A program made the position numbers and the translations under genes. DNA of 62,909 nucleotides. It comes from Isotricha intestinalis (Eukaryota > Ciliophora > Litostomatea > Vestibuliferida > Isotrichidae). This document shows, piece after piece, positions 1 through 62,909 of this stretch; the stretch's first letter is position 1; every line of letters starts with the position of its first letter. The DNA lies in assembly GCA_023807065.1 (NCBI GenBank), contig JAJJLU010000373.1:1-62909 (forward strand), in the 5' to 3' direction. The notes under the pieces are model-generated. The model saw only the letters and a program-made list of their open reading frames with translations, was not told the DNA's origin and did no database searches.

Positions 1-150
1 GAAGAATCATCTGTAAATAATTAAAATATAAATAATTATAAATATTATTAGTGATTTTTTTCAATTAATAATGATTATATGAACTAAGATTATTGAATAA
101 ATAAAAAAATAGTTAATATATCCTAACTAAAAAAATAAATAATATATAAA

Positions 151-750
151 ATGGATGAAAACCACTTTAAAGAAACAATGAATTTAGTGTGTCTATAAAA
201 CATTAAATAGATATCACTTGGTTAATATTATTTCAAAATAAAATTTCCCAATAAATAAATTCATGAATGATATAGGATAACTTCAAATAGGAATTTCTGC
301 CAAAAATTGATAAAATAAACCCTTCAAATTTAAACCTAAATATAGAAGAACAACATTATAATTATTATAGATGTAAATATATGAATTTGAGAAATCTATA
401 CAAAAAAAAATATATTTTTAAAGGATTTTATCGAATTCGATATAGATGATATTTTATATATAAATTATCAGATTACTCAAAATGATAATAAATTTAGTTA
501 TTCATTGATTAGATTGTATTTTAGCTGTAATGTATAATAAACCATCATATTGTTTATTCTTTAATATGAAAATAATGTTAATTCTTTTATTAAATAAATT
601 GAAAATAATCACATCCAATATTAAAATTAAAAATGAAAAAATTAAAGTTAAAAATAATATTATGGAATAGAATTAGATGGATTCTTCTTGGAATATAAAT
701 TAAAGAATAATAATTATAGTTATAATTGAAATTTTTAAAAATATTCATCT
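151..750 (+). pseudogene. possible gene relic at left end
   Basis: No intact gene is visible in the first 849 bases. One frame starting at the ATG at 151 can be followed to the TGA near 748 without an indel, if in-frame TAA/TAG and a few TGA are read through. The part around 391-560 has Asp, Glu and Ser codons at a density more like the true genes than like random AT-rich DNA. The number of stops is no lower than chance for this composition, so this is the weakest of the relics. It could be plain intergenic DNA. No telomere repeat is present at position 1. Confidence 0.25.
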
Positions 751-849
751 ATATAAAAAATAAATCATAATTAATTATTTGTTTTACTTCTTATATTCCA
801 ATTTTTATTTAAAAATTAATTAAAAAAAGATTTAAAAAAAACTTACAAA

Positions 850-2343
850 TTAACCTAATTCACTTTCTGAAATTTTATTTTTGATATTATAATCAATAAT
901 TGGTATTATTACTTCTATACTTAATAATTTTTTCATATTTTCAAAAAATAAAAATAATAGTTCATATGTTCGAGAGCATTTTAAAATCCAAATTGGAAAA
1001 ATATATTCAAATACATAAAATTTAGATCTTTGCCTTTTTTGCATTTCTTGAAAAAAAGATAGGTTAAATTTTTTATTTATTCCAGTATAGTTATTTATGT
1101 ATATTTGTTTAGGAGGATTTAAAGAATTAAGAATATTAATTTTAGAACTTTTATCTAAATTTTTACCAAAACTAAATTTACAGGCTAAATTACTTTCATA
1201 AGTAAATTTCTTTATAATTTTATTTTTTTTAAAATTACCATTTTTTACAAATTCATCGCTTACAATCCTATTCATTAAATCACAAATAAAAGCTTTTTGA
1301 GATAAATAAACAGATAAATATTGAAAAATTTTTAAGATAATATCTAAAAATCCTCCAATATTACCTAAAACTTCTTGTATTGTCACATATTTTCTGACAT
1401 AATGAGTTTCCCTACAATAAAAAGTAATAAATATTTCTGTGAGAGAAGGATTATTTTTTGTATAATCTACATTTACTTTTTTATCAATAATATCAGGATA
1501 AATTAATTCAAATTCAAAAAATTTATATAATTTTCTTTTACTATAAAATATCCCTTGATCACTTTCATATACAGAAGGTGAAAAATAATAAAAATACCTT
1601 CTCAAATTATCAAAAGAAAGAGAGAAACCATCACTTCTAACAATTTCAATAATAGGATTATATTTATTATAATGATCAACAGAAAAAGAAAGATATAATA
1701 GACTTAAATATGTATTTTCAAAATATTTTAAAATTTCATCTTCACTTCTACATATAATATTAGAATCATTTTGACATTTATTTAATGATATTTTTAAAAA
1801 ACTAAATCCAACAGCAGAATCTCCAAATCTTCCACTTATTTTTAAATTTTGATTTGATTTAACACACATATAATTATTTATATTATAACCTTGTTCATTT
1901 AATTTTGTATTGAATTCAATATTTTTACATTCTTCTATTTCAATATTAGTTATTGTTGTTTGTAAAGTATGTTCTCCATTAATATCCACTGGAAAAGTAT
2001 CTTGCCGTTCAATTTTTAAATTTACTAATGTTGGTTCTAAATTTTTTGTTGTTCCATTTAAATCAGAAAACGAAAGTAATAAAGGAACATTTGAAAAATC
2101 TATTGAAGCTTCTCCACCAATTTGAACCATATTAGTGGTTATGGAAAATGAAGTATTATTAAATAATTGAAGAAAATATATTAATGAAACCCCAATTACA
2201 ATTATGATTGAAAATATGCTAAATAAAAAGCCTAAATTTGTATGATATATTTCTTCTTTTTTATATAAAAGATGAAAATCTACTCCATAAATATTTATTG
2301 ATTCAAATAATTTATTAATTTTTTTTAAAAATTTTTTAGACAT
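850..2343 (-). CDS. ciliate-type two-membrane-segment protein, copy A
   Basis: The protein has about 497 residues when started at the ATG at 2343. An upstream in-frame ATG at 2385 would add 14 residues, but the shorter form better matches the N-terminus of the paralogue at 53238-54746. Residues 39-60 form a strong hydrophobic membrane segment after a short cytosolic lead with the motif YHTNLG. A long non-cytosolic region follows, with spaced Cys residues and the motif LKISGRFGD followed by a SEDEI motif. A second hydrophobic region (IQEVLGNIGGFLDIILKIF) precedes a Lys-rich tail. This architecture is typical of expanded ciliate families of unknown function. Role is unknown; a surface or endomembrane location is inferred from the membrane segments only. 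Confidence 0.85.
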   Translation of the reverse strand: MSKKFLKKINKLFESINIYGVDFHLLYKKEEIYHTNLGFLFSIFSIIIVIGVSLIYFLQLFNNTSFSITTNMVQIGGEASIDFSNVPLLLSFSDLNGTTKNLEPTLVNLKIERQDTFPVDINGEHTLQTTITNIEIEECKNIEFNTKLNEQGYNINNYMCVKSNQNLKISGRFGDSAVGFSFLKISLNKCQNDSNIICRSEDEILKYFENTYLSLLYLSFSVDHYNKYNPIIEIVRSDGFSLSFDNLRRYFYYFSPSVYESDQGIFYSKRKLYKFFEFELIYPDIIDKKVNVDYTKNNPSLTEIFITFYCRETHYVRKYVTIQEVLGNIGGFLDIILKIFQYLSVYLSQKAFICDLMNRIVSDEFVKNGNFKKNKIIKKFTYESNLACKFSFGKNLDKSSKINILNSLNPPKQIYINNYTGINKKFNLSFFQEMQKRQRSKFYVFEYIFPIWILKCSRTYELLFLFFENMKKLLSIEVIIPIIDYNIKNKISESELG

Positions 2344-2469
2344 TTTGTTTCTCTCTTTTTTAATAAACAATAAACAATTAATCATCTTCTATTAAAAAAA
2401 TAAAAATTTATAAAAATACCATTTTATAAATTTAAATAATTGGCCATTTAAAAAGAATAATTGAAAAAA

Positions 2470-3359
2470 ATGTCTTCATTACCTCATCTAATAGAATTAA
2501 AAGAAATTCCCAAAGTGATAGAATCAGAAAATGTAGTTCTAATTCCAAAAGGAAATATAAGAGAAGCAATAATTCATGAAGAAAAATTAGATGAACAAAG
2601 TGGATAAATTCATGTATATATAACTTCAGTATATCATAATTGTGTAAAAGAATTGAAATTAAAATCAAAAGCAATTTTATAAAATATCAAAGAATGATTT
2701 ATCAGAAGAAGAATATATGAAAAATACAGATCCTAATTTTGAAAATGAAATAAGTGAAATTAATTTAGAAAAAAATGAAGAACCAGAAAGAAAGATATAA
2801 AAAATCCTAAAAAAGATTTATTTTATTCTGCTTTAAGTGTGCATTACTATCATCAACAATTCAAATATCATTTATAATAACAATAACAAAAGAATATCTT
2901 AATAAACCTCATTTAATAACAGAAGAACCTGAATTAATAACAATAAGATTATTAGCTTTTTTAACATTAACTTTCAAATTATTGATTGAATTAGGAAACG
3001 GAAGAAAAATAGTCACTCATGGAATTTATCAAAGTTTCTTATATATAAATAATAATAAAAGATTATTAATTATATTTATGGGAATAGTACAAATATTTAC
3101 TACTTTAAGTTGTTAATTTTGTTCAAGTGAATTAATAGTTCAAACTGAAAGTGTCATTAATTGTATTAAAGATTTTTCAACTTTAATTGTTTTAACTGAA
3201 ATTGATAATTGGATAGGAGATTATTTTTTAAACATCTGTATACAAATGCAAGTTTATACTAGTGATTATGTTTCTCAAATTTATATTTTAAGAAAAAAAG
3301 ATTATTATAGATATCATTTAAGTGATTTTTGTATTGATGCAACTGTTGTTGGACTTTAA
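2470..3359 (+). pseudogene. decayed multi-pass membrane protein gene
   Basis: From the ATG at 2470 a clear protein reading runs to a terminal TAA at 3357-3359, but it is broken. In-frame TAA codons occur at 2605-2607 and 3114-3116, and at least three one-base frame changes are needed (around 2680, 2800 and 2840). The C-terminal two thirds read as hydrophobic segments with motifs such as EEPELITIRLLAF and FSTLIVLTEIDNWIGDYF, which look like a ciliate family of multi-pass membrane proteins. Most Gln positions are still CAA, so decay seems recent. It lies head-to-head with the 850-2343 gene. An intron explanation was tested: no GT-AG pair removes the stops and frame changes together. Confidence 0.85.
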
Positions 3360-3594
3360 TTTTTTCTATTGTTCTTATTTATCAAAATATTATTTTTTTC
3401 TCATAAAAAATAAATTTAGGTTTATTTATCTTTTTTTTTATAAATATTAGGTTTTTCAATAATATAATATTAAATTATGTTTTTTAAATATATTTACTTT
3501 TAAAATAAAGGTTTAATTTATTTTTTTTTTTAATTTTTTTTAAAATTCACTTAGATATTAATATGTATTTAAATAAAATATTTATTTTTTTCTA

Positions 3595-4614
3595 ATGGAA
3601 AACCATAGAATAATAGATTTTGAAGAATTAGAAAATAAAATACAATTAAATATAGATTCTTTTAAATTATATCTTAATTCAGTTGGAGGTCATTCTCTTT
3701 TTATTGAAATATCAAGAAAATATTTAATTAAAAGTTCAAACGAAAGTGAAATTAATTTTTATTGTTTTATAAATCAAAATAAAAAAACTTTTCATGCAAA
3801 TACAATTCCTAATTTTAAAGGGGTTATTAGACAAAAAACAAAATATTTTAAATTAATAGAAAATTATGTTAATCAATGTAAAACTTTTTTTAGAAATTAT
3901 TTAAATGAAAATAAAATAAATGCAAAAGACATTGATATAGAAAAGGACATTAAATTTAATGAAATATTTAATTCATTTTTAAAAGAAAAAGATATTTATA
4001 CTATTTATGACTTAAATCCTTCTTTTAAAAAACTAAAAGAAAATTTAAATGGTTTTTCAAAAGAAAAATTAAAATGGATATTATTTTCTTTTGTAAAGTG
4101 GAGAGAAAATTTTTTAAAAAATGATTTTTTAGTTTTAGAAAATCTAACATATGAAATGCAAAGTCCTGCAATAATTGATATTAAATTAGGTTCTGCAAAA
4201 AAATTTTCTAAAGAAAATCATAAAGAAAAAACTTATGAAGGAGCTTCAAATAAAATTGGATGTAGAATTATGGGAATTCAAAAAGGAGAAATTTTTAAAA
4301 ATAGATATTATACTAGAAATTTAAGTGAAGAATATTTTCAAAAAGAAATTTTTGAATTTTTTAAAGACAAAAAAGAATTAGTTAAAAAAACTTTTGAAGA
4401 ATCTCAATATTTAATTAAAGAAGTAAAACAATTTGATATGGAATTTAAATATTCTTCTTTATTAATTGCTTATGATGATAAAGATGAAAGTATTAATGCA
4501 ATAAATTTAATAGATTTTTCCTTTTTTGAAAAAGGAACTAATACTAATGACTCTACTATTAATTTAATCAAATCTATTGAAAATTTTATTGAAATTTTGA
4601 AAAAAATAAGATAA
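3595..4614 (+). CDS. inositol polyphosphate kinase family protein
   Basis: The 339-residue protein carries the inositol polyphosphate kinase signature PxxxDxKxG as PAIIDIKLG, with Pro191, Asp195, Lys197 and Gly199. A conserved segment around YEGASNKIGCRIMG follows, and a C-terminal SSLLIAYD...IDFSFF block contains Asp307, the expected metal/ATP-binding acidic residue of the family. The family (IP3K, IPMK, IP6K) phosphorylates soluble inositol phosphates using ATP in cytosol or nucleus. Length is near that of compact IPMK/IP6K enzymes. Which inositol phosphate is used cannot be told from sequence. The gene uses a single exon and ends with TAA. Confidence 0.9.
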   Translation: MENHRIIDFEELENKIQLNIDSFKLYLNSVGGHSLFIEISRKYLIKSSNESEINFYCFINQNKKTFHANTIPNFKGVIRQKTKYFKLIENYVNQCKTFFRNYLNENKINAKDIDIEKDIKFNEIFNSFLKEKDIYTIYDLNPSFKKLKENLNGFSKEKLKWILFSFVKWRENFLKNDFLVLENLTYEMQSPAIIDIKLGSAKKFSKENHKEKTYEGASNKIGCRIMGIQKGEIFKNRYYTRNLSEEYFQKEIFEFFKDKKELVKKTFEESQYLIKEVKQFDMEFKYSSLLIAYDDKDESINAINLIDFSFFEKGTNTNDSTINLIKSIENFIEILKKIR

Positions 4615-4649
4615 TAATTTTTCTATTATATATTTTTTTAATATAAATA

Positions 4650-5640
4650 GGCAATTATGAATTTGCTTTTTTAAAGAATACAAATTTAAAATTTTATTTT
4701 ATTGTTAATAAAAATGTTTATCTTTTATAAAATAATAAAATTTAAAAACCAATTGAATAATTATTTCAAATTTTAAAGAAAAAGAGAATAATCTATTAAT
4801 AAACCTAAAAAATATTTTTGGAATATTATATTAAAACCAGATTCCAAAGATTGAAAATTATCAAAATTATATTACAATAATATTTATATTATTTTATATG
4901 AAATCATAATTCTTTTATATGCTTAAAGTAAAAAATCTTATTATATAAAAGGTTCAAATTTTATTTAGAAAGATCTATATATTTTTATATGAAATTCTAT
5001 ATTATAAAAATATATGAATAATTTTTTCTTTATTTATTTCAGGGAAATTTTAAATAATAGATTAAAAACCAGTTCTTTATTTTCCTTTTATTCTATCTTT
5101 GATTAAATTAATGGTGTGTTTTATTTAAATATTCTTAAATTCTTTTTTTTCATTTCTTGAAAATTTGGGGAAATTATTTTAGAAAAAATAAATAATATTG
5201 AGAAACAGAAACATTTGATAAATGATAAATAAATGAACTTGGATATATTGATTTTTTCATTAAAATAAATTATTTCAACTTTATTATTTATATAAAAATT
5301 ACGATTAATAAATAAGAGATTGCCTTATAATAATATTTTAAAAAAAATGAATTTATAATCTATCATTTTTTTTAAATTAAATATTTTCAAACACTTATTA
5401 TTTGGTTTTTTTTATAAATATTTCCTTTTTACCTTTTAATTTTGCAATTTTTCATTAATCAAATTAACAAATTAATTATTTGATGATAGATGATAATAAT
5501 TTTTAATTTTACATATCAAAATTTAATTTTTTAAATTTTGCTTAATTTTAATTTGTAATCCTATCTGTGTCTTTTTGGAAGTTTAAACCTTGTTTTTTTG
5601 GAATTTAAAGAAATAATATAATATAAGTTTAATTTCTATT
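4650..5640 (+). pseudogene. possible hydrophobic gene relic
   Basis: This 1.3 kb gap between genes (4615-5962) has no intact reading frame. Between about 4780 and 5460 two overlapping frames read as mostly hydrophobic protein, with phrases such as FSLFISGKF near 5035 and NELGYIDFFIKINYFNF near 5235. They are interrupted by TAA, TAG and TGA and by frame changes. The pattern fits a decayed membrane-protein gene like the one at 2470. Hydrophobic readings come easily from AT-rich DNA, so confidence is low. From 5640 to the next ATG the DNA is A-rich leader-like sequence with no recognisable element. Confidence 0.3.
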
Positions 5641-5962
5641 CAATCTAATCAAAAATTTTAAAAAAAAAAAAGGAACTATCAATTATTTATATGCTTATAA
5701 TAAGGTTAAAATAAATAAAATTGATTTGAAAAAAATATTTCCTTCTTGTTTAAAAGAAATTTTTTTTTAAAAGATTTATTCTCTCATTAAGAAAAATAAA
5801 AAAAATAAATTACAAATAAATAAATGAAATATAATATAATATAATATTAAACAACATTCTAAAAAATCCTAAATAAAATGATGTTGGAAAAATCTAAACC
5901 ACCTCAAAAAAATTTAAAAAAAAAATAAAATCCAAAAAAAAAAAATATATATATAAAAAAAA

Positions 5963-6985
5963 ATGAGCAAAACTGAAATATATGATGAAAAAACAGGAAC
6001 AAAGCGTTACTGGATATCAAACAAGAACGGAATGCAAGCAGCATTTTTAGAAAGAGGAGCAACAATGACAACATTAACATCTCCAGATAAAGACAATAAA
6101 TTTGAAAATACAATAATAGAATTAAAAGATTTCAATGAATATTTAAACAATACTCCTTATATGGCCGTAGTTCCTGGAAGATATGCCAATCGTATAGCAA
6201 AGGGTAAATTTACAATAGATGGAGTTGAATATAATTTAAATAAAAATGATAATGGTAAAAATCATCTTCATGGTGGAAATGTTGGTTTTGATAAAAAAAA
6301 TTGGACAATGAAAGAATTAAAAGATAATTCAATTACATTTGAATATTTAAGTCCTGATGGTGAAGAAAATTTCCCTGGTAATTTAAAAGCTACAGTAACT
6401 TATACTTTAAATGATGATAATTCTTTAGAAGTAAATTATAAAGCTGAAACTGATAAAAGTACTCATTGTAATTTAAGTCAACATGCATATTTTAATTTAA
6501 GTGGTAATTATAAAAATCAAAGTATTGATCATTATCAAGTGAAAATAAATGCAAATGGAATTACAGAAGTAGATGATGAATTAATTCCAACAGGTAAAAT
6601 ATTACCTGTTGAAAATACAGTATATGATTTTAGAGAAAGTAAAAAATTAAGTGATATAAAAGATTATGCTTATGATCATAATTTTTGCTTAAATACAAAA
6701 GGAGATAAAGAAATGTTTCAAGCTGCTGAAGTTTATGATAGTGAAAGTGGTAGAGTTATGGAAATATTTACTAATTATCCTGGAATGCAATTTTATACTG
6801 CTAATTTCTTAGATGGAAGTAATACTGCTGCTAATGGAAGTAAATGCGGAAAAAAAAGCGCTTTTTGTATGGAAACTCAATTTTATCCTGATTCTCCTAA
6901 TCATGCTGAATTTCCTAGTACTCTTTTAAAACCTGGTGAAGTTTATGATAGAAAAGCTATTTTTAAATTTTCTGTTAGGAAATAA
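5963..6985 (+). CDS. GALM: aldose 1-epimerase (galactose mutarotase)
   Basis: The 340-residue protein is a full-length aldose 1-epimerase, which interconverts alpha and beta anomers of galactose or glucose in the cytosol at the entry of the Leloir pathway. Family landmarks are present in order: VPGRYANRIAKGKF, NHLHGG, the catalytic His174 in LSQHAYFNLSG, the substrate-binding Asp238 in YDHNF, and the catalytic base Glu304 in METQFYPDSPNH. No signal peptide is seen. The ATG at 5963 follows an A-rich leader. The early part of the gene contains CGT, GTT and GGC-type codons that are rare elsewhere in the window. The sequence resembles bacterial-type GALM closely, so transfer from bacteria is possible but untested. 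Confidence 0.95.
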   Translation: MSKTEIYDEKTGTKRYWISNKNGMQAAFLERGATMTTLTSPDKDNKFENTIIELKDFNEYLNNTPYMAVVPGRYANRIAKGKFTIDGVEYNLNKNDNGKNHLHGGNVGFDKKNWTMKELKDNSITFEYLSPDGEENFPGNLKATVTYTLNDDNSLEVNYKAETDKSTHCNLSQHAYFNLSGNYKNQSIDHYQVKINANGITEVDDELIPTGKILPVENTVYDFRESKKLSDIKDYAYDHNFCLNTKGDKEMFQAAEVYDSESGRVMEIFTNYPGMQFYTANFLDGSNTAANGSKCGKKSAFCMETQFYPDSPNHAEFPSTLLKPGEVYDRKAIFKFSVRK

Positions 6986-7789
6986 GATTGGTTTTTATTT
7001 AGGGATATTTAAATAAGTATATTTAAGAAAAATTTGGTGTTTTTATTTTTTATTGGGTTAAAAATTTTTTTTTTGGTTTTTCTTTTGGTTTTTTAATTAT
7101 TATTTTTCAAAAAAGGTATTAAATAAATTTTCTTTAAAGAAAGAAAATTTCTTTTTTTATTTATTAGTTGTTACTCACTTGAATCTTAAAATCATACTTT
7201 TTAACTTTAAAACTCAGTTTATTAATCTTTTTTATTAATTAAATATTAGTTTAGTATAAAGGTAGATTTTTTTGATGTAAAAGAAAATAAATCAAAAAAA
7301 ACCCAATAATTATTTTATTTATCAATAAATACATTTAAAATAAAACTGGGAAAAATTTCTTCCCCATTTTATTTAAATATCTTATTGATTTCAATAATAA
7401 TAAATTTTTTGAGATTTGAAAGAATAATGAATCAAATTTTTAAATGCCAAAGAAAAACCAAAAATTTTGTAAATTTAATTTAAAACAATTTTTTTCCTCA
7501 AAATGAAATTAAATTTAAACAAAAAAAATCTTGAAATTCCCTCCAGGAAAATCTTAAGATTTAACATTATATAAATTAATTTTAATTTAACAAATTATAA
7601 AAAGGACTTAAAAAAAGTGTTTAAACATCTTAATTTTAAATCAATAAACCATTATGAATAAAAAAACATATTAAATTAAATTAAATACCATATCCTTGAA
7701 TAATAAATCTTTTTGAAAAAAATTAAAAAAATTTGATTCAAAAAAATATAAATTTGGAATTAGACCATTTTTAATATTATATTTATATA
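6986..7789. other. intergenic region without a recognised gene
   Basis: About 800 bases between the epimerase and the PHD-finger gene contain no intact reading frame and no relic that I could follow with confidence on either strand. The only clear structure is a perfect inverted repeat at 7125-7150. The last 200 bases before the ATG at 7790 are A/T runs typical of leaders in this window. Confidence 0.6.
7125..7150. repeat. perfect 11-bp inverted repeat
   Basis: The arms 7125-7135 (AAATTTTCTTT) and 7140-7150 (AAAGAAAATTT) are exact reverse complements around a four-base AAAG loop. It sits about 140 bases downstream of the epimerase stop codon. Such AT-only palindromes can arise by chance in DNA this AT-rich; a role in 3' end formation is speculative. 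Confidence 0.5.
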
Positions 7790-9268
7790 ATGCCAATTAA
7801 AAATAATCTCAAACTAGGAAATTTATCATCAACAACTGCTTTATTTTCAATAACATCAACAACAACTCCAAGTAATAAATCATTATTAAGTCATAAAACA
7901 AAACGTTCAATATATTCTTTAGATGCTTCTGAATTAGGAAATAGATGTTCAATATGTTTAGAATATGATAAATATTCAAAAGAAAAATGCATTAAATGTA
8001 AAAATTGCAATAGTACTTTTCATTATAAATGTTATAAAGATAATTATATTTCAAATGTAACTTCCATTGAAAATACAAATAATTTTATATGTGAAAGATG
8101 CAATTTAAATAAAGATAATTTTAATTCTATTCAATGTTATTTATGTGGAGATGAAAAAGGAATTATGAAAAAAATTGATAATGAATTATATTCACATATT
8201 TATTGTTTAAAATTTATAAAAGAATTAAATAAGGATAAAACTGAACAATTAAGACAATGGAGATTTAGTTCAAAATGTAAATGTTGTAAAAGTATAATTG
8301 ATAAAATTCCAGTCATTAAATGTGCTAATAGTAAATGTAAAAATTATTATCATATTAAATGTGCTATTAATTTATCTTTAATTTTTAATATAAATTTTCA
8401 AAAAAATTTTTATAATACTGATGATTATGTTAATTTTTATTGTCTTACTCATAATTCTAATATAGTTAAGGCTTATCAAAGTTTTATTTCTGAAAATGAT
8501 GAAAGTGAAAAAACAAATAACGTTATTGAAAATATTAAAGTTCAAAAAATCAATGATATTCAAACTCCTATTAAAATTGTTGAAAATGATATTAAAAAAA
8601 ATGGAAATAAAACATTAAAAGATAATTTAAAAGGAAGAGAATATGATAATTTAATAAAAGATAATAATAATTTTATTGAAAATGGAATTTTAAAAGATAA
8701 TTTAAATATAAAGGAAGATGAAATAAGTAAAAAAGGAAAAATGAGTATTGGAGAATTTTTAATTGAAAATGCTAATAAAAAACCTATTTCAATTATTGAA
8801 TTAAATAATAAATCAAATGAAAATAAAGATTATTCTCAGAAAGAAAAAAATATTGAAGAAAAAAAAGAAATGAAAAAATTAGAAAAAAAAGAAAAGGTTG
8901 AATTATTTAAAATAAAAGTTGAAAAAATTAGTCCAAATGAATCAAAAAATATAAGTAATAATAATTATAAACATGATAAACATGATTTAAAATTAAATAA
9001 AGAGGAAATTAATAATGAAAAATCAAAAGATATTAACATAAATGAAGAAAATAAAAATAATATATATATAAAAAATGAAAAAAATATTATTGAAAAATCA
9101 AGTGAGTTAAATAATAATTGTGAAAAAGAAAAAAAGATAAAAAAGGATTATAAATGGCATATAAATTTAGGAATTGAAACTATTGATTCTCCTAAAAAAT
9201 CCGTTAATACAAATATAGATATTTTTGAATTGTTTAATCAAATAAATAAAAATAGCACTCTTCCTTGA
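7790..9268 (+). CDS. PHD plus extended-PHD zinc finger protein
   Basis: The 492-residue protein has a Cys/His-rich N-terminal third (about residues 45-225) followed by a long Lys/Glu/Asn-rich tail. The first cluster (CSICLEYDKY, CIKCKNCNSTFHYKCY, FICERC) reads as a PHD finger. It is followed by CYLCGDEKGI, a Cys knuckle CKCCKSII, CANSKCKNYYHIKCA and a final FYCLTH, the layout of an extended PHD (zf-HC5HC2H) domain. The PHD plus ePHD tandem is known from chromatin readers of the BRPF/JADE/AF10 group, which bind histone H3 tails. A nuclear chromatin role is therefore likely. No bromodomain or PWWP domain is present. The tail from about residue 230 is low complexity. The gene ends with TGA. Confidence 0.85.
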   Translation: MPIKNNLKLGNLSSTTALFSITSTTTPSNKSLLSHKTKRSIYSLDASELGNRCSICLEYDKYSKEKCIKCKNCNSTFHYKCYKDNYISNVTSIENTNNFICERCNLNKDNFNSIQCYLCGDEKGIMKKIDNELYSHIYCLKFIKELNKDKTEQLRQWRFSSKCKCCKSIIDKIPVIKCANSKCKNYYHIKCAINLSLIFNINFQKNFYNTDDYVNFYCLTHNSNIVKAYQSFISENDESEKTNNVIENIKVQKINDIQTPIKIVENDIKKNGNKTLKDNLKGREYDNLIKDNNNFIENGILKDNLNIKEDEISKKGKMSIGEFLIENANKKPISIIELNNKSNENKDYSQKEKNIEEKKEMKKLEKKEKVELFKIKVEKISPNESKNISNNNYKHDKHDLKLNKEEINNEKSKDININEENKNNIYIKNEKNIIEKSSELNNNCEKEKKIKKDYKWHINLGIETIDSPKKSVNTNIDIFELFNQINKNSTLP

Positions 9269-9269
9269 A

Positions 9270-10258
9270 AACTGTTATTAAATGTAATTTTTATTTGGAT
9301 ATTTATCTTTAAAGTTTTATAAATTAATATTTTATTTTATATGAAAGTTTATATTAAAGAATATAAAATAATAAATTATAAATTCACATTTATTTTTTTA
9401 AGAGTTTTTTTTTTGTGTATATCAATTAATAGTTATAAAAGAAAAATTTTGAGATTATTATATCTTAATGAAATATTTCTATAGAATATAATTAATCACT
9501 CTTAAATTGAACTCAATTCTACCTTTTTTATAAATGTTTATTTTCCACATCTATTATTTATCATATTCTAAATTTTACTTTATTAATAAAATATTTATTT
9601 GTTAGAATAAAGTATTTATATAAATGTCATTTTTTAATGAATTTTTTTATGGATGTTATTTTAAAATTATGTTTGAATCAAAATGTTATTATTTAATACA
9701 TTATTTTTTTATAATGTTGTCTTTCACTATGATAAATTTCATTGAGATTAGGTAAAAATGTATTTTATTTTACAATGTCATGAATCACAATTTTTTCAAT
9801 TTTTAATTCAAGTTTTAATTGTATTTGAATCTTTTAAATTTAGATTTTAATGATTAATTTTTTTTTGTTTTATTTCTAACTTTTCAACAAATTCATTAAG
9901 ATACATTTTTTTTTATTTTTCTCATAATTTATTTTCATATAATCTTTTCTTTTATTGTAATTTCTCGATTTATCATTTTCCACATAATTATTTTTATTAA
10001 ATAAAAACAAAAAAATATTCAAGTCACTATTTAATGCCAAGGAGAAGGATAAATAAAATAATTTTTTTTTATATTTTTTGATTTTCCACTGAAATAAACT
10101 ACAAATTTTGTTCAATTTTTTTTTGTCATAGTTTTGTTTTATATTTTAGCTATTATGCTACTTTCATTACTCATTTTGTTTTCATTAATTCTATTAAAAT
10201 TTGATTTATTACTTATATTTAAATTCTCACAATTACCATTATTCCTTTGGGAATTCAT
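9270..10258 (-). pseudogene. decayed gene relic in the 9.3-10.4 kb gap
   Basis: Reading from an ATG at 10258 leftward gives protein-like stretches on the minus strand in changing frames: an Asn/Ser-rich start (10258-10150), a Lys-rich middle (10120-9890) and a well-formed segment around 9790-9690 containing IEKIVIHDIVK and FLPNLNEIYHSERQHYKK. In-frame TAA and TGA interrupt them and at least two frame changes are needed. The product is not recognised. An intact 79-codon frame at 9876-10115 lies inside this relic and is probably only a surviving piece of it. The rest of the gap (10259-10431) shows nothing. Confidence 0.45.
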
Positions 10259-10431
10259 AAAATAAATTTAATTAAATAATATAAAAAATATTATTAATAT
10301 TTTAATTTTTTCATTAGTAAAATTGTATGATTTCTAATATATAAATGATAATTAAATATAACAAAATAAGTTAATTTTATTGAAATTTTAATTTTTTATA
10401 ATAAAAAACCATTAATTTTTATCAATAAAAT

Positions 10432-11529
10432 TTAATCTTTATTTTCAATATACTCTTCTTCTTCTTCTTCATATTCATTATTTTCTTCATCGTTATCAAT
10501 ATCATTATCACTATTATCATTTCCTTCATAATTCATTGCTAATAAAATATTATCTTTTAACGGTAAATTAGGGTCTAAAGGAAAAGGTTCAGTGTTAAGA
10601 AATTTTAAAAAGTTTATAATTTTTTCTTCTGTGATTTCATTATCATTATATCCAAATCTTTTAAAAAAATTTTTAATATAATTTCTTTCTTTTCCTGGTT
10701 CACAATCTAATGATAATAACACTTTCATTTTTAAAAATGTTTCACTTAATTTTTCATATTTTTCTTTTTCAGTTTGAATAAAATCAATTTTATTATTATT
10801 TTTTTCTTCTTTTGTATTTGATATTACAATTGGTAAATCACTCATTTTTGTTCTTTCTAAAAACTTTTTATAACCATTTGTTTTATTTTTTTCATCTTTT
10901 TCAATTGAAAAATGTCTTTCTCTATTTTTTAACATTTCTTTTTGATTATAAAAATTTTTAAAAAAAGTATCACTTAATTTAAAAGGAGTTTTTGTTTTTG
11001 AATTATCATTCATTAAGTATTCATTAATGATCTTTTTATTTGTATCATTTATATTATCATTTCCATTTCTTGTTAAATTTGTTTTATTAAATAAAATCTT
11101 TTTTGATTTTAATTTCATTTGGTCATAATTTAATGGTTTGATTTTGAATGTATTATATAAACTTAATTGTGGGTTTTCTTCTGTTGAAAAAACATTTTTA
11201 TTTGAGGATTCATTTAAATTATTTGTTATATTTTTATATTTAATTCTTAGAAAATCAAAATGTCTGTTTGAGAAAATTTTATTTTGTAATGGATTTTCTG
11301 AATTTTTTTCTAATGAAAAATCTGTTGCTAGAGGTTTTAAATCTTTTCTTAATATATTATTAAATCCAATTTTTATTTTTGTTAAATCTCTATTTGGAAT
11401 AATTTTATTTAAATTTATTACTATATTTTGATTTTCAGTATTTATATTTTTAAAATGTTTAGGGATTTTTAATAGTTTTAAAGCTCTTTTAACCTTCTTT
11501 CCAGAATCATTATTTTCATTATTTGACAT
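10432..11529 (-). CDS. uncharacterised Asn/Lys-rich protein with acidic tail
   Basis: The 365-residue protein starts at the ATG at 11529; the open frame extends a few codons further, but only from a TTG. I do not recognise a domain. Most of the chain is Asn/Lys-rich and probably disordered. A better-ordered patch around residues 265-330 contains EKYEKLSETFLKMKVLLSLD and NYIKNFFKRFGYNDNEIT. The last 30 residues are strongly acidic (runs of Glu and Asp). No signal peptide or membrane segment is seen. The intact 1.1 kb frame with gene-like codon use supports a real gene. It may be ciliate-specific. Confidence 0.75.
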   Translation of the reverse strand: MSNNENNDSGKKVKRALKLLKIPKHFKNINTENQNIVINLNKIIPNRDLTKIKIGFNNILRKDLKPLATDFSLEKNSENPLQNKIFSNRHFDFLRIKYKNITNNLNESSNKNVFSTEENPQLSLYNTFKIKPLNYDQMKLKSKKILFNKTNLTRNGNDNINDTNKKIINEYLMNDNSKTKTPFKLSDTFFKNFYNQKEMLKNRERHFSIEKDEKNKTNGYKKFLERTKMSDLPIVISNTKEEKNNNKIDFIQTEKEKYEKLSETFLKMKVLLSLDCEPGKERNYIKNFFKRFGYNDNEITEEKIINFLKFLNTEPFPLDPNLPLKDNILLAMNYEGNDNSDNDIDNDEENNEYEEEEEEYIENKD

Positions 11530-11880
11530 TAGGAAAATCAATAATTTAATTATTTAAAATAATAAAAAATAAAATATTTATCAATTCATATAATAATTTA
11601 AAGATTTATTTCATTTAAAATTCATAATAATTAATTTTAAATCATTTTTATCTTACTGATGATATGCTGGGAAGAGAAGTTAAATATGTTTTTTTTATTT
11701 AGATAAAATTCATGAAAAAAATATTCGTATTGATATTTTTTATTTCTATTTTTAAATATTTCACTTTTTTTCTGAGTTTTTCGTATTTTTAAAAATTTAT
11801 CTATTTTTTTAAGTTGTTTATAACTTTTAGTTTAAATGAAAATTTTTTTAACTTTGATTTAATATTCTCATTAGTCGGAA

Positions 11881-12120
11881 ATGGAAAGATTTATTGGAGA
11901 AAATAAACAACAAGGTTCATTAAAATCTAAAATTAATTCATATATTGCAAAAAGTTTTAACATATAAAAGAAGATTCATAAATAATTTAACAACGAATTA
12001 ATAGCAAAAAAACTTTAGAAGAGAAAGAAAACCAATTATATTAGGAAAAGTTCATAAATATTTTAAAATTATTTGAATTAACATTTTTATACTATAAATT
12101 ATCTAAAGATGTATATATCA
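11881..12120 (+). pseudogene. short gene relic upstream of WD-repeat gene
   Basis: From an ATG at 11881 a protein-like frame begins with MERFIGENKQQGSLKSKIN and continues through in-frame TAA codons to an A7 run near 12007. There the reading moves to another frame, giving a Leu/Glu/Lys-rich segment that passes one TAG (EKFINILKLFELTFLYYKL near 12100). The stops fall where Gln would read well, and loss of one A in the homopolymer would explain the shift. The product is unknown. The preceding part of the gap (11530-11880) shows nothing. A 5' exon of the next gene was considered, but no splice pair joins the frames. Confidence 0.5.
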
Positions 12121-12194
12121 AAAAATAAAAAAAAAAAAATAATCAATTAATAAACTCTTTAAATTCCAATTTTTTTTTATACAAAAAATAAAAA

Positions 12195-13112
12195 ATGCAA
12201 AAAACTTTATTTGATGAGGAAAAAACCTTGATATTAAAAGATCATAATTGTTTTATTCAACATGTAGAACTTTTAAAAAATGGTGATTTTATAACTTGTT
12301 CTGTTGATGGAAAAGCAATAATTTATGATGGAAAAGACAAAAAGTTAAAACTAATAATTAATGAAAATCAATCAATTATTAATTATATTAAACAATTAAA
12401 AGACGGTAATATTGTTGTTTCAGGAGATACTGTTTTAATTATTAAATTAGAAAATGATAATACTAATTATCAAATAATTCAAACAATTGATTTCTATGAA
12501 GAACAATCTGCAACAGTGGAATTAAATAATGAAAAATTAGTTTTTTCTTATCCATTTTCAATATATGAAAAAATAGATGGGAAATATATTTTTGTTGGGG
12601 GTGTTTCAAATATTTACAGTCATTCTTTATTACAAATTAAAGAAAATGAAATTGCCACTCTTTCCATAGAACAATTTTTAATAATTGATTTTATTACCTT
12701 TTCTATTAAAAAAGAATATGATTTTAAAGGGAGTTATTGTTTCGATTCAATAAAAAAAGTAAATGAAAAATTAATTGGTATTTGTGGAAAAAAGGAATTT
12801 GGAATTTGTTTATATAATATTGAGTCATATCAAAGACAATTATATATTCAACTGGATCCTTTATCTTATATTACAACATTTTTCGTAATAAACAATAATG
12901 AGTTATTAATTGCTGAATATTATGATAATTCAAATAATAAAAGAAGTGATATTTCACATTATTTATTCACAAATTCAGAAGAATTAATTTTAAAAAATAA
13001 AAAAGAAAAAGCTCACAATCATTATATTGATGCTTTTATTAAATTAAATGATGGAACAATTGTCACGAGTTCTTGGGATCTTACTAGTAAAGTTTGGACC
13101 CTTAATGAATGA
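12195..13112 (+). CDS. small WD-repeat protein
   Basis: The 305-residue protein reads as a chain of degenerate WD repeats. The first, around residues 15-48, has the pattern CFIQHVELLKNGDFITCSVDGKAIIYD. A second, around 55-85, has IIN...QLKDGNIVVSGD. The last ends DGTIVTSSWDLTSKVWTL, a typical final blade. Repeats between are weak, so a propeller of about seven blades is an inference. Such proteins are scaffolds for protein-protein contacts. This and the WD gene at 34809-36014 share the phrasing of their repeats and may be distant paralogues. The gene ends with TGA. Confidence 0.8.
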   Translation: MQKTLFDEEKTLILKDHNCFIQHVELLKNGDFITCSVDGKAIIYDGKDKKLKLIINENQSIINYIKQLKDGNIVVSGDTVLIIKLENDNTNYQIIQTIDFYEEQSATVELNNEKLVFSYPFSIYEKIDGKYIFVGGVSNIYSHSLLQIKENEIATLSIEQFLIIDFITFSIKKEYDFKGSYCFDSIKKVNEKLIGICGKKEFGICLYNIESYQRQLYIQLDPLSYITTFFVINNNELLIAEYYDNSNNKRSDISHYLFTNSEELILKNKKEKAHNHYIDAFIKLNDGTIVTSSWDLTSKVWTLNE

Positions 13113-13254
13113 AAGTTTTGTTCTTAAATTCAAATATATAGTAATTAACTATTTTAATATTAATCATTTTAAAAAGAATATAAATCATTTTTTTCTTGAG
13201 TTAATAATGAAATCACTTATTAATGAAATTTACTTTTATTTAACTTTTTAATTT

Positions 13255-13500
13255 ATGTTGAATGAGGAAAGAATATAAAGGATAATCTTAGAGTAATTAA
13301 AAGAAATTGCTCAAAATTAAGATATGATATTTATTTTTGAATTATTTTTTTAATTAATATAAAACAAAAAAATCAAAAATAAAAGAAATCCAAAGAGAAG
13401 AAGAAAAAAAATTATATTGGGATTTGAAAATATAGCTAATTAAAAGTATTTTAAATAATAATTGTAGAAATGAAAAAGTAAAAACATTCTTTTGAAGGAA
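13255..13500 (+). pseudogene. short coiled-coil-like gene relic
   Basis: An ATG at 13255 opens a helical, charged reading beginning MLNEERI that passes several TAA codons, with segments RIILE and LKEIAQN between them. Near 13370 the reading changes frame to a segment with IKEIQREEEKKLYWDLKI. The in-frame stops fall between residues where Gln would read naturally. The whole gap 13113-13565 contains nothing else. The product is unknown. Confidence 0.4.
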
Positions 13501-13565
13501 CATTCATAAAATATATAATTATAATATAAATTATGGAAGTTTGAAAAAATATTTAATTTTATAAT

Positions 13566-15718
13566 TTATTTGTTTTTTATCATTTCATTTAAATCTTTAT
13601 TTAATTGAATAATTTTTTTGACTTCTCTGTGAATGAACTTTAATTTATTATATAAAATTCCAAAAGGTTTAAAGTCAAAAGTTTCTCTTGATTTTGATAT
13701 TCCTTCTTCTAAATTTTTAAAAACTTTATCAAAATCATTTTTTTTATATTCTTCTGGTAATTGAGTTAACATTGTAATTAAACTATTAGCATACCATTCA
13801 GAAGGGATACTTTCATCGGAAATAAAACTTCCTTTTTTAAAAAATTTAATTAATTCTTTTAAAATATTAATTGTTCCATTAATTGAATCTTTTGAGAAAT
13901 CATTTATATTTAAGGCTTTATAATTATATAATAAATTTGATAAAAAATTTTGAATTTTAATTACATTATTTTCAACAATTTGTTCTTCTGTTGGATGTTT
14001 AATTTCTTCTTTTGTGAAAAATTTTGATTTTGTTAAATTGATTAAGCTTTCTAATTTTTTAATGGAAAAAATTCTAAAATGAATAGTAAAATTTGATAAA
14101 GGATTTTTTCTCATATCTTTTATTCTTATTTGTTGTTTTAAATTTGGTACAAATTCATCAGATTCATTTTTAGAAAATTTTCTTTCAAATTCTTTTGATT
14201 TTAATGTTTCAAAAAATATTTCAGATAATACAATTAATTGTTCTACATTTACACAAATTACAGGACAATAAAATAATTCATTTGGATTTTCTTCAAGAAA
14301 ATTATAAGGTATATATTCTTTATTTTTTATTATTTTTTCAATATATGTTGGTAATTTTACATTTACTAAATTTTCTGTGAATTTAAAAAAAGTCGGCATT
14401 ATATTTAATAAAAAATACCAATTAAAAGGTGTATATTCCATATTATTATTTTTATTTGAAAAAAATTGTAATGATGCCATTTGTTTAATTATTATCATTA
14501 CTTTTTTAATATTGTTTTTTACATTTTTTGATATTTTCATTGAATAAATATTTCCTTCTAATTCAGGATTTAAAAATATTTTATCAAATAAAATATCAAA
14601 GAAAAATTTATTTATTAAAGCATTAACTTCTAATTTTGAATTAAAATTAGGATTTTTTTCTTTATAACAAATTTCAATTAATTTACAAACACATTTAATA
14701 GAATAAGGAATTATATCAATATATTTTATAAAATTGTCAAATATTAAATTAATAATTTTTTTAATTAGCATAAAGCTTAATTCATATTGATCTAATAATT
14801 TTTCTGAATCATTTTCAGCAAATAATTCATTGATAAAATTTTGAGTTGAAAAAATATCATCATCATTTCCTTCATAACAATTTAATTGCTTTAAACAATA
14901 ATTTTTCATAATTTCATTATTTTGAAATTTATCCATATTTTTATTTAACTCTTTTTGTCTTAAAGCAATAATATATTTCCCATAAAAAATATTTCTTTCT
15001 TCTTTTCTTTGTTGAATATCTTCTTCACTTAAATTTTCTATTTTTTCTATTTTTATATCTTCTTTAAGTGATTCTATATCAAAAAGAAACAAAAAATCAG
15101 AATATTTTTCCATTTCTTTTATAACATCAATTAAAATATTTGAAAAATAATCTTTAATATCATTTCTTAAAGTTAATTCTGATAAGAAATAAAATAATTT
15201 TGAATTTTCATTTAGAAATTCTTTTTCTAATTTAATACTATCATTTATATTATTTAGAATAGGAATTTCTTTATTTAATAATGCCCAAATTAAAGATAAA
15301 ATTTCATTTTCTAAAGAATCTATTTCTAAAATATTTGTGTAGAAATAATTCATTATGAAAGGAGATAAAATTTTAATTTGAAATAAATCTGCCTTTTCAA
15401 TTAAAAATAAAAGATAATTTTGTTTTGAATGAAAAATTTCAAGTAAATCAAAATAAGAATTATGGGCTAATTGAAATTTTCTTATTAATTTAGGTATTTG
15501 TAATTTTTCATTATTTAAAGTTGACTTTATCATTTCTACTTGTGTTTTTTTTTGTTCATATAATATTTTACACTCTGATTCTATTTTTTCAATAATTTCT
15601 TCTTTTTTCTTAAAAACTATATTTTTAATTTCTTTTATTTACATAATTTTTTCATTGTTGATTCTTTATTTATCATATCTTGTAAATTTTTTAATCTTTC
15701 AAAAGAAGCTTCTGACAT
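13566..15718 (-). CDS. RasGAP-like domain protein, two exons
   Basis: The gene has a short first exon (15643-15718, ATG at 15718) and a main exon (13566-15616), joined by a 26-base GT-AG intron. Splicing keeps the frame and gives about 708 residues. The N-terminus is a coiled coil. The central part (around spliced residues 280-360) resembles the RasGAP fold: PYSIKCVCKLIEICYKEK followed by VNALINKFFFDILFDKIFLNPEL. This matches the family pattern of a helix with a Pro-Tyr start followed by a conserved F-F-x-x-x-F-x-x-x-x-F-x-N-P block. RasGAP proteins stimulate GTP hydrolysis by small GTPases. The arginine finger could not be placed, so activity is uncertain. The C-terminus is helical. Confidence 0.7.
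15617..15642 (-). other. 26-base intron, GT-AG
   Basis: On the minus strand the segment begins GTAAAT and ends ATATAG. It interrupts the first exon with a phase-1 junction; removing it links the ATG at 15718 in frame with the long downstream frame. Without removal the reading meets a TAA inside the segment. This is the only intron for which I could find frame support. Confidence 0.75.
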
Positions 15719-16113
15719 GAAAAATTAAAAATAAAAAAATATAAAAAACTTTTGAATTCATTTATATAAAATTTTTAATTAATTCAAATATCAATTAAGA
15801 AGGTTTCAAATTTATTAATTTAATTTTCCATATTTTTGAAAAAAAATTTTTTTGAAGATAAAACATAAAATAATGTTTCTTCTTTTTCGAATTCTTTTGT
15901 GTGATAAAAATTTTTACAAATCTATTTATCAAGATTTTAATTAATTTTTTAATTGTTTATATAGGGAAAAACATTTATTTTTTTTCAAAAATGTTATTAA
16001 TTTTTTTTCTTTTATTCATTATTTTTTTCAAATCTAAAAATTAAAAACATTTTATGAGAAATATATTTAATTATTATAAAAATACTTTTTTTTAATAAAT
16101 TTGTTTATACAAT
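15719..16113. other. divergent intergenic region
   Basis: About 395 bases between the minus-strand RasGAP-like gene and the plus-strand Myb-like gene. It is almost pure A/T with runs of A and T and must hold the promoters of both genes. No reading frame, repeat or recognisable motif was seen. Confidence 0.5.
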
Positions 16114-16857
16114 ATGTCAACAGAAAATCCAAATCATATAAAAAAAAAATTATTTACTAATATTCCTTGTCATTTGAAAAAAAAGAGAAACAGGAAAAAA
16201 GGATTAATTTGGACAATTGAAGAAGAATATTTACTCTTTGAAAGTCATTTAATTTTAGGAAATAAATGGAAAGAATATTCATCAATTATTCATTCAAAGT
16301 TACTTATATTATATAATATTTTTAGAAGTCCTAAAGAATTAAAAAATCATTTCCATACTTGTATAATAAAAACTGTGAGAAGAATTATTACCAAAAAATT
16401 TGATAACAATTTAAAAGATATTATAAGAAGTTTTTATGGTTTTAATTATCTTAAAGATATGTTACATAGATATCCTAATTTAGATGGTGAAAGCTCAAAT
16501 TATAATTTAAAAAAATTAAATCGAAAAAATTATAAATTTAACCCTAAATTACTTATTAGAAATAAGCAATTATCTTTTGAAATTATTTCTTTATATTGTA
16601 GACAATTAACTAATTATCTTTTGAAAAAAGAAGGAATTAAAAATTTTTTAATTTTTATTAATTATGAAAAAGAATTTAACACAAATTTTCTTCCTTGGTT
16701 ATTTTCAATAATAATTAAATCTAAATTAGTTAGTAATTTAAAAAAATTATTAGATGATAACAATATTAAAATAAATGAAATTGAATCAATTAAAGAATTT
16801 TTAGAAGATAATTCTTATTTTATATATTTTAATGAAATATTTTTTAAAGATTGTTAA
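16114..16857 (+). CDS. Myb/SANT-like DNA-binding protein
   Basis: The 247-residue protein has a basic N-terminus (KKKRNRKKG) leading into a single SANT/Myb-type helix-turn-helix at about residues 30-95: LIWTIEEEYLLFESHLILGN, then KWKEYSSII and SPKELKNHF. The family pattern of spaced Trp residues and the KNHF/KNRF recognition helix end is present, with the later Trp positions partly replaced. Such proteins are nuclear DNA-binding factors. The C-terminal half is helical and hydrophobic without a recognised domain. The target sequence is unknown. Confidence 0.75.
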   Translation: MSTENPNHIKKKLFTNIPCHLKKKRNRKKGLIWTIEEEYLLFESHLILGNKWKEYSSIIHSKLLILYNIFRSPKELKNHFHTCIIKTVRRIITKKFDNNLKDIIRSFYGFNYLKDMLHRYPNLDGESSNYNLKKLNRKNYKFNPKLLIRNKQLSFEIISLYCRQLTNYLLKKEGIKNFLIFINYEKEFNTNFLPWLFSIIIKSKLVSNLKKLLDDNNIKINEIESIKEFLEDNSYFIYFNEIFFKDC

Positions 16858-17133
16858 ATTATTTACTGAAAATATTTTTTAATTACTTTATTGAATAATT
16901 ATATCATTAAAATAAAAAAATAATATATTGATTTTAATACAATAAAATTTAATAAATAATGTGTATATCTAAAATGTTATATGTAAATGATGTGAAAAAT
17001 AAAAGAGTTAACCATAAAATTTATTTTTAAATTCCTTATAAATAAAGAACTTTTATAATATAGATTTAACTATAAATAAAGCCATAAAAAACCCCTAAAA
17101 AAAAATTAAAAAACAAAAAAATAAAAAATAAAA

Positions 17134-18300
17134 ATGGAACCATCAAAAGACTCTGAAATTCCAATAAAACAAGAAGAAATAACTCCAATAAAAGAAGAAG
17201 ACTTGGATCCAAACCGTCCTATAACATTACCAAACACTGAAAAAATGGAATACAGATATTTAGGAGGAAGTGGACTTCGTGTATCAGTTCTCGGTTACGG
17301 AAATTGGGCAAACAATGATAAAGAATCTTTAACATTTGATTCAATAAAATTAGCATTAGAAAATGGAATAAATTTCTTTGATACTGCAGAAGTTTATGGT
17401 TATGGAAAAGGAGAAATTTCAATTGGAAATGCATTAAAAAAGTTAAATGTTCCTAGAGAAAAAATTGTTATTTCTACTAAAATATATAAAAGCGGAGAAG
17501 ATCCTAATGATACTTTTTTAAGTAGAAAACATATTATTGAAGGTGTTAGGAATAGTTTAAAAAAATTAAATGTTGATTACATTGATATATTATATTGCCA
17601 TAGATATGATATGAGAACTCCACTTGAAGAAACCTGTAGAACTTTAAATTCTTTAATTAAAAAAGGAAAAATCTTTTATTGGGGAACTTCTAATTGGAGT
17701 GCAAGTCAAATAATGGAAGCTTATAAAATATGTGAAAAATATAATTTAGAAAAACCAATTTCTGAACAATGTCAATATTCAATGTTAAAAAGAAGAAAAA
17801 TAGAAAATGAATATAGAGATTTATTTAGTAAATATAAAATGGGAACAACTACTTTTTCTCCTTTATATTCTGGAGTTTTAAGTGGAAAATATTTAAAGGA
17901 AATTCCAAGAGATTCTAGATATTTAACTAATAGAGAAGCAACTCCTGTTTTAAAAGTTTATTTTGATAATAAACATTCATGGGATATTAAAATTAATAAA
18001 ATTATTAATTTAACTAAAAATTTGGATTGTTCCTTAGCTCAATTAGCAATTGCTTGGGTTATTGCTAATAAAGATGTTTCTACTTGTATTTTAGGTGCTA
18101 CTAAAGTTTCTCAATTAGAAGAAAATTTGAAAGCTTTGGAAGTTTATAAAAAATTGGATAAAGATATTTTACTTGAAATTGAAAAAATTTTAGATAATAC
18201 TCCAAGAGGAGAAATTGATTATAGAGATTGGAAGGAATTACCTAGTAGAAGAAATATTAATTTAGGAGTTGATTATGTTAAGAATTTACCTTTTAATTAG
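17134..18300 (+). CDS. aldo/keto reductase, Kv-beta-like
   Basis: The 388-residue protein is an NADPH-dependent aldo/keto reductase. After a 40-residue acidic N-terminal extension, the TIM barrel starts MEYRYLGGSGLRVSVLGYG. The catalytic tetrad is intact: Asp83 and Tyr88 in FFDTAEVYG, Lys116 in STKIY, and His156 in YCHRYD. The cofactor site near the C-terminus reads STCILGATKVSQLEENL. The pattern and the GTSNWSASQI segment are closest to the AKR6 group (potassium channel beta subunits and their microbial relatives). The substrate is unknown. No membrane segment is present. It ends with TAG and is preceded by an A-rich leader. Confidence 0.93.
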   Translation: MEPSKDSEIPIKQEEITPIKEEDLDPNRPITLPNTEKMEYRYLGGSGLRVSVLGYGNWANNDKESLTFDSIKLALENGINFFDTAEVYGYGKGEISIGNALKKLNVPREKIVISTKIYKSGEDPNDTFLSRKHIIEGVRNSLKKLNVDYIDILYCHRYDMRTPLEETCRTLNSLIKKGKIFYWGTSNWSASQIMEAYKICEKYNLEKPISEQCQYSMLKRRKIENEYRDLFSKYKMGTTTFSPLYSGVLSGKYLKEIPRDSRYLTNREATPVLKVYFDNKHSWDIKINKIINLTKNLDCSLAQLAIAWVIANKDVSTCILGATKVSQLEENLKALEVYKKLDKDILLEIEKILDNTPRGEIDYRDWKELPSRRNINLGVDYVKNLPFN

Positions 18301-18495
18301 AATTTTTAAAGGTTTATTAATTGAATTTATTTTTTTTGATATTTAAAAAATTTCTTTTTTTAACATATTTTTTTATATCTGTTTCTGAAAATAAATCATA
18401 ATATTTAACAAAAAATAAGGAATAATTAATTAAAAATAAAACTGAATATTAATAATAAAATATTATATTAAAAATAAAAAAATAACAAATTAAAG

Positions 18496-20487
18496 ATGAA
18501 AAAGAAACAAGATAAAAAACCAGCTAAAAAGCCTCAAGCAAAGAAAGAACCAGAGAAAAAAACAGTTCCAAAACAACCAATAATAAAACCAGAAGAAGAA
18601 GAAAAAGAACATCCAGGAGATATACATGAAGAAAAGAAAGAAGAAGAGAAAGAGGAAGAGAAAGAAGAAGAAAATAAACAACCTGAAAAAATAGAAAATA
18701 TAATTGAATTAAATGAAGCCCAAAAATTTTTAGAAAAAATGAAAGAGAATTATGATATTAATGTTACAAATAATGCAGGAAAAGCATTAGAAGGAATAAT
18801 GAAAGGCATAAAAGAAGATTATAATAAAAATAAAATTCCATTTGGTCAAAATCAAAAAAATATAGAAAAAATATTGGAAAACAAAGAAAATAAAGTTGAT
18901 CATCATATTAATAATGAAGAAAAATATATAATAAGTAAAAGAAATTTAAAAAAATTACGTGAATTAAAAATAGAAAAAGAAAATTTAGAAAAAAAAATTC
19001 AGAAATTAGAAATTAGAAAGAAAACTCTTGAAGAAGAAGGAAAAATGAATTTAAAAGAAGTTGATAGAAATATTCAAATAAAAGAATTAAGAGACATAAA
19101 AGAAAATTTATATGATAATAAATCAAAATTATCTCATATTGAATATTCTATTAAAGATATTTTAGCAGAAGAAAATAATTTAACAAGAGATGAAAAAATA
19201 AAAGATTTTTTAAATAATTTTAAAAGAGATCAAGAAATTACAGAAATAAAATCAAAAGATTATTTCAAGAAATATAAAGAAAAAAATGATAAAATAAAAC
19301 AAAAAGAAAAGCAAATGATAAAATTAGAAGAAAAAGAAAAATTAAAATTATTAGAAAAAGAAAAAAAACAATTAGAATTAATACATGATAAAGCAAAAGA
19401 AAGGCAACAAAAAGAAAAAGAAAAAAGAGAAAAGATAAAGAAATTTGCAGAAGAAAAAGAAAAAGAAACTCAAGAAAAATTAAAACAATTACATGAAGAA
19501 AAGAAATTTGAAGAGAGATCAAATATGAAAGAAAAAGATTATTTATATAATCAATTTGAAGCTAAATATCAAAAAAATAAAGAAATGGAAATTAATGGAG
19601 TTTTAAGTGAAAGAAAGAAAAAATATGCTGAATCAACACTTTCTCATAAAGATTTAAGAGAGTTTACAAGAAATTATGATAAAGATATTCATGAACAAAA
19701 AAAAAAACATGAAGAAGATAAACAACAATTAATTTCAGAGTGGAAAACTAGAAATAGACAAATTTCAAAATATAAAACTACTTTATTTCAGTCTTATGAT
19801 GAAGAAAAAAGAAAATTACAACAAATTGAAGAAGAAAAAATGTTAAAAAGGAAACAATCATATGAGAAAAAAATATGGTATTCAAAAGAAAAAATTATAA
19901 GACCTGAAGAATCGGAAAAATTAAGAAAAATAAGAGAAGATAATATAAAAAAAATAACAGAAATACCTAAATTTAAAGATACATTAGTTAAACATAAAAA
20001 AGGAGTTTTATTTAAAAAAAGAGATCCTAATAAACCTCCTAAATATAATTGGGAATTAAAATTATCAGAAATTGATGTTAATAATCCTTTAGGAACTTCA
20101 GTTGATATTCAAAAAGCAATTAATAAAAAACCTAAAAAATTTTATACTATTGAAAATAAAAATATTAATAAACCTGAAAAAAAAATTAATTATTTAGAAG
20201 AATTTATTAAAGAAAGAGCTGAAACTGAAGAAAATTATGATGGAGAAGAAATGATTAAAAAATGGGATAAAATTGTAAATAATAAAAAAAATCCTGTTCA
20301 AGTTAATTTAGATAATGTTCAAACTAAAGCTGATTTATTAGAAAGAAAAGCCATTGAAAATGAAAATATACTAAGAATTAATGGAGGAATTGAAAAAAAT
20401 CCTGATTTAAGTAAAAAAGTTTCAAATTATTTGATTGATTCTATTCATGCTAAATTAAGTATGATTGATAATTTAGGAAAGAAATAA
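18496..20487 (+). CDS. large charged coiled-coil protein
   Basis: The 663-residue protein starts with a Lys/Pro/Glu-rich disordered region (residues 1-65), then a long predicted coiled coil from about 135 to 480 dominated by Lys, Glu and Gln with regular hydrophobic spacing. A more conserved-looking C-terminal region (about 505-663) includes KYNWELKLSEIDVNNPLGT, YLEEFIKERAE and ILRINGGIEKNPDLSKK. This mix suggests a structural, possibly ciliary or basal-body protein, but that is inference; I do not recognise the family. No signal peptide or membrane segment is seen. Confidence 0.8.
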   Translation: MKKKQDKKPAKKPQAKKEPEKKTVPKQPIIKPEEEEKEHPGDIHEEKKEEEKEEEKEEENKQPEKIENIIELNEAQKFLEKMKENYDINVTNNAGKALEGIMKGIKEDYNKNKIPFGQNQKNIEKILENKENKVDHHINNEEKYIISKRNLKKLRELKIEKENLEKKIQKLEIRKKTLEEEGKMNLKEVDRNIQIKELRDIKENLYDNKSKLSHIEYSIKDILAEENNLTRDEKIKDFLNNFKRDQEITEIKSKDYFKKYKEKNDKIKQKEKQMIKLEEKEKLKLLEKEKKQLELIHDKAKERQQKEKEKREKIKKFAEEKEKETQEKLKQLHEEKKFEERSNMKEKDYLYNQFEAKYQKNKEMEINGVLSERKKKYAESTLSHKDLREFTRNYDKDIHEQKKKHEEDKQQLISEWKTRNRQISKYKTTLFQSYDEEKRKLQQIEEEKMLKRKQSYEKKIWYSKEKIIRPEESEKLRKIREDNIKKITEIPKFKDTLVKHKKGVLFKKRDPNKPPKYNWELKLSEIDVNNPLGTSVDIQKAINKKPKKFYTIENKNINKPEKKINYLEEFIKERAETEENYDGEEMIKKWDKIVNNKKNPVQVNLDNVQTKADLLERKAIENENILRINGGIEKNPDLSKKVSNYLIDSIHAKLSMIDNLGKK

Positions 20488-20639
20488 ATAATTATATGTA
20501 TTAATTATGATATTAAATTGTTATATAAAATTTATGAAATATTTGAATAAAATTACTATTAATAAAGTGTGTTTTTGAAAAAAATTTGATAAAAATAAAT
20601 TATAAACTAACAACTATAACAATAAATCAATTTAATAAA

Positions 20640-21400
20640 AAATAAGAATCTTATAAAATATTAAAAATTAATATTAGCCAAAGAATATTGAAAAATAATT
20701 TTTTTTATCATTTTATTGGTAAATTTCTAGATTTACTTAATTTCATTTTCAAAATAAGATTGAATATTTTTCTGGATTTTTTGCCATTTTGATTATTTGA
20801 AGACATTTTCATTAGCATTTAATTTCATTGAATTATTCATTTTCAAGATTAAATCTTCCAATAAATCTTGAATGATATCTTTAAAAGCATACTTTTTCAT
20901 TATTTTTGTTTCATATATTTTAACATTAAAAAATAAGAAAAAGGACTTTTTGGCTTTATAACTTCATAAAAAATCCTATTTAAAAAGAAATTTTTTCTTT
21001 TTTTATTTCTTCATTCATTATATTTTCACATATTATATTCTATTTTTATTAGATATGTTAGACTTGGAAATTTTATTTTCTTGATTTTTATTTTTACATT
21101 ATTGAATATATTTTTGAAATAAACTCAAAAGAATTACACAATTAAAATTCTTTAATTTTTCCATAAAGTATTGTTTTCTTTTTCAAAATCCTTGTTTTAA
21201 TCTTCATTTAAAATTATTCTATAACTCAAGTTCTACATTGTTGTATTCATTAAATGAATAATGCTTTTAATTTATTTTTTTCTTTTTCTTATTATATTTC
21301 GTCCCTTTCTTTTATGAATTAGTTAAGGTTCAAATAAAGTAATTTTTTGGTCTTTGTAGCCTTCATTTTTGTTTTAATTGTTTTTTTTATGGAATTTATT
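20640..21400 (-). pseudogene. decayed helical protein gene
   Basis: The minus strand of this 1.26 kb gap reads as protein in several linked frames. Around 20895-20690 one frame gives KYAFKDIIQDLLEDLILKMN and SKWQKIQKNIQSYFENEIK, interrupted only by TAA/TAG. Further upstream (about 21230-21040) another frame gives YFMEKLKNFNCVILLSLFQK. The start region near 21360 has FIKERDEI. In-frame TAA/TAG sit at Gln-like positions, and two TGA near 21200 could be former Trp or Arg codons. At least two frame changes are needed. The SKWQKIQKNIQSYF part resembles an IQ-type helix, but the family is not recognised. Confidence 0.6.
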
Positions 21401-21749
21401 TTATTTTTTTTGATGTGGTTCATTAAATAAAAACATTTATTTTTAATTGAAAAAATCATTGAATTATTAAAAAAATTTTATTGATAATACCCAAAAGTAA
21501 TTCAAAATTAATCATCTATTTTTTTAAATATATTTTAATAATCTAAAAGAAAAAAAATTTTGGCAAATATTAGCAATAAATTTTTAGTATAAAGAAGAAT
21601 CATAGAATAAAATATTACTGTAAATTCTACTAACTAAAATTTTTATAATAAAAATTTTATAGAAAATATATAAATTAAATCATAAACTAATACTTCCTTT
21701 ATAAAATATTTGATTTCTAATATAACAAATAATAAATTAAATTTTAAAA

Positions 21750-22685
21750 ATGATAAATAAAAAATCTAAAATTCCATTAGGAGATAAATATTTATTATTT
21801 CCAAAAGAAAAATTAGGTAAAGGAGCATTTGGAGAAGTATATTTAGGATTAGACAAACAAACAAATAATTATGTAGCAATAAAGATAGAAAATTCAAAAA
21901 ATAACAATCAATTAATTCAGGAAACATTAATTTTAAAATATCTACAAGGTTGTATAGGAATTCCTCAATTTCATTCATTCATAAAAAATAATAATTACAA
22001 TTTTCTTATAATAGATTTATTAGGTCCTAATCTTGAATCTCTTTTTGAAAAAATGAATAATCACTTTTCAATTAAGACAATAATATATTTAGGTATAGAA
22101 ATGATAAATATAATAGAAAATATACATAAAAGACATATAATTCATAGAGACATTAAGCCAGAAAATTTTGTAATTAGTTTAAATAAAAATACAACAAATA
22201 ATTCAATATATCTAATTGATTTTGGTTTAAGTAAAAGATTTAGAGATCCAAAAACAGGAGAACATATACCTTATAAAGATAATAAATTATTAACTGGAAC
22301 TGCAAGATTTTCTTCAATTTATACTCATTTAGGAATTGAACAAAGTAGAAGAGATGATTTAGAAGGAATAATTTATACTTTAATTTATTTTTATAAAGGA
22401 AATTTACCATGGCAAAATATTAATAATTGTAATGAAAAAATTTTAGAAAAAAAAATTAATATTTCAATTGATAGTTTATGTGAAGGAATGCCTAGTGAAT
22501 TTAATGATTTATTGTCTTATGTTAGATCTCTTCAATTTGATGAAAAACCTGACTATGAAATGATGAGGAAAAAATTAGTTGATTTACTTAATAAAGAAAA
22601 ATTATCTATTAATAATATTAATTTTGATTGGATTGAAAAAAACTTATCTAATGATAATTTAAGTACTCTTGATGATGATATATAA
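21750..22685 (+). CDS. casein kinase 1 family protein kinase
   Basis: The 311-residue protein is almost entirely a kinase domain. It has the Gly-rich loop LGKGAFGEVYLG, the ATP-binding Lys45 in VAIKIE, the catalytic HRDIKPENF motif (Asp134) and the metal-binding DFG (Asp157) in LIDFGLSKRF. The casein kinase 1 hallmarks TGTARFSSI, in place of an APE motif, and RRDDLEGI follow. CK1 kinases phosphorylate acidic or primed Ser/Thr sites in signalling and trafficking, and are expanded in ciliates. The C-terminal extension is very short, so regulation by a long tail is unlikely. No membrane signal is seen. Confidence 0.95.
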   Translation: MINKKSKIPLGDKYLLFPKEKLGKGAFGEVYLGLDKQTNNYVAIKIENSKNNNQLIQETLILKYLQGCIGIPQFHSFIKNNNYNFLIIDLLGPNLESLFEKMNNHFSIKTIIYLGIEMINIIENIHKRHIIHRDIKPENFVISLNKNTTNNSIYLIDFGLSKRFRDPKTGEHIPYKDNKLLTGTARFSSIYTHLGIEQSRRDDLEGIIYTLIYFYKGNLPWQNINNCNEKILEKKINISIDSLCEGMPSEFNDLLSYVRSLQFDEKPDYEMMRKKLVDLLNKEKLSINNINFDWIEKNLSNDNLSTLDDDI

Positions 22686-22829
22686 CAGCAAAATAAGTAG
22701 GTAATTTTTAATTTAGTTTTTTGAAAAGTTGGTTTATTGTATCATTTTGGAGATTTAAAATATATATATATTATTCTTAGGATTATTTTATTTTTATAAA
22801 TTTCTTTTATATTTGATAAATAAACAATA

Positions 22830-23250
22830 ATTTTCAAATTTTGAAACATAGTCAAAAAAAAGAATTTAAATATTATTAATCATTTAAAGAGTTTGTAGAA
22901 GCCAAAAAGTTTTTACAAATGTTAATATCATAACAAAAAATAATTATAAAGAAATTTGAATGATTAAGAATTAAACTTTCATTATATTATTTTTAATTTG
23001 AATTTTAAATACCTTCTTTACTATAATTTTCTTCATTTTGTTTATTTTACTTAAGTTCCAATTTCAAGATCCTATAAACTTGAATTTGAGGTAATTTAAT
23101 AATTATTTCTTCCCTATAATTTTTAAAACAAATATAATTACAAACTCAATGTGAATCAAAAGTATTTTCTTTATGAATTAAAATTATAAAATACATTTTC
23201 ATTAACTATAATTTTTCATTGAACATTCTTAAAACAAATTTTTTCTTCAT
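22830..23250 (-). pseudogene. single-frame gene relic with in-frame stops
   Basis: From an ATG at 23250 one minus-strand frame can be followed for about 130 codons without an indel, passing a TAG, one TGA and several TAA. The reading is rich in Glu and charged residues where random DNA of this composition would not be, for example CFKNYREEIIIKLPQIQVYR around 23120-23060 and NEENYSKEG near 23010. The TGA sits in the context DSH-stop-VCNYI. Three Gln positions remain CAA while several apparent Gln positions are TAA/TAG. The product is unknown. The rest of the gap (22686-23608) is A/T-rich with no gene. Confidence 0.5.
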
Positions 23251-23608
23251 ACTATTTTTAAATATTTTTAATTTTCATGAATTAACTGAATTTTAAATTT
23301 GAAATTGGAAAACAAATAAAAACAAAACAAAAAAATTTATTATAAAAATTCTATTTTACTAATTTACAATTGTCTTTTATCAAAAATAATAAAATCATAA
23401 TATAATAATTTCTATTTTTTCAATTGAAATAAAATATTGAAAAAGAAAAATCTAATATTATATTTAATAAGATAAATTGAAAAGTAGAAAATTGGAAAAT
23501 TTTTTACATTTTAAAAAAAAAGTTAAATAAAATTATGTTTTTTCAAATTTCATTCTAATAAATATAAAATATAAAAAGCCCACTATAAATTATAATATTA
23601 TTTAAAAA

Positions 23609-25207
23609 ATGAATTTAGAAAAATCAAGTGAATATTTTTTCAATCAAAATTCAATTGATTCAAATAATTTAGATTTCTTAGATGAAAAAATATCAGATTT
23701 TATATCTAATCCTTCCATCACAACAGAATCAATTCATAATTTTTTTTCAGAACCTGAATTTGGTTATTCTTTTAATAACAATAAATATGATGATATTGAC
23801 TCTTTTATTCTTTATTTCCAAAACAAATTAAAATCAATTTATTTTAATGATGCAATAGTTGAAATATTAAATATTTTAGAAACTCAATTTCCTAATTTTT
23901 TTCAAGTAAATCTTTCTTTTCTTTTTTTTCTTCAAAAATTAAAATTTTTTCAAATGTTAAAACAAGGAAAACAAAAAGAGGCAGATATTTTTTATAATGA
24001 AAATTTAATTAGATTATTAAGAGAATCAAGACCAAATCAATGGAAGAAGAAACATAAATTATATTGTTCTATGATAAAAAAACCAAGTATATTCATTAAA
24101 ATGGATATATTAGAAAAATATTATGGACATTTTCAATATCAATTAGATAATGCTATAAGAAATTATTTAGGAGGAAATAATAAACAAAATACCGTTAAAA
24201 ATCAAATTGAAGAAGATGAAATAAATACTGATAAAAATAATGATACTGAAGCAAATATAGAAAATGAAAGTACTAAAGATAATTTTTCTGATTTTGAAGA
24301 TGAAATTCAATTTAAATTATATAATGAGGAAAATCAAGATGAAAAGAAACATCTTATTGATGATGATATTTTTATTAATACTCATAGTAATAATTATATT
24401 TTTAATAATAATTTAAATGATAGTACTTTTGAATATAATAAATTATATTTCATTGATGATCAAATGGATTCAAATAGTTCAAATAAAAAAATAAATAATA
24501 ATATTGCAAGGGAAAATAATAATAGTTCAAATAGTATTATTTCTACTCAAAATTCATTTGAAAGAAAAAGTAAAAAAGTTAAAAAAGAAAATAATGAAGA
24601 TAGTTTGTTTAAAAAACTTCCTATTTTATCTTCTTTTAAACCTAAATATACAAAAAGAGAAACAATAGATAAAAAAATAATAAGGTCTTTTAAACAATTT
24701 ATAGTAAATCAATATAATCAAAAATTATTTGATCCAAATACTTCAAAAGATTATTCTTTCTTCTTAATTTTAATAAATAATAATATTCTTCCTCCAATAG
24801 ATATATATGATGTCAGTTCAAATGAAAAAATATATTTTAAATCTTTTAATGCCAATTTTCTTCTTTGGTTTTTTAGTAAACAAGGAATTAAAGAATTATA
24901 TAGTAAATTCATTCAAATAGAAGGAACAAACTTTATTGATAATATAACTAAATATTATGAAATTTCAGAAGAAGAAAGACTATCGTTAATCAATTATTTT
25001 AACAATTTACCTTTCATTTTTGATATTACATTAGTTAATAATCTTACTAATGGTAAAGAAATCAATCATATTTACAGAAAAAAAAAAACAGACAATAAAA
25101 ATATTAAAAATTCTAATTATGCTATGAAAAAAAAATTATATAAAACAAGATCTAGGGATTTAGACAATGATGTTCTAAATAAATCTTCAAGTAGTAATGA
25201 AGAGTAG
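23609..25207 (+). CDS. CTLH/CRA-like domain protein
   Basis: In this 532-residue protein, residues 90-150 contain IVEILNILETQFPNFFQVN, LSFLFFLQKLKFFQMLKQGK and QKEADIFYNENL. This matches the CTLH/CRA helical pattern found in LisH-CTLH proteins of the GID/CTLH ubiquitin ligase complex and in related scaffolds. The middle (about 195-350) is Asn/Asp/Glu/Ser-rich and probably disordered. A second ordered part (about 355-485) has ETIDKKIIRSFKQFIVNQYN and FNANFLLWFFSKQGIKELYS. No RING domain is seen, so a ligase role would be as a scaffold only. The domain assignment is by pattern and moderate. Confidence 0.75.
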   Translation: MNLEKSSEYFFNQNSIDSNNLDFLDEKISDFISNPSITTESIHNFFSEPEFGYSFNNNKYDDIDSFILYFQNKLKSIYFNDAIVEILNILETQFPNFFQVNLSFLFFLQKLKFFQMLKQGKQKEADIFYNENLIRLLRESRPNQWKKKHKLYCSMIKKPSIFIKMDILEKYYGHFQYQLDNAIRNYLGGNNKQNTVKNQIEEDEINTDKNNDTEANIENESTKDNFSDFEDEIQFKLYNEENQDEKKHLIDDDIFINTHSNNYIFNNNLNDSTFEYNKLYFIDDQMDSNSSNKKINNNIARENNNSSNSIISTQNSFERKSKKVKKENNEDSLFKKLPILSSFKPKYTKRETIDKKIIRSFKQFIVNQYNQKLFDPNTSKDYSFFLILINNNILPPIDIYDVSSNEKIYFKSFNANFLLWFFSKQGIKELYSKFIQIEGTNFIDNITKYYEISEEERLSLINYFNNLPFIFDITLVNNLTNGKEINHIYRKKKTDNKNIKNSNYAMKKKLYKTRSRDLDNDVLNKSSSSNEE

Positions 25208-25645
25208 AATTTGATTGATAAATATTCCTTTGAATTAATTAATATGAAAAATCTATGAGTAGAGTAAAAATATATGATAATATAATTATAATTATTTGTT
25301 TTCTTTAGAGCTTAATCATATTTGTAATACAATAAAATATTGTTTTTAAAAATAATTAATCAAAACATTATTTAAAAATTAAAATCTTTTTTAATTTAAT
25401 TACAAAATTCTTTTTTTTATTACCATAATTAATTGTTTTTGATATTATTTTGAATGTAGAAAATTAAAAGTAATATTTTAAAATAAAATTGATATAAATA
25501 AAATTAATTAAAGAGAAAAACTTAAAAGAATTATTTAAGATTTTATAAAATGATTAAAAAGGTTTAAATACTTGAAATATAATTTAATTTTAAAAATAAA
25601 TAAATGTTATTCAATTTAAAAAAATATATAAAAATAATATTTTTC
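25208..25645. other. convergent intergenic region
   Basis: These 438 bases lie between the 3' ends of the CTLH-like gene and the small coiled-coil gene. A short charged plus-strand reading around 25455-25590 (including LIKEKNLKELFKIL) crosses several TAA and may be another relic, but it is too short to claim. Nothing else is seen. Confidence 0.4.
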
Positions 25646-26134
25646 TTATTTTTTAGCAATATTTTTTTTCATTCTTTTAGCTGCAATATTAATACCAAGA
25701 TATTTTTCAATATTATCTAATCTATTCATACATAAATTAATTTGAACAAGTAAATCCATTTTTTCTTTTGTTAATTGAGTTAAATATTTTTGAAGAAGAA
25801 GATTTTGAGAATTTAAATCATCATTTAATTTTTCAAAATCTCCAAATAAATTTTTAATTCGATAATAAAGATCATTTTCAGAATTATCAAAAGAATCATC
25901 AATATCTTTATGAAGACCTCCAAAATCACCTTTTTGAGATTCAGCATTTTTTCTAACTTCATAAAATTTTTTATTTAATAATTCAATTCTTTTATCTGCA
26001 ATACTTTCTATTAATCTAAAAGTATAAATTGGATTATCAATTTCATCTCCTAAAATATGAGCAACTTTCATATTTTCTGAAGTATTAAAAATATTTTTAT
26101 CTGCATCATAAAAGTAATCATGGAATGTTGCCAT
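25646..26134 (-). CDS. small helical coiled-coil protein
   Basis: The 162-residue protein begins MATFHDYFYDADKNIF and reads as a soluble, mostly helical chain with a coiled coil in the second half (about residues 85-150). It contains no Cys cluster, membrane segment or signal peptide. I do not recognise the family. Its compact, non-repetitive, intact sequence with high Asp/Glu/Lys balance looks like a conserved gene rather than chance. It is divergently arranged with the 26271-27635 gene across only 136 bases, so the two may share a promoter region. Confidence 0.75.
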   Translation of the reverse strand: MATFHDYFYDADKNIFNTSENMKVAHILGDEIDNPIYTFRLIESIADKRIELLNKKFYEVRKNAESQKGDFGGLHKDIDDSFDNSENDLYYRIKNLFGDFEKLNDDLNSQNLLLQKYLTQLTKEKMDLLVQINLCMNRLDNIEKYLGINIAAKRMKKNIAKK

Positions 26135-26270
26135 TTTATTTTTTTTAGTTTCTTTTAAATTATTTATCAGTTATTTATTAATTAAAAATTATTTTTATTT
26201 TTATTCTTGATTTTTTTATTTATTTTGAAAAGAATTATTAATTTCTATTAAAAGTTGAGAATAAAAAAAA
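26135..26270. promoter_or_regulatory. short divergent promoter region
   Basis: Only 136 bases separate the ATG of the minus-strand gene at 26134 from the ATG of the plus-strand gene at 26271. Both 5' ends and core promoters must lie here. The sequence is A/T runs without a recognisable motif. The assignment is from gene arrangement alone. Confidence 0.4.
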
Positions 26271-27635
26271 ATGAGTAAAAATAATAGTTTTGATATATTT
26301 GAAAACAAAGAAATAAAAATAAAAGAGAAATTATATACTTTATTTTATGAATTAACAAGTGAAATTAAAGAAGCAAAAATTGAAATTGATGAAGAAGATT
26401 ATGAAGAAAATATAAGAACAACAACTGTTTTTCAAATTATTGAATATATTTATCAAACAATTCAAATTTTAATAAAGAAATATAAAAAAGAAGAGATTAA
26501 TATTTTTGTTCCTAATAATAATGAAATTAATCAATATGAAAATACTTTAAGATATTATGAAAGTAAACAAAGAAATTTAATTAAAACTCAATTTCAAAAT
26601 ATTTTACATAATGATACACTTGAGTATAAAATTGAAGAATATATGGAAATGGAAGAAGAATTTGAAGAAATGAAAACTAAATTTAAGTATGAAGATGGTA
26701 AATTTTTAGAAAATGATAGAAAAGACAATGAAATAATTATAATAAGACAAGAAAATACTAATTTAAAAAAAATAATATCTAATTTAGAAAAAGATATAAA
26801 TGAAAAAAATAAAATCATAAAAGAAATAGAAGATAAATTTAAAATTACAAAAGAAAAATTAGAAGAAACGGAAAAAGAATTAAATTTATTTTCAAATGTT
26901 GATATTAATAATATAAACAATAATTACAATAGTAGTAATACAGGATATAATTTAACAGGAACTTTAAAAAATCAAAATACAAATGATCTAATGACATTTA
27001 CTAAAAATAATAATTTAACAAAAAATTCTTTTTATTTATGTAAAAATAATATAAGTGAAATTAAAGGGGTTTTTGATATGAAAATTTTTAATTTAAAAAG
27101 CACAAAACCTTCACCTCAAAAAAATAAGCATATTCATGAATTATTTGGAAATAATAAACATTTTATTAGCGATTTAAGTATAAGAGGAAGTAAATCAAAT
27201 ACAAATAAAAATAATAGTAATTATAATAGAAATAATTCTATGAATATGTTGCTTGATAAAAAAAAAATGAATTTAATAACAAAATATCTTTCTAATAAAA
27301 AAACAACAAAAAGAAATACTAATTCTAATAACAAATTAAGTTATAATAACAATAATAAAGATAATGTACATAAAAATAATACATGTTTGAAAATTATTAA
27401 AAAATTACCTTTGAATATTTCTCAAAATGGAAATTTAACAAATCGTTCATCAAAAAATATCAATATTCGAAGAAATAGTGGTTCAACTTCTCAAAACACA
27501 AAAAATCAAATTTCAACATCTAAAATTCTTAAAAATAATATTAGTAATATTAGTATGAATTATCATAACAATACTTTCTTTCCAAGTAAACCTTCTATTT
27601 CTTTTGCTTCTTCAAGAGGGAATTTTCTAAACTAA
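26271..27635 (+). CDS. ciliate coiled-coil protein with Asn/Ser-rich tail
   Basis: In this 454-residue protein the N-terminal half has ordered, conserved-looking segments: YENTLRYYESKQRNLIKTQF, then a coiled coil with EEEFEEMKTKFKYEDGKFLE, RKDNEIIIIRQENTNLKKII and a Lys/Glu-rich heptad region to about residue 205. This block resembles a family widespread in ciliates but of unknown function; that is recalled, not searched. The C-terminal half (about 210-454) is Asn/Ser/Lys-rich and disordered. The coiled coil suggests a structural or cytoskeletal role. It is divergent from 25646-26134 across 136 bases. Confidence 0.8.
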   Translation: MSKNNSFDIFENKEIKIKEKLYTLFYELTSEIKEAKIEIDEEDYEENIRTTTVFQIIEYIYQTIQILIKKYKKEEINIFVPNNNEINQYENTLRYYESKQRNLIKTQFQNILHNDTLEYKIEEYMEMEEEFEEMKTKFKYEDGKFLENDRKDNEIIIIRQENTNLKKIISNLEKDINEKNKIIKEIEDKFKITKEKLEETEKELNLFSNVDINNINNNYNSSNTGYNLTGTLKNQNTNDLMTFTKNNNLTKNSFYLCKNNISEIKGVFDMKIFNLKSTKPSPQKNKHIHELFGNNKHFISDLSIRGSKSNTNKNNSNYNRNNSMNMLLDKKKMNLITKYLSNKKTTKRNTNSNNKLSYNNNNKDNVHKNNTCLKIIKKLPLNISQNGNLTNRSSKNINIRRNSGSTSQNTKNQISTSKILKNNISNISMNYHNNTFFPSKPSISFASSRGNFLN

Positions 27636-27828
27636 AATATATATAATTATCCACTTTCATAATGGTAAAATCAGTAGAAAATTTTATTATTAACTAACAA
27701 TATATATAAAATATCTTATATATAAGAATGAAATATTTATATAATTTTTTTTATATTTAAATGAATTGTATTATAATATAATTATTTAAATTAAAAAACA
27801 ATTGTTTACTTTTTTTAGTTATTTAAAA

Positions 27829-29346
27829 ATGAAATCAATTCAATTAAACGCAATAAATAAAGAATTAGAAGAATTAGAAAAAAATAAAGAATTAATTCCA
27901 ACAACAATAAGAAGATTAAGAGCAGAAGAAATAATGATAGATATAATAATAAAACCTTCTTTATTACAAGAATCACCAATTAAAATTGATAAAGATTTAC
28001 AATTTTTACTTTATTTAAGAAATAATTATCCAATTAATGCACCAAGATTATATTTTTTAACAAATGATGAAAATTTAAATTTTTATGATGGGAGAGATAT
28101 TTTAGAAAATGTTATTGGAGAAAGTTGGTCTAATCAATATAAAATTACTTCTATAGTTAATTCAATTCCCAAATTTATAATTGATTTTTTAAAAAATAAA
28201 GTAAATAATATTAATAATATAATTGGACAATATTATTTAGATGAAATTTATAATTTAGATATATTAAGAAAATTACCTTATAAATATTTTAATCAAGTTA
28301 ATGAAATATCAATGATGAATGGAAAAAATGAAATTGAAGAATCTCGTTTCTTGTTTTTAACAGATAATTTTTTTTTATTATTTATAGACACAGGATTATT
28401 TAATGTTGGGAATATGAAATTAAGTTTTTGGGCTTATATAAAAAGTTTAGATACAATAAAACAAACAAGAGGAAATAATAATTTATGTGAATTCATTTGG
28501 AAATCAAAATATAATAAAACATTCAAATTAAAAATTAGAGCATCAGATAATGATAATATTGTAAATATAATTATGGATAATTTAAAAAAAGAAAATATAG
28601 ATTATAAATTAACAACAAAAAATTTAGGTCCTAAATCTGGTGAATTACCAAATATTGATATAGAAAAGGTAGAAAAAGATATTATTCATGCTGAAATAAA
28701 CTTAAAAAACCCAGATAATATAAATGAAGAAAATGTTAATAATATTGTTGAATTATATCAAAAAGCTGTTCAATATTATTCTGCTGTAAATGATAATAAA
28801 TATGAAGAGTATACTAAAAAAATACAAGATATTATTGCAGATCCTAAATTAGGAGAATTACTTAATAAAGCTATTGAAAATAAAAGAATCAAAGAAAAAG
28901 AAAACAAAGAAGATAATATTGAAGAAAAGAAAGAAGAAACCAAAGAAGAAAAAAAAGAAGAAATCAAAGAAGAAAAAAAAGAAGAAATCAAAGAAGAAAA
29001 GAGAGAAGAAAAGAAAGAAGAAAAGAAAGAAGAAAAGAAAGAAGAAATCAAAGAAGAAATCAAAGAAGAAAAAAATGAAGAAAAGAAAGAAGAAAAAAAT
29101 GCAGAAAAGAAAGAAGAAAAAAATGAAGAAAAGAAAGAAGAAAAGAAAGAAGAAAAAAAAGAAGAGATTAAAGATGAAAAAGTTGAACATATAAAAGATA
29201 TAAAAGAGGAAAAAAAAGAAGAGAATAAACAAGAATTGATAGAACAACATAAAGAAAAAACTCCAGAAGTTAAAAAAGGAGAAACAGTTAAAGTATCAGT
29301 CAAAAAAGAAGATTTAAATTTAAATTTTGATGATGATGATGATTAA
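27829..29346 (+). CDS. E2-like plus PH-like protein with Lys/Glu repeat
   Basis: The start is the ATG at 27829; the frame extends upstream only from TTG. The 505-residue protein has an N-terminal part (about 25-125) with the pattern of a ubiquitin-conjugating-enzyme-like fold: YLRNNYPINAPRLYFLTNDE, then FYDGRDILENVIGESWSNQY and SIVNSIPKF. No catalytic Cys is in the expected place, so it would be a UEV/RWD-like non-catalytic variant. Residues about 155-260 read as a PH-like strand-rich domain ending near FKLKIRASDNDNI. From about 345 to 475 the chain is a nearly pure Lys/Glu repeat, followed by an acidic end with a run of Asp. The role is unknown. Confidence 0.75.
   Translation: MKSIQLNAINKELEELEKNKELIPTTIRRLRAEEIMIDIIIKPSLLQESPIKIDKDLQFLLYLRNNYPINAPRLYFLTNDENLNFYDGRDILENVIGESWSNQYKITSIVNSIPKFIIDFLKNKVNNINNIIGQYYLDEIYNLDILRKLPYKYFNQVNEISMMNGKNEIEESRFLFLTDNFFLLFIDTGLFNVGNMKLSFWAYIKSLDTIKQTRGNNNLCEFIWKSKYNKTFKLKIRASDNDNIVNIIMDNLKKENIDYKLTTKNLGPKSGELPNIDIEKVEKDIIHAEINLKNPDNINEENVNNIVELYQKAVQYYSAVNDNKYEEYTKKIQDIIADPKLGELLNKAIENKRIKEKENKEDNIEEKKEETKEEKKEEIKEEKKEEIKEEKREEKKEEKKEEKKEEIKEEIKEEKNEEKKEEKNAEKKEEKNEEKKEEKKEEKKEEIKDEKVEHIKDIKEEKKEENKQELIEQHKEKTPEVKKGETVKVSVKKEDLNLNFDDDDD
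28920..29180 (+). repeat. GAA/AAA-rich coding minisatellite
   Basis: Inside the preceding gene the DNA is a purine-only tract built from imperfect 12-base units of the type GAAGAAAAGAAA, with variants such as GAAGAAATCAAA. It encodes alternating Lys and Glu. Replication slippage in such a tract would change length in steps of whole codons. Open frames on the opposite strand here are only the complement of the repeat. Confidence 0.85.
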
Positions 29347-29528
29347 AATATAAAAACAATTAATTTCAAATTTTGTTATAAAATAACTATTATATTTATT
29401 TATATCAAAAAAAATATTAAATATTTATTAAAAGATAAATAAAAAAAATTAAACTAAAAAAATTAAAAAAATTTTTCAATATTATAATAATAATTTAAGT
29501 AATTATAGAAAATAAAAAATTAAAAAAA

Positions 29529-30449
29529 ATGGGAAATCAAAATGATAGTTTAAATGATGTAAAGCCAGATAATAATCAACAAAATATTATATATGCAAAT
29601 CAAAATAATATAAATAAAGCTCAATCAAATCCACCTCAAATTCATCGTCAATTAACAGGAACAAGTCAAAATCCTCAATATCAAAATCAAAATTCATATA
29701 ATAATTTTAATATTCAAAATAATCCATATAATTTAAACCCTACTAATAATTCTTCTCAAAATTTTATAATGAGAACAAATACCACAAATCAAAAAAAATA
29801 TAAATATAATTTAAATTCAAAAATGTTAAAAAATGCTTTTTATAATTTTGCAATTGATCATAGTTATTTAAATAAATCTAAATTTAATGATGCTATTGAA
29901 AGTTTATTTAATTTTCCAATTCCAGAAATGCATTATACATATTTATTAGAAAAAATATATTATATTATTGATGATTCAGGAGATGAAAAAATTCAAGAAG
30001 ATGAATTTATGCAATTAAAAAATGTTTTAAGTAGTAGAGATTATAGATTAAAACTTTCTATGATGGCAATGATGACTACAAAAGATAAAAATAGAGATTA
30101 TATTGATGTAAATGAAATTAAAGATTTTTTTTATAAAAGCTTTGTTCAAGGATATAAACATTTAATTTATCAATGTAAAAAAAGCCAAAATGAATTTATT
30201 GCCAAAAATATACCTATTGTTAATCAAAAACAAATTGAATTATGGGCAGAAAAATATGAATCTCAAATTAAAAGTTATATTGATAATGATTTAAGACAAA
30301 ATAATATTGATCCTTATAAAATAATGGATTTTGAAACTTTTAAAAACTGGATTAATAAAGATCATTCTTTGTATTTACAATATGGACATAAGAATTGTGT
30401 TATTGCAACCTCTTTAATTAAATTAGATGAAATTGGATTTGCTCAGTAA
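29529..30449 (+). CDS. EF-hand protein with Gln/Asn-rich N-terminus
   Basis: In this 306-residue protein, residues 1-95 are Gln/Asn-rich and disordered. The ordered part contains one convincing calcium loop, DDSGDEKIQEDEF at about residues 151-163, with acidic residues at loop positions 1, 5 and 12. A second, degenerate loop, KDKNRDYIDVNEI, begins at about residue 188. The remaining C-terminus is helical (ELWAEKYESQIKSYIDNDL). EF-hand proteins of this kind act as calcium sensors or calcium-dependent adaptors. The protein begins MGNQ; the residue at position 6 is Asp, which argues against efficient N-myristoylation. The partner is unknown. Confidence 0.8.
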   Translation: MGNQNDSLNDVKPDNNQQNIIYANQNNINKAQSNPPQIHRQLTGTSQNPQYQNQNSYNNFNIQNNPYNLNPTNNSSQNFIMRTNTTNQKKYKYNLNSKMLKNAFYNFAIDHSYLNKSKFNDAIESLFNFPIPEMHYTYLLEKIYYIIDDSGDEKIQEDEFMQLKNVLSSRDYRLKLSMMAMMTTKDKNRDYIDVNEIKDFFYKSFVQGYKHLIYQCKKSQNEFIAKNIPIVNQKQIELWAEKYESQIKSYIDNDLRQNNIDPYKIMDFETFKNWINKDHSLYLQYGHKNCVIATSLIKLDEIGFAQ

Positions 30450-30562
30450 AAAGAGGAATTTATTATTCTTATTTTAAAATTGAAAATATATTTTTTTTAT
30501 TTTATTTTTTATTATGAATTTATAAGTATATTTATTTTGATTAATAAAAATTAATTAATAAA

Positions 30563-33500
30563 ATGTTAGCTTCTGAAAATAAAAAGGAATTTCCAATGGA
30601 ATGCAAACAAGTGGAATTTATGGATAAATGTATCATTGAAATAAGAGATCAATTAAATACAGTATTGCAAATAATAATAAAAGAAAAAAAAACAAATGAC
30701 TTAAATCATGATACAATATGCCAAATTTTTAATGAATTTTCAAATGAATGTCAAAAGTTTTCAAATGAACCATCTCATTTATTTTATATAACTCAAATTG
30801 TTTTCAGTGAAACAGCTTCAGGACTAAAGCAAGCAAAAGATATTTTTATTAATTTATATAATGAATTATATGTTTATTTACCTGATTTAATAAATGATAT
30901 TAATGGTCTTAGAAGTAATTTATATGATAATAGTAATAGAATGATGTCTGAAATTGTAGAATTTATTAATGCTCATAAAAATATTCAAGAGAATTATTTG
31001 AAAATAAAAGCTAATTTAGATGAAGCACAATTGAATAAAAAAAAAATTGATAGTGATCCTAAATATGCATATAATATTTCTACAAAAGAAAAAGCTGAAA
31101 ATAAGGTTATTATGTTTTTAAAAGAAATGGAACAAATTTATCCCAAAATTCAGAAGTTTTCAGATTCATTATCAGAAAAAAAAAAAAGATTTAATTCAAC
31201 AATGAGGGATAATCTTGAATTAATTGTAACTAATACTTTTAAATATCTTGCAAATTTACATCAAGTTTTTTTTCTTTATTCAAAGAATAAATATGATCAA
31301 TTTAACATGTTATTAGATATTTTTAAAAATCAAAATAATAATATGAAATCAACAAGTATTAATCTTAATGATTATTCAGAAAGAAAATTTGGTGAATTAC
31401 AGGGAATAAAATATGACGGAATTGATATGATTGATTTAGAAGATGAATTATTAAAAACAAATCCAAATCAATTAATGAATACTGCAAAAAGTATTATTAA
31501 TTATACAAATGTATTTTTATTATGCATAAGATATAGGAAAAAAGTGATGAAAATTTTTAAAAAAAAATTTCCAAATTTTTTTAAGGAAATAAAAGATAAT
31601 TATGAGTATATTTTACAAGAAAAGAAAAAATTAATGGAATTTGTATCAAATTTAAAATTAATAGGAGAAGGAACTAAAAAAAGTTGGAATATATTTTTTA
31701 GTGTTATAATTGATAAAGAAGTTCATTCTGAAATAAATGAAGTTTTTAAAATAACTGATGAAATCATAACTGAGACAAGAACAGAATATTATTCTTTTTT
31801 AAATATTTGGAAAAAATATGAAAAAAAAATAAATGAACACAAAGATAATATAAAGGAATTAGATAATACATTATTTCAAGAAAGAAAATTAAAAGCAAGT
31901 CAAAATTTAAATAATTCAAATTCAAAAGTTGGTGAAAAATTAAAAAATAAAGCTGAAAAATTATTAAATATATTAAAAGAAACAACTGAATTTTTAAATA
32001 ATAATATTCCAAATATAAGAGAGAAAGATTCAAAATTAATAAACAAATTAATTGATTGTTTTTCTAATATAAATAAAATCTATGAAAATGAAATGAATAA
32101 ATTAATTAATATGACTCAAGAAGAAATAGAAATATCTACTTCACTTGATTTATTTGATGAATGTGTATTCCTTTTTTCAAAGTATTTTCAACAATTTAAT
32201 ATTACAAATTATGAAAGTTTTATGGAAAAAATAAAAATGAAAATTTTACTTAAAACTGATTTCCAAAAAGAAAAAATTGGACAAAGTACTTATGAACAAT
32301 TAAATGATTTTTCAGGATTAAATAATACAAGTTTTTTTGATAAAAGAGATAATAACAATTCTAAAATTATTTTCAATGATTCTTCTTCATCTATATCAGA
32401 GCAAACTAAAGAAAAAGAAATTATGATTGTTAAAGATGATAATGAAATAAACACAGACAAAAATATAGAAAATCCAATTTCTCCAATTTTAAAAACTAAA
32501 ATTGATTATAATTCAACCAATAATAAAACTAATATTCAACAAAAAAATGAACTTAAAAATCTTGTTGATAATTTAGATAATCAAGAAAATAATAATTCAA
32601 ATAAAAATAATATTAACAATTCAAATAATTTAATTAATCTTACAGAAGATGAAAATAATATTAAAGAAGATGAATTAAAAGAAAAAGAAGAAAATAAGGA
32701 AACTTTAAACAAATTAAAAAATAGACTAAAAGAAAAAAGTAACTCATTAATATTTTCTTTAGAAGATGAAAGTATAGATTTAATAAAACAAGAAAAATTT
32801 GAAAATTATTTAGAAAAAAAAAATCCTTATCAAAATTTTAAAGAACCAGAATTAAAAGAATTAAAAGAAAAAGCATTTAATAAAACACTAAGTTCAAAAA
32901 AAACAATTCAAAATGAAGAAGGAGAAACAATTATTGATTCTTTTTCATGTGCTTATAAAGATAAAATACTTCTTCAAGGGAAATTAATTTTAACTAATAA
33001 AAAAATAGTTTTTGAATCTTTATTTAATCCAAATACATTATTTGGAAAGGGAGGAACAAAATTAATAATTCCTTTAGAAAAAATTAAAAAAGTTAGTAAA
33101 AAATCAAATTTAAAAATTTTTCAAAATTCAATTGAAATTGAAACTGACAAAGGAGTTTTATTTTTTACTTCTTTTTTATTCAGAAATCAATGTTATAATT
33201 TAATAATGGAGCAATTAAAAAATGTAATAAATGACAAAAAAGATGATGAAGATAAAAAAGAAGAAGAAGAAAATAATTTAGGAGATAAAAATTCAAAATT
33301 TACAAAATTAAAATTAAAAAAATCAAAGCAAATAACAAAATTATTACAAGAAATAGATTTTTATAATAGAATAGATAAAATACATAATGAAAGATTAGAA
33401 TTATTTAATAAAACTTATTATGATCAAAAAGCAGGAATTTTTATACCAATTGATAAATTTCCTCAAAAATATATAGATAATGAACCACTTGAAAATTGTC

Positions 33501-34549
33501 CTTTAAGTATAGTTTTTACATATTTATGGAATCCTTATACTCCAATTGAAGAATATGAACATAATAAAGGATTTTATGAAAGTATTTTAATTGATAGAAA
33601 TGATATAGATATTCAATTTAATGATATGAAAGATGATGAAAATAATATTGATAATGTACCACAATATTTCTCTGATAATGAATTTACTTTATCACTTTTA
33701 TCTAATTTTAATAAAGATGATTTAGATAAATTTATAAAAGAAATTGAAACTTGGAAACACATTTATCAATATACTTATAAATACATTCATCCTATTAAAA
33801 AATATTTTATTGGTCCTGATAGAGTTGGTGAAAATGATAATATTAAAATATATTTTATATCACCTAAATTATTAGTTGTTGACTTACTTTCAAAAGGTTC
33901 TGATTTTCCATATTGTGATACATTTATTCCAATAACTCAATATAGGTTTGAAACAGAGTTAAAATTTAATGAAAAAAAAGGTAAATTTGAATTTCATACT
34001 ACTTTTTCATGTTATTTTATTGTTCATATTTTAGCTTCTTCTATGTTTCAAAGTACTTTAGAATCTACAGGTTATTCTCAAGCTCATGATAGTATTAAAT
34101 TTAATTTTTTTGAAAAAATGAAAACAATTTGTGAAAATCAAAGTGAATTATTTATTGAAATGTTTAATAAAATCTCTGATGAAACTATTCAAAGAAAAAT
34201 TAATCAAAAAGAAAATTTCATTGAAGGAATTGATGATAATGAGAATGATGATGATGATTTTGATGAAGATGATGAAGATAAAAATGAAATTCAAATTGTT
34301 AAACAAGTAGTTTCTTATGATATTAAAGGTGATCCTAATAAATTTAAAAAATTCACAAAAGTTAAAAATGCTTTTGTTAAATATCAAATGTTTTTTATTT
34401 TTGGATTTATTTTTTGCTTATTATTTGGGTTAATTTATTTAGGAGTGAAAAAGGGTTTTTTAACTTGGAAAAATTTAAATTTTAATATTGTTTTAAATAT
34501 ATTTATGTTTGGAGTAATTATATATTTAATTTTAAAAAATAAAAAATAA
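30563..34549 (+). CDS. GRAM-VASt membrane-anchored lipid transfer protein
   Basis: This 1328-residue protein has the layout of the Lam/Ltc/GRAMD1 group, with a long helical N-terminus as in Sip3/Lam1. Residues 1 to about 560 are helical and BAR-like. An Asn/Glu-rich linker follows, then a GRAM domain at about 768-885 (DKILLQGKLILTNKKIVFES, RNQCYNLIMEQL). The VASt domain spans about 978-1200 (PLSIVFTYLWNPYTPIEEYE, YKYIHPIKKYFIGPDRVGE, SSMFQSTLESTGYSQAHDS). Near the C-terminus there are hydrophobic segments at about 1276-1297 and 1308-1325. Family members sit in the ER at membrane contact sites and move sterols. The ligand here is inferred from the family only. The acidic tract before the anchor (about 1220-1242) is notable. 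Confidence 0.9.
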   Translation: MLASENKKEFPMECKQVEFMDKCIIEIRDQLNTVLQIIIKEKKTNDLNHDTICQIFNEFSNECQKFSNEPSHLFYITQIVFSETASGLKQAKDIFINLYNELYVYLPDLINDINGLRSNLYDNSNRMMSEIVEFINAHKNIQENYLKIKANLDEAQLNKKKIDSDPKYAYNISTKEKAENKVIMFLKEMEQIYPKIQKFSDSLSEKKKRFNSTMRDNLELIVTNTFKYLANLHQVFFLYSKNKYDQFNMLLDIFKNQNNNMKSTSINLNDYSERKFGELQGIKYDGIDMIDLEDELLKTNPNQLMNTAKSIINYTNVFLLCIRYRKKVMKIFKKKFPNFFKEIKDNYEYILQEKKKLMEFVSNLKLIGEGTKKSWNIFFSVIIDKEVHSEINEVFKITDEIITETRTEYYSFLNIWKKYEKKINEHKDNIKELDNTLFQERKLKASQNLNNSNSKVGEKLKNKAEKLLNILKETTEFLNNNIPNIREKDSKLINKLIDCFSNINKIYENEMNKLINMTQEEIEISTSLDLFDECVFLFSKYFQQFNITNYESFMEKIKMKILLKTDFQKEKIGQSTYEQLNDFSGLNNTSFFDKRDNNNSKIIFNDSSSSISEQTKEKEIMIVKDDNEINTDKNIENPISPILKTKIDYNSTNNKTNIQQKNELKNLVDNLDNQENNNSNKNNINNSNNLINLTEDENNIKEDELKEKEENKETLNKLKNRLKEKSNSLIFSLEDESIDLIKQEKFENYLEKKNPYQNFKEPELKELKEKAFNKTLSSKKTIQNEEGETIIDSFSCAYKDKILLQGKLILTNKKIVFESLFNPNTLFGKGGTKLIIPLEKIKKVSKKSNLKIFQNSIEIETDKGVLFFTSFLFRNQCYNLIMEQLKNVINDKKDDEDKKEEEENNLGDKNSKFTKLKLKKSKQITKLLQEIDFYNRIDKIHNERLELFNKTYYDQKAGIFIPIDKFPQKYIDNEPLENCPLSIVFTYLWNPYTPIEEYEHNKGFYESILIDRNDIDIQFNDMKDDENNIDNVPQYFSDNEFTLSLLSNFNKDDLDKFIKEIETWKHIYQYTYKYIHPIKKYFIGPDRVGENDNIKIYFISPKLLVVDLLSKGSDFPYCDTFIPITQYRFETELKFNEKKGKFEFHTTFSCYFIVHILASSMFQSTLESTGYSQAHDSIKFNFFEKMKTICENQSELFIEMFNKISDETIQRKINQKENFIEGIDDNENDDDDFDEDDEDKNEIQIVKQVVSYDIKGDPNKFKKFTKVKNAFVKYQMFFIFGFIFCLLFGLIYLGVKKGFLTWKNLNFNIVLNIFMFGVIIYLILKNKK

Positions 34550-34808
34550 TATAGGAAATATAATTAGAAATAATTATATTCAGTATAATAAATTTTTAAT
34601 GTTTTAATTGAAAAAAAAGAAAATTTATTTTTAATTATTTCATTCTTTTTTTCCATGGATTCAATTTTTGAATATTTGGAATTAAAAATGATAATGATAA
34701 TATAATTAGTTATTTAAAAAAAGATTAATTATTTGGAGTAATTATTTTTTAATATTTTTAAAATTTTTATGTTAACAAAAAAGTTTAAAGTATTATTAAA
34801 AATAAAAA

Positions 34809-36014
34809 ATGTCTCAAAATTTAGAAAAGACATTAAATGATTGGAAAATTAATTTGCATCCAAATATAAACTCAATAATAATAACAATTACTGAAAATAA
34901 TAATGAAATTATATACCAATCAAGTTTTTCACTCAAATTCATTCAAACATTAAAATTCTTTGAATTAAAAAATTCAATTAATGAAATTATTAATTATATA
35001 TCAACTTTAATAGACCAAAGAAGCATAAAAATAAATGAAATAGGAGGAAAATTAATTTTAAAATTCAATGACTCAACAAATTTAATTTTAAATAAAAAAG
35101 AAGATTTGTCTGAAAAAAATAATGAAATTAAAATAGAAAATATAATTCAAATAAATTCAATAAATGCTCATGAAAGTTGGATAAGATCAGTATCAATATT
35201 TCCATCAGGAAATATAATATCAGTCTCTAATGATCAATCAATTAAAATATATGATAATAATTTTAATATTCTTCAAATAATTTCAAATGCTCATGAACAT
35301 ATAATATATTATGTATCTGTAAAAGATGAAAATAATTTTGTCACATGTTCTCTTGATGAAAGTATTAAAACTTGGATAAAAAAAAAAGATAATTTCATTT
35401 TAAATCAAAGTATACCAAATGCACATAATGGTTGGGTATATAAAGTACTTTATTGTTCAAATGGAAATTTAATTTCATGTTCATATGATGAAACAGTTAA
35501 AATTTGGGAAAATATTAATAATAATTATCAATCTATTTCAACATTAAAACACTCAAATGAAATTTCTTCAATATTATTATTAGAAGATAAAAATATTTTA
35601 GTTTCGTCTGGATTAGATGGAACAAAATTATGGAATATAAATAATTATGAAAATTTATCAACAATAAAAGCAATTGGAAATGGAAATAATACTTTAAATA
35701 GAATTGATTCTGATAGAATTATTAATGGAGGTTTTAATGGTCATATGTATATTATTTCAATATCTAAAAAAAAAGTAATTCAAGGGATTAAAAATGGTTT
35801 TAGATGTTGTGGTATTTGTGTTATTGAAGAAAGAGGAATTTTTTTTATTGGAGGTGATAATAAAGATATTAAAATATATAAAAGTGATAATTATGAATGT
35901 ATTTTTGTAATTAAAGATGCTCATTTTGATAATATTTATGGATTAACTAAAATAAATAAAAATTGTATTTTATCTTATGGATGTGATAAAATAATTAATG
36001 TTTGGTCTTTTTAA
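34809..36014 (+). CDS. WD-repeat protein with N-terminal helical domain
   Basis: In this 401-residue protein, residues 1-118 form a mixed domain without a recognised family. From about 119 a seven-bladed propeller is readable, with repeats such as SWIRSVSIFPSGNIISVSND, NNFVTCSLDESIKTWI, GWVYKVLYCSNGNLISCSYD and a last blade CILSYGCDKIINVWSF. Several blades carry the Ala-His-Glu/Asn lead and the Trp-Asp-like end (KIYD, KIWE, KLWN). It is probably a cytosolic interaction scaffold. It resembles the WD gene at 12195-13112 in style but is longer and better preserved. Confidence 0.88.
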   Translation: MSQNLEKTLNDWKINLHPNINSIIITITENNNEIIYQSSFSLKFIQTLKFFELKNSINEIINYISTLIDQRSIKINEIGGKLILKFNDSTNLILNKKEDLSEKNNEIKIENIIQINSINAHESWIRSVSIFPSGNIISVSNDQSIKIYDNNFNILQIISNAHEHIIYYVSVKDENNFVTCSLDESIKTWIKKKDNFILNQSIPNAHNGWVYKVLYCSNGNLISCSYDETVKIWENINNNYQSISTLKHSNEISSILLLEDKNILVSSGLDGTKLWNINNYENLSTIKAIGNGNNTLNRIDSDRIINGGFNGHMYIISISKKKVIQGIKNGFRCCGICVIEERGIFFIGGDNKDIKIYKSDNYECIFVIKDAHFDNIYGLTKINKNCILSYGCDKIINVWSF

Positions 36015-36372
36015 AATAATATTTATATATTATTCTTATTGTATTATTTTCGGAAAAATAAATTGAATTATTAAATATAAATTAAAAATTGATATCAAAT
36101 AATTTACAATACAGATTATCTCCTGAAAAATAATGAAGATTAATTTCCCTTTATTTATTTATTTTTGAAAAGAAATTCAAAAATAGAAATTATTCCTTAA
36201 ATGAAATTTTTCTATGAATTTTTAAAAATAATTTTGTAAGTGAATAAGATTTTTTGATGAAGTTTCTATATTTTTTTCAATATATCTTTTTACTCTTTGA
36301 TAAATTAATTTATTAATACTAATATATTATTTTTTTTTAACCTTATAATATACTTATATAATAAAAAAAATT
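36015..36372. other. convergent intergenic region
   Basis: About 358 bases between the 3' ends of the WD-repeat gene and the CDPK gene. It is A/T-rich with short T runs. No reading frame, repeat or relic was supportable. Confidence 0.5.
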
Positions 36373-37881
36373 TTAAATTAACATTTTTCTCATGACAGAA
36401 CAAAATTCATCAAAAGAAATTTTACCATTGTGATTAGAATCAACTTCTGAAATAATTTTTTGTAAACCTTCATGAATATTTTCTTTATCTACAATATTAT
36501 CTTTGAAAATAGTTTCAATTTCATGATAATCAATTTGATCATTATTATCCTTATCAAAATAACTAAAAGCAAATCTCAAAAATTTTTCATTAAAAAATTC
36601 ATTTTTATCAACTGCTCCTCTGACAAATTCTTCATATTCAATAATACCATTATGATTCATGTCAATATTATTAAATATTTTTTTACAATCACTTTCTAAA
36701 TTTTTTCTTTTAATAATATTTTTTAATCCATTATATAAATCTTTTTCATTTATTTTTCCATCACCATTAACATCAATAATACTAAATAATTTACAAGCAT
36801 TAATAACACTTTTAGTTTGATTAAAATTATGCACTAAATATGCAAGAGCAGTTTCTTGAATAACTGAAACATATTTATAATTAATTAAATTATTAATTAA
36901 TTTTTCAGTAATAACTTTATTTTCAATATTATTAAATTTTTCCTTACATTTATTTTCTTTAAACCAATTATGCTTTAAAGCCTCTTCAGCACTAATTCTT
37001 TTATTAACATCATATTCTAATAATTTTGTAATTAAATCTTTTGCATTTTTTGATATTAAATTCCATGGAGATGTTTTAATATCATAAACTCCTTTTTTAG
37101 TAGCTTCAAAAATTTCTTTATTATTATTCCCATTAAAAGGTGGTTTTGAAGTTAAAAATATATATAATAAAACTCCACAAGACCATAAATCACATTTCTC
37201 ATTATAATTTTTATCAAGAACTTCAGGAGCAATATAATAAGGAGAACCAACTAATAGATTTTCATTTTGATTTTCTTTAAAAATTTTTGCAGTTCCAAAA
37301 TCAGCAATTTTAACATATAATAAATCTTGATCTTCATTATCTCTTTCCATTATTAATATATTTTCTGGTTTAATATCTCTATGAATTATATTCATTTTAT
37401 GACAATAATTTAATGCTGATAAAATTTGATATAAAATATATGATGATTTTTTTTCATTAAATGGTCCTTTATAATTTATTTCTTCATATAATTGTCCTCC
37501 TGAACATAATTCTGTTATTATACTATAATTTTGGTTATTAATATAAAATGAAAATATTTTTAATACATTAGGATGATCCATTTTAGTTAATATTGATATT
37601 TCATTTAATATTTGTTTTTCAGTAAATTTAGGATTTGCTTTTTGAAAATTTTTCATTGCTCTTATTATTCCTGTTAATTTATTTTTTACTTCAAAAACTA
37701 CTGCAAATGTTCCTTTTCCTAAAAATTTTGTTTTTTTATAATCATCTTCTGGATTTGATTTATGTTTTGAAATTAATACATTATTATTTAAATCTATTAA
37801 TGCATCAATTTTACCTTCCCTTGCATTATCACCTATTCTTTTAAAATCAGAATTATTTTTTAATGAACTACATGTACCCAT
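36373..37881 (-). CDS. calcium-dependent protein kinase (CDPK)
   Basis: The true start is the ATG at 37881; the frame extends upstream only from TTG. The 502-residue protein begins MGTCSS, which fits N-myristoylation at Gly2 with Cys4 as a likely palmitoylation site, so membrane attachment is expected. The kinase domain has GKGTFAVVFE, AMKNF, HRDIKPENILI, IADFGTAK and GSPYYIAPEVL, all intact. A junction region follows, then four EF-hands: IDVNGDGKINEKDL, IDMNHNGIIEYEEF, FDKDNNDQIDYHEIE and VDSNHNGKISFDEF, each with acidic residues at the key positions. Calcium binding to the EF-hands relieves autoinhibition in this family. CDPKs occur in plants and alveolates, which supports a ciliate source. 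Confidence 0.97.
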   Translation of the reverse strand: MGTCSSLKNNSDFKRIGDNAREGKIDALIDLNNNVLISKHKSNPEDDYKKTKFLGKGTFAVVFEVKNKLTGIIRAMKNFQKANPKFTEKQILNEISILTKMDHPNVLKIFSFYINNQNYSIITELCSGGQLYEEINYKGPFNEKKSSYILYQILSALNYCHKMNIIHRDIKPENILIMERDNEDQDLLYVKIADFGTAKIFKENQNENLLVGSPYYIAPEVLDKNYNEKCDLWSCGVLLYIFLTSKPPFNGNNNKEIFEATKKGVYDIKTSPWNLISKNAKDLITKLLEYDVNKRISAEEALKHNWFKENKCKEKFNNIENKVITEKLINNLINYKYVSVIQETALAYLVHNFNQTKSVINACKLFSIIDVNGDGKINEKDLYNGLKNIIKRKNLESDCKKIFNNIDMNHNGIIEYEEFVRGAVDKNEFFNEKFLRFAFSYFDKDNNDQIDYHEIETIFKDNIVDKENIHEGLQKIISEVDSNHNGKISFDEFCSVMRKMLI

Positions 37882-38099
37882 TTTATATTTTTTACTTAAC
37901 AATATTTTTTCTATTAATTTATTCTAAAATTATTAAGTGAAAAATATTTTCAAAAAGTATTTAAAAAATAAAAATATAATTTGAATAATGAAATAGAAAT
38001 AATTTCTTAAACGATAATAAAATTGTATTATATAATTTCTGAATGAAATCATACATTTATTTTAAAATTTCATATTATAATTAAGCTATATAAATTAAT

Positions 38100-38345
38100 A
38101 TTATTTTTATGAATTAATTAAATAAGAATATTTATGAATTATTGATGTTTTTAATGAATAATCTCCAGTCATTCTATATTTTTGATAATGGAATTTTGTT
38201 GAATTTAATTCTCTTGTTTTTATCTGGAAAATCTGGTTTATTAAATAGTTTTTGTTCTTCCTCATAAAAAGGTTGTTTTAATAATCATATTACTTTAGTA
38301 TACTTTAATTTTTGAATTGAACTTTAATAACACAAATTGTTTATG
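38100..38345 (-). pseudogene. short C-terminal gene relic
   Basis: On the minus strand a protein-like reading runs from about 38340 to 38105. It contains LLKQPFYEEEQKLFNKPDF and NKRIKFNKIPLSK, then after a one-base change MTGDYSLKTSIIHKYSYL ending at a TAA. A TGA precedes LLKQPF in a place where Trp would fit. The Pro/Asp/Glu content is unlike random AT-rich DNA. It looks like the 3' end of a lost gene; the family is not recognised. The rest of the 37882-38554 gap holds only A/T-rich sequence. Confidence 0.5.
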
Positions 38346-38554
38346 ATTTTCAATTTTTTTATGATAAATTATTTAATTTAATTATTGTTTTTATAAAAAT
38401 CTATTAATAATAAAGAATAAATATTTATAAAATATGTTAAAGATTCCATTAAAAAAATGTTTATAAAAATATTGCCCAACACAATGTATAAAAATATTAA
38501 TATCAAAACATTTTCATAAGAAAAAATATAATATAAATTTTTGATATAATTTCA

Positions 38555-40081
38555 TCAATGAAAAGTAACAGAATTTTCTTTTAAAATTTCATTGTTTTTT
38601 AAATTATAAACAAATTTAAACAAATGTCTAGAATTTAATTCCATAAATTTTTGATATTTAAATTGTTCAGGTTTTAAATAATTCCTGATTTCCCAAGGTC
38701 CATTTAAATGAAGAGTTCTTCTTCCATCTTTAAAATATCCAATTCTTTCTTTGTCATTATATAATTGAATTCCAATACCATTTTGTTTTCCATTTTCCCA
38801 GAAACCAACATAAGCATTTAAATTTCTAAAACTCCAAACGAAAATACCAAAACCTTCTTTAACTTCATTATGATAATTTCCACAATAATATTTTAAATCA
38901 GCCCATAAAAATTCACCCCAACCATTAATTAAACCTTCTTTATATTCACCAACATAAACACAATCATTAGAATATTTAGTTAAACCAACTCCATCCATTT
39001 TATTATTTTTCCATTCTCCTAAATATAATGTTCCATCAGGCCATCTATAAAGTCCAATACCATTTTTAATTGATTTATTTAATTCTCCTTGATAATAATT
39101 ATCATCAAACCATACTTCAATTCCTAATTTTTTTACATTATTTTTAAACCATGAATCTCCTATTATTTTCACATTATCTTTATTAAATATTCCAAATCCT
39201 TTTGGACAATTATCTATATAATATCCTGAAAATATTGAATTTGATGTTGAATCATAAAATGATGCAATTCCATTTATTTTTGAATCAGTAAAATTTGCTT
39301 TTAAAATACTTCCATCTTCCCATTTAATTAATCCAAATCCTTCTTTTCTTCCTTTTGAATTGTTTCTACCATAAAATTTAAATTTTTTTTTTTTAGTTAT
39401 GAAATTACCCTTTTGTAATGATGATATTTCAGATATTTCATTTATAAATGGTAGAGAAATATCTGTTAATGTTGAAGTTTTTCCAAAACTATAATTTAAT
39501 TTTTTTAAAGAATCATGAAAATTATTATATGAATGAGTATTCAATATTGTATATTCATCACTTACTTTTAAATCTTTTTCTAATTCAGATTTTTTTATTG
39601 TAAAGTTTTCTCCTGCAAATGAACCTGAGAATCTTTTTTCATTATTAATTACTTCTTGATTTGTAGTTTCTATATTTAAATATTTATTACTATCAAATTT
39701 TTCAGTATTTTCTATTCTTTTTTCTAAAGTTTTTCTAAAAACTCTTTGAATTTTTTCAACTTGATTATTCAATTCTTTTTCATTTATTATTATTTCTGAA
39801 TCTATATATTTTTCCTCTTCAGGAAATTTTTTTACTTTTCTTATATTTTTTGAAGAATTTTTTTTACTTACCATTGCAGTTGATATTTGACTTGGTTTAT
39901 TAATATTGTCTTCATTTTTTTCTATATCTTTTTTTATAATTTCATTTTCAATTATTTTTTCAACTTCAACTGTATTTTTTTCCCTTAATTTTAAATCATT
40001 AATATAAATAATTCTACTCAATTTGTCTAAACTTTGTTCATCAGCATTATAATAACAATGCTGGTGAATTATATTTCCCAT
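38555..40081 (-). CDS. MORN-repeat protein with IQ-like motif
   Basis: The ATG at 40081 is the start; the frame upstream has only TTG. The 508-residue protein begins MGNIIHQHC, a Gly2 plus nearby Cys pattern that may be acylated, although His at the sixth position is not ideal. A charged region contains an IQ-like helix VEKIQRVFRKTLEKRI at about residue 110. From about 235 to 460 there are at least eight MORN repeats, for example GRKEGFGLIKWEDGSI, IKNGIGLYRWPDGTLYLGEW and MDGVGLTKYSNDCVYVGEY. MORN repeats organise membranes and cytoskeletal structures in alveolates and occur in lipid kinases. No kinase domain is present here. A cortical scaffold is a reasonable inference. Confidence 0.9.
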   Translation of the reverse strand: MGNIIHQHCYYNADEQSLDKLSRIIYINDLKLREKNTVEVEKIIENEIIKKDIEKNEDNINKPSQISTAMVSKKNSSKNIRKVKKFPEEEKYIDSEIIINEKELNNQVEKIQRVFRKTLEKRIENTEKFDSNKYLNIETTNQEVINNEKRFSGSFAGENFTIKKSELEKDLKVSDEYTILNTHSYNNFHDSLKKLNYSFGKTSTLTDISLPFINEISEISSLQKGNFITKKKKFKFYGRNNSKGRKEGFGLIKWEDGSILKANFTDSKINGIASFYDSTSNSIFSGYYIDNCPKGFGIFNKDNVKIIGDSWFKNNVKKLGIEVWFDDNYYQGELNKSIKNGIGLYRWPDGTLYLGEWKNNKMDGVGLTKYSNDCVYVGEYKEGLINGWGEFLWADLKYYCGNYHNEVKEGFGIFVWSFRNLNAYVGFWENGKQNGIGIQLYNDKERIGYFKDGRRTLHLNGPWEIRNYLKPEQFKYQKFMELNSRHLFKFVYNLKNNEILKENSVTFH

Positions 40082-40256
40082 TTTATATTTTATTTTTTTA
40101 TTAAAAAAAATTATAATATATAATTGTTGAAACAAAAATAAAAATAAGGTTAAATTATTATGATTTATTTATATAAATATTAAAAAAATTTTTATTCCCT
40201 ACAATTTATAAATTAATAAAGACAGTTATAAATAAATTTTTTAATTGTTATTGCTT

Positions 40257-42113
40257 TTATTTATTGGAATAAAAAACCTTAGTTACAATTCCAAAAGCTT
40301 TAAAATTATTATCATTAATAATAACATTACTTCCTTCGCATAGATATTCAGGAGAATTTTTAAATTCAAATCTCAATTCAATTTTTTCATTTTTAGAAAT
40401 AAAAAAAGTTTCATCACCTTTAACTTTGATTCTTCTTTTTTTCTTTTTTTTACTATCATCTTCAAATTCAAAATCAGAAGTTAAAAAACTACTTTTAGAA
40501 TATTCACTAATTGTAGTATTAGCATCTTCATTACAATTATTTTTTTTATTTTTATCACATAAAATTTTACAAGTTTGTCTAATATGATTAATAATAATAA
40601 CAGGTTCACATCTATATTTAACTTCTTTAATATTTTCATCACCAATAGACCAAACATCAGCTTTAAATATTTTAATTGCTCTTGGAGTATTATTTATTCC
40701 AATTAAACTCATTCCTTTTATAACTTCATTTTCAGAAAAATTATTTCCTGATAAACTTACAGAAGAAAATTGTCCTTCATATGCTATATTTACATTTTGT
40801 TTTTTACAATGAATTGTATCTACTGTCAATAATTTAAAATTACCCATTTTATTTGGTCCAAAATAATATTTTTCTCCTTTTTTTATTTTACCTTTACTTA
40901 CCACTCCTCCTATTATTGTTTTTCCATCTACTATAAAATGTTCATGAACATCAAATTGACTTTGAGGTGAGGATATAAAATTAAATCCTTTATCTTCAAA
41001 AGAATTATTTATTAATGGTATTGTTCTTGATAATGTATTTGGTAAGTTACTTATTAGAAATGATAATAAATCTATATTTGTTCCTTTTACATTACTAATT
41101 GGAATTATTGGAAGTAAATTTTGATTATTTGAATTTTTAATTTCTGTTAAATATGAAAAAATATCATTTTTATTCTGAATTAATATTGGTTTTAATGAAG
41201 GATTTATATGGGAAATTACTTTAATGAAATTATCTAAAAATTTATTAAATTGATTTAATGGATTTTCTACAAATAAATCAATCATTGTAACAATTGCAAT
41301 CATAGGAATATGAATAGAATTATTTAATGTATATAATATTTTAGTATTATAAGTAGGACCATTTTTAACATCTACAAATAATAAAGCATAATCTATGTAA
41401 TCAGGAGAAATTAATGATAATGTATTTTTCATTGCTTTTTCACTTCCTCCCATATCATATAAATTTATTAATTTATATGAATTTTTTATCATTTCTGAAT
41501 TATCTTTTGTGTGAATTCTATTATTATTTTTATCTAAACCAAAAATTAAATGTGATATTGATAAAGTTTTCCCAGAAATAAATTCATGTTGAAATCTAAA
41601 ATTTAATTTTCTCATTTTTCCATTACCATCATCTAATTCTTCATTAACAATAACACTTAAAGTTGTTGATTTTCCTGAAGATTCTTCTCCAAAAACTCCA
41701 ATTTTAACTTCATTTTGATGAATAATAATATTATTTTCTTTTTCAGTTAATTCATTTTTAATTTCATTAATTAAAAATTCAAAAAATATTCCAAAAATTC
41801 CTTCTTTTGTTTTAATAATATCACAAGTACAATTTAATGATTTTGAAATTGATTTTACATTTGATAAAATATGACTTATTGCTTCTTTATCTGAATCTAT
41901 GTTATATATTCTTAATTCATAATGACATGAATGATATTGATGAATAGTTTCATCTATTAAAGATTGGAGTTTAGACCATTTAATTTGAGAAAGATCTTTT
42001 GCATCTATTTTATGCTGAATAAAATTTTCATTTAAATACTCTGGTTGATCTTTCTCAACCCCTAAAAATAAAAGATGTGTTTCTATTGAATCTATATCAA
42101 AGTTGTTTTCCAT
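40257..42113 (-). CDS. GTPBP1-like translational GTPase
   Basis: The 618-residue protein is organised like GTPBP1/GTPBP2, relatives of EF-Tu and HBS1. After an N-terminal domain, the GTPase has a P-loop at GEESSGKST, a switch II at LYDMGGSEKAMK (Asp-x-x-Gly kept) and a G5-like ISNVKGTNIDLLSF. The G4 base-specificity motif, normally Asn/Thr-Lys-x-Asp, reads TMID, so the Lys is lost. Domain II has FDVHEHFIVDGKTIIGGVVS and YFGPNKMGNFKLLTVDTIHC, typical of the family. The family binds aminoacyl-tRNA and helps resolve stalled ribosomes. An insertion rich in Lys, Asp and Glu lies in the last domain. Nucleotide specificity may be altered. Confidence 0.9.
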   Translation of the reverse strand: MENNFDIDSIETHLLFLGVEKDQPEYLNENFIQHKIDAKDLSQIKWSKLQSLIDETIHQYHSCHYELRIYNIDSDKEAISHILSNVKSISKSLNCTCDIIKTKEGIFGIFFEFLINEIKNELTEKENNIIIHQNEVKIGVFGEESSGKSTTLSVIVNEELDDGNGKMRKLNFRFQHEFISGKTLSISHLIFGLDKNNNRIHTKDNSEMIKNSYKLINLYDMGGSEKAMKNTLSLISPDYIDYALLFVDVKNGPTYNTKILYTLNNSIHIPMIAIVTMIDLFVENPLNQFNKFLDNFIKVISHINPSLKPILIQNKNDIFSYLTEIKNSNNQNLLPIIPISNVKGTNIDLLSFLISNLPNTLSRTIPLINNSFEDKGFNFISSPQSQFDVHEHFIVDGKTIIGGVVSKGKIKKGEKYYFGPNKMGNFKLLTVDTIHCKKQNVNIAYEGQFSSVSLSGNNFSENEVIKGMSLIGINNTPRAIKIFKADVWSIGDENIKEVKYRCEPVIIINHIRQTCKILCDKNKKNNCNEDANTTISEYSKSSFLTSDFEFEDDSKKKKKRRIKVKGDETFFISKNEKIELRFEFKNSPEYLCEGSNVIINDNNFKAFGIVTKVFYSNK

Positions 42114-42239
42114 TCAAAAAAAAATGAATTTTTATTGATATAAATATTAAAAATTAAAAAAATATTATTTTTTTTATTTAAAAATAATAAAAAATAATTA
42201 TCTAATTTTCCCTTTTACCAAAAAATAAAAAAATAATAT

Positions 42240-43027
42240 ATTAATTTATTCATGTAAAATTGAAGTAATTTCTTGTTTAATTGATTATAAAGACTTTCAT
42301 GAATAGAATTGTTAGTATTTTCAAATAAAACACTTTAATTCTTACCTTTTTTTTCAATTTCAATTAATATCTCTTCAGTATATTTTTAAAGATTAAATTT
42401 ATAATTTCTTCCATAATCTCAGTCACTAAATTTCCATTAATTCATTTATTTTCTTAATCTTTTTCAACAAGATCTTCATAATTTTCATTATTTTTTCCAT
42501 TATGTTTATTATTATTTTTTTTCTTCATTATTATCACTAAAATTATAGAATTAATAGAATCAATAGCTTAAACAAAAAATTCTATCTCTATGAGTAAATC
42601 TAGTATCAAGAAGAGATTTAGTATTAATATAAGGATTATTATTTTTCTGCTCCAAATTAATTTATATAACCTAAAGCTATAATATTTTTTTTTACAAAAT
42701 TCTTTGAATCAATTTAAAAAGGTTTTATTTATTAATTCTCCTGAATTGGTATTTGCCATAAATTACTACTTTTCAAACCAACATTTTCACAAATTGAGCT
42801 TAAAAATGAATTTGAATCATTTTTTCCTCATGTAAGTAATTCATATATTATAGTAACAATAAATTTATTATAATAAATTTGATAAGTTTAAGTATTTACT
42901 TAAAAAAATAATAATAATAAAGAATCAACATTTTATAATCCTTAATTTTGAATTTATTTCTCATTAATCTTAAATTCTTTATATTCTTTATTCACTAAAA
43001 TTCATTAAGTATTTCATCTAAATTCAT
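42240..43027 (-). pseudogene. well-preserved gene relic with stops and shifts
   Basis: The minus strand from an ATG at 43027 reads MNLDEILNEF, then after a one-base shift at a T run continues through TAA codons to IYYNKFIVTIIYELLT. A TGA follows where Trp would fit, then GKNDSNSFLSSICENVGLKS, LWQIPIQEN, KNFVKKNIIALGYINQFGAE and, after another shift, YINTKSLLDTRFTHRDRIF. Downstream, an Asn/Lys-rich linker and a Glu-rich end (VTEIMEEIINLIF, YTEEILIEIEKKGKN) are still visible. The reading is far too protein-like for chance. The family is not recognised. About nine TAA, two TGA and at least three frame changes interrupt it. Nothing else is seen between 43028 and 43568. Confidence 0.8.
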
Positions 43028-43568
43028 CTTATTTTTTTTTCGATAAATTAAATATCATCAGTATTTTGGGATATTTTTAATTCTCTGGTTTTAGAATAAA
43101 TAAATTTTAATTAATTTTCTTTTATAAAACAGCAAATTTTTTATGTTATAAGATAAATATAATAGAAATTATTCTTAATGTTGGCAAATATATTAGTTTT
43201 CCAATTATTAATTAACTCATGAAATAAATTTGACATTAAGTTTAAAGTCATTAATACTAATATTATGAAAAAGAACTAATTTCAGAATGATAATTGATAT
43301 AATCAACAAATATTTTCTAATATATAAAGGTTGAAAGATTTATTTAAATATTTACTAGATAAAATGAATTTATATTCATTTAAAAATGAACTTAAAAGTG
43401 ATTTAATAGATTCTTTGTCATATATTTTTAGTTTTATTTTTTTATAATTTATTATTTTTTATTTAAATTTTTATAATTTATATTTTGTGTAATTTTTATT
43501 AAATTTATATTCAAAATTTATTTTTTATTTTTTGAATATAAAAAATTAATACTTATTTGGGAATTATT

Positions 43569-45239
43569 TTATTTATCTTCTCTTTTTTTTCCCAAAAAAT
43601 CCTTTATATTATCTACTTTATTAGTTTCTTTTATTAAAGATTCAATAATATTTTTCTTTTCTTTCTTTTGAATATTTTCATCATCTTTATAATTTGAAAA
43701 CATTATTTTATTATCATTAAGATTTCCATTAATATCTTTGTTTATATTGTTATTATTTTGATTATTATTTTTATCTGTATTGATGTTATTGTTATTTAGA
43801 TTATTATTAATGTTATTAATGTTATTATTATCTTTATTATTATTATTTGGAAGATTAATATTTATTTTATCATCATTTTCTTTATTCATGTTATTGTTTT
43901 TAATATTTTGATTACAATTACTAATTTGATTATTATTATGGAAATGATTATGATTAATATTATTAACAATCTCTTTTTTTCCACATTTTTTTTCATTTTC
44001 ATTTACTTTTGCATTATAAACATTATTAAATTTATAATCCTTCTTCCCAATCATCATATTCCCTTTAGCATTTATAGCATTTCCTCCATTATTTAAATTA
44101 TTAATTTTATTTTTAATTTCCTTTTTCATTTGATACTCATGAGTATCATAAGGAATTTTAGGTAAATCTTCAGGTTTACACATAATAGGTTCATTTTTCA
44201 AAAAAAAATCATGTTGCATAGCATCTTGAACATTAATTCTTTTATTAGGATCTAAAATAAGCATTTTACTTAATAAATCAAAGCAACAATCATCTACTTT
44301 CCTATTATCTTCAAAAAATCTTTTTAAAACAAAAGGGAATTCTTTTTTAGGGCAAAATTTATCATAAAGAGGTAATTTAGTAACTCCAGGCCAATTGCTT
44401 TCATTAGGAGTTCCACATTTTTCAATTATTTTATAAATTTGATCAATTTCTCTTTTACCTTGAAATAAGGGAAATCCAGTTAATAATTCTGAAAAAACAC
44501 AACCTACACTCCACATATCAATTGAAGGACCATAATGATTTTCTCCAAATAATAATTCTGGTGCTCTATACCACAATGTTGCTACTCTATTTGTTATTCC
44601 TTTTTTTAATGATGGATTTATTATTCTTGCTAAACCAAAATCTCCTATTTTTATTTCTCCTTTATTATTTAATAAAATATTTGCTGTTTTAATATCTCTA
44701 TGAATTATATTATTCATATGTAAATATTGTAATCCTTCTAATATTTGGTATAGTATACATTTTATACATTGAATTGGATAATTTATTTTTATTTTACTTA
44801 AACCACTTATGTTATGTTCCATATATTCAAAAACTAAATATACATTTCCTATCTTTTTGTTTTTTTCTTTTGGCTTTGATGTTACTACTTCAATTAATGA
44901 TATAATATTTTTGTGATTTAATCTTTTTAATATCATTATTTCTCTTAAAGCTGTTATTGGAAATCCTTCTTTTTCATTTTCCATTAATATTTTTTTTAAG
45001 GCATATATTTTTTGATTATTTGGTGATGTTGGGTCCTCTAATTTTGCTTTATATACTTTGCCAAAAGAACCTTCTCCTACTTGATTTATTTTTTTATATA
45101 TATCTGCATTTCTGGAACTCCATTTATTTAATGGTATATTATTTCTAATAACTTCTTTTTGATGTTGATTATTTTGAAGTTCTTCTTTTTTTACTAAAGT
45201 TTCTTTTGGATTTTGATTCTCACTTTCATTTGTACTCAT
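43569..45239 (-). CDS. CDK9-type cyclin-dependent kinase (PITALRE)
   Basis: In this 556-residue protein, residues about 45-345 are a complete CDK domain. It has VGEGSFGKVYKAK, the ATP Lys in ALKKIL, the cyclin-binding helix PITALREI that names CDK9, HRDIKTANILL, GDFGLARI, the activation Thr region ITNRVATLWYRAPELL, and the WPGV segment. CDK9 and the related CDK12/Bur1 kinases phosphorylate the RNA polymerase II C-terminal domain to promote elongation, so a nuclear role is likely. The partner would be a cyclin T-like protein, not present here. The C-terminal 190 residues are Asn/Lys-rich low complexity encoded by AAT/AAC-rich DNA. Confidence 0.93.
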   Translation of the reverse strand: MSTNESENQNPKETLVKKEELQNNQHQKEVIRNNIPLNKWSSRNADIYKKINQVGEGSFGKVYKAKLEDPTSPNNQKIYALKKILMENEKEGFPITALREIMILKRLNHKNIISLIEVVTSKPKEKNKKIGNVYLVFEYMEHNISGLSKIKINYPIQCIKCILYQILEGLQYLHMNNIIHRDIKTANILLNNKGEIKIGDFGLARIINPSLKKGITNRVATLWYRAPELLFGENHYGPSIDMWSVGCVFSELLTGFPLFQGKREIDQIYKIIEKCGTPNESNWPGVTKLPLYDKFCPKKEFPFVLKRFFEDNRKVDDCCFDLLSKMLILDPNKRINVQDAMQHDFFLKNEPIMCKPEDLPKIPYDTHEYQMKKEIKNKINNLNNGGNAINAKGNMMIGKKDYKFNNVYNAKVNENEKKCGKKEIVNNINHNHFHNNNQISNCNQNIKNNNMNKENDDKININLPNNNNKDNNNINNINNNLNNNNINTDKNNNQNNNNINKDINGNLNDNKIMFSNYKDDENIQKKEKKNIIESLIKETNKVDNIKDFLGKKREDK

Positions 45240-45390
45240 CTTTTTTTGTTGGATTTATCTGAATAATTTATTTTAAATCATTAATTATTTGATTTTTTTA
45301 TCTTTTTTTTTGATTAATCATTTACCAATATTAATATTCTTAATAATTAATTAAATTTAAATGATCATTAAATAAAAAACAATTAAAAAA

Positions 45391-47394
45391 ATGAAAAAGC
45401 AAAAATCTAATTCTAATTTAACAGAAACATTAATGAAAAAAACTCCAAAATTAAATTTATTAGAAATAGAAAAAATTACAAATAATATATTTAAAACAAA
45501 TTATTATCCAGATAATGAATATGATAATTATATGAATCTAATAATGGAAGTGTTAGTTTTTAATAAAAATTGTCATTTAGTAACAATATTTAAAGATTTT
45601 ATGATATTAGATTATGTAGATGAATTTTTAAAAAGGATATTATAGGAATTCTGAAAGTAAAGATAGAATTCCTCGTTTTGCAAATTTTTATAAAAATTAT
45701 TTGAAATTTTTTTGCAAACCAACTTTTTCAGATTTTGAATGTAATGAAATTATACAAGAACATAGTGAAAAAAAGGCGGAATTATATTATAATCAAAATT
45801 TCAGAAAAAAAGACAAAAATAATGATAATGATGAAGGATTATTTGAAGATGAAAGTGATACAAATAGTATTCAAGTTTCAAAGTCAAAAATCGAAAAAAC
45901 AATATTTAATCAAACTATTAAAAAACAAATTGATGAAACTAGTTTAGAAACAATTCAAGCTCAAGATAATAGTCAAGGAACAATAAATTTACAAGGCAAT
46001 GATTTTATTCCTAATCAAAGTTATTTATATACAAAATATTCAAGTGAAGTTTCATTATTGAATATGATGAATGCGATTAATGGGAAAAAAAAAATTATTA
46101 AAAATAAAAAAAATCCACAACCTAAAATTCATCATTATTAAGTAATTCTGGAAATAGTCAAATTAAACATTCTAAGTTATTATCTTATACTTCTTTATGT
46201 CAAAGAAAATCTATGCCTGGAATTAATAATAATAAAAATAGTAATTTTAAAGATAGTACTAAAGAAGAAAAAAATAACTTTCATACTAAAAGTCAAATTA
46301 ATTTTAATTGGAGAAATGGAATAAAAAGTAGAAATCAAAATAATTCTATGTCTAATCAAAATATTCATTCTTTAACTAAAAATGATTCTAAATATAGAAC
46401 TTATGATATGTTTAATAATAATAATAATAATGGAATTAATCATAAGAAAGGTATTAGTTTATTAAAAACTCAAAATGTTGAAAATTTACTTAGTAAATTA
46501 CAAAAGAATGTTTATAGAAGTAATATATATTCAATTGATAATTTGGTAAAGGGAAATAAAAATAAAAAAAATATTAGTTCAACTACAAATATTCCATTTT
46601 CCAAAAAATCATTGAATAATAATAGTTTAAGAAGGCAAAACAATAGTGGTTCCAAAAATAAAATAAATTCACCTATATCAAATAAAAATTCAATTATATC
46701 TAGAAATTCTAAATTTCCAACAAAAAAAATTCCAATAAGTCATACAGTAACAAATTACTCAAATAATAATAATAACAATGATGATATTATGAAAATAACA
46801 TTAGCCGCATTATTAATTAATAAAAATAATAATTTAAGACAAACAAGTCATAACAGAACAAATAGTAATAATAATAACAATAATAATAAACAAATACAAA
46901 ACGTTAATATAAATATAAATAACCAAATAAATATTTCAAATAATCAATTTCAAGAAATTTTATCAAGTAAATTAAATAATAAAATAAATCACAATGATAA
47001 AATTGATATTAATATAAATAATAATATAAATCATATTTTTGATGATAAGACAAAAAAATTTTCAAGAAATAAAGGAAGAAGAACTGATATAAATACAAAT
47101 TCAGTTTCTCCTCCTTTTCAATCTGTTAATCAACAAAATTCTGTTTATAGAAGTAGTTCAGGTGTTGATAAAAAAATATTTACTTCTACAATGAATAATT
47201 TCCATAATAATAATTTTAAAGCTAAAAGTCCTAGTAGAAATTTAGGAATTATTAATAAAAATATTACCAATAAATTAATTAAATCTATCGAGAAAATTAA
47301 AATTAATGAAAATTATTATTTGAAAAATAAAGGTTATTCTGGAAATATTGGTTATAAGAAATTATCTAATAAAAGGGCTTCTTCAAAAAATTAA
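45391..47394 (+). pseudogene. Asn-rich conserved gene with two frameshifts
   Basis: One protein appears to be encoded in three frames. From the ATG at 45391 the frame reads to DEFLKR and meets a TAG at 45643-45645. The protein clearly continues in the next frame as YYRNSESKDRIPRFANFYKN and FFCKPTFSDFECNEII to a TAA at 46139-46141, then in a third frame from about 46138 (SNSGNSQIKHSK) to a TAA at 47392-47394. One extra A near 45640 and one missing T near 46139 would explain both breaks. No GT-AG intron does. The N-terminal 130 residues resemble a ciliate family with a KRYY...KNYL...FFCKPTF pattern; the remainder is Asn/Ser/Lys-rich. It is a recent pseudogene, a programmed-frameshift gene or an assembly error. 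Confidence 0.75.
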
Positions 47395-47479
47395 AAAAAT
47401 AAAAAAGTTATTTTTTGTTATTATTTCTATAAATTCAAAATAATATTAAATAAAAATATTTTAACAATTCAATAAATAC

Positions 47480-47720
47480 AAAATTATTGTCAAAAAAAAT
47501 AATTTAAACCTATAAATAAAATAAATCACCAAAAATTAAAATCAAATATAAATAATATAAAAAAGATTCAATTCTCAAATACATAATCCATTCTTTAATT
47601 CAATGAATAAAACTCATAATTCTAATAGATTTAATTTATCTAACCATTATTTAAAATATATGAAGAGGAAATAGGAAGAAATTGAATTTTTATTAAAATA
47701 ATTTTTTTATTATTTAATAT
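47480..47720 (+). pseudogene. possible 3' remnant of the Asn-rich gene
   Basis: About 90 bases after the preceding reading ends, one frame gives a Gln/Asn-type reading through many TAA and then a cleaner piece, IHNPFFNSMNKTHNSNRFNL and HYLKYMKRK, followed by a TAG and EEIEFLL. The style matches the Asn-rich tail just upstream, so this may be its former 3' end. Support is by composition only. Confidence 0.35.
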
Positions 47721-47947
47721 AATGGAAAAATATAAAGTTTTTATTATTATTTTACATTTTAATTTAATAAAATAAAAAATATCACAAAACAAATTAAAAT
47801 AGAGCTAAATTTCAATAATAAATAACGAAAAATAAAACAAAAAATATAAATCCTAAATGAAACAAAAAAAAATATAAATATATATTAAATTGAAAAAATT
47901 ATTATAACGTCTAACGATTCAAAATTAATATATATGCCTTTAAAAAA

Positions 47948-48277
47948 ATGGAAATCAATTCTATTATTTGGGAAAGATGGAATATTAACAAATCCAAGAT
48001 AAAACATAAAGCAAAATATGATAAATTTTCAACATGTAAAAAATATCATTTGTTTGGATCTGAGGAAGTGAATTAAATAAAGAAAAAGAACAAATAGTAT
48101 AATTATTTATAATATTAGATTGAAATTTACTGAAAATGGTTTAATTCATTTGATAAAGAAGGAAAATGATTGCACACAAAAAGAATGAAGCTCAATTATA
48201 AGAATATATTGAAAAGAAGTAAACAATTTTTGAAAGAAATAATAATACATCATTTATTTTTTTTAATTTTTGTTTGA
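47948..48277 (+). pseudogene. single-frame ORF-like relic with six internal stops
   Basis: From the ATG at 47948 to the TGA at 48275-48277 a single frame of 109 codons reads as protein with no indel. It starts MEINSIIWERWNINKSKIKH and contains KYHLFGSEEVN, KWFNSFDKEGK and LHTKRMKLNYKNILKRSKQF. It is interrupted by two TAA, two TAG and two TGA. The TAA/TAG sit where Gln would fit and the TGA where Trp would fit (IEIY-stop-KWF and EGK-stop-LHT). Intact TGG codons are also present. The product is not recognised. The rest of the 47395-48458 gap is A/T-rich without other features. Confidence 0.55.
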
Positions 48278-48458
48278 CTTTAAGAGAATATTAAATATAT
48301 TTTTTATTTATAATTATTTTATTTAAAAATAAAATTTTCCAAAACAAAAATTGTTTGAAAGACATTAATTTATTAAATCAAAATTGAAAAATAAAATAAA
48401 TGAAATTATTTTAAAATAATAATAAATAATATATTATAACAATATATATAAAATAATA

Positions 48459-49103
48459 ATGTCACTTTTTTCATTAGAAGAAGAAAAATATAAAAAACAT
48501 TTTATAAAAGACCACATATTCCCAAATAAAAGTATAAATGAAATTTTAGAAAAAATGTATAAACCTCCAGCAAAATTTATTCAACACTTACTAGAAATAA
48601 GGAATGATTATGATATAAAATATGAATTACTATTTGATAATTTAAATAATGAAGGATATCCAAAAGAATGTAAATTTAAATATAGTTGTGTGCATCCAAT
48701 AGCACCAGAAAGAAAACAATTAATGGGACCAAGTCAATTAAATGTAGATGATGAAATTCATGTTTTTTTAGTTTCTGAAAATAAATTATTTGTTGAATAT
48801 GTTACTCATCTTTCTGGTTTTATGTTAATGGATACTTTTATTTCAAGAACTTTATATATATTTGAAAAAGTTGATAATGGTACTTCTTTAAATGTTAAAT
48901 ATGATATGGAATTTATTAAAGCTAATTTATTTAAAACTATTATGGAAAATAGTTCTTATAAAGAAAATGAAGAAACTTTTAATGATTTATTTATTCCTGA
49001 AATGGATAAATTTTTAACTGGTGGAGAAAAAATTGAAGTTAAAGAAGAAGAATTTGAAGATATTATGGAATATAATTATTGGTTGTTTTATGCTACCTTA
49101 TAA
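48459..49103 (+). CDS. single-domain VASt-like lipid-binding protein
   Basis: The 214-residue protein is essentially one VASt-like domain. The core around residues 70-130 reads CKFKYSCVHPIAPERKQLMG, then DDEIHVFLVSENKLFVEYVT and a C-terminal helix-containing part with FIKANLFKTIMENSSYKENE. The order and spacing parallel the VASt domain of the large protein at 30563-34549 (YKYIHPIKKYFIGP, KIYFISPKLLVVDLLS). VASt domains form a cavity that carries sterols or related lipids between membranes. This protein lacks a GRAM domain and membrane anchor, so it would act as a soluble carrier or sensor. Ligand inference is from family only. Confidence 0.75.
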   Translation: MSLFSLEEEKYKKHFIKDHIFPNKSINEILEKMYKPPAKFIQHLLEIRNDYDIKYELLFDNLNNEGYPKECKFKYSCVHPIAPERKQLMGPSQLNVDDEIHVFLVSENKLFVEYVTHLSGFMLMDTFISRTLYIFEKVDNGTSLNVKYDMEFIKANLFKTIMENSSYKENEETFNDLFIPEMDKFLTGGEKIEVKEEEFEDIMEYNYWLFYATL

Positions 49104-49179
49104 AATTTTTTTATTTTTTGAAAATTAAATTTAAAACTGCTTTATTTTATATAAATTATGAACAATTATTATTAAAAAA

Positions 49180-49835
49180 ATAAATGTTCTTTCACTATAA
49201 ATCTGAAAAAAGTTTGAAAAAAAGAATAGATGAATTATCAAATGAAGATGGAAATAATATTTTGTTTTGGATTTAATAATTAAATATAATATAGACTCGT
49301 TTAAAATGCAAATTTAGTAAAAATAGAAATAAATTTAATGAATTAACTGGAAATATTAAATAAAAAATACTTTTTAATGCAATTAAATATTTATAGAAAT
49401 GTAAATGAGCAAAAATTATATAAATTAAGAATTATGAATTATGATAGAGAATATTAACAATAAAAAATTCTAAAGTTAAATCATAAAGAATTTGTAGAAG
49501 TTATAATAATTCAGCATTTTTGGGAGTTGAAAGAGAAATAAACAAATAAAAGAAAATTCAATAATAAAATCAGTAAAAAATGATTATCATAAATATCCAG
49601 ATAATAAAATTGAAATTCCAATAAATAATTTATTATAATAATGGGGATGAAAATAATTATAGAAGTTTTGATTCTATAAATGAGGATAATAATGATTATC
49701 TTTATTCTATATTCTTTTTGAATTTATAATAATATTCAAAAATTAAACAAAAACTTTAGATATTTGAAAAAGGAGTTGAAGATAATTAGAAATATTTTGA
49801 TTAGAGTAAAAATTTAATTTTAGTGGTATAAATAA
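49180..49835 (+). pseudogene. long gene relic before the divergent kinase
   Basis: Beginning near the ATG at 49183 the plus strand reads as protein in several linked frames: KSEKSLKKRIDELSNEDGNN and CKFSKNRNKFNELTGNIK, then IYRNVNEQKLYKLRIMNYDR, NHKEFVEVIIIQHFWELKEK and NDYHKYPDNKIEIPINNLL. The last segment, SINEDNNDYLYSIFFLNL followed by KIKQK and IFEKGVEDN, ends at a TAA near 49832. In-frame stops are nearly all TAA/TAG, with TGA seen near 49408 and 49586. At least three frame changes are needed. The length and charge balance make chance unlikely. The family is unknown. An open frame on the opposite strand (49743-49976) is only the complement. Confidence 0.7.
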
Positions 49836-49939
49836 TAATTTATTTATTTTTGAAAATCTATATTTTTTATTTTTTGAAAAATTATAAACACTAATTTTAA
49901 TAATTTTTAAAATAGTTATTTTTTTGAGAAGTAGTTTAA

Positions 49940-50959
49940 ATGGAAAATGAAAAAATAATAAAAAATGAAATGGCAAAATGTGAAAAAGATATGATAGTTT
50001 ATTTTACTTCTCATTATAATGAAAAAATAGAAGATAATAAAATTATAATCAATGATAATTTTGAAGTATTGGAAAAAATAGGAGAAGGTTCTTATTGGAA
50101 AGTAATTAAAGTAAAAAGAAAATTACTTTCTTCAAAAGGAGAAGTATTAGAAAATAATTATTATGTTTTTAAAAAAGGAGTTTTAAATAAAAAAATAATA
50201 AATTTTAATGAAAAAGATAAAGAATGTAGAATAGGAGTAAAAGAATATAAAATTCTAAAAGAAATATGTCATCCAAATATAGCAAGATTATATGAATGTA
50301 TTATTGATAATACTTTAAATAAAATTATTTTAGTTATGGAATACTGTGATTTAGGATCTTTAATGATTTCAAAAAGAAAAGAAAACACTGAATATTATGA
50401 ATATAATAATAAAGTTATGAAATATTTATGGAAAAAATATGAAGGAGAAAAGAAAATTCCAGAAAATTTTTCTTATGAATATAATGAACAGAAAGAATTT
50501 TTTGAAAAAGTGTCTTATGAAATGTTAATTCAATTAATTTCTGCTTTAAAATATTTAAAAAATAAATTAATAGCTCATTTAGATATTAAACCTGAAAATA
50601 TTTTAATTAAAACTGTTGATAATGAAGATAATGATAATTTTATGAAATTAAGTGATTTTTCAATTTCAAAAAAAATTCCTTCAGAAAATTCAAAAATTGA
50701 ATTTTTTGGAGGAACTCCAATTTATAATCCTCCTGAAATTGAAAATGAGGAAGAAATAGATCCTTTTAAATATGATATTTACACTTTAGGAGCAACAATT
50801 TTTACTTTTCTATTTAATAAATTTAATTTTTCTGAAATTAAAAATCTTCAAAATGTTATATCCAATCAAAAATTATATAAGATTTTATACATAACTCTTG
50901 AACCTGATTTTTCCATCCGTGCTTCAATAAATCAAATTGAAGAAATTATATTGAATTAA
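49940..50959 (+). CDS. divergent protein kinase with altered DFG
   Basis: The 339-residue protein is a kinase domain of the CaMKK/LKB1-like style. The glycine loop reads IGEGSYWKV, the ATP-binding Lys is in VFKKG (Lys78 or Lys79), and the catalytic loop is HLDIKPENIL with Asp215 present. The DFG motif is DFS: Asp239 is kept but Gly is replaced by Ser241. The APE-like motif reads YNPPEIE. A 55-residue acidic/aromatic insertion lies between the hinge and the catalytic loop. Asp and Lys residues are retained, so activity is possible, but the DFS change and HLD catalytic loop make weak or pseudokinase activity plausible. The partner and substrate are unknown. It starts 105 bases after the preceding relic. 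Confidence 0.85.
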   Translation: MENEKIIKNEMAKCEKDMIVYFTSHYNEKIEDNKIIINDNFEVLEKIGEGSYWKVIKVKRKLLSSKGEVLENNYYVFKKGVLNKKIINFNEKDKECRIGVKEYKILKEICHPNIARLYECIIDNTLNKIILVMEYCDLGSLMISKRKENTEYYEYNNKVMKYLWKKYEGEKKIPENFSYEYNEQKEFFEKVSYEMLIQLISALKYLKNKLIAHLDIKPENILIKTVDNEDNDNFMKLSDFSISKKIPSENSKIEFFGGTPIYNPPEIENEEEIDPFKYDIYTLGATIFTFLFNKFNFSEIKNLQNVISNQKLYKILYITLEPDFSIRASINQIEEIILN

Positions 50960-51116
50960 TAAAATAATTTTGATTATATTTTTCAAATTGTTTTTATGTA
51001 AAATAAAATTATTTGTTTATTTTATTTTATTTTATTATAATTAAATAAATATAATACATTTCAAATAACTTAATATTTTATTATAATAGTATAAATATTA
51101 AAAAATAATTAATATA

Positions 51117-51383
51117 ATGGACACTGAAAGTTCTTTATGTAATGCCCCGAAAATTCCATTTAGAATTCCTATTAGAAAACCATCTAAACTTAATTTAAAT
51201 AAATATTCATTATTTAATTCAATAGAAGGTGAAAATGTAATGAATAACAATTTATATCAAGAAAACTCAATTTCCACTGATGTTTCTGAAAATGATGTAA
51301 ATAAAAATTATGAATCAGACAGTAGTTTTGAAGAGGAAATTGAATGTGATTTAATTAGTATTCTTCAAATATTAAAAGAATAA
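51117..51383 (+). CDS. small acidic protein of unknown function
   Basis: The 88-residue frame starts MDTESSLCNAPKIPFRIP and ends with an acidic helix containing SSFEEEIECDLISILQILK. The N-terminal part is basic with Pro (RIPIRKPSK) and the middle is Asn/Ser-rich. The composition, with Pro, Cys and clustered Glu, is gene-like rather than random. No domain is recognised. It could be a short regulatory protein or the intact 5' part of a gene whose remainder decayed, since a relic follows at 51435. Confidence 0.5.
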   Translation: MDTESSLCNAPKIPFRIPIRKPSKLNLNKYSLFNSIEGENVMNNNLYQENSISTDVSENDVNKNYESDSSFEEEIECDLISILQILKE

Positions 51384-51434
51384 AAAATTCACTTTTATTC
51401 GATAAAAAAATAAATATGTTATTTATAATTAATT

Positions 51435-51790
51435 TGTACTTAACAATTGATTTAGATCTTATAAAGAAATAAAAAAGTATAATTAAAGGTTATTTAGTTA
51501 TGTATGGAAATTTATATAATTTTAATATTAATTTGTTAAAAAGAATAATACAAAAAACTGAAAAAAAATATATTTCATTTTGCCCAATCTGAGAAAAAAA
51601 ATAGATTCTATATTAGAAATATTTAAAGAGCATTTTTGTTCTATATCCTTGAATAAAGAAAAATTGTTTAACTCTTTGATTTCTTAAAATAAATATAATA
51701 TTTCCTTTAAAAACAAGATTTTGAATTAGAAAACTTCTCACTATCACACACACTAAATTATTTTATTTTCTTTTATAATTTTTTTCATGG
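51435..51790 (+). pseudogene. gene relic between small ORF and START gene
   Basis: One frame reads LTIDLDLIKK and then, past a TAA, SIIKGYLVMYGNLYNFNINL and IIQKTEKKYISFCPI. A one-base change at a TGA leads into SEKKNRFYIRNI and, past several TAA, FELENFSLSHTLNYF. The stops are nearly all TAA. The reading is protein-like but the family is unknown. The last 100 bases before 51901 are leader-like A/T sequence. Confidence 0.45.
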
Positions 51791-51900
51791 TTTGAAATAA
51801 TCAAATAAACTTTAATTTTTAAAATTTTTTTGAGTCAAATACTTTTTGCCTCCATAATTAATATTTAAAATGAAATTAATAAAATTATTATTTAATTTCA

Positions 51901-52515
51901 ATGGATGACGTCAATGAAAAACAGAGTGTAATAGAAGCAATAAATAAAAGATATCCAGAATTAGAAAATTGGTTAAACAGACCAAATTGGAAAGATTATG
52001 ACAAAGATGATAAAATAGGATATAAAGCATGGTATTGTGATGAAGAAGGAACAGGTTTTAGAAGTATAAAATCTCAAATAATCATAAAAAAATCAATGAA
52101 TGAAATATTTGATTATGTTGCAGATATAAACAATAAACCTAAATATGATCATTCTTTAGATCACTGTAAAATAGTAAATAAATTTGATGAAAATTATAGA
52201 ATTGATTATTATAATTATAAAGGAGCTTTTCTTATTTCAAATAGAGATTTTTATGTTGCTGTTTATTATAAAAGAGGAGATGATTTTTCTGAAATGTTTT
52301 GTACTAATTATTCTAACCCTAAATATCCAGAAATCAAAAAAGTTGTTAGAGCTGAATTAATTTATGCTGGATTCCAATATAAAAAAGTAGAAGAAGGAAT
52401 ACTTGTCACTTATTATACTCAAGGAGATATGAAATTAAATCAAATGCTTGTTAATACTACTCTCTCAGAAGTTGCTAAACAAGTTGTTTATCTTAAGAAA
52501 CTTTTGGAATCTTAA
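51901..52515 (+). CDS. START-domain lipid-binding protein
   Basis: The 204-residue protein is a single START/SRPBCC fold. Landmarks are YKAWYCDEEGTGFRSIKSQI, then IIIKKSMNEIFDYVADINNK, the turn KYDHSLDHCKIV, the strand pair RIDYYNYKGAFLISNRDFYV, and a long C-terminal helix from LNQMLVNTTLSEVAKQ to the end. The NRDFY segment after the beta-strands is typical of START proteins such as STARD2/STARD10-like phospholipid carriers. The chain has no membrane segment or signal peptide, so a cytosolic lipid carrier is likely. The ligand is unknown. It is one of three lipid-transfer-type genes in the window. Confidence 0.9.
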   Translation: MDDVNEKQSVIEAINKRYPELENWLNRPNWKDYDKDDKIGYKAWYCDEEGTGFRSIKSQIIIKKSMNEIFDYVADINNKPKYDHSLDHCKIVNKFDENYRIDYYNYKGAFLISNRDFYVAVYYKRGDDFSEMFCTNYSNPKYPEIKKVVRAELIYAGFQYKKVEEGILVTYYTQGDMKLNQMLVNTTLSEVAKQVVYLKKLLES

Positions 52516-52773
52516 TTTTGTTATAGAATAATAACACATTTTTTAAACTTATAATAATTTTCTTTAAAAATTTTTACTTTATATTATGAAATATATGAAA
52601 ACATATATTTTTAAAATATTTATATTAAAAAAAATAAAAAAATTTAAAAACTTAAAAAAATCCAAAAAAACAAATCCTACCTTAAAAAAATAATAATCAA
52701 AAAAAAATTAAAACAAAACGAAGAAAAAAATTATAAAAACGGAAATCATAAAATTTAATAAATAAAAAAAAAA

Positions 52774-52965
52774 ATGAATCCATTCTTTAGACCACCACCA
52801 ATGATGGGACCAAGACCTTATATGGGACCTCCTCCAATGATGAGACCTCCTCCAATGATGGGCCCTCCTCCAATGATGGGACCAAGACCTTTTATGGGAC
52901 CTCCTCCAATGATGGGACCAAGGCCTTTTATGGGACCTCCTCCGATGGGACCTAGGTTTTTTTAA
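52774..52965 (+). CDS. Pro/Met/Gly-rich repeat micropeptide
   Basis: The 63-residue frame consists almost wholly of tandem Met-Gly-Pro-Pro-Pro-Met and Met-Gly-Pro-Arg-Pro-Phe units. It has about eight short blocks, such as PPPMMGPRPFMGPPPMMGPR. It starts with MNPFFRPPPMMGPRPYMGPP and ends MGPRFF. The DNA is far more GC-rich than its surroundings because Pro and Gly need it. The ATG lies behind a long A-rich leader like those of the epimerase and reductase genes, and the stop is TAA. No signal peptide is seen. Such low-complexity repeats occur as tails of RNA-binding proteins, but here the repeat is the whole protein. The function is unknown. Confidence 0.65.
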   Translation: MNPFFRPPPMMGPRPYMGPPPMMRPPPMMGPPPMMGPRPFMGPPPMMGPRPFMGPPPMGPRFF

Positions 52966-53237
52966 ATAAATATTATTAGAGATTATATATGTATATTATA
53001 ATTTTACTTTTCTTCTTAATTTTGTTGGATTTTTTGAAATTTTTTTTTATCTTTTGTTTTTTTCTTGTTTTTTATGTGTATTGGGATTTTATAAGAATTT
53101 ATTAGGAAATAAATGATAATGGTTTTTTATTTAAGATACTTTTATGGAATATTTTATATTATTTTTAATTTTTATTTAGATTATTATTTAACTAATAATT
53201 ATTGATCACGTATTTGATTTTATAAAATCAGTATATA

Positions 53238-54746
53238 TCAAAAAATTTTTTTTTGTATTTCTTTTGTAAAATTATTTAATCTTTCAGAATTTATATGTAT
53301 TGTTTCAATACTTATATTTATATAAATTTCTTCAATTAATTTCCTTAATAGATATAAGTTAGAATTCTTTTTTATTAATAATTTTGGAATAAAATATTCG
53401 ATATTTTTTAACTTAAAATTATTCTCATTAACTTTATTCAGAAATTTCTTCCAATACTTTTTATTAAGTTTATCACTTGGAATTAGAGTAGTTTGCTTCT
53501 TAAAAATGATTAATTTATTTGGGGTATTAATAGGAAAATTCTTTTGAAAAATTCTTTGATTTTTTTCTGAACATAATAAGGTTTTACTCTTTAACTCAGA
53601 ATAAGATATATTTCTCTTTTCATTATCTATTCTTTTTAAATCATTAAAATTATTTTTATATATATGATTTTTTTGATGTTTAATTTGAAAAAAAACATTA
53701 TTAACAATATCTAACATTTTAAATTTTCTAATAAAAAATTGTAAAATTAATGTTAAAATTTCATATACTAATTTTATCCAAGTAGTAATATTTGCCAATA
53801 TATCTTTAATTTTATAATATTCTCTTTTATAAATAAAAGTATCTTCAGTTGAAAATAATGTTAAGGAAAACAAAGTTTGAGACGAATTATTTTCATTTAC
53901 ATGTAAAAGTTCAAAATCAGAATTTTTATAATTATATTGATAAAAATTATATATAGTTTTATTCTTAAAAATTAATCCATTATCAGATTCATATTTTACT
54001 TTTGTATAAGAAATATAATAAGATTTAATAAGAAAAGGAGAAACAGGAAAAAATTCTGCTTTTTTTTTTAATTTAATTGGATTTGAATAATCATAATTAT
54101 CAATTATTTTTTCTAAAAAACCAATAACAATAAAACTATTATTTAATTTGTTATAAATTTCTTCCTCAGAATCGCATAGAGAATTAACTTTTTGATTACA
54201 AGTCTTTATTTCTAAATTTAAATTACTATAATTTATATCTCCATAATGTCCTCTAATTTTCAAACTTTTATTGTATGAAATACATAAAAAATTATAGGTA
54301 TTAGGTGAATTATCAAAATAATTTATATATCTAATAAATTTTTCATCATTATGACATTTAATGAGTGAAATCTTAGTTTTATTATGAAAATATTTCATAT
54401 GTTTTGGATCATTATTTCTCTCTTCATATGTTAATTCTAAAGTAAATAATTTTGGATTTTGTTCAATAAATTGACCTTTACTATTAACAAATCCAACTAA
54501 AATCAGTTCTTCATTTAATCTAAATTCTTCATTATTATTTATTTCAGTACTTTGTGAAAAATGAAAATACTCTCTTTTTAAAATAGTATTGAAAAATATG
54601 AAAATTATAAAAAAAAATATTAAAAACGAAATTATACCAAAAATTGAGCCAAAATTTGAATGGTAAACTTTTTCTTTTTTAAACCTTAAAGAAAATGGTA
54701 TTGAATAAATATCTAAATTTAAATATAATTCATTCATGAATGACAT
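53238..54746 (-). CDS. ciliate-type two-membrane-segment protein, copy B
   Basis: The 502-residue protein is a paralogue of the 850-2343 gene. Both start with a short cytosolic lead (here VYHSNFG), then a membrane segment (residues about 34-55, IFGIISFLIFFFIIFIFFNT). The long non-cytosolic region shares LKIRGHYGD and, after paired Cys residues, SEEEI. The second hydrophobic region here reads WIKLVYEILTLILQFFIRKF, followed by a Lys/Asn-rich cytosolic tail of about 150 residues. The Gly-Gly pair in the second segment of copy A (NIGGF) is missing here. The family is abundant in ciliates; its function is unknown. Confidence 0.85.
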   Translation of the reverse strand: MSFMNELYLNLDIYSIPFSLRFKKEKVYHSNFGSIFGIISFLIFFFIIFIFFNTILKREYFHFSQSTEINNNEEFRLNEELILVGFVNSKGQFIEQNPKLFTLELTYEERNNDPKHMKYFHNKTKISLIKCHNDEKFIRYINYFDNSPNTYNFLCISYNKSLKIRGHYGDINYSNLNLEIKTCNQKVNSLCDSEEEIYNKLNNSFIVIGFLEKIIDNYDYSNPIKLKKKAEFFPVSPFLIKSYYISYTKVKYESDNGLIFKNKTIYNFYQYNYKNSDFELLHVNENNSSQTLFSLTLFSTEDTFIYKREYYKIKDILANITTWIKLVYEILTLILQFFIRKFKMLDIVNNVFFQIKHQKNHIYKNNFNDLKRIDNEKRNISYSELKSKTLLCSEKNQRIFQKNFPINTPNKLIIFKKQTTLIPSDKLNKKYWKKFLNKVNENNFKLKNIEYFIPKLLIKKNSNLYLLRKLIEEIYINISIETIHINSERLNNFTKEIQKKIF

Positions 54747-54849
54747 TTATTTTCTGATTAATATAATAAAATAATGTTATAATAAATTAAGATATTAAAA
54801 TTCTTTTTATACACTTCTACTATCTATTAATTTTATTATTCAAAAAAAT

Positions 54850-55460
54850 AGAAATTAGATTACATCTTCTTTTAACTCAAATATAATTGTTGTTAAACTT
54901 TTAAATGGAAATATTTCATTATTAGATTTTTATTTATCATTTCAAAATATGAATTGTGATAGTTTGATTGGGAAATAAATTCTCAAAAAAAATAAAAATT
55001 TTTCTCAAAATTCTTCTTAAATGGATTAAACTAAAAAATGAAAATTAAAGAAAAAAATACTCTTCTTTTTTGAATTAGTTAATAATTGTTCAATAATATA
55101 AAATATGAATTTCAATTTTTGAGATTTTTAAAATTATTATATATAATAAAAAATTTATCAAATCTTCAAAATTTATCTTTTATGAATTTTTCTTTTTGAA
55201 ATAAGTAAATGAAAATGTGAAATTAAATAAAAAAAGTAATGATATAGTATTATAAATTAGAATCTTTAGGAAGATAAATAAAATGAAATTTTTTTTTCCA
55301 ATAGAATTAGATTAGGTTATCAATTATTAATTCAATTTTATATTTTAATCAATAATTTAAATTTAGTAAATAAAGATTGTAACACTGATAATATTATTCT
55401 ATTATTATCTTACAATAATTTTTATTCAAAACATACAATATTTATATGTTTTTAATGAAA
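54850..55460 (+). pseudogene. gene relic in the 54.7-55.8 kb gap
   Basis: The plus strand reads IVVKLLNGNISLLDFYLSFQ and NMNCDSLIGK near 54890-54975, then through TAA codons to KILFFFELVNNCSII near 55050. Further on, VNENVKLNKKSNDIV near 55210 is followed after frame changes by IRLGYQLLIQFYILINNLNL and VNKDCNTDNIILLLSYNNF, ending at a TAA near 55455. Both TAA and TGA interrupt the reading and at least three frame changes are needed. Cys, Gly and Asp content argues for a former gene. The family is unknown. 55461-55754 shows nothing more. Confidence 0.5.
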
Positions 55461-55754
55461 TTTAAAAAATACTTTTTATAATTCATATTCAAAAAATTTT
55501 GTTCTCTAAGCAAAAAAGAAAGATTATTTAAATTTAATTTATTTTAAGATTCAGGCTTTTCTATAATAATTAATATTAATTTATTGCAAATAATTGTAAA
55601 TAATATATATTTTTAATTTTATTTTTTATTTGTATGTTGAATTTTCATTGCTTATATTTAAATTTTAAAAATTATAATAAATTTATTAAAACCTATATTT
55701 ATCTTTCAAATATATTTATATCGAATAACATGATATATTTTATTAAAGAAAATA

Positions 55755-56342
55755 TTATTCAATTGTATCATATTTTTGTGAATTAATTTTATTATTTCTT
55801 GAAAATTTAAAGATTTTATTATTTTTAATTTTTAATTTAATCCTATCATTTATTTTCAATTTGTTTTTTAATTGTTTTTGAATGAAATGATGCTCATGAT
55901 TTAAATTAGTAGGGTAATTATTTATAAATTTTAAAATACATTTTTCATTGATTCCAGTATTATTATGTTTATGATGTTGTTCAAATTCTAAACTTTTTAA
56001 ATTCAATTTTTTTAATTTTTTTTTTTCTAATTGTTTGATTTTAAAATCATTAAAAATAGTATCAAAAGGATTTTCAAATAATTCTTTATTAATTTTTGAT
56101 ATAACTTCTCTTTTTCTTTGTGTTAAAGGAATTCTTTTTATTTGAGAAGTCTCAGGAGCTAAATAAGGTAATTCTAAAGCCCTAATTTCATGATAAGAAT
56201 TTATAAAAGAAGAATTATTTCTTAATATTTCATTTTGAAATGGAATTTTATATTTTGTTTCACTTTTTGAATTTGTTTTTTCTTTAATTAATATTTTATC
56301 TAATAAATTTTCCTTTTTTTTAATTGGTAATAAATATTTCAA
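55755..56342 (-). CDS. basic uncharacterised protein lacking an ATG start
   Basis: The frame from 56342 down to the TAA encodes 195 basic residues. It has a patch that looks conserved around residues 55-95: ALELPYLAPETSQIKRIPLT and KREVISKINKELFENPFD. There is no ATG: the frame opens from TTG at 56340-56342, extends in frame without Met to 56381 and meets a TAA at 56382-56384. No Met occurs inside the protein. No upstream GT-AG pair joins an ATG-containing exon. Options are a non-ATG start, a mutated start in a young pseudogene, an unusual intron or a sequence error. The product would be soluble; its function is unknown. Confidence 0.55.
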   Translation of the reverse strand: MKYLLPIKKKENLLDKILIKEKTNSKSETKYKIPFQNEILRNNSSFINSYHEIRALELPYLAPETSQIKRIPLTQRKREVISKINKELFENPFDTIFNDFKIKQLEKKKLKKLNLKSLEFEQHHKHNNTGINEKCILKFINNYPTNLNHEHHFIQKQLKNKLKINDRIKLKIKNNKIFKFSRNNKINSQKYDTIE

Positions 56343-56543
56343 ACTTTTTGGATGGGTTATAACTGAATTTTTCGTTGCTGTTTAAAAATAAATTAAAATT
56401 AAATTGTTAATTTGAAATTAGTCTTAATGGGAATAAAAATTTTATGTTTTTTTTTTATTTAAATAAATATATATGTTATTTCCATAATTTTAGAAAATAA
56501 TTGAAATATAATATAAAACTTATTTTTTAATAAAAATAAAAAA

Positions 56544-57161
56544 ATGAAAGATGATTTTTGTGTATCATTAAAAAAAATACTAGATAACACAGATTATAAA
56601 GAAGATATAAATCATTTTAAAGAAGATATCCATAATTTAAATAATTTAATTGAAAAAGGATTATGCTTTTTATCTCCAATTAAATTAAATGAAAATGCTC
56701 TCAATAAAACAAATAATTTAAACAACGAGTCTGAAATAAAAGAAAAATCAAATAAAAAAAAAAAGAAATATATACTACATTCATATTCAATAAAAAGAAA
56801 AATTTTAAAAGAATCAGAATTATATACAATAAAAGAATTAGTATTAAAATATAAAATTCCATATTCAACAATTTCAAGATGGGTTGTGAAAGGAATTGGA
56901 AAAAAGACAAGTATTCAAAAAATAAATAAAATTATTCCTAAAAAAAGGTTAAAAAGAATTAAAAATTTAAGTAATGAAACAATTGATAGAGCTTTAGAAA
57001 TATATAATAAATATCCTCCTGGTACTATAACAAGAAGTTTTTTTAGAAGAGAAGTTTTGAAAATTGCTGAAGAACAAAATTTTCAAGCTTCTTATGGTTG
57101 GTTAGCAAGATTTGAAAAAAAAAATGATTTAAAGTTTTTAATGAAAAAAAACAAAAATTAA
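56544..57161 (+). CDS. CENP-B/Tigger-type DNA-binding protein
   Basis: The 205-residue protein has two helix-turn-helix parts like the DNA-binding half of CENP-B and pogo/Tigger transposases. The first, residues about 80-125, includes YTIKELVLKYKIPYSTISRW, the Psq-like HTH. The second, about 145-205, includes EIYNKYPPGTITRSFFRREV and ASYGWLARFEKKNDLKFLMK, matching the CENP-B/Tc5 pattern that ends in G-W-L-x-R-F. No DDE transposase domain follows. It is therefore a domesticated or stand-alone DNA-binding protein, likely nuclear. The N-terminal 75 residues are acidic then Lys-rich. In ciliates such proteins could act on repeat-derived DNA, but that is speculative. Confidence 0.8.
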   Translation: MKDDFCVSLKKILDNTDYKEDINHFKEDIHNLNNLIEKGLCFLSPIKLNENALNKTNNLNNESEIKEKSNKKKKKYILHSYSIKRKILKESELYTIKELVLKYKIPYSTISRWVVKGIGKKTSIQKINKIIPKKRLKRIKNLSNETIDRALEIYNKYPPGTITRSFFRREVLKIAEEQNFQASYGWLARFEKKNDLKFLMKKNKN

Positions 57162-57261
57162 GAAAAATATTTATATATTTATATATTTTATATGGTAAAA
57201 ATATTAAATTATTATTTTTAATTTTTAGGGTTTTAATTACAATTATTTTTTCAAAAATTTA

Positions 57262-57987
57262 TTAAATATTTTGAGCATTAATAATAAAATTATTTGAATT
57301 ATATAAATTTTTTGATAATTTTCTATTATCATCTAAACCTAAATCTTTTTTTAACATAAACACTTGTTTAAATGCAGGAATTACTGCTGATGACATTTCT
57401 TTATGAAGTAATTTTAAATTTGCTTTAAAATTATATTTGGGAGAACTTTGTTTATTTATTTTATCAATTGTATCAAATATAGGATACATTATACTTTGAG
57501 GATTATTTAATATTTTACTTTTCTTTGTAAATTTTGGTTTTGTTTTTATATTTATATTTATATTTGGTAAATCACTTTTTATTCTAAAAGTATTAAAACT
57601 TTTTTTATTTAATTTTTTTGAAATATTTGATAATGTTTGAAAATTCTTATCTAATGAATTCTTTGATAATTTGTCTTTTATTTTTTTTGATATTAAAATT
57701 ATTGATAAATCTTTATTTGTCTTATTTATATTTGAATGTGATTTTTCTTTTGACTTTTCTTGAGAAAATTCAATTGTTTTAAGTAAGTGTTTATTTATTG
57801 AGTAATTAGATAAAGTTTCATTTTTTCTATAAGAATCTAAATATGTTTTTGTGTTTTCTAAAAATTCAGGTTTTTTAAGATTAATATAAGTTCTTTTATT
57901 TCTATAACTATCACTGTTATATGAAGAAATTGTAAATTCAAAAGGAATATTTTTATTATAATTTAAAAAATTATTAGAAAAAGACAT
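57262..57987 (-). CDS. uncharacterised Lys/Ser/Asn-rich protein
   Basis: The 241-residue protein starts MSFSNNFLNYNKNIPFEFTI and is mostly Lys/Ser/Asn-rich and probably disordered. A more ordered C-terminal segment at about residues 160-225 contains QSIMYPIFDTIDKINKQSSP, then NLKLLHKEMSSAVIPAFKQV and LKKDLGLDDNRKL. I do not recognise a family. No signal peptide or membrane segment is present. It converges with the CENP-B-type gene across 100 bases and is divergent from the calpain-like gene across 180 bases. Confidence 0.7.
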   Translation of the reverse strand: MSFSNNFLNYNKNIPFEFTISSYNSDSYRNKRTYINLKKPEFLENTKTYLDSYRKNETLSNYSINKHLLKTIEFSQEKSKEKSHSNINKTNKDLSIILISKKIKDKLSKNSLDKNFQTLSNISKKLNKKSFNTFRIKSDLPNININIKTKPKFTKKSKILNNPQSIMYPIFDTIDKINKQSSPKYNFKANLKLLHKEMSSAVIPAFKQVFMLKKDLGLDDNRKLSKNLYNSNNFIINAQNI

Positions 57988-58167
57988 TTTCTTTAATATT
58001 AAAAAATATCATGATAATTATTTATTTTTTGATAACATAAATCAAAATAATATATTAAATGATGATAAAAAAAAGTAAGAAAACAAGTATATTTACAATA
58101 TAAAAAATAATTAAAAACCCCTAAAATAATATAAATTAACAAATAAAAATCATAATTTTTATAAAAA

Positions 58168-61100
58168 ATGAGCAAGGAATCGGACGATGAACTAGATTTT
58201 ACTGAGGAAGATTTATCAAAACTAAAAATCTTATCAGACTTCCTTTTTTTTGATCAATATAAGAATGTAGCATCATATCCTCGTTTCCAGCAATGTTTCG
58301 CACCATTTGCAAAAGAAAGAAAAATGAAGCTTTTTCCAATATTCAAGGAATTATGTGGAGAAAAGAGAAAATATGTAACATTAGGTCGTTTAATTCAATC
58401 ATTAATAAATTCAAGAAATTCTGAAGAAAATGAAACTAAAGAGTTTTTTGATATGTTATTAAATGAAGATATGATAAAAGAAGATCAGGAAGAAACAGGA
58501 CCAGAATATGAACATGCAATTCATTATTCAACAAGACAAGGAAAATTACGTCATTTTATATCTAAAATATGTGTAATCACAGATGAATCTGGAGAAATAA
58601 TAAAAGGATTAAGAATATATTATGATGATTTTTTTAAAAATGATTTATTTTTAAATAAAAGAGGAGAAAATTATAAAATTGCATTAGAAATGACATTAAA
58701 TGGAGATTTAACAAAAGGTCAAATTGATGGTTTTCCAGATATGAATACAAAAGATGGTATAACACATATATATGGAACATATACTGATCATATAACTTTT
58801 ATAGGATTTAAAGCAAGATCTGGTAAAACATATTTTTATGGAAAACCTGAAGGAAAACCTTTTATTTATGGTGCTATTGGTAAACATATGAAAACTATAT
58901 CTTGTCAAGTTAATGAAGGTAAATTATGTGCTATTGAACCTGGATTTGTTGATGTTGTTAGAAAAAATACATATGTTGATAAAACTATGGATGATGTTGA
59001 TGAATTATTAAATGATTGTAATGAATGTGTTTTAGAAGAAAGTTCTTTAGAAAAAATTAAAGATCCTGATGAATTAGATAAAAATATTAAAACTCCTTGT
59101 ATACCTGATGATTATTTTTTTGATAAAAATTATGATGATCCAATTAAAGGAACTGATATTAAAGAAATTTTAGAAGGAATGGAAGATGATGATCCAGCTA
59201 TTGCAAAAAAGGAAAAAAAAGAAGAATTTGAATTTGATGAAGATAAATTACTTGAAGAAGCAGAAATGTTTTCTAAATATAAAAATTTAAGAGAAAATTT
59301 AGAAAAAGAAAAAGAAGATATGGTGTTAAATGGTGATTTTGATGTTCCTGTAGAAGATCCAAATGGAAATTATGAAAGTGGAGATCCTACTTCAAATTTA
59401 AAAGGTGCTACTCCTAAAACTTTTATTAATAATCCTATTAATTATGATAATTTAGTTGATGATTTTGGAAATATGATTGAAAAGGATTTTCCAAAAGAAG
59501 AAGTTAAAAAAGTTGAAGAAGAAGAAAAAGAAGAAAATTGGCAAAGTATTATTGAAGGGAAATTAAAAGGAAGAGTTATTGTTCCAAATAAAAAAGAAGA
59601 TATTGTTAAATTTTTCCATGATATTAAACAAAGTTATTTTACTACTCCAATTGACAAAATTTCTGATGATGAAGAAGCTCAATTAATAAATAATATTAAT
59701 CCTGAAATCAAAGAAAAATTAAAATCAATGAGTAAAAAAGCAAAAGAAACAGTGAAAAAAAAAGAAAAAAGAGTACAAGAAAATTGGGTTAAATTAACTA
59801 GGAAATATCCTTTACTTAATGGAGTATTTTTAATACAAACAATAGGTAGTGTTATTAAAGCAATTAATGTTATGAAAAATAAGAAAAAAACTGATGAAAT
59901 GACTCAAGAAGAAAAAGTAAGAATATATAGAATGCTAAAAATAAATCGTCCTATTGTTAAAATGTTATCTAAAGCTCATATGGAAAGTTTAAGAAGAAAA
60001 CAAGAAGAAGAAGAATTAGAAAAGCAAAAAGAAGATTTAATTAATGATGAATTACCTGATCCTAATGAATTAAGTGCAATTGAAAAAAATAGACAAAAAG
60101 AAATTAATGATAAAGCTGATAATGCTTTTAAAGTTAAACCTAAAGTTTTAAATAATTCTGATTTACCTAAAATTGAATCTAAATTAAAAAAATTATATGA
60201 AATGAAAGAAAAAGAAGGTGATAAAGAAGATAAAGCAAAAAATCAAATTTTAGATGATTATATTGAAGAACTTCAAAGAGATAAAAATGCAATATTAGAT
60301 TCATTAGGAAAAAAAGCAAGTAAAAAAATATTAGAAAAAATTCAAACTAAATTTTCTGATTTACAGCAAAAATATGAGAAAGAAAGAAAAATATTAGAAT
60401 TAGCAGATATAAAAAAATTAAAAAAAAAGAAAGAATCAGATGCTGAAGCATTTATCAAAAAAGTAAAATCAAAATTAGTTTCATTAAAGGAAAAAGATAT
60501 ACCTTCAGATATAAAAATATTTAAAAATCAAAAAATTCCAAAAGACAAAATTTTTTTTGATGATGAATTTAAACCATTAAAAGAGAGTTTATGCCCATTA
60601 AAAGAAAATGGAGAATGGAAAATTCCAGAAGGATTAATAAAAAAAGATTTAAAAGGATGGGAAAATTTTAAATGGACTCCAGCAGAGCAAATATTACAAA
60701 CAGATAATTTTCAAGTTATAAATCAATCAATAAAGCCAGAAAATATAATTCAAGGAGATTTAGGAAATTGTTATTTTTTAACAGCAATAGCAGCATTATG
60801 TAAGCATCAAAATCTAATAGAAAAATTATTTGTAATAAAAGAAAAATCAAAAGAACATTGTTATGGAGTATATATTAAAATAAGTGGAATATGGAGATTA
60901 GTATTATTAGATGATTTTATTCCCTTTTTTACTGATTCTGAAGGTCATAAAAGATTTGTTTTTTCAAGTTCATATAATCCAGAATTATGGGTTGCTTTAA
61001 TTGAAAAAACTTGGGCTAAAATATCTGGTTGTTATGCACTTGCAATAGAAGGTTCCACTGCAGAAGTTTTTGATGCTTTTTCTGATGGAACTACTGAAAC

Positions 61101-62187
61101 TTTCAATGTATTTGAAGATGAAAAAGATGAAATATATGATATATTTAAAAATGGATATGAAGATAATGATTGTATGACTGTCAAAGCCAGTGATGATCCT
61201 TCTATTTGTGATGATGGATTAGTTCCTAGAAGAAATTATCTTGTTGAAGAAGTTAAAGAAACTCCCAAAGGAGATAAATTAATTAGATTAAGAAATTTAT
61301 GGGGAAATGGAGATGAATGGAATGGAAATTGGAGTAATCAAAGTAAGAAATGGACTAATAAACTTGCTGAGGAATTTAATGTTAATGAAGAAAATGCTTT
61401 AAATGAAGGTAAATTTTGGATTTCTCTTGATGATTTTGTAAAATATTTTAAAGAAATAACTATTTGTCATATTAATGAAGATTATGAAAATGTTAATATT
61501 AAAGTTCATAAAGAAGATGTTACTAATGATGATTCTCCTCATGTAACTAAAATGATTGTTCATAATGATGATAGTACAGTATATGTAAAATTAAATGAAA
61601 AAAGTACAAGAGTTCCAATGAAAGATGGTACAATATCTAAGCCTGCTTTAAATTATATAATAATAACTGATTCTGATGGTAATTTTATTTCTGGTTCTCA
61701 TATTGAAAATGCATATAATGCAACTATGGCAAATGTAAATAAAGGAACTTATTTTATTTTAACTGATGAAAATCATAGATTTATTACTAAAAATCAATCT
61801 TATGTAATTAATGTTTCTAGTAATGAAAAAGTTGATTTAGAAGAAGATGAAAAGATTGATGGAAAAGAATTATTACGAAGTGCTGTTACTGATTATATGA
61901 AATTATACATTAATCCTAAAAAATATAAAGGAGGAAGATTACATTTAATGAATATTAGTAATGAATTACCTTTTCTTGGAATTTTGTTTGATAATGAAAA
62001 AGGAAAAGAAGATATTAAATTGAAATTTGAAATGGAAAAAATCAATGATGAAGGTGTTGAATATTATTTAGAAGAAAAAAATAAACCTATTATTAAGAAA
62101 GTTAAAGTTGGAGAAAATTATTTGTTCCTTGGTTATCCACAATCTTATAATGCTGATTTTAAATATTCCTTTAAAGCTACTAAATGA
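58168..62187 (+). CDS. large calpain-like protein with altered catalytic triad
   Basis: In this 1339-residue protein the N-terminal part (about 1-290) includes an ordered region with EF-hand-like and strand-rich segments (LNGDLTKGQIDGFPDMNTKD). A long acidic, coiled-coil-rich middle follows (about 345-790). The CysPc domain runs from about 795 to 1085. The nucleophile Cys868 is present in QGDLGNCYFLTAIAAL and Asn1043 in LRNLWGNG. The expected catalytic His (family motif GLVPGHAY) is replaced: here the sequence is GLVPRRNYLV, with Arg1022 at the His position. The C-terminus (about 1105-1339) holds two C2-like/calpain beta domains. It is likely proteolytically inactive and may be a calcium-dependent scaffold. 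Ends with TGA; last intact gene before the telomere. Confidence 0.93.
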   Translation: MSKESDDELDFTEEDLSKLKILSDFLFFDQYKNVASYPRFQQCFAPFAKERKMKLFPIFKELCGEKRKYVTLGRLIQSLINSRNSEENETKEFFDMLLNEDMIKEDQEETGPEYEHAIHYSTRQGKLRHFISKICVITDESGEIIKGLRIYYDDFFKNDLFLNKRGENYKIALEMTLNGDLTKGQIDGFPDMNTKDGITHIYGTYTDHITFIGFKARSGKTYFYGKPEGKPFIYGAIGKHMKTISCQVNEGKLCAIEPGFVDVVRKNTYVDKTMDDVDELLNDCNECVLEESSLEKIKDPDELDKNIKTPCIPDDYFFDKNYDDPIKGTDIKEILEGMEDDDPAIAKKEKKEEFEFDEDKLLEEAEMFSKYKNLRENLEKEKEDMVLNGDFDVPVEDPNGNYESGDPTSNLKGATPKTFINNPINYDNLVDDFGNMIEKDFPKEEVKKVEEEEKEENWQSIIEGKLKGRVIVPNKKEDIVKFFHDIKQSYFTTPIDKISDDEEAQLINNINPEIKEKLKSMSKKAKETVKKKEKRVQENWVKLTRKYPLLNGVFLIQTIGSVIKAINVMKNKKKTDEMTQEEKVRIYRMLKINRPIVKMLSKAHMESLRRKQEEEELEKQKEDLINDELPDPNELSAIEKNRQKEINDKADNAFKVKPKVLNNSDLPKIESKLKKLYEMKEKEGDKEDKAKNQILDDYIEELQRDKNAILDSLGKKASKKILEKIQTKFSDLQQKYEKERKILELADIKKLKKKKESDAEAFIKKVKSKLVSLKEKDIPSDIKIFKNQKIPKDKIFFDDEFKPLKESLCPLKENGEWKIPEGLIKKDLKGWENFKWTPAEQILQTDNFQVINQSIKPENIIQGDLGNCYFLTAIAALCKHQNLIEKLFVIKEKSKEHCYGVYIKISGIWRLVLLDDFIPFFTDSEGHKRFVFSSSYNPELWVALIEKTWAKISGCYALAIEGSTAEVFDAFSDGTTETFNVFEDEKDEIYDIFKNGYEDNDCMTVKASDDPSICDDGLVPRRNYLVEEVKETPKGDKLIRLRNLWGNGDEWNGNWSNQSKKWTNKLAEEFNVNEENALNEGKFWISLDDFVKYFKEITICHINEDYENVNIKVHKEDVTNDDSPHVTKMIVHNDDSTVYVKLNEKSTRVPMKDGTISKPALNYIIITDSDGNFISGSHIENAYNATMANVNKGTYFILTDENHRFITKNQSYVINVSSNEKVDLEEDEKIDGKELLRSAVTDYMKLYINPKKYKGGRLHLMNISNELPFLGILFDNEKGKEDIKLKFEMEKINDEGVEYYLEEKNKPIIKKVKVGENYLFLGYPQSYNADFKYSFKATK

Positions 62188-62499
62188 TTTTTATCATTGA
62201 TTTATTTTTGATTTTTATTTAATACTTCAATAAGAATTTTTATTATATTTATTTTTTTTTTCATGAATATTTAATTTAATATTAAAATTGAGAAAATCAG
62301 AATACTGATAAAAAATATTATCAAATATGGAGAAAAATCAACATTTAATTTAATTAATATTATTATTATTTTGAATATTTAAAAAAGGATTTTTTGGTGT
62401 TCCATAAATCTTCCAAAATAAAATATTTTATTTAAAAATATTAAAAAAGGTATATATTTATACTAATTTATTATAAAATTTTTCTTTTATTTGAATTAT

Positions 62500-62705
62500 T
62501 TATGAATTAATTATTTGATGATAGTAAATTAAGTGAAAGTATTGATACTTCAGATATTAAGAATGTTTTATTGGTTTATTGAGAATTACTGGGAATAGAA
62601 GTTGAAACTCAAAAAAAATTTTACACAATTATCAATTGTAAATTTGTTTTTTATTTGATATAAATTATATTAATTAATAATATATTAATATACTGGAATA
62701 CCATT
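62500..62705 (+). pseudogene. subtelomeric gene relic
   Basis: Between the calpain-like gene and the telomere one frame reads LFDDSKLSESIDTSDIKNVL, then through a TGA to ELLGIEVETQKKFYTIINC and FVFYLI. The TGA is in the context LLVY-stop-ELL, where Trp would fit. The Asp, Glu and Ser density is far above chance for this A/T content. The reading ends near 62705. The family is unknown. The rest of the subtelomere (62188-62499 and 62706-62864) is A/T-rich with no feature. Confidence 0.5.
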
Positions 62706-62864
62706 TTGTAATGATATATTGAATCCTATTATGTCAATGATAAAACAGAATATATACATTCTAGTGTTAAGAATCCTCACATTAATTGCATCATAAAAGG
62801 AATACATAAAAAATCCTTAAAAATTTTTTTTTTTTAACAAAATTTAAAAACATTAAATTTATAT

Positions 62865-62909
62865 GGGGATTGGGGTTTGGGTATTGGGTATTGGGGATTG
62901 GGGATTGGG
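62865..62909 (+). repeat. telomeric array of heterogeneous 7-base units
   Basis: The last 45 bases are six full 7-base units and a final GGG. In order they are GGGGATT, GGGGTTT, GGGTATT, GGGTATT, GGGGATT, GGGGATT, GGG. The G-rich strand runs 5' to 3' toward the end of the window, as expected at a right chromosome end. The array follows AT-only DNA directly. The unit differs from the well-known ciliate telomeres (G4T2, G4T4 and G3(T/G)T2). Variation between units suggests a telomerase with a relaxed template, as in Paramecium, but with a different period. Confidence 0.85.

Follow-up and report, generated by a model that had tools for sequence, protein, structure and literature searches.

The DNA between the genes of the present ciliate contig contains protein-like readings interrupted by in-frame TAA, TAG and TGA codons, which raises the question of whether they are the remains of dead genes or belong to genes in which stop codons are read as glutamine (Gln) and tryptophan (Trp). 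The window, i.e. the whole stretch of DNA that was analysed, is the complete contig C173, 62,909 nucleotides long, from an assembly of 57.3 Mb in 2153 contigs. A preliminary description of it had placed gene relics in nearly every gap of more than 300 bases and their stops at Gln- and Trp-like positions, proposing a large pseudogene population or, alternatively, a gene subset with a stop-ambiguous code. Here, we argue that the relics are very probably decaying copies of duplicated genes in a genome that uses the standard code, and that their stops are ordinary mutations.

The contig and its genes

The GC content of the window is about 18%, and its right end is telomeric:

62865-62909, + strand: end of the contig, telomeric (GGGGATT)n including variants (e.g. 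GGGTATT)

Contigs C168 and C119 each carry this repeat at one end, too. Since the reverse complement of (GGGGATT)n is (CCCCAAT)n, the repeat is of the telomere type reported for Muniziella cunhai, a gut litostome with the standard code (PMC11316547). The set of 32 open reading frames (ORFs) considered, drawn from 36 listed minus four overlapping ones, ends with TAA in 25 cases, TGA in five and TAG in two; for the litostome Litonotus, the standard code and 85% UAA are reported (PMC4967479). The present genome thus resembles Muniziella and Litonotus in being AT-rich, in its standard code and in its TAA-dominated stops, yet it differs from Muniziella in the GC content of the window (about 18% versus about 26%) and in having some contigs of more than 100 kb. 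By telomere and stop use, the window is probably the end of a macronuclear chromosome from a ciliate that uses the standard code, probably a gut litostome. At the opposite end, positions 1-207 share 99% identity with an end of C1737, which marks an assembly break or a repeat.

Pfam families found in the window include kinases, calcium-dependent protein kinases (CDPK), calpain, MORN repeats and inositol polyphosphate kinase, among others, and an Rfam scan of the window at gathering thresholds gave no match. The CDPK family is large, with at least 84 CDPK-like places in this genome; nearly all CDPK homologues matched by search are metagenome proteins without a species name.

Coding-like sequence in the gaps

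With a codon score in which stops are nearly neutral, 11 gap segments scored above 15, compared with none in each of five first-order simulations. When each gap of at least 300 bases was set against 200 second-order simulations, 9 of 21 reached p ≤ 0.01, and for the remaining 12 the codon statistic was not significant at 0.01. In the gap at 1-849, which had been described as containing the first relic (from position 151), p was 0.378 and the read-through matched only itself and the C1737 end. Some significant gaps contain no relic: one holds a small intact ORF (51117-51383), another a proline-rich small ORF near 52780, a third the beginning of the gene at 45391-47394, whose frame is split, and a further one probably represents the 5' portion of the gene at 13566-15533, with a candidate intron of 26 nt. 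The relics and related features discussed below are the following:

2470-3360, + strand: relic of a gene for a 319-aa protein, family not assigned; intact copy at C1223:27401-28360
3595-4614, + strand: intact inositol polyphosphate kinase gene (Pfam PF03770)
9631-10243, - strand: probable relic, p=0.010; 9729-9939 matches C987 DNA at 74%
42233-43121, - strand: relic; intact homologue in a 1082-aa open frame, C1237:7376-8251, and in one of 1095 aa at C820
45391-47394, + strand: gene read as three ORFs, with two frame changes by eye; the C477 paralogue has an open 660-aa frame (72% DNA identity)
49104-49939, + strand: probable relic, p=0.005; DNA paralogue at C325:32544-33581, 66-78% identity
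55044-55501, + strand: relic; intact homologue in a 1785-aa open frame, C325:19114-19320
62493-62618, + strand: coding-like fragment near the telomere, with one TAA and one TGA, p=0.010

Three of the 21 gaps hold a relic for which another contig of the assembly has an intact homologue, namely C1223, C1237 and C325. The relic at 42233-43121 (gap p=0.005) is 38, 57 and 61% identical, by segment, to its C1237 homologue and 33% to that of C820. The relic at 55044-55501 is 49% identical to the C325 protein (E 4.4e-6) and matches C325 DNA over 55044-55215 (71%) and 55286-55501 (78%), while the codon statistic of its gap is not significant (p=0.318). Protein searches gave nothing but self-matches for 49104-49939 and for 62493-62618, the latter with a TAA and a TGA that would read naturally as Gln and Trp; no intact homologue was found for 9631-10243. 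The gene at 45391-47394 is either a young pseudogene or an assembly error. Overall, the protein queries taken from the gaps comprised 27 of 47 listed segments and gave five non-self matches among 31, and a search of the window gaps for relics of the window's own ORFs gave no match at 1e-3.

The proposed abundance of relics thus survives only in part. The gaps do exceed simulated sequence in coding-like content, partly broken by stops, but more than half of the long gaps show no significant signal; likewise, the relics behind the supposed large pseudogene population are real, but rarer than claimed.

A relic and its intact copy

Inside the window, the residue-level comparison of stops and frameshifts concerns one relic, that at 2470-3360, which is 81% identical in DNA to its intact C1223 copy. 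The frameshift-tolerant alignment of the two (310 columns, 83% identity) contains five frameshifts and two true-frame stops, both of which stand in place of TAT (Tyr). Among 13 aligned sequences, namely the intact C1223 copy and 12 of 17 homologues (one of them 99% identical to that copy), Tyr occupies the first stop column in 13 and the second in 10, and Gln occupies either column in none. Another stop of this relic, which precedes 'NIKE' and had appeared Gln-like, was discarded, for it is out of frame after a shift and the true frame reads Phe-Tyr-Lys.

The neighbouring kinase gene is intact in the window at 3595-4614. On C1223 it is reduced to a remnant (L028:8538-8811) in which residues 3-30 and 215-277 abut, with two stops, both at Lys, and one frameshift. 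The loss between the window and C1223 is reciprocal: the gene for the 319-aa protein is dead in the window, the kinase gene on C1223. Constraint is relaxed in both dead copies, the pN/pS ratio being 0.49 (at pS 0.156) in the window relic and 0.81 (at pS near 0.16) in the kinase remnant, as compared with 0.20 for the intact pair at pS 0.183. In nine intact pairs of at least 79% identity the ratio is 0.10-0.38; distant intact pairs reach 0.7, and the ratio is informative at like distance only.

Residues under the stops

Broken copies and intact paralogues were compared over 331 kb of the window and further genome sequence, and stops were counted in 11 broken copies with at least 50% identity (4373 codon columns); the copies outside the window were found mostly via CDPK loci and do not constitute a random sample. 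The 34 stops fall on 13 residue types (Leu 5, Glu 5, Tyr 4, Ile 3, Gly 3, Thr 2, Trp 2, Ser 2, Gln 2, Phe 2, Lys 2, Ala 1 and Cys 1). Plain substitution, modelled base by base with the rates of the same alignments, would place 3.6 of 34 stops at Gln and 1.4 at Trp, against two and two observed; the total predicted by the model is 171 stops, and its proportions only were used. Gln columns are still Gln in 117 of 166 cases and Trp columns still Trp in 25 of 29, with two stops in each.

Without the two Leu stops in a probable intron (the C425 copy) and without the doubtful locus L032, 32 stops in nine copies remain, again with two at Gln and two at Trp, and copies with at least 75% identity, the C425 copy aside, carry eight stops, none of them at Gln or Trp. 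Of the 34 stops, 24, including all four at Gln or Trp, belong to two older copies, L022 and the L027 second gene, whose alignments, at 51% identity each, are less certain. Seven alignments below 50% identity were excluded; two of them contain neither stop nor frameshift and one a single frameshift, while the other four have 34 stops, three at Gln and none at Trp. Also excluded were an unbroken 100% match due to the overlap of L037 and L039, and L039 itself, which is the same stretch as L037.

TAA accounts for 18 of the 34 stops, TAG for nine and TGA for seven; composition alone, at about 18% GC, makes TAA the commonest and TAG about as frequent as TGA. Raw transversions outnumber transitions (1389 versus 794) across the 11 comparisons. 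The stops are therefore not concentrated at Gln and Trp positions as first described, nor does the cause then suggested, i.e. C-to-T and G-to-A transitions placing stops there, agree with transversions in excess and with stops at Tyr, Leu, Glu, Lys, Ile, Gly and other residues.

Frameshifts and introns

The 11 copies contain 37 frameshifts. A run of at least six equal bases is present in 7 of the 37 contexts, compared with 16% of random 23-mers from intact genes; shifts had been said to occur often at A or T runs, but no enrichment is seen, and homopolymer hot spots were dismissed as their source.

It is improbable that errors of sequencing or assembly in otherwise intact genes produced many of the breaks. 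Such errors would account for copies broken by frameshifts alone, namely L017 (one shift, pN/pS 0.29) and the first gene of L027 (three shifts, 0.21), both with ratios as low as those of intact genes, and for the window gene at 45391-47394 with its two shifts; L017 and the first gene of L027 may be very young pseudogenes or assembly errors. Against errors as a general cause speak the lack of concentration of frameshifts at long homopolymers and the stops and raised pN/pS of two of the copies, the window relic and the kinase remnant on C1223. L032, which has no stop and just one shift, located where the sequence end is divergent, is doubtful as a broken copy.

Short introns could also give live genes a broken look, and candidates were noted in the window:

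15617-15642, - strand: candidate GT-AG intron of 26 nt, which would join an upstream exon to the gene at 13566-15533
16299-16325, + strand: candidate GT-AG intron of 27 nt; the C425 paralogue has 30 nt with two in-frame TAA

The first of these (candidates, including that of C425, being 26-30 nt long) probably explains one significant gap. As an account of the relics in general, however, live intron-bearing genes misread as dead ones are very improbable. An alignment that allows for splicing placed no intron in the window relic, nor in any other copy with at least 75% identity, and their breaks persisted; introns were accordingly rejected as an explanation of the broken frames in the best relics. 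The intron proposals in poorer alignments look spurious.

Genetic code

The 32 window ORFs use CAA and CAG, although the choice of ORFs is itself stop-free. Of the 84 CDPK places, 78 lack an in-frame stop (these 84 being the best-scored of 1591 first-look candidates, and as such biased towards good copies). Judging by these places, TAA and TAG do not encode Gln in conserved genes, as they would under the ciliate nuclear code (table 6), and stops do not align to Gln and Trp, as they would under a code of the Condylostoma type.

That a subset of genes reads stops as Gln and Trp, with position-dependent termination as in Condylostoma, is accordingly a most improbable reading. In a few fragments (e.g. 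62493-62618), Gln at TAA and Trp at TGA would make a natural reading, and no eRF1 with both domains was found in the genome search: its N-terminal family was matched at two places, C269:37176-37493, which has two TGA inside and is possibly a broken or partial eRF1, and C962, the only place with the second domain, which, going by its sequence, we take to be pelota. For the traced relics, however, such recoding is contradicted by the stops themselves, which are not enriched at Gln or Trp and, in the relic at 2470-3360, stand where most homologues have Tyr; in addition, many frameshifts accompany the stops, Gln columns stay CAA or CAG, and the CDPK places are overwhelmingly stop-free. A tRNA pattern search, in the 17 of 21 matches examined, revealed two tRNA-Trp(CCA) only; the control pattern missed the normal tRNA-Gln, hence the search is blind to it.

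The in-frame TAA, TAG and TGA within protein-like sequence do recall the ambiguous codes of Condylostoma and Parduczia, yet in the present genome such stops show no Gln or Trp enrichment, are accompanied by frameshifts, and do not occur in most of the CDPK members scored. What stands of the first interpretation is the pseudogene nature of the traced relics, which have intact homologues elsewhere and frameshifts and, in the best pair, relaxed constraint. The claimed new case of an unusual genetic code falls, and a known process, the decay of duplicated genes, takes its place.

Duplicated blocks and their age

Parts of the window recur, inverted and in the same order, on other contigs:

18453-43121: inverted colinear region with C1237:7376-30596, by DNA and protein matches
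18496-20487, + strand: intact gene at the edge of the C1237 block; C1237 copy (L035) with 87% DNA and 80% protein identity
48711-62207: inverted colinear region with C325:14413-33663, 66-89% DNA identity over 13.5 kb

The DNA comparison with the genome covered 1-40000 and 42910-62909, and each time 39 of 1266-2059 candidates were scored. The C1237 block spans about 25 kb, with DNA matches at 18.5-26.3 and 38.1-40.0 kb (69-87% identity) and an unmatched middle of 11.8 kb. The intact homologue of the relic at 42233-43121 lies on C1237 where the block order predicts, and the edge gene's copy on C1237 is broken by one stop, at Glu, and by one frameshift. Fragments within 11950-14147 match C1237:982-1587 on the other strand, outside the block order, and several short weak C1237 matches occur elsewhere too; with C325, a single match, short and weak, departs from the order. 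C1223 matches the window over neighbouring pieces. Colinear paralogous blocks, as expected of ohnologs, are thus present with C1237, C325 and C1223.

The two C1223 pairs have synonymous distances of 0.18 and 0.19, and the C1237 edge gene one of 0.23. Outside the window, contigs C954 and C1038 share three neighbouring genes: the CDPK pair is intact, with a distance of 0.21, and the other two, with distances of 0.34 and 0.63, are broken on C954. Intact pairs elsewhere lie at about 0.33-0.7. The ages of the blocks are suggestive of one recent episode, short of proof of a whole-genome duplication.

The blocks would also be explained by a second related species, or a diverged haplotype, within the same assembly, a source that we consider unlikely but far from negligible: the DNA identity of 66-89% would fit a related species too, and the assembly carries no stated completeness or contamination value. 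Set against this, the older paralogues at about 0.33-0.7 imply that the genome has duplicates anyway. Such a mixture competes as an origin of the blocks, not of the relics, whose interpretation as decayed duplicates is independent of it.

Under the favoured reading, parts of the genome exist as colinear duplicated blocks, which would derive from a large-scale event; one copy of some genes then very probably lost selection and decayed by point mutations and indels while its twin stayed intact, the decay in one case being reciprocal between blocks. The relic stops are very probably ordinary loss-of-function mutations that struck any codon, with a bias from the AT-rich composition, and are read as neither Gln nor Trp, the relics presumably being untranslated. 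That this event was a recent whole-genome duplication (synonymous distance about 0.2) in a litostome-type gut ciliate with the standard code, followed by ongoing gene loss, reciprocal between blocks, is a tentative and rather doubtful proposal, made less probable by the two further C954/C1038 genes at 0.34 and 0.63. No genome duplication in a litostome or rumen ciliate is reported in the titles and abstract openings of the papers listed.

The closest known system is that of the Paramecium ohnologs and recent pseudogenes, which likewise comprises colinear paralogous macronuclear blocks with one copy intact and the other decaying; unlike in Paramecium, the present genome belongs to another ciliate group (Litostomatea, judging by telomere and code), uses the standard code, and has its blocks known from a few contigs. 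Of some interest is the block duplication, apparently recent, in a lineage resembling litostomes; should the blocks turn out to span the whole genome, they would offer another ciliate, beside Paramecium, for tracing how genes are lost after duplication.

Two minor observations concern the interior of the blocks. The unmatched middle of the C1237 block (26344-38127 versus C1237:11161-21257) is similarly long in the window and on C1237, but lacks DNA matches in order. In the C325 block, the stretch 55928-58075, which has no C325 match, includes an ORF (56544-57161) with a weak Tc5 transposase-like DNA-binding match.
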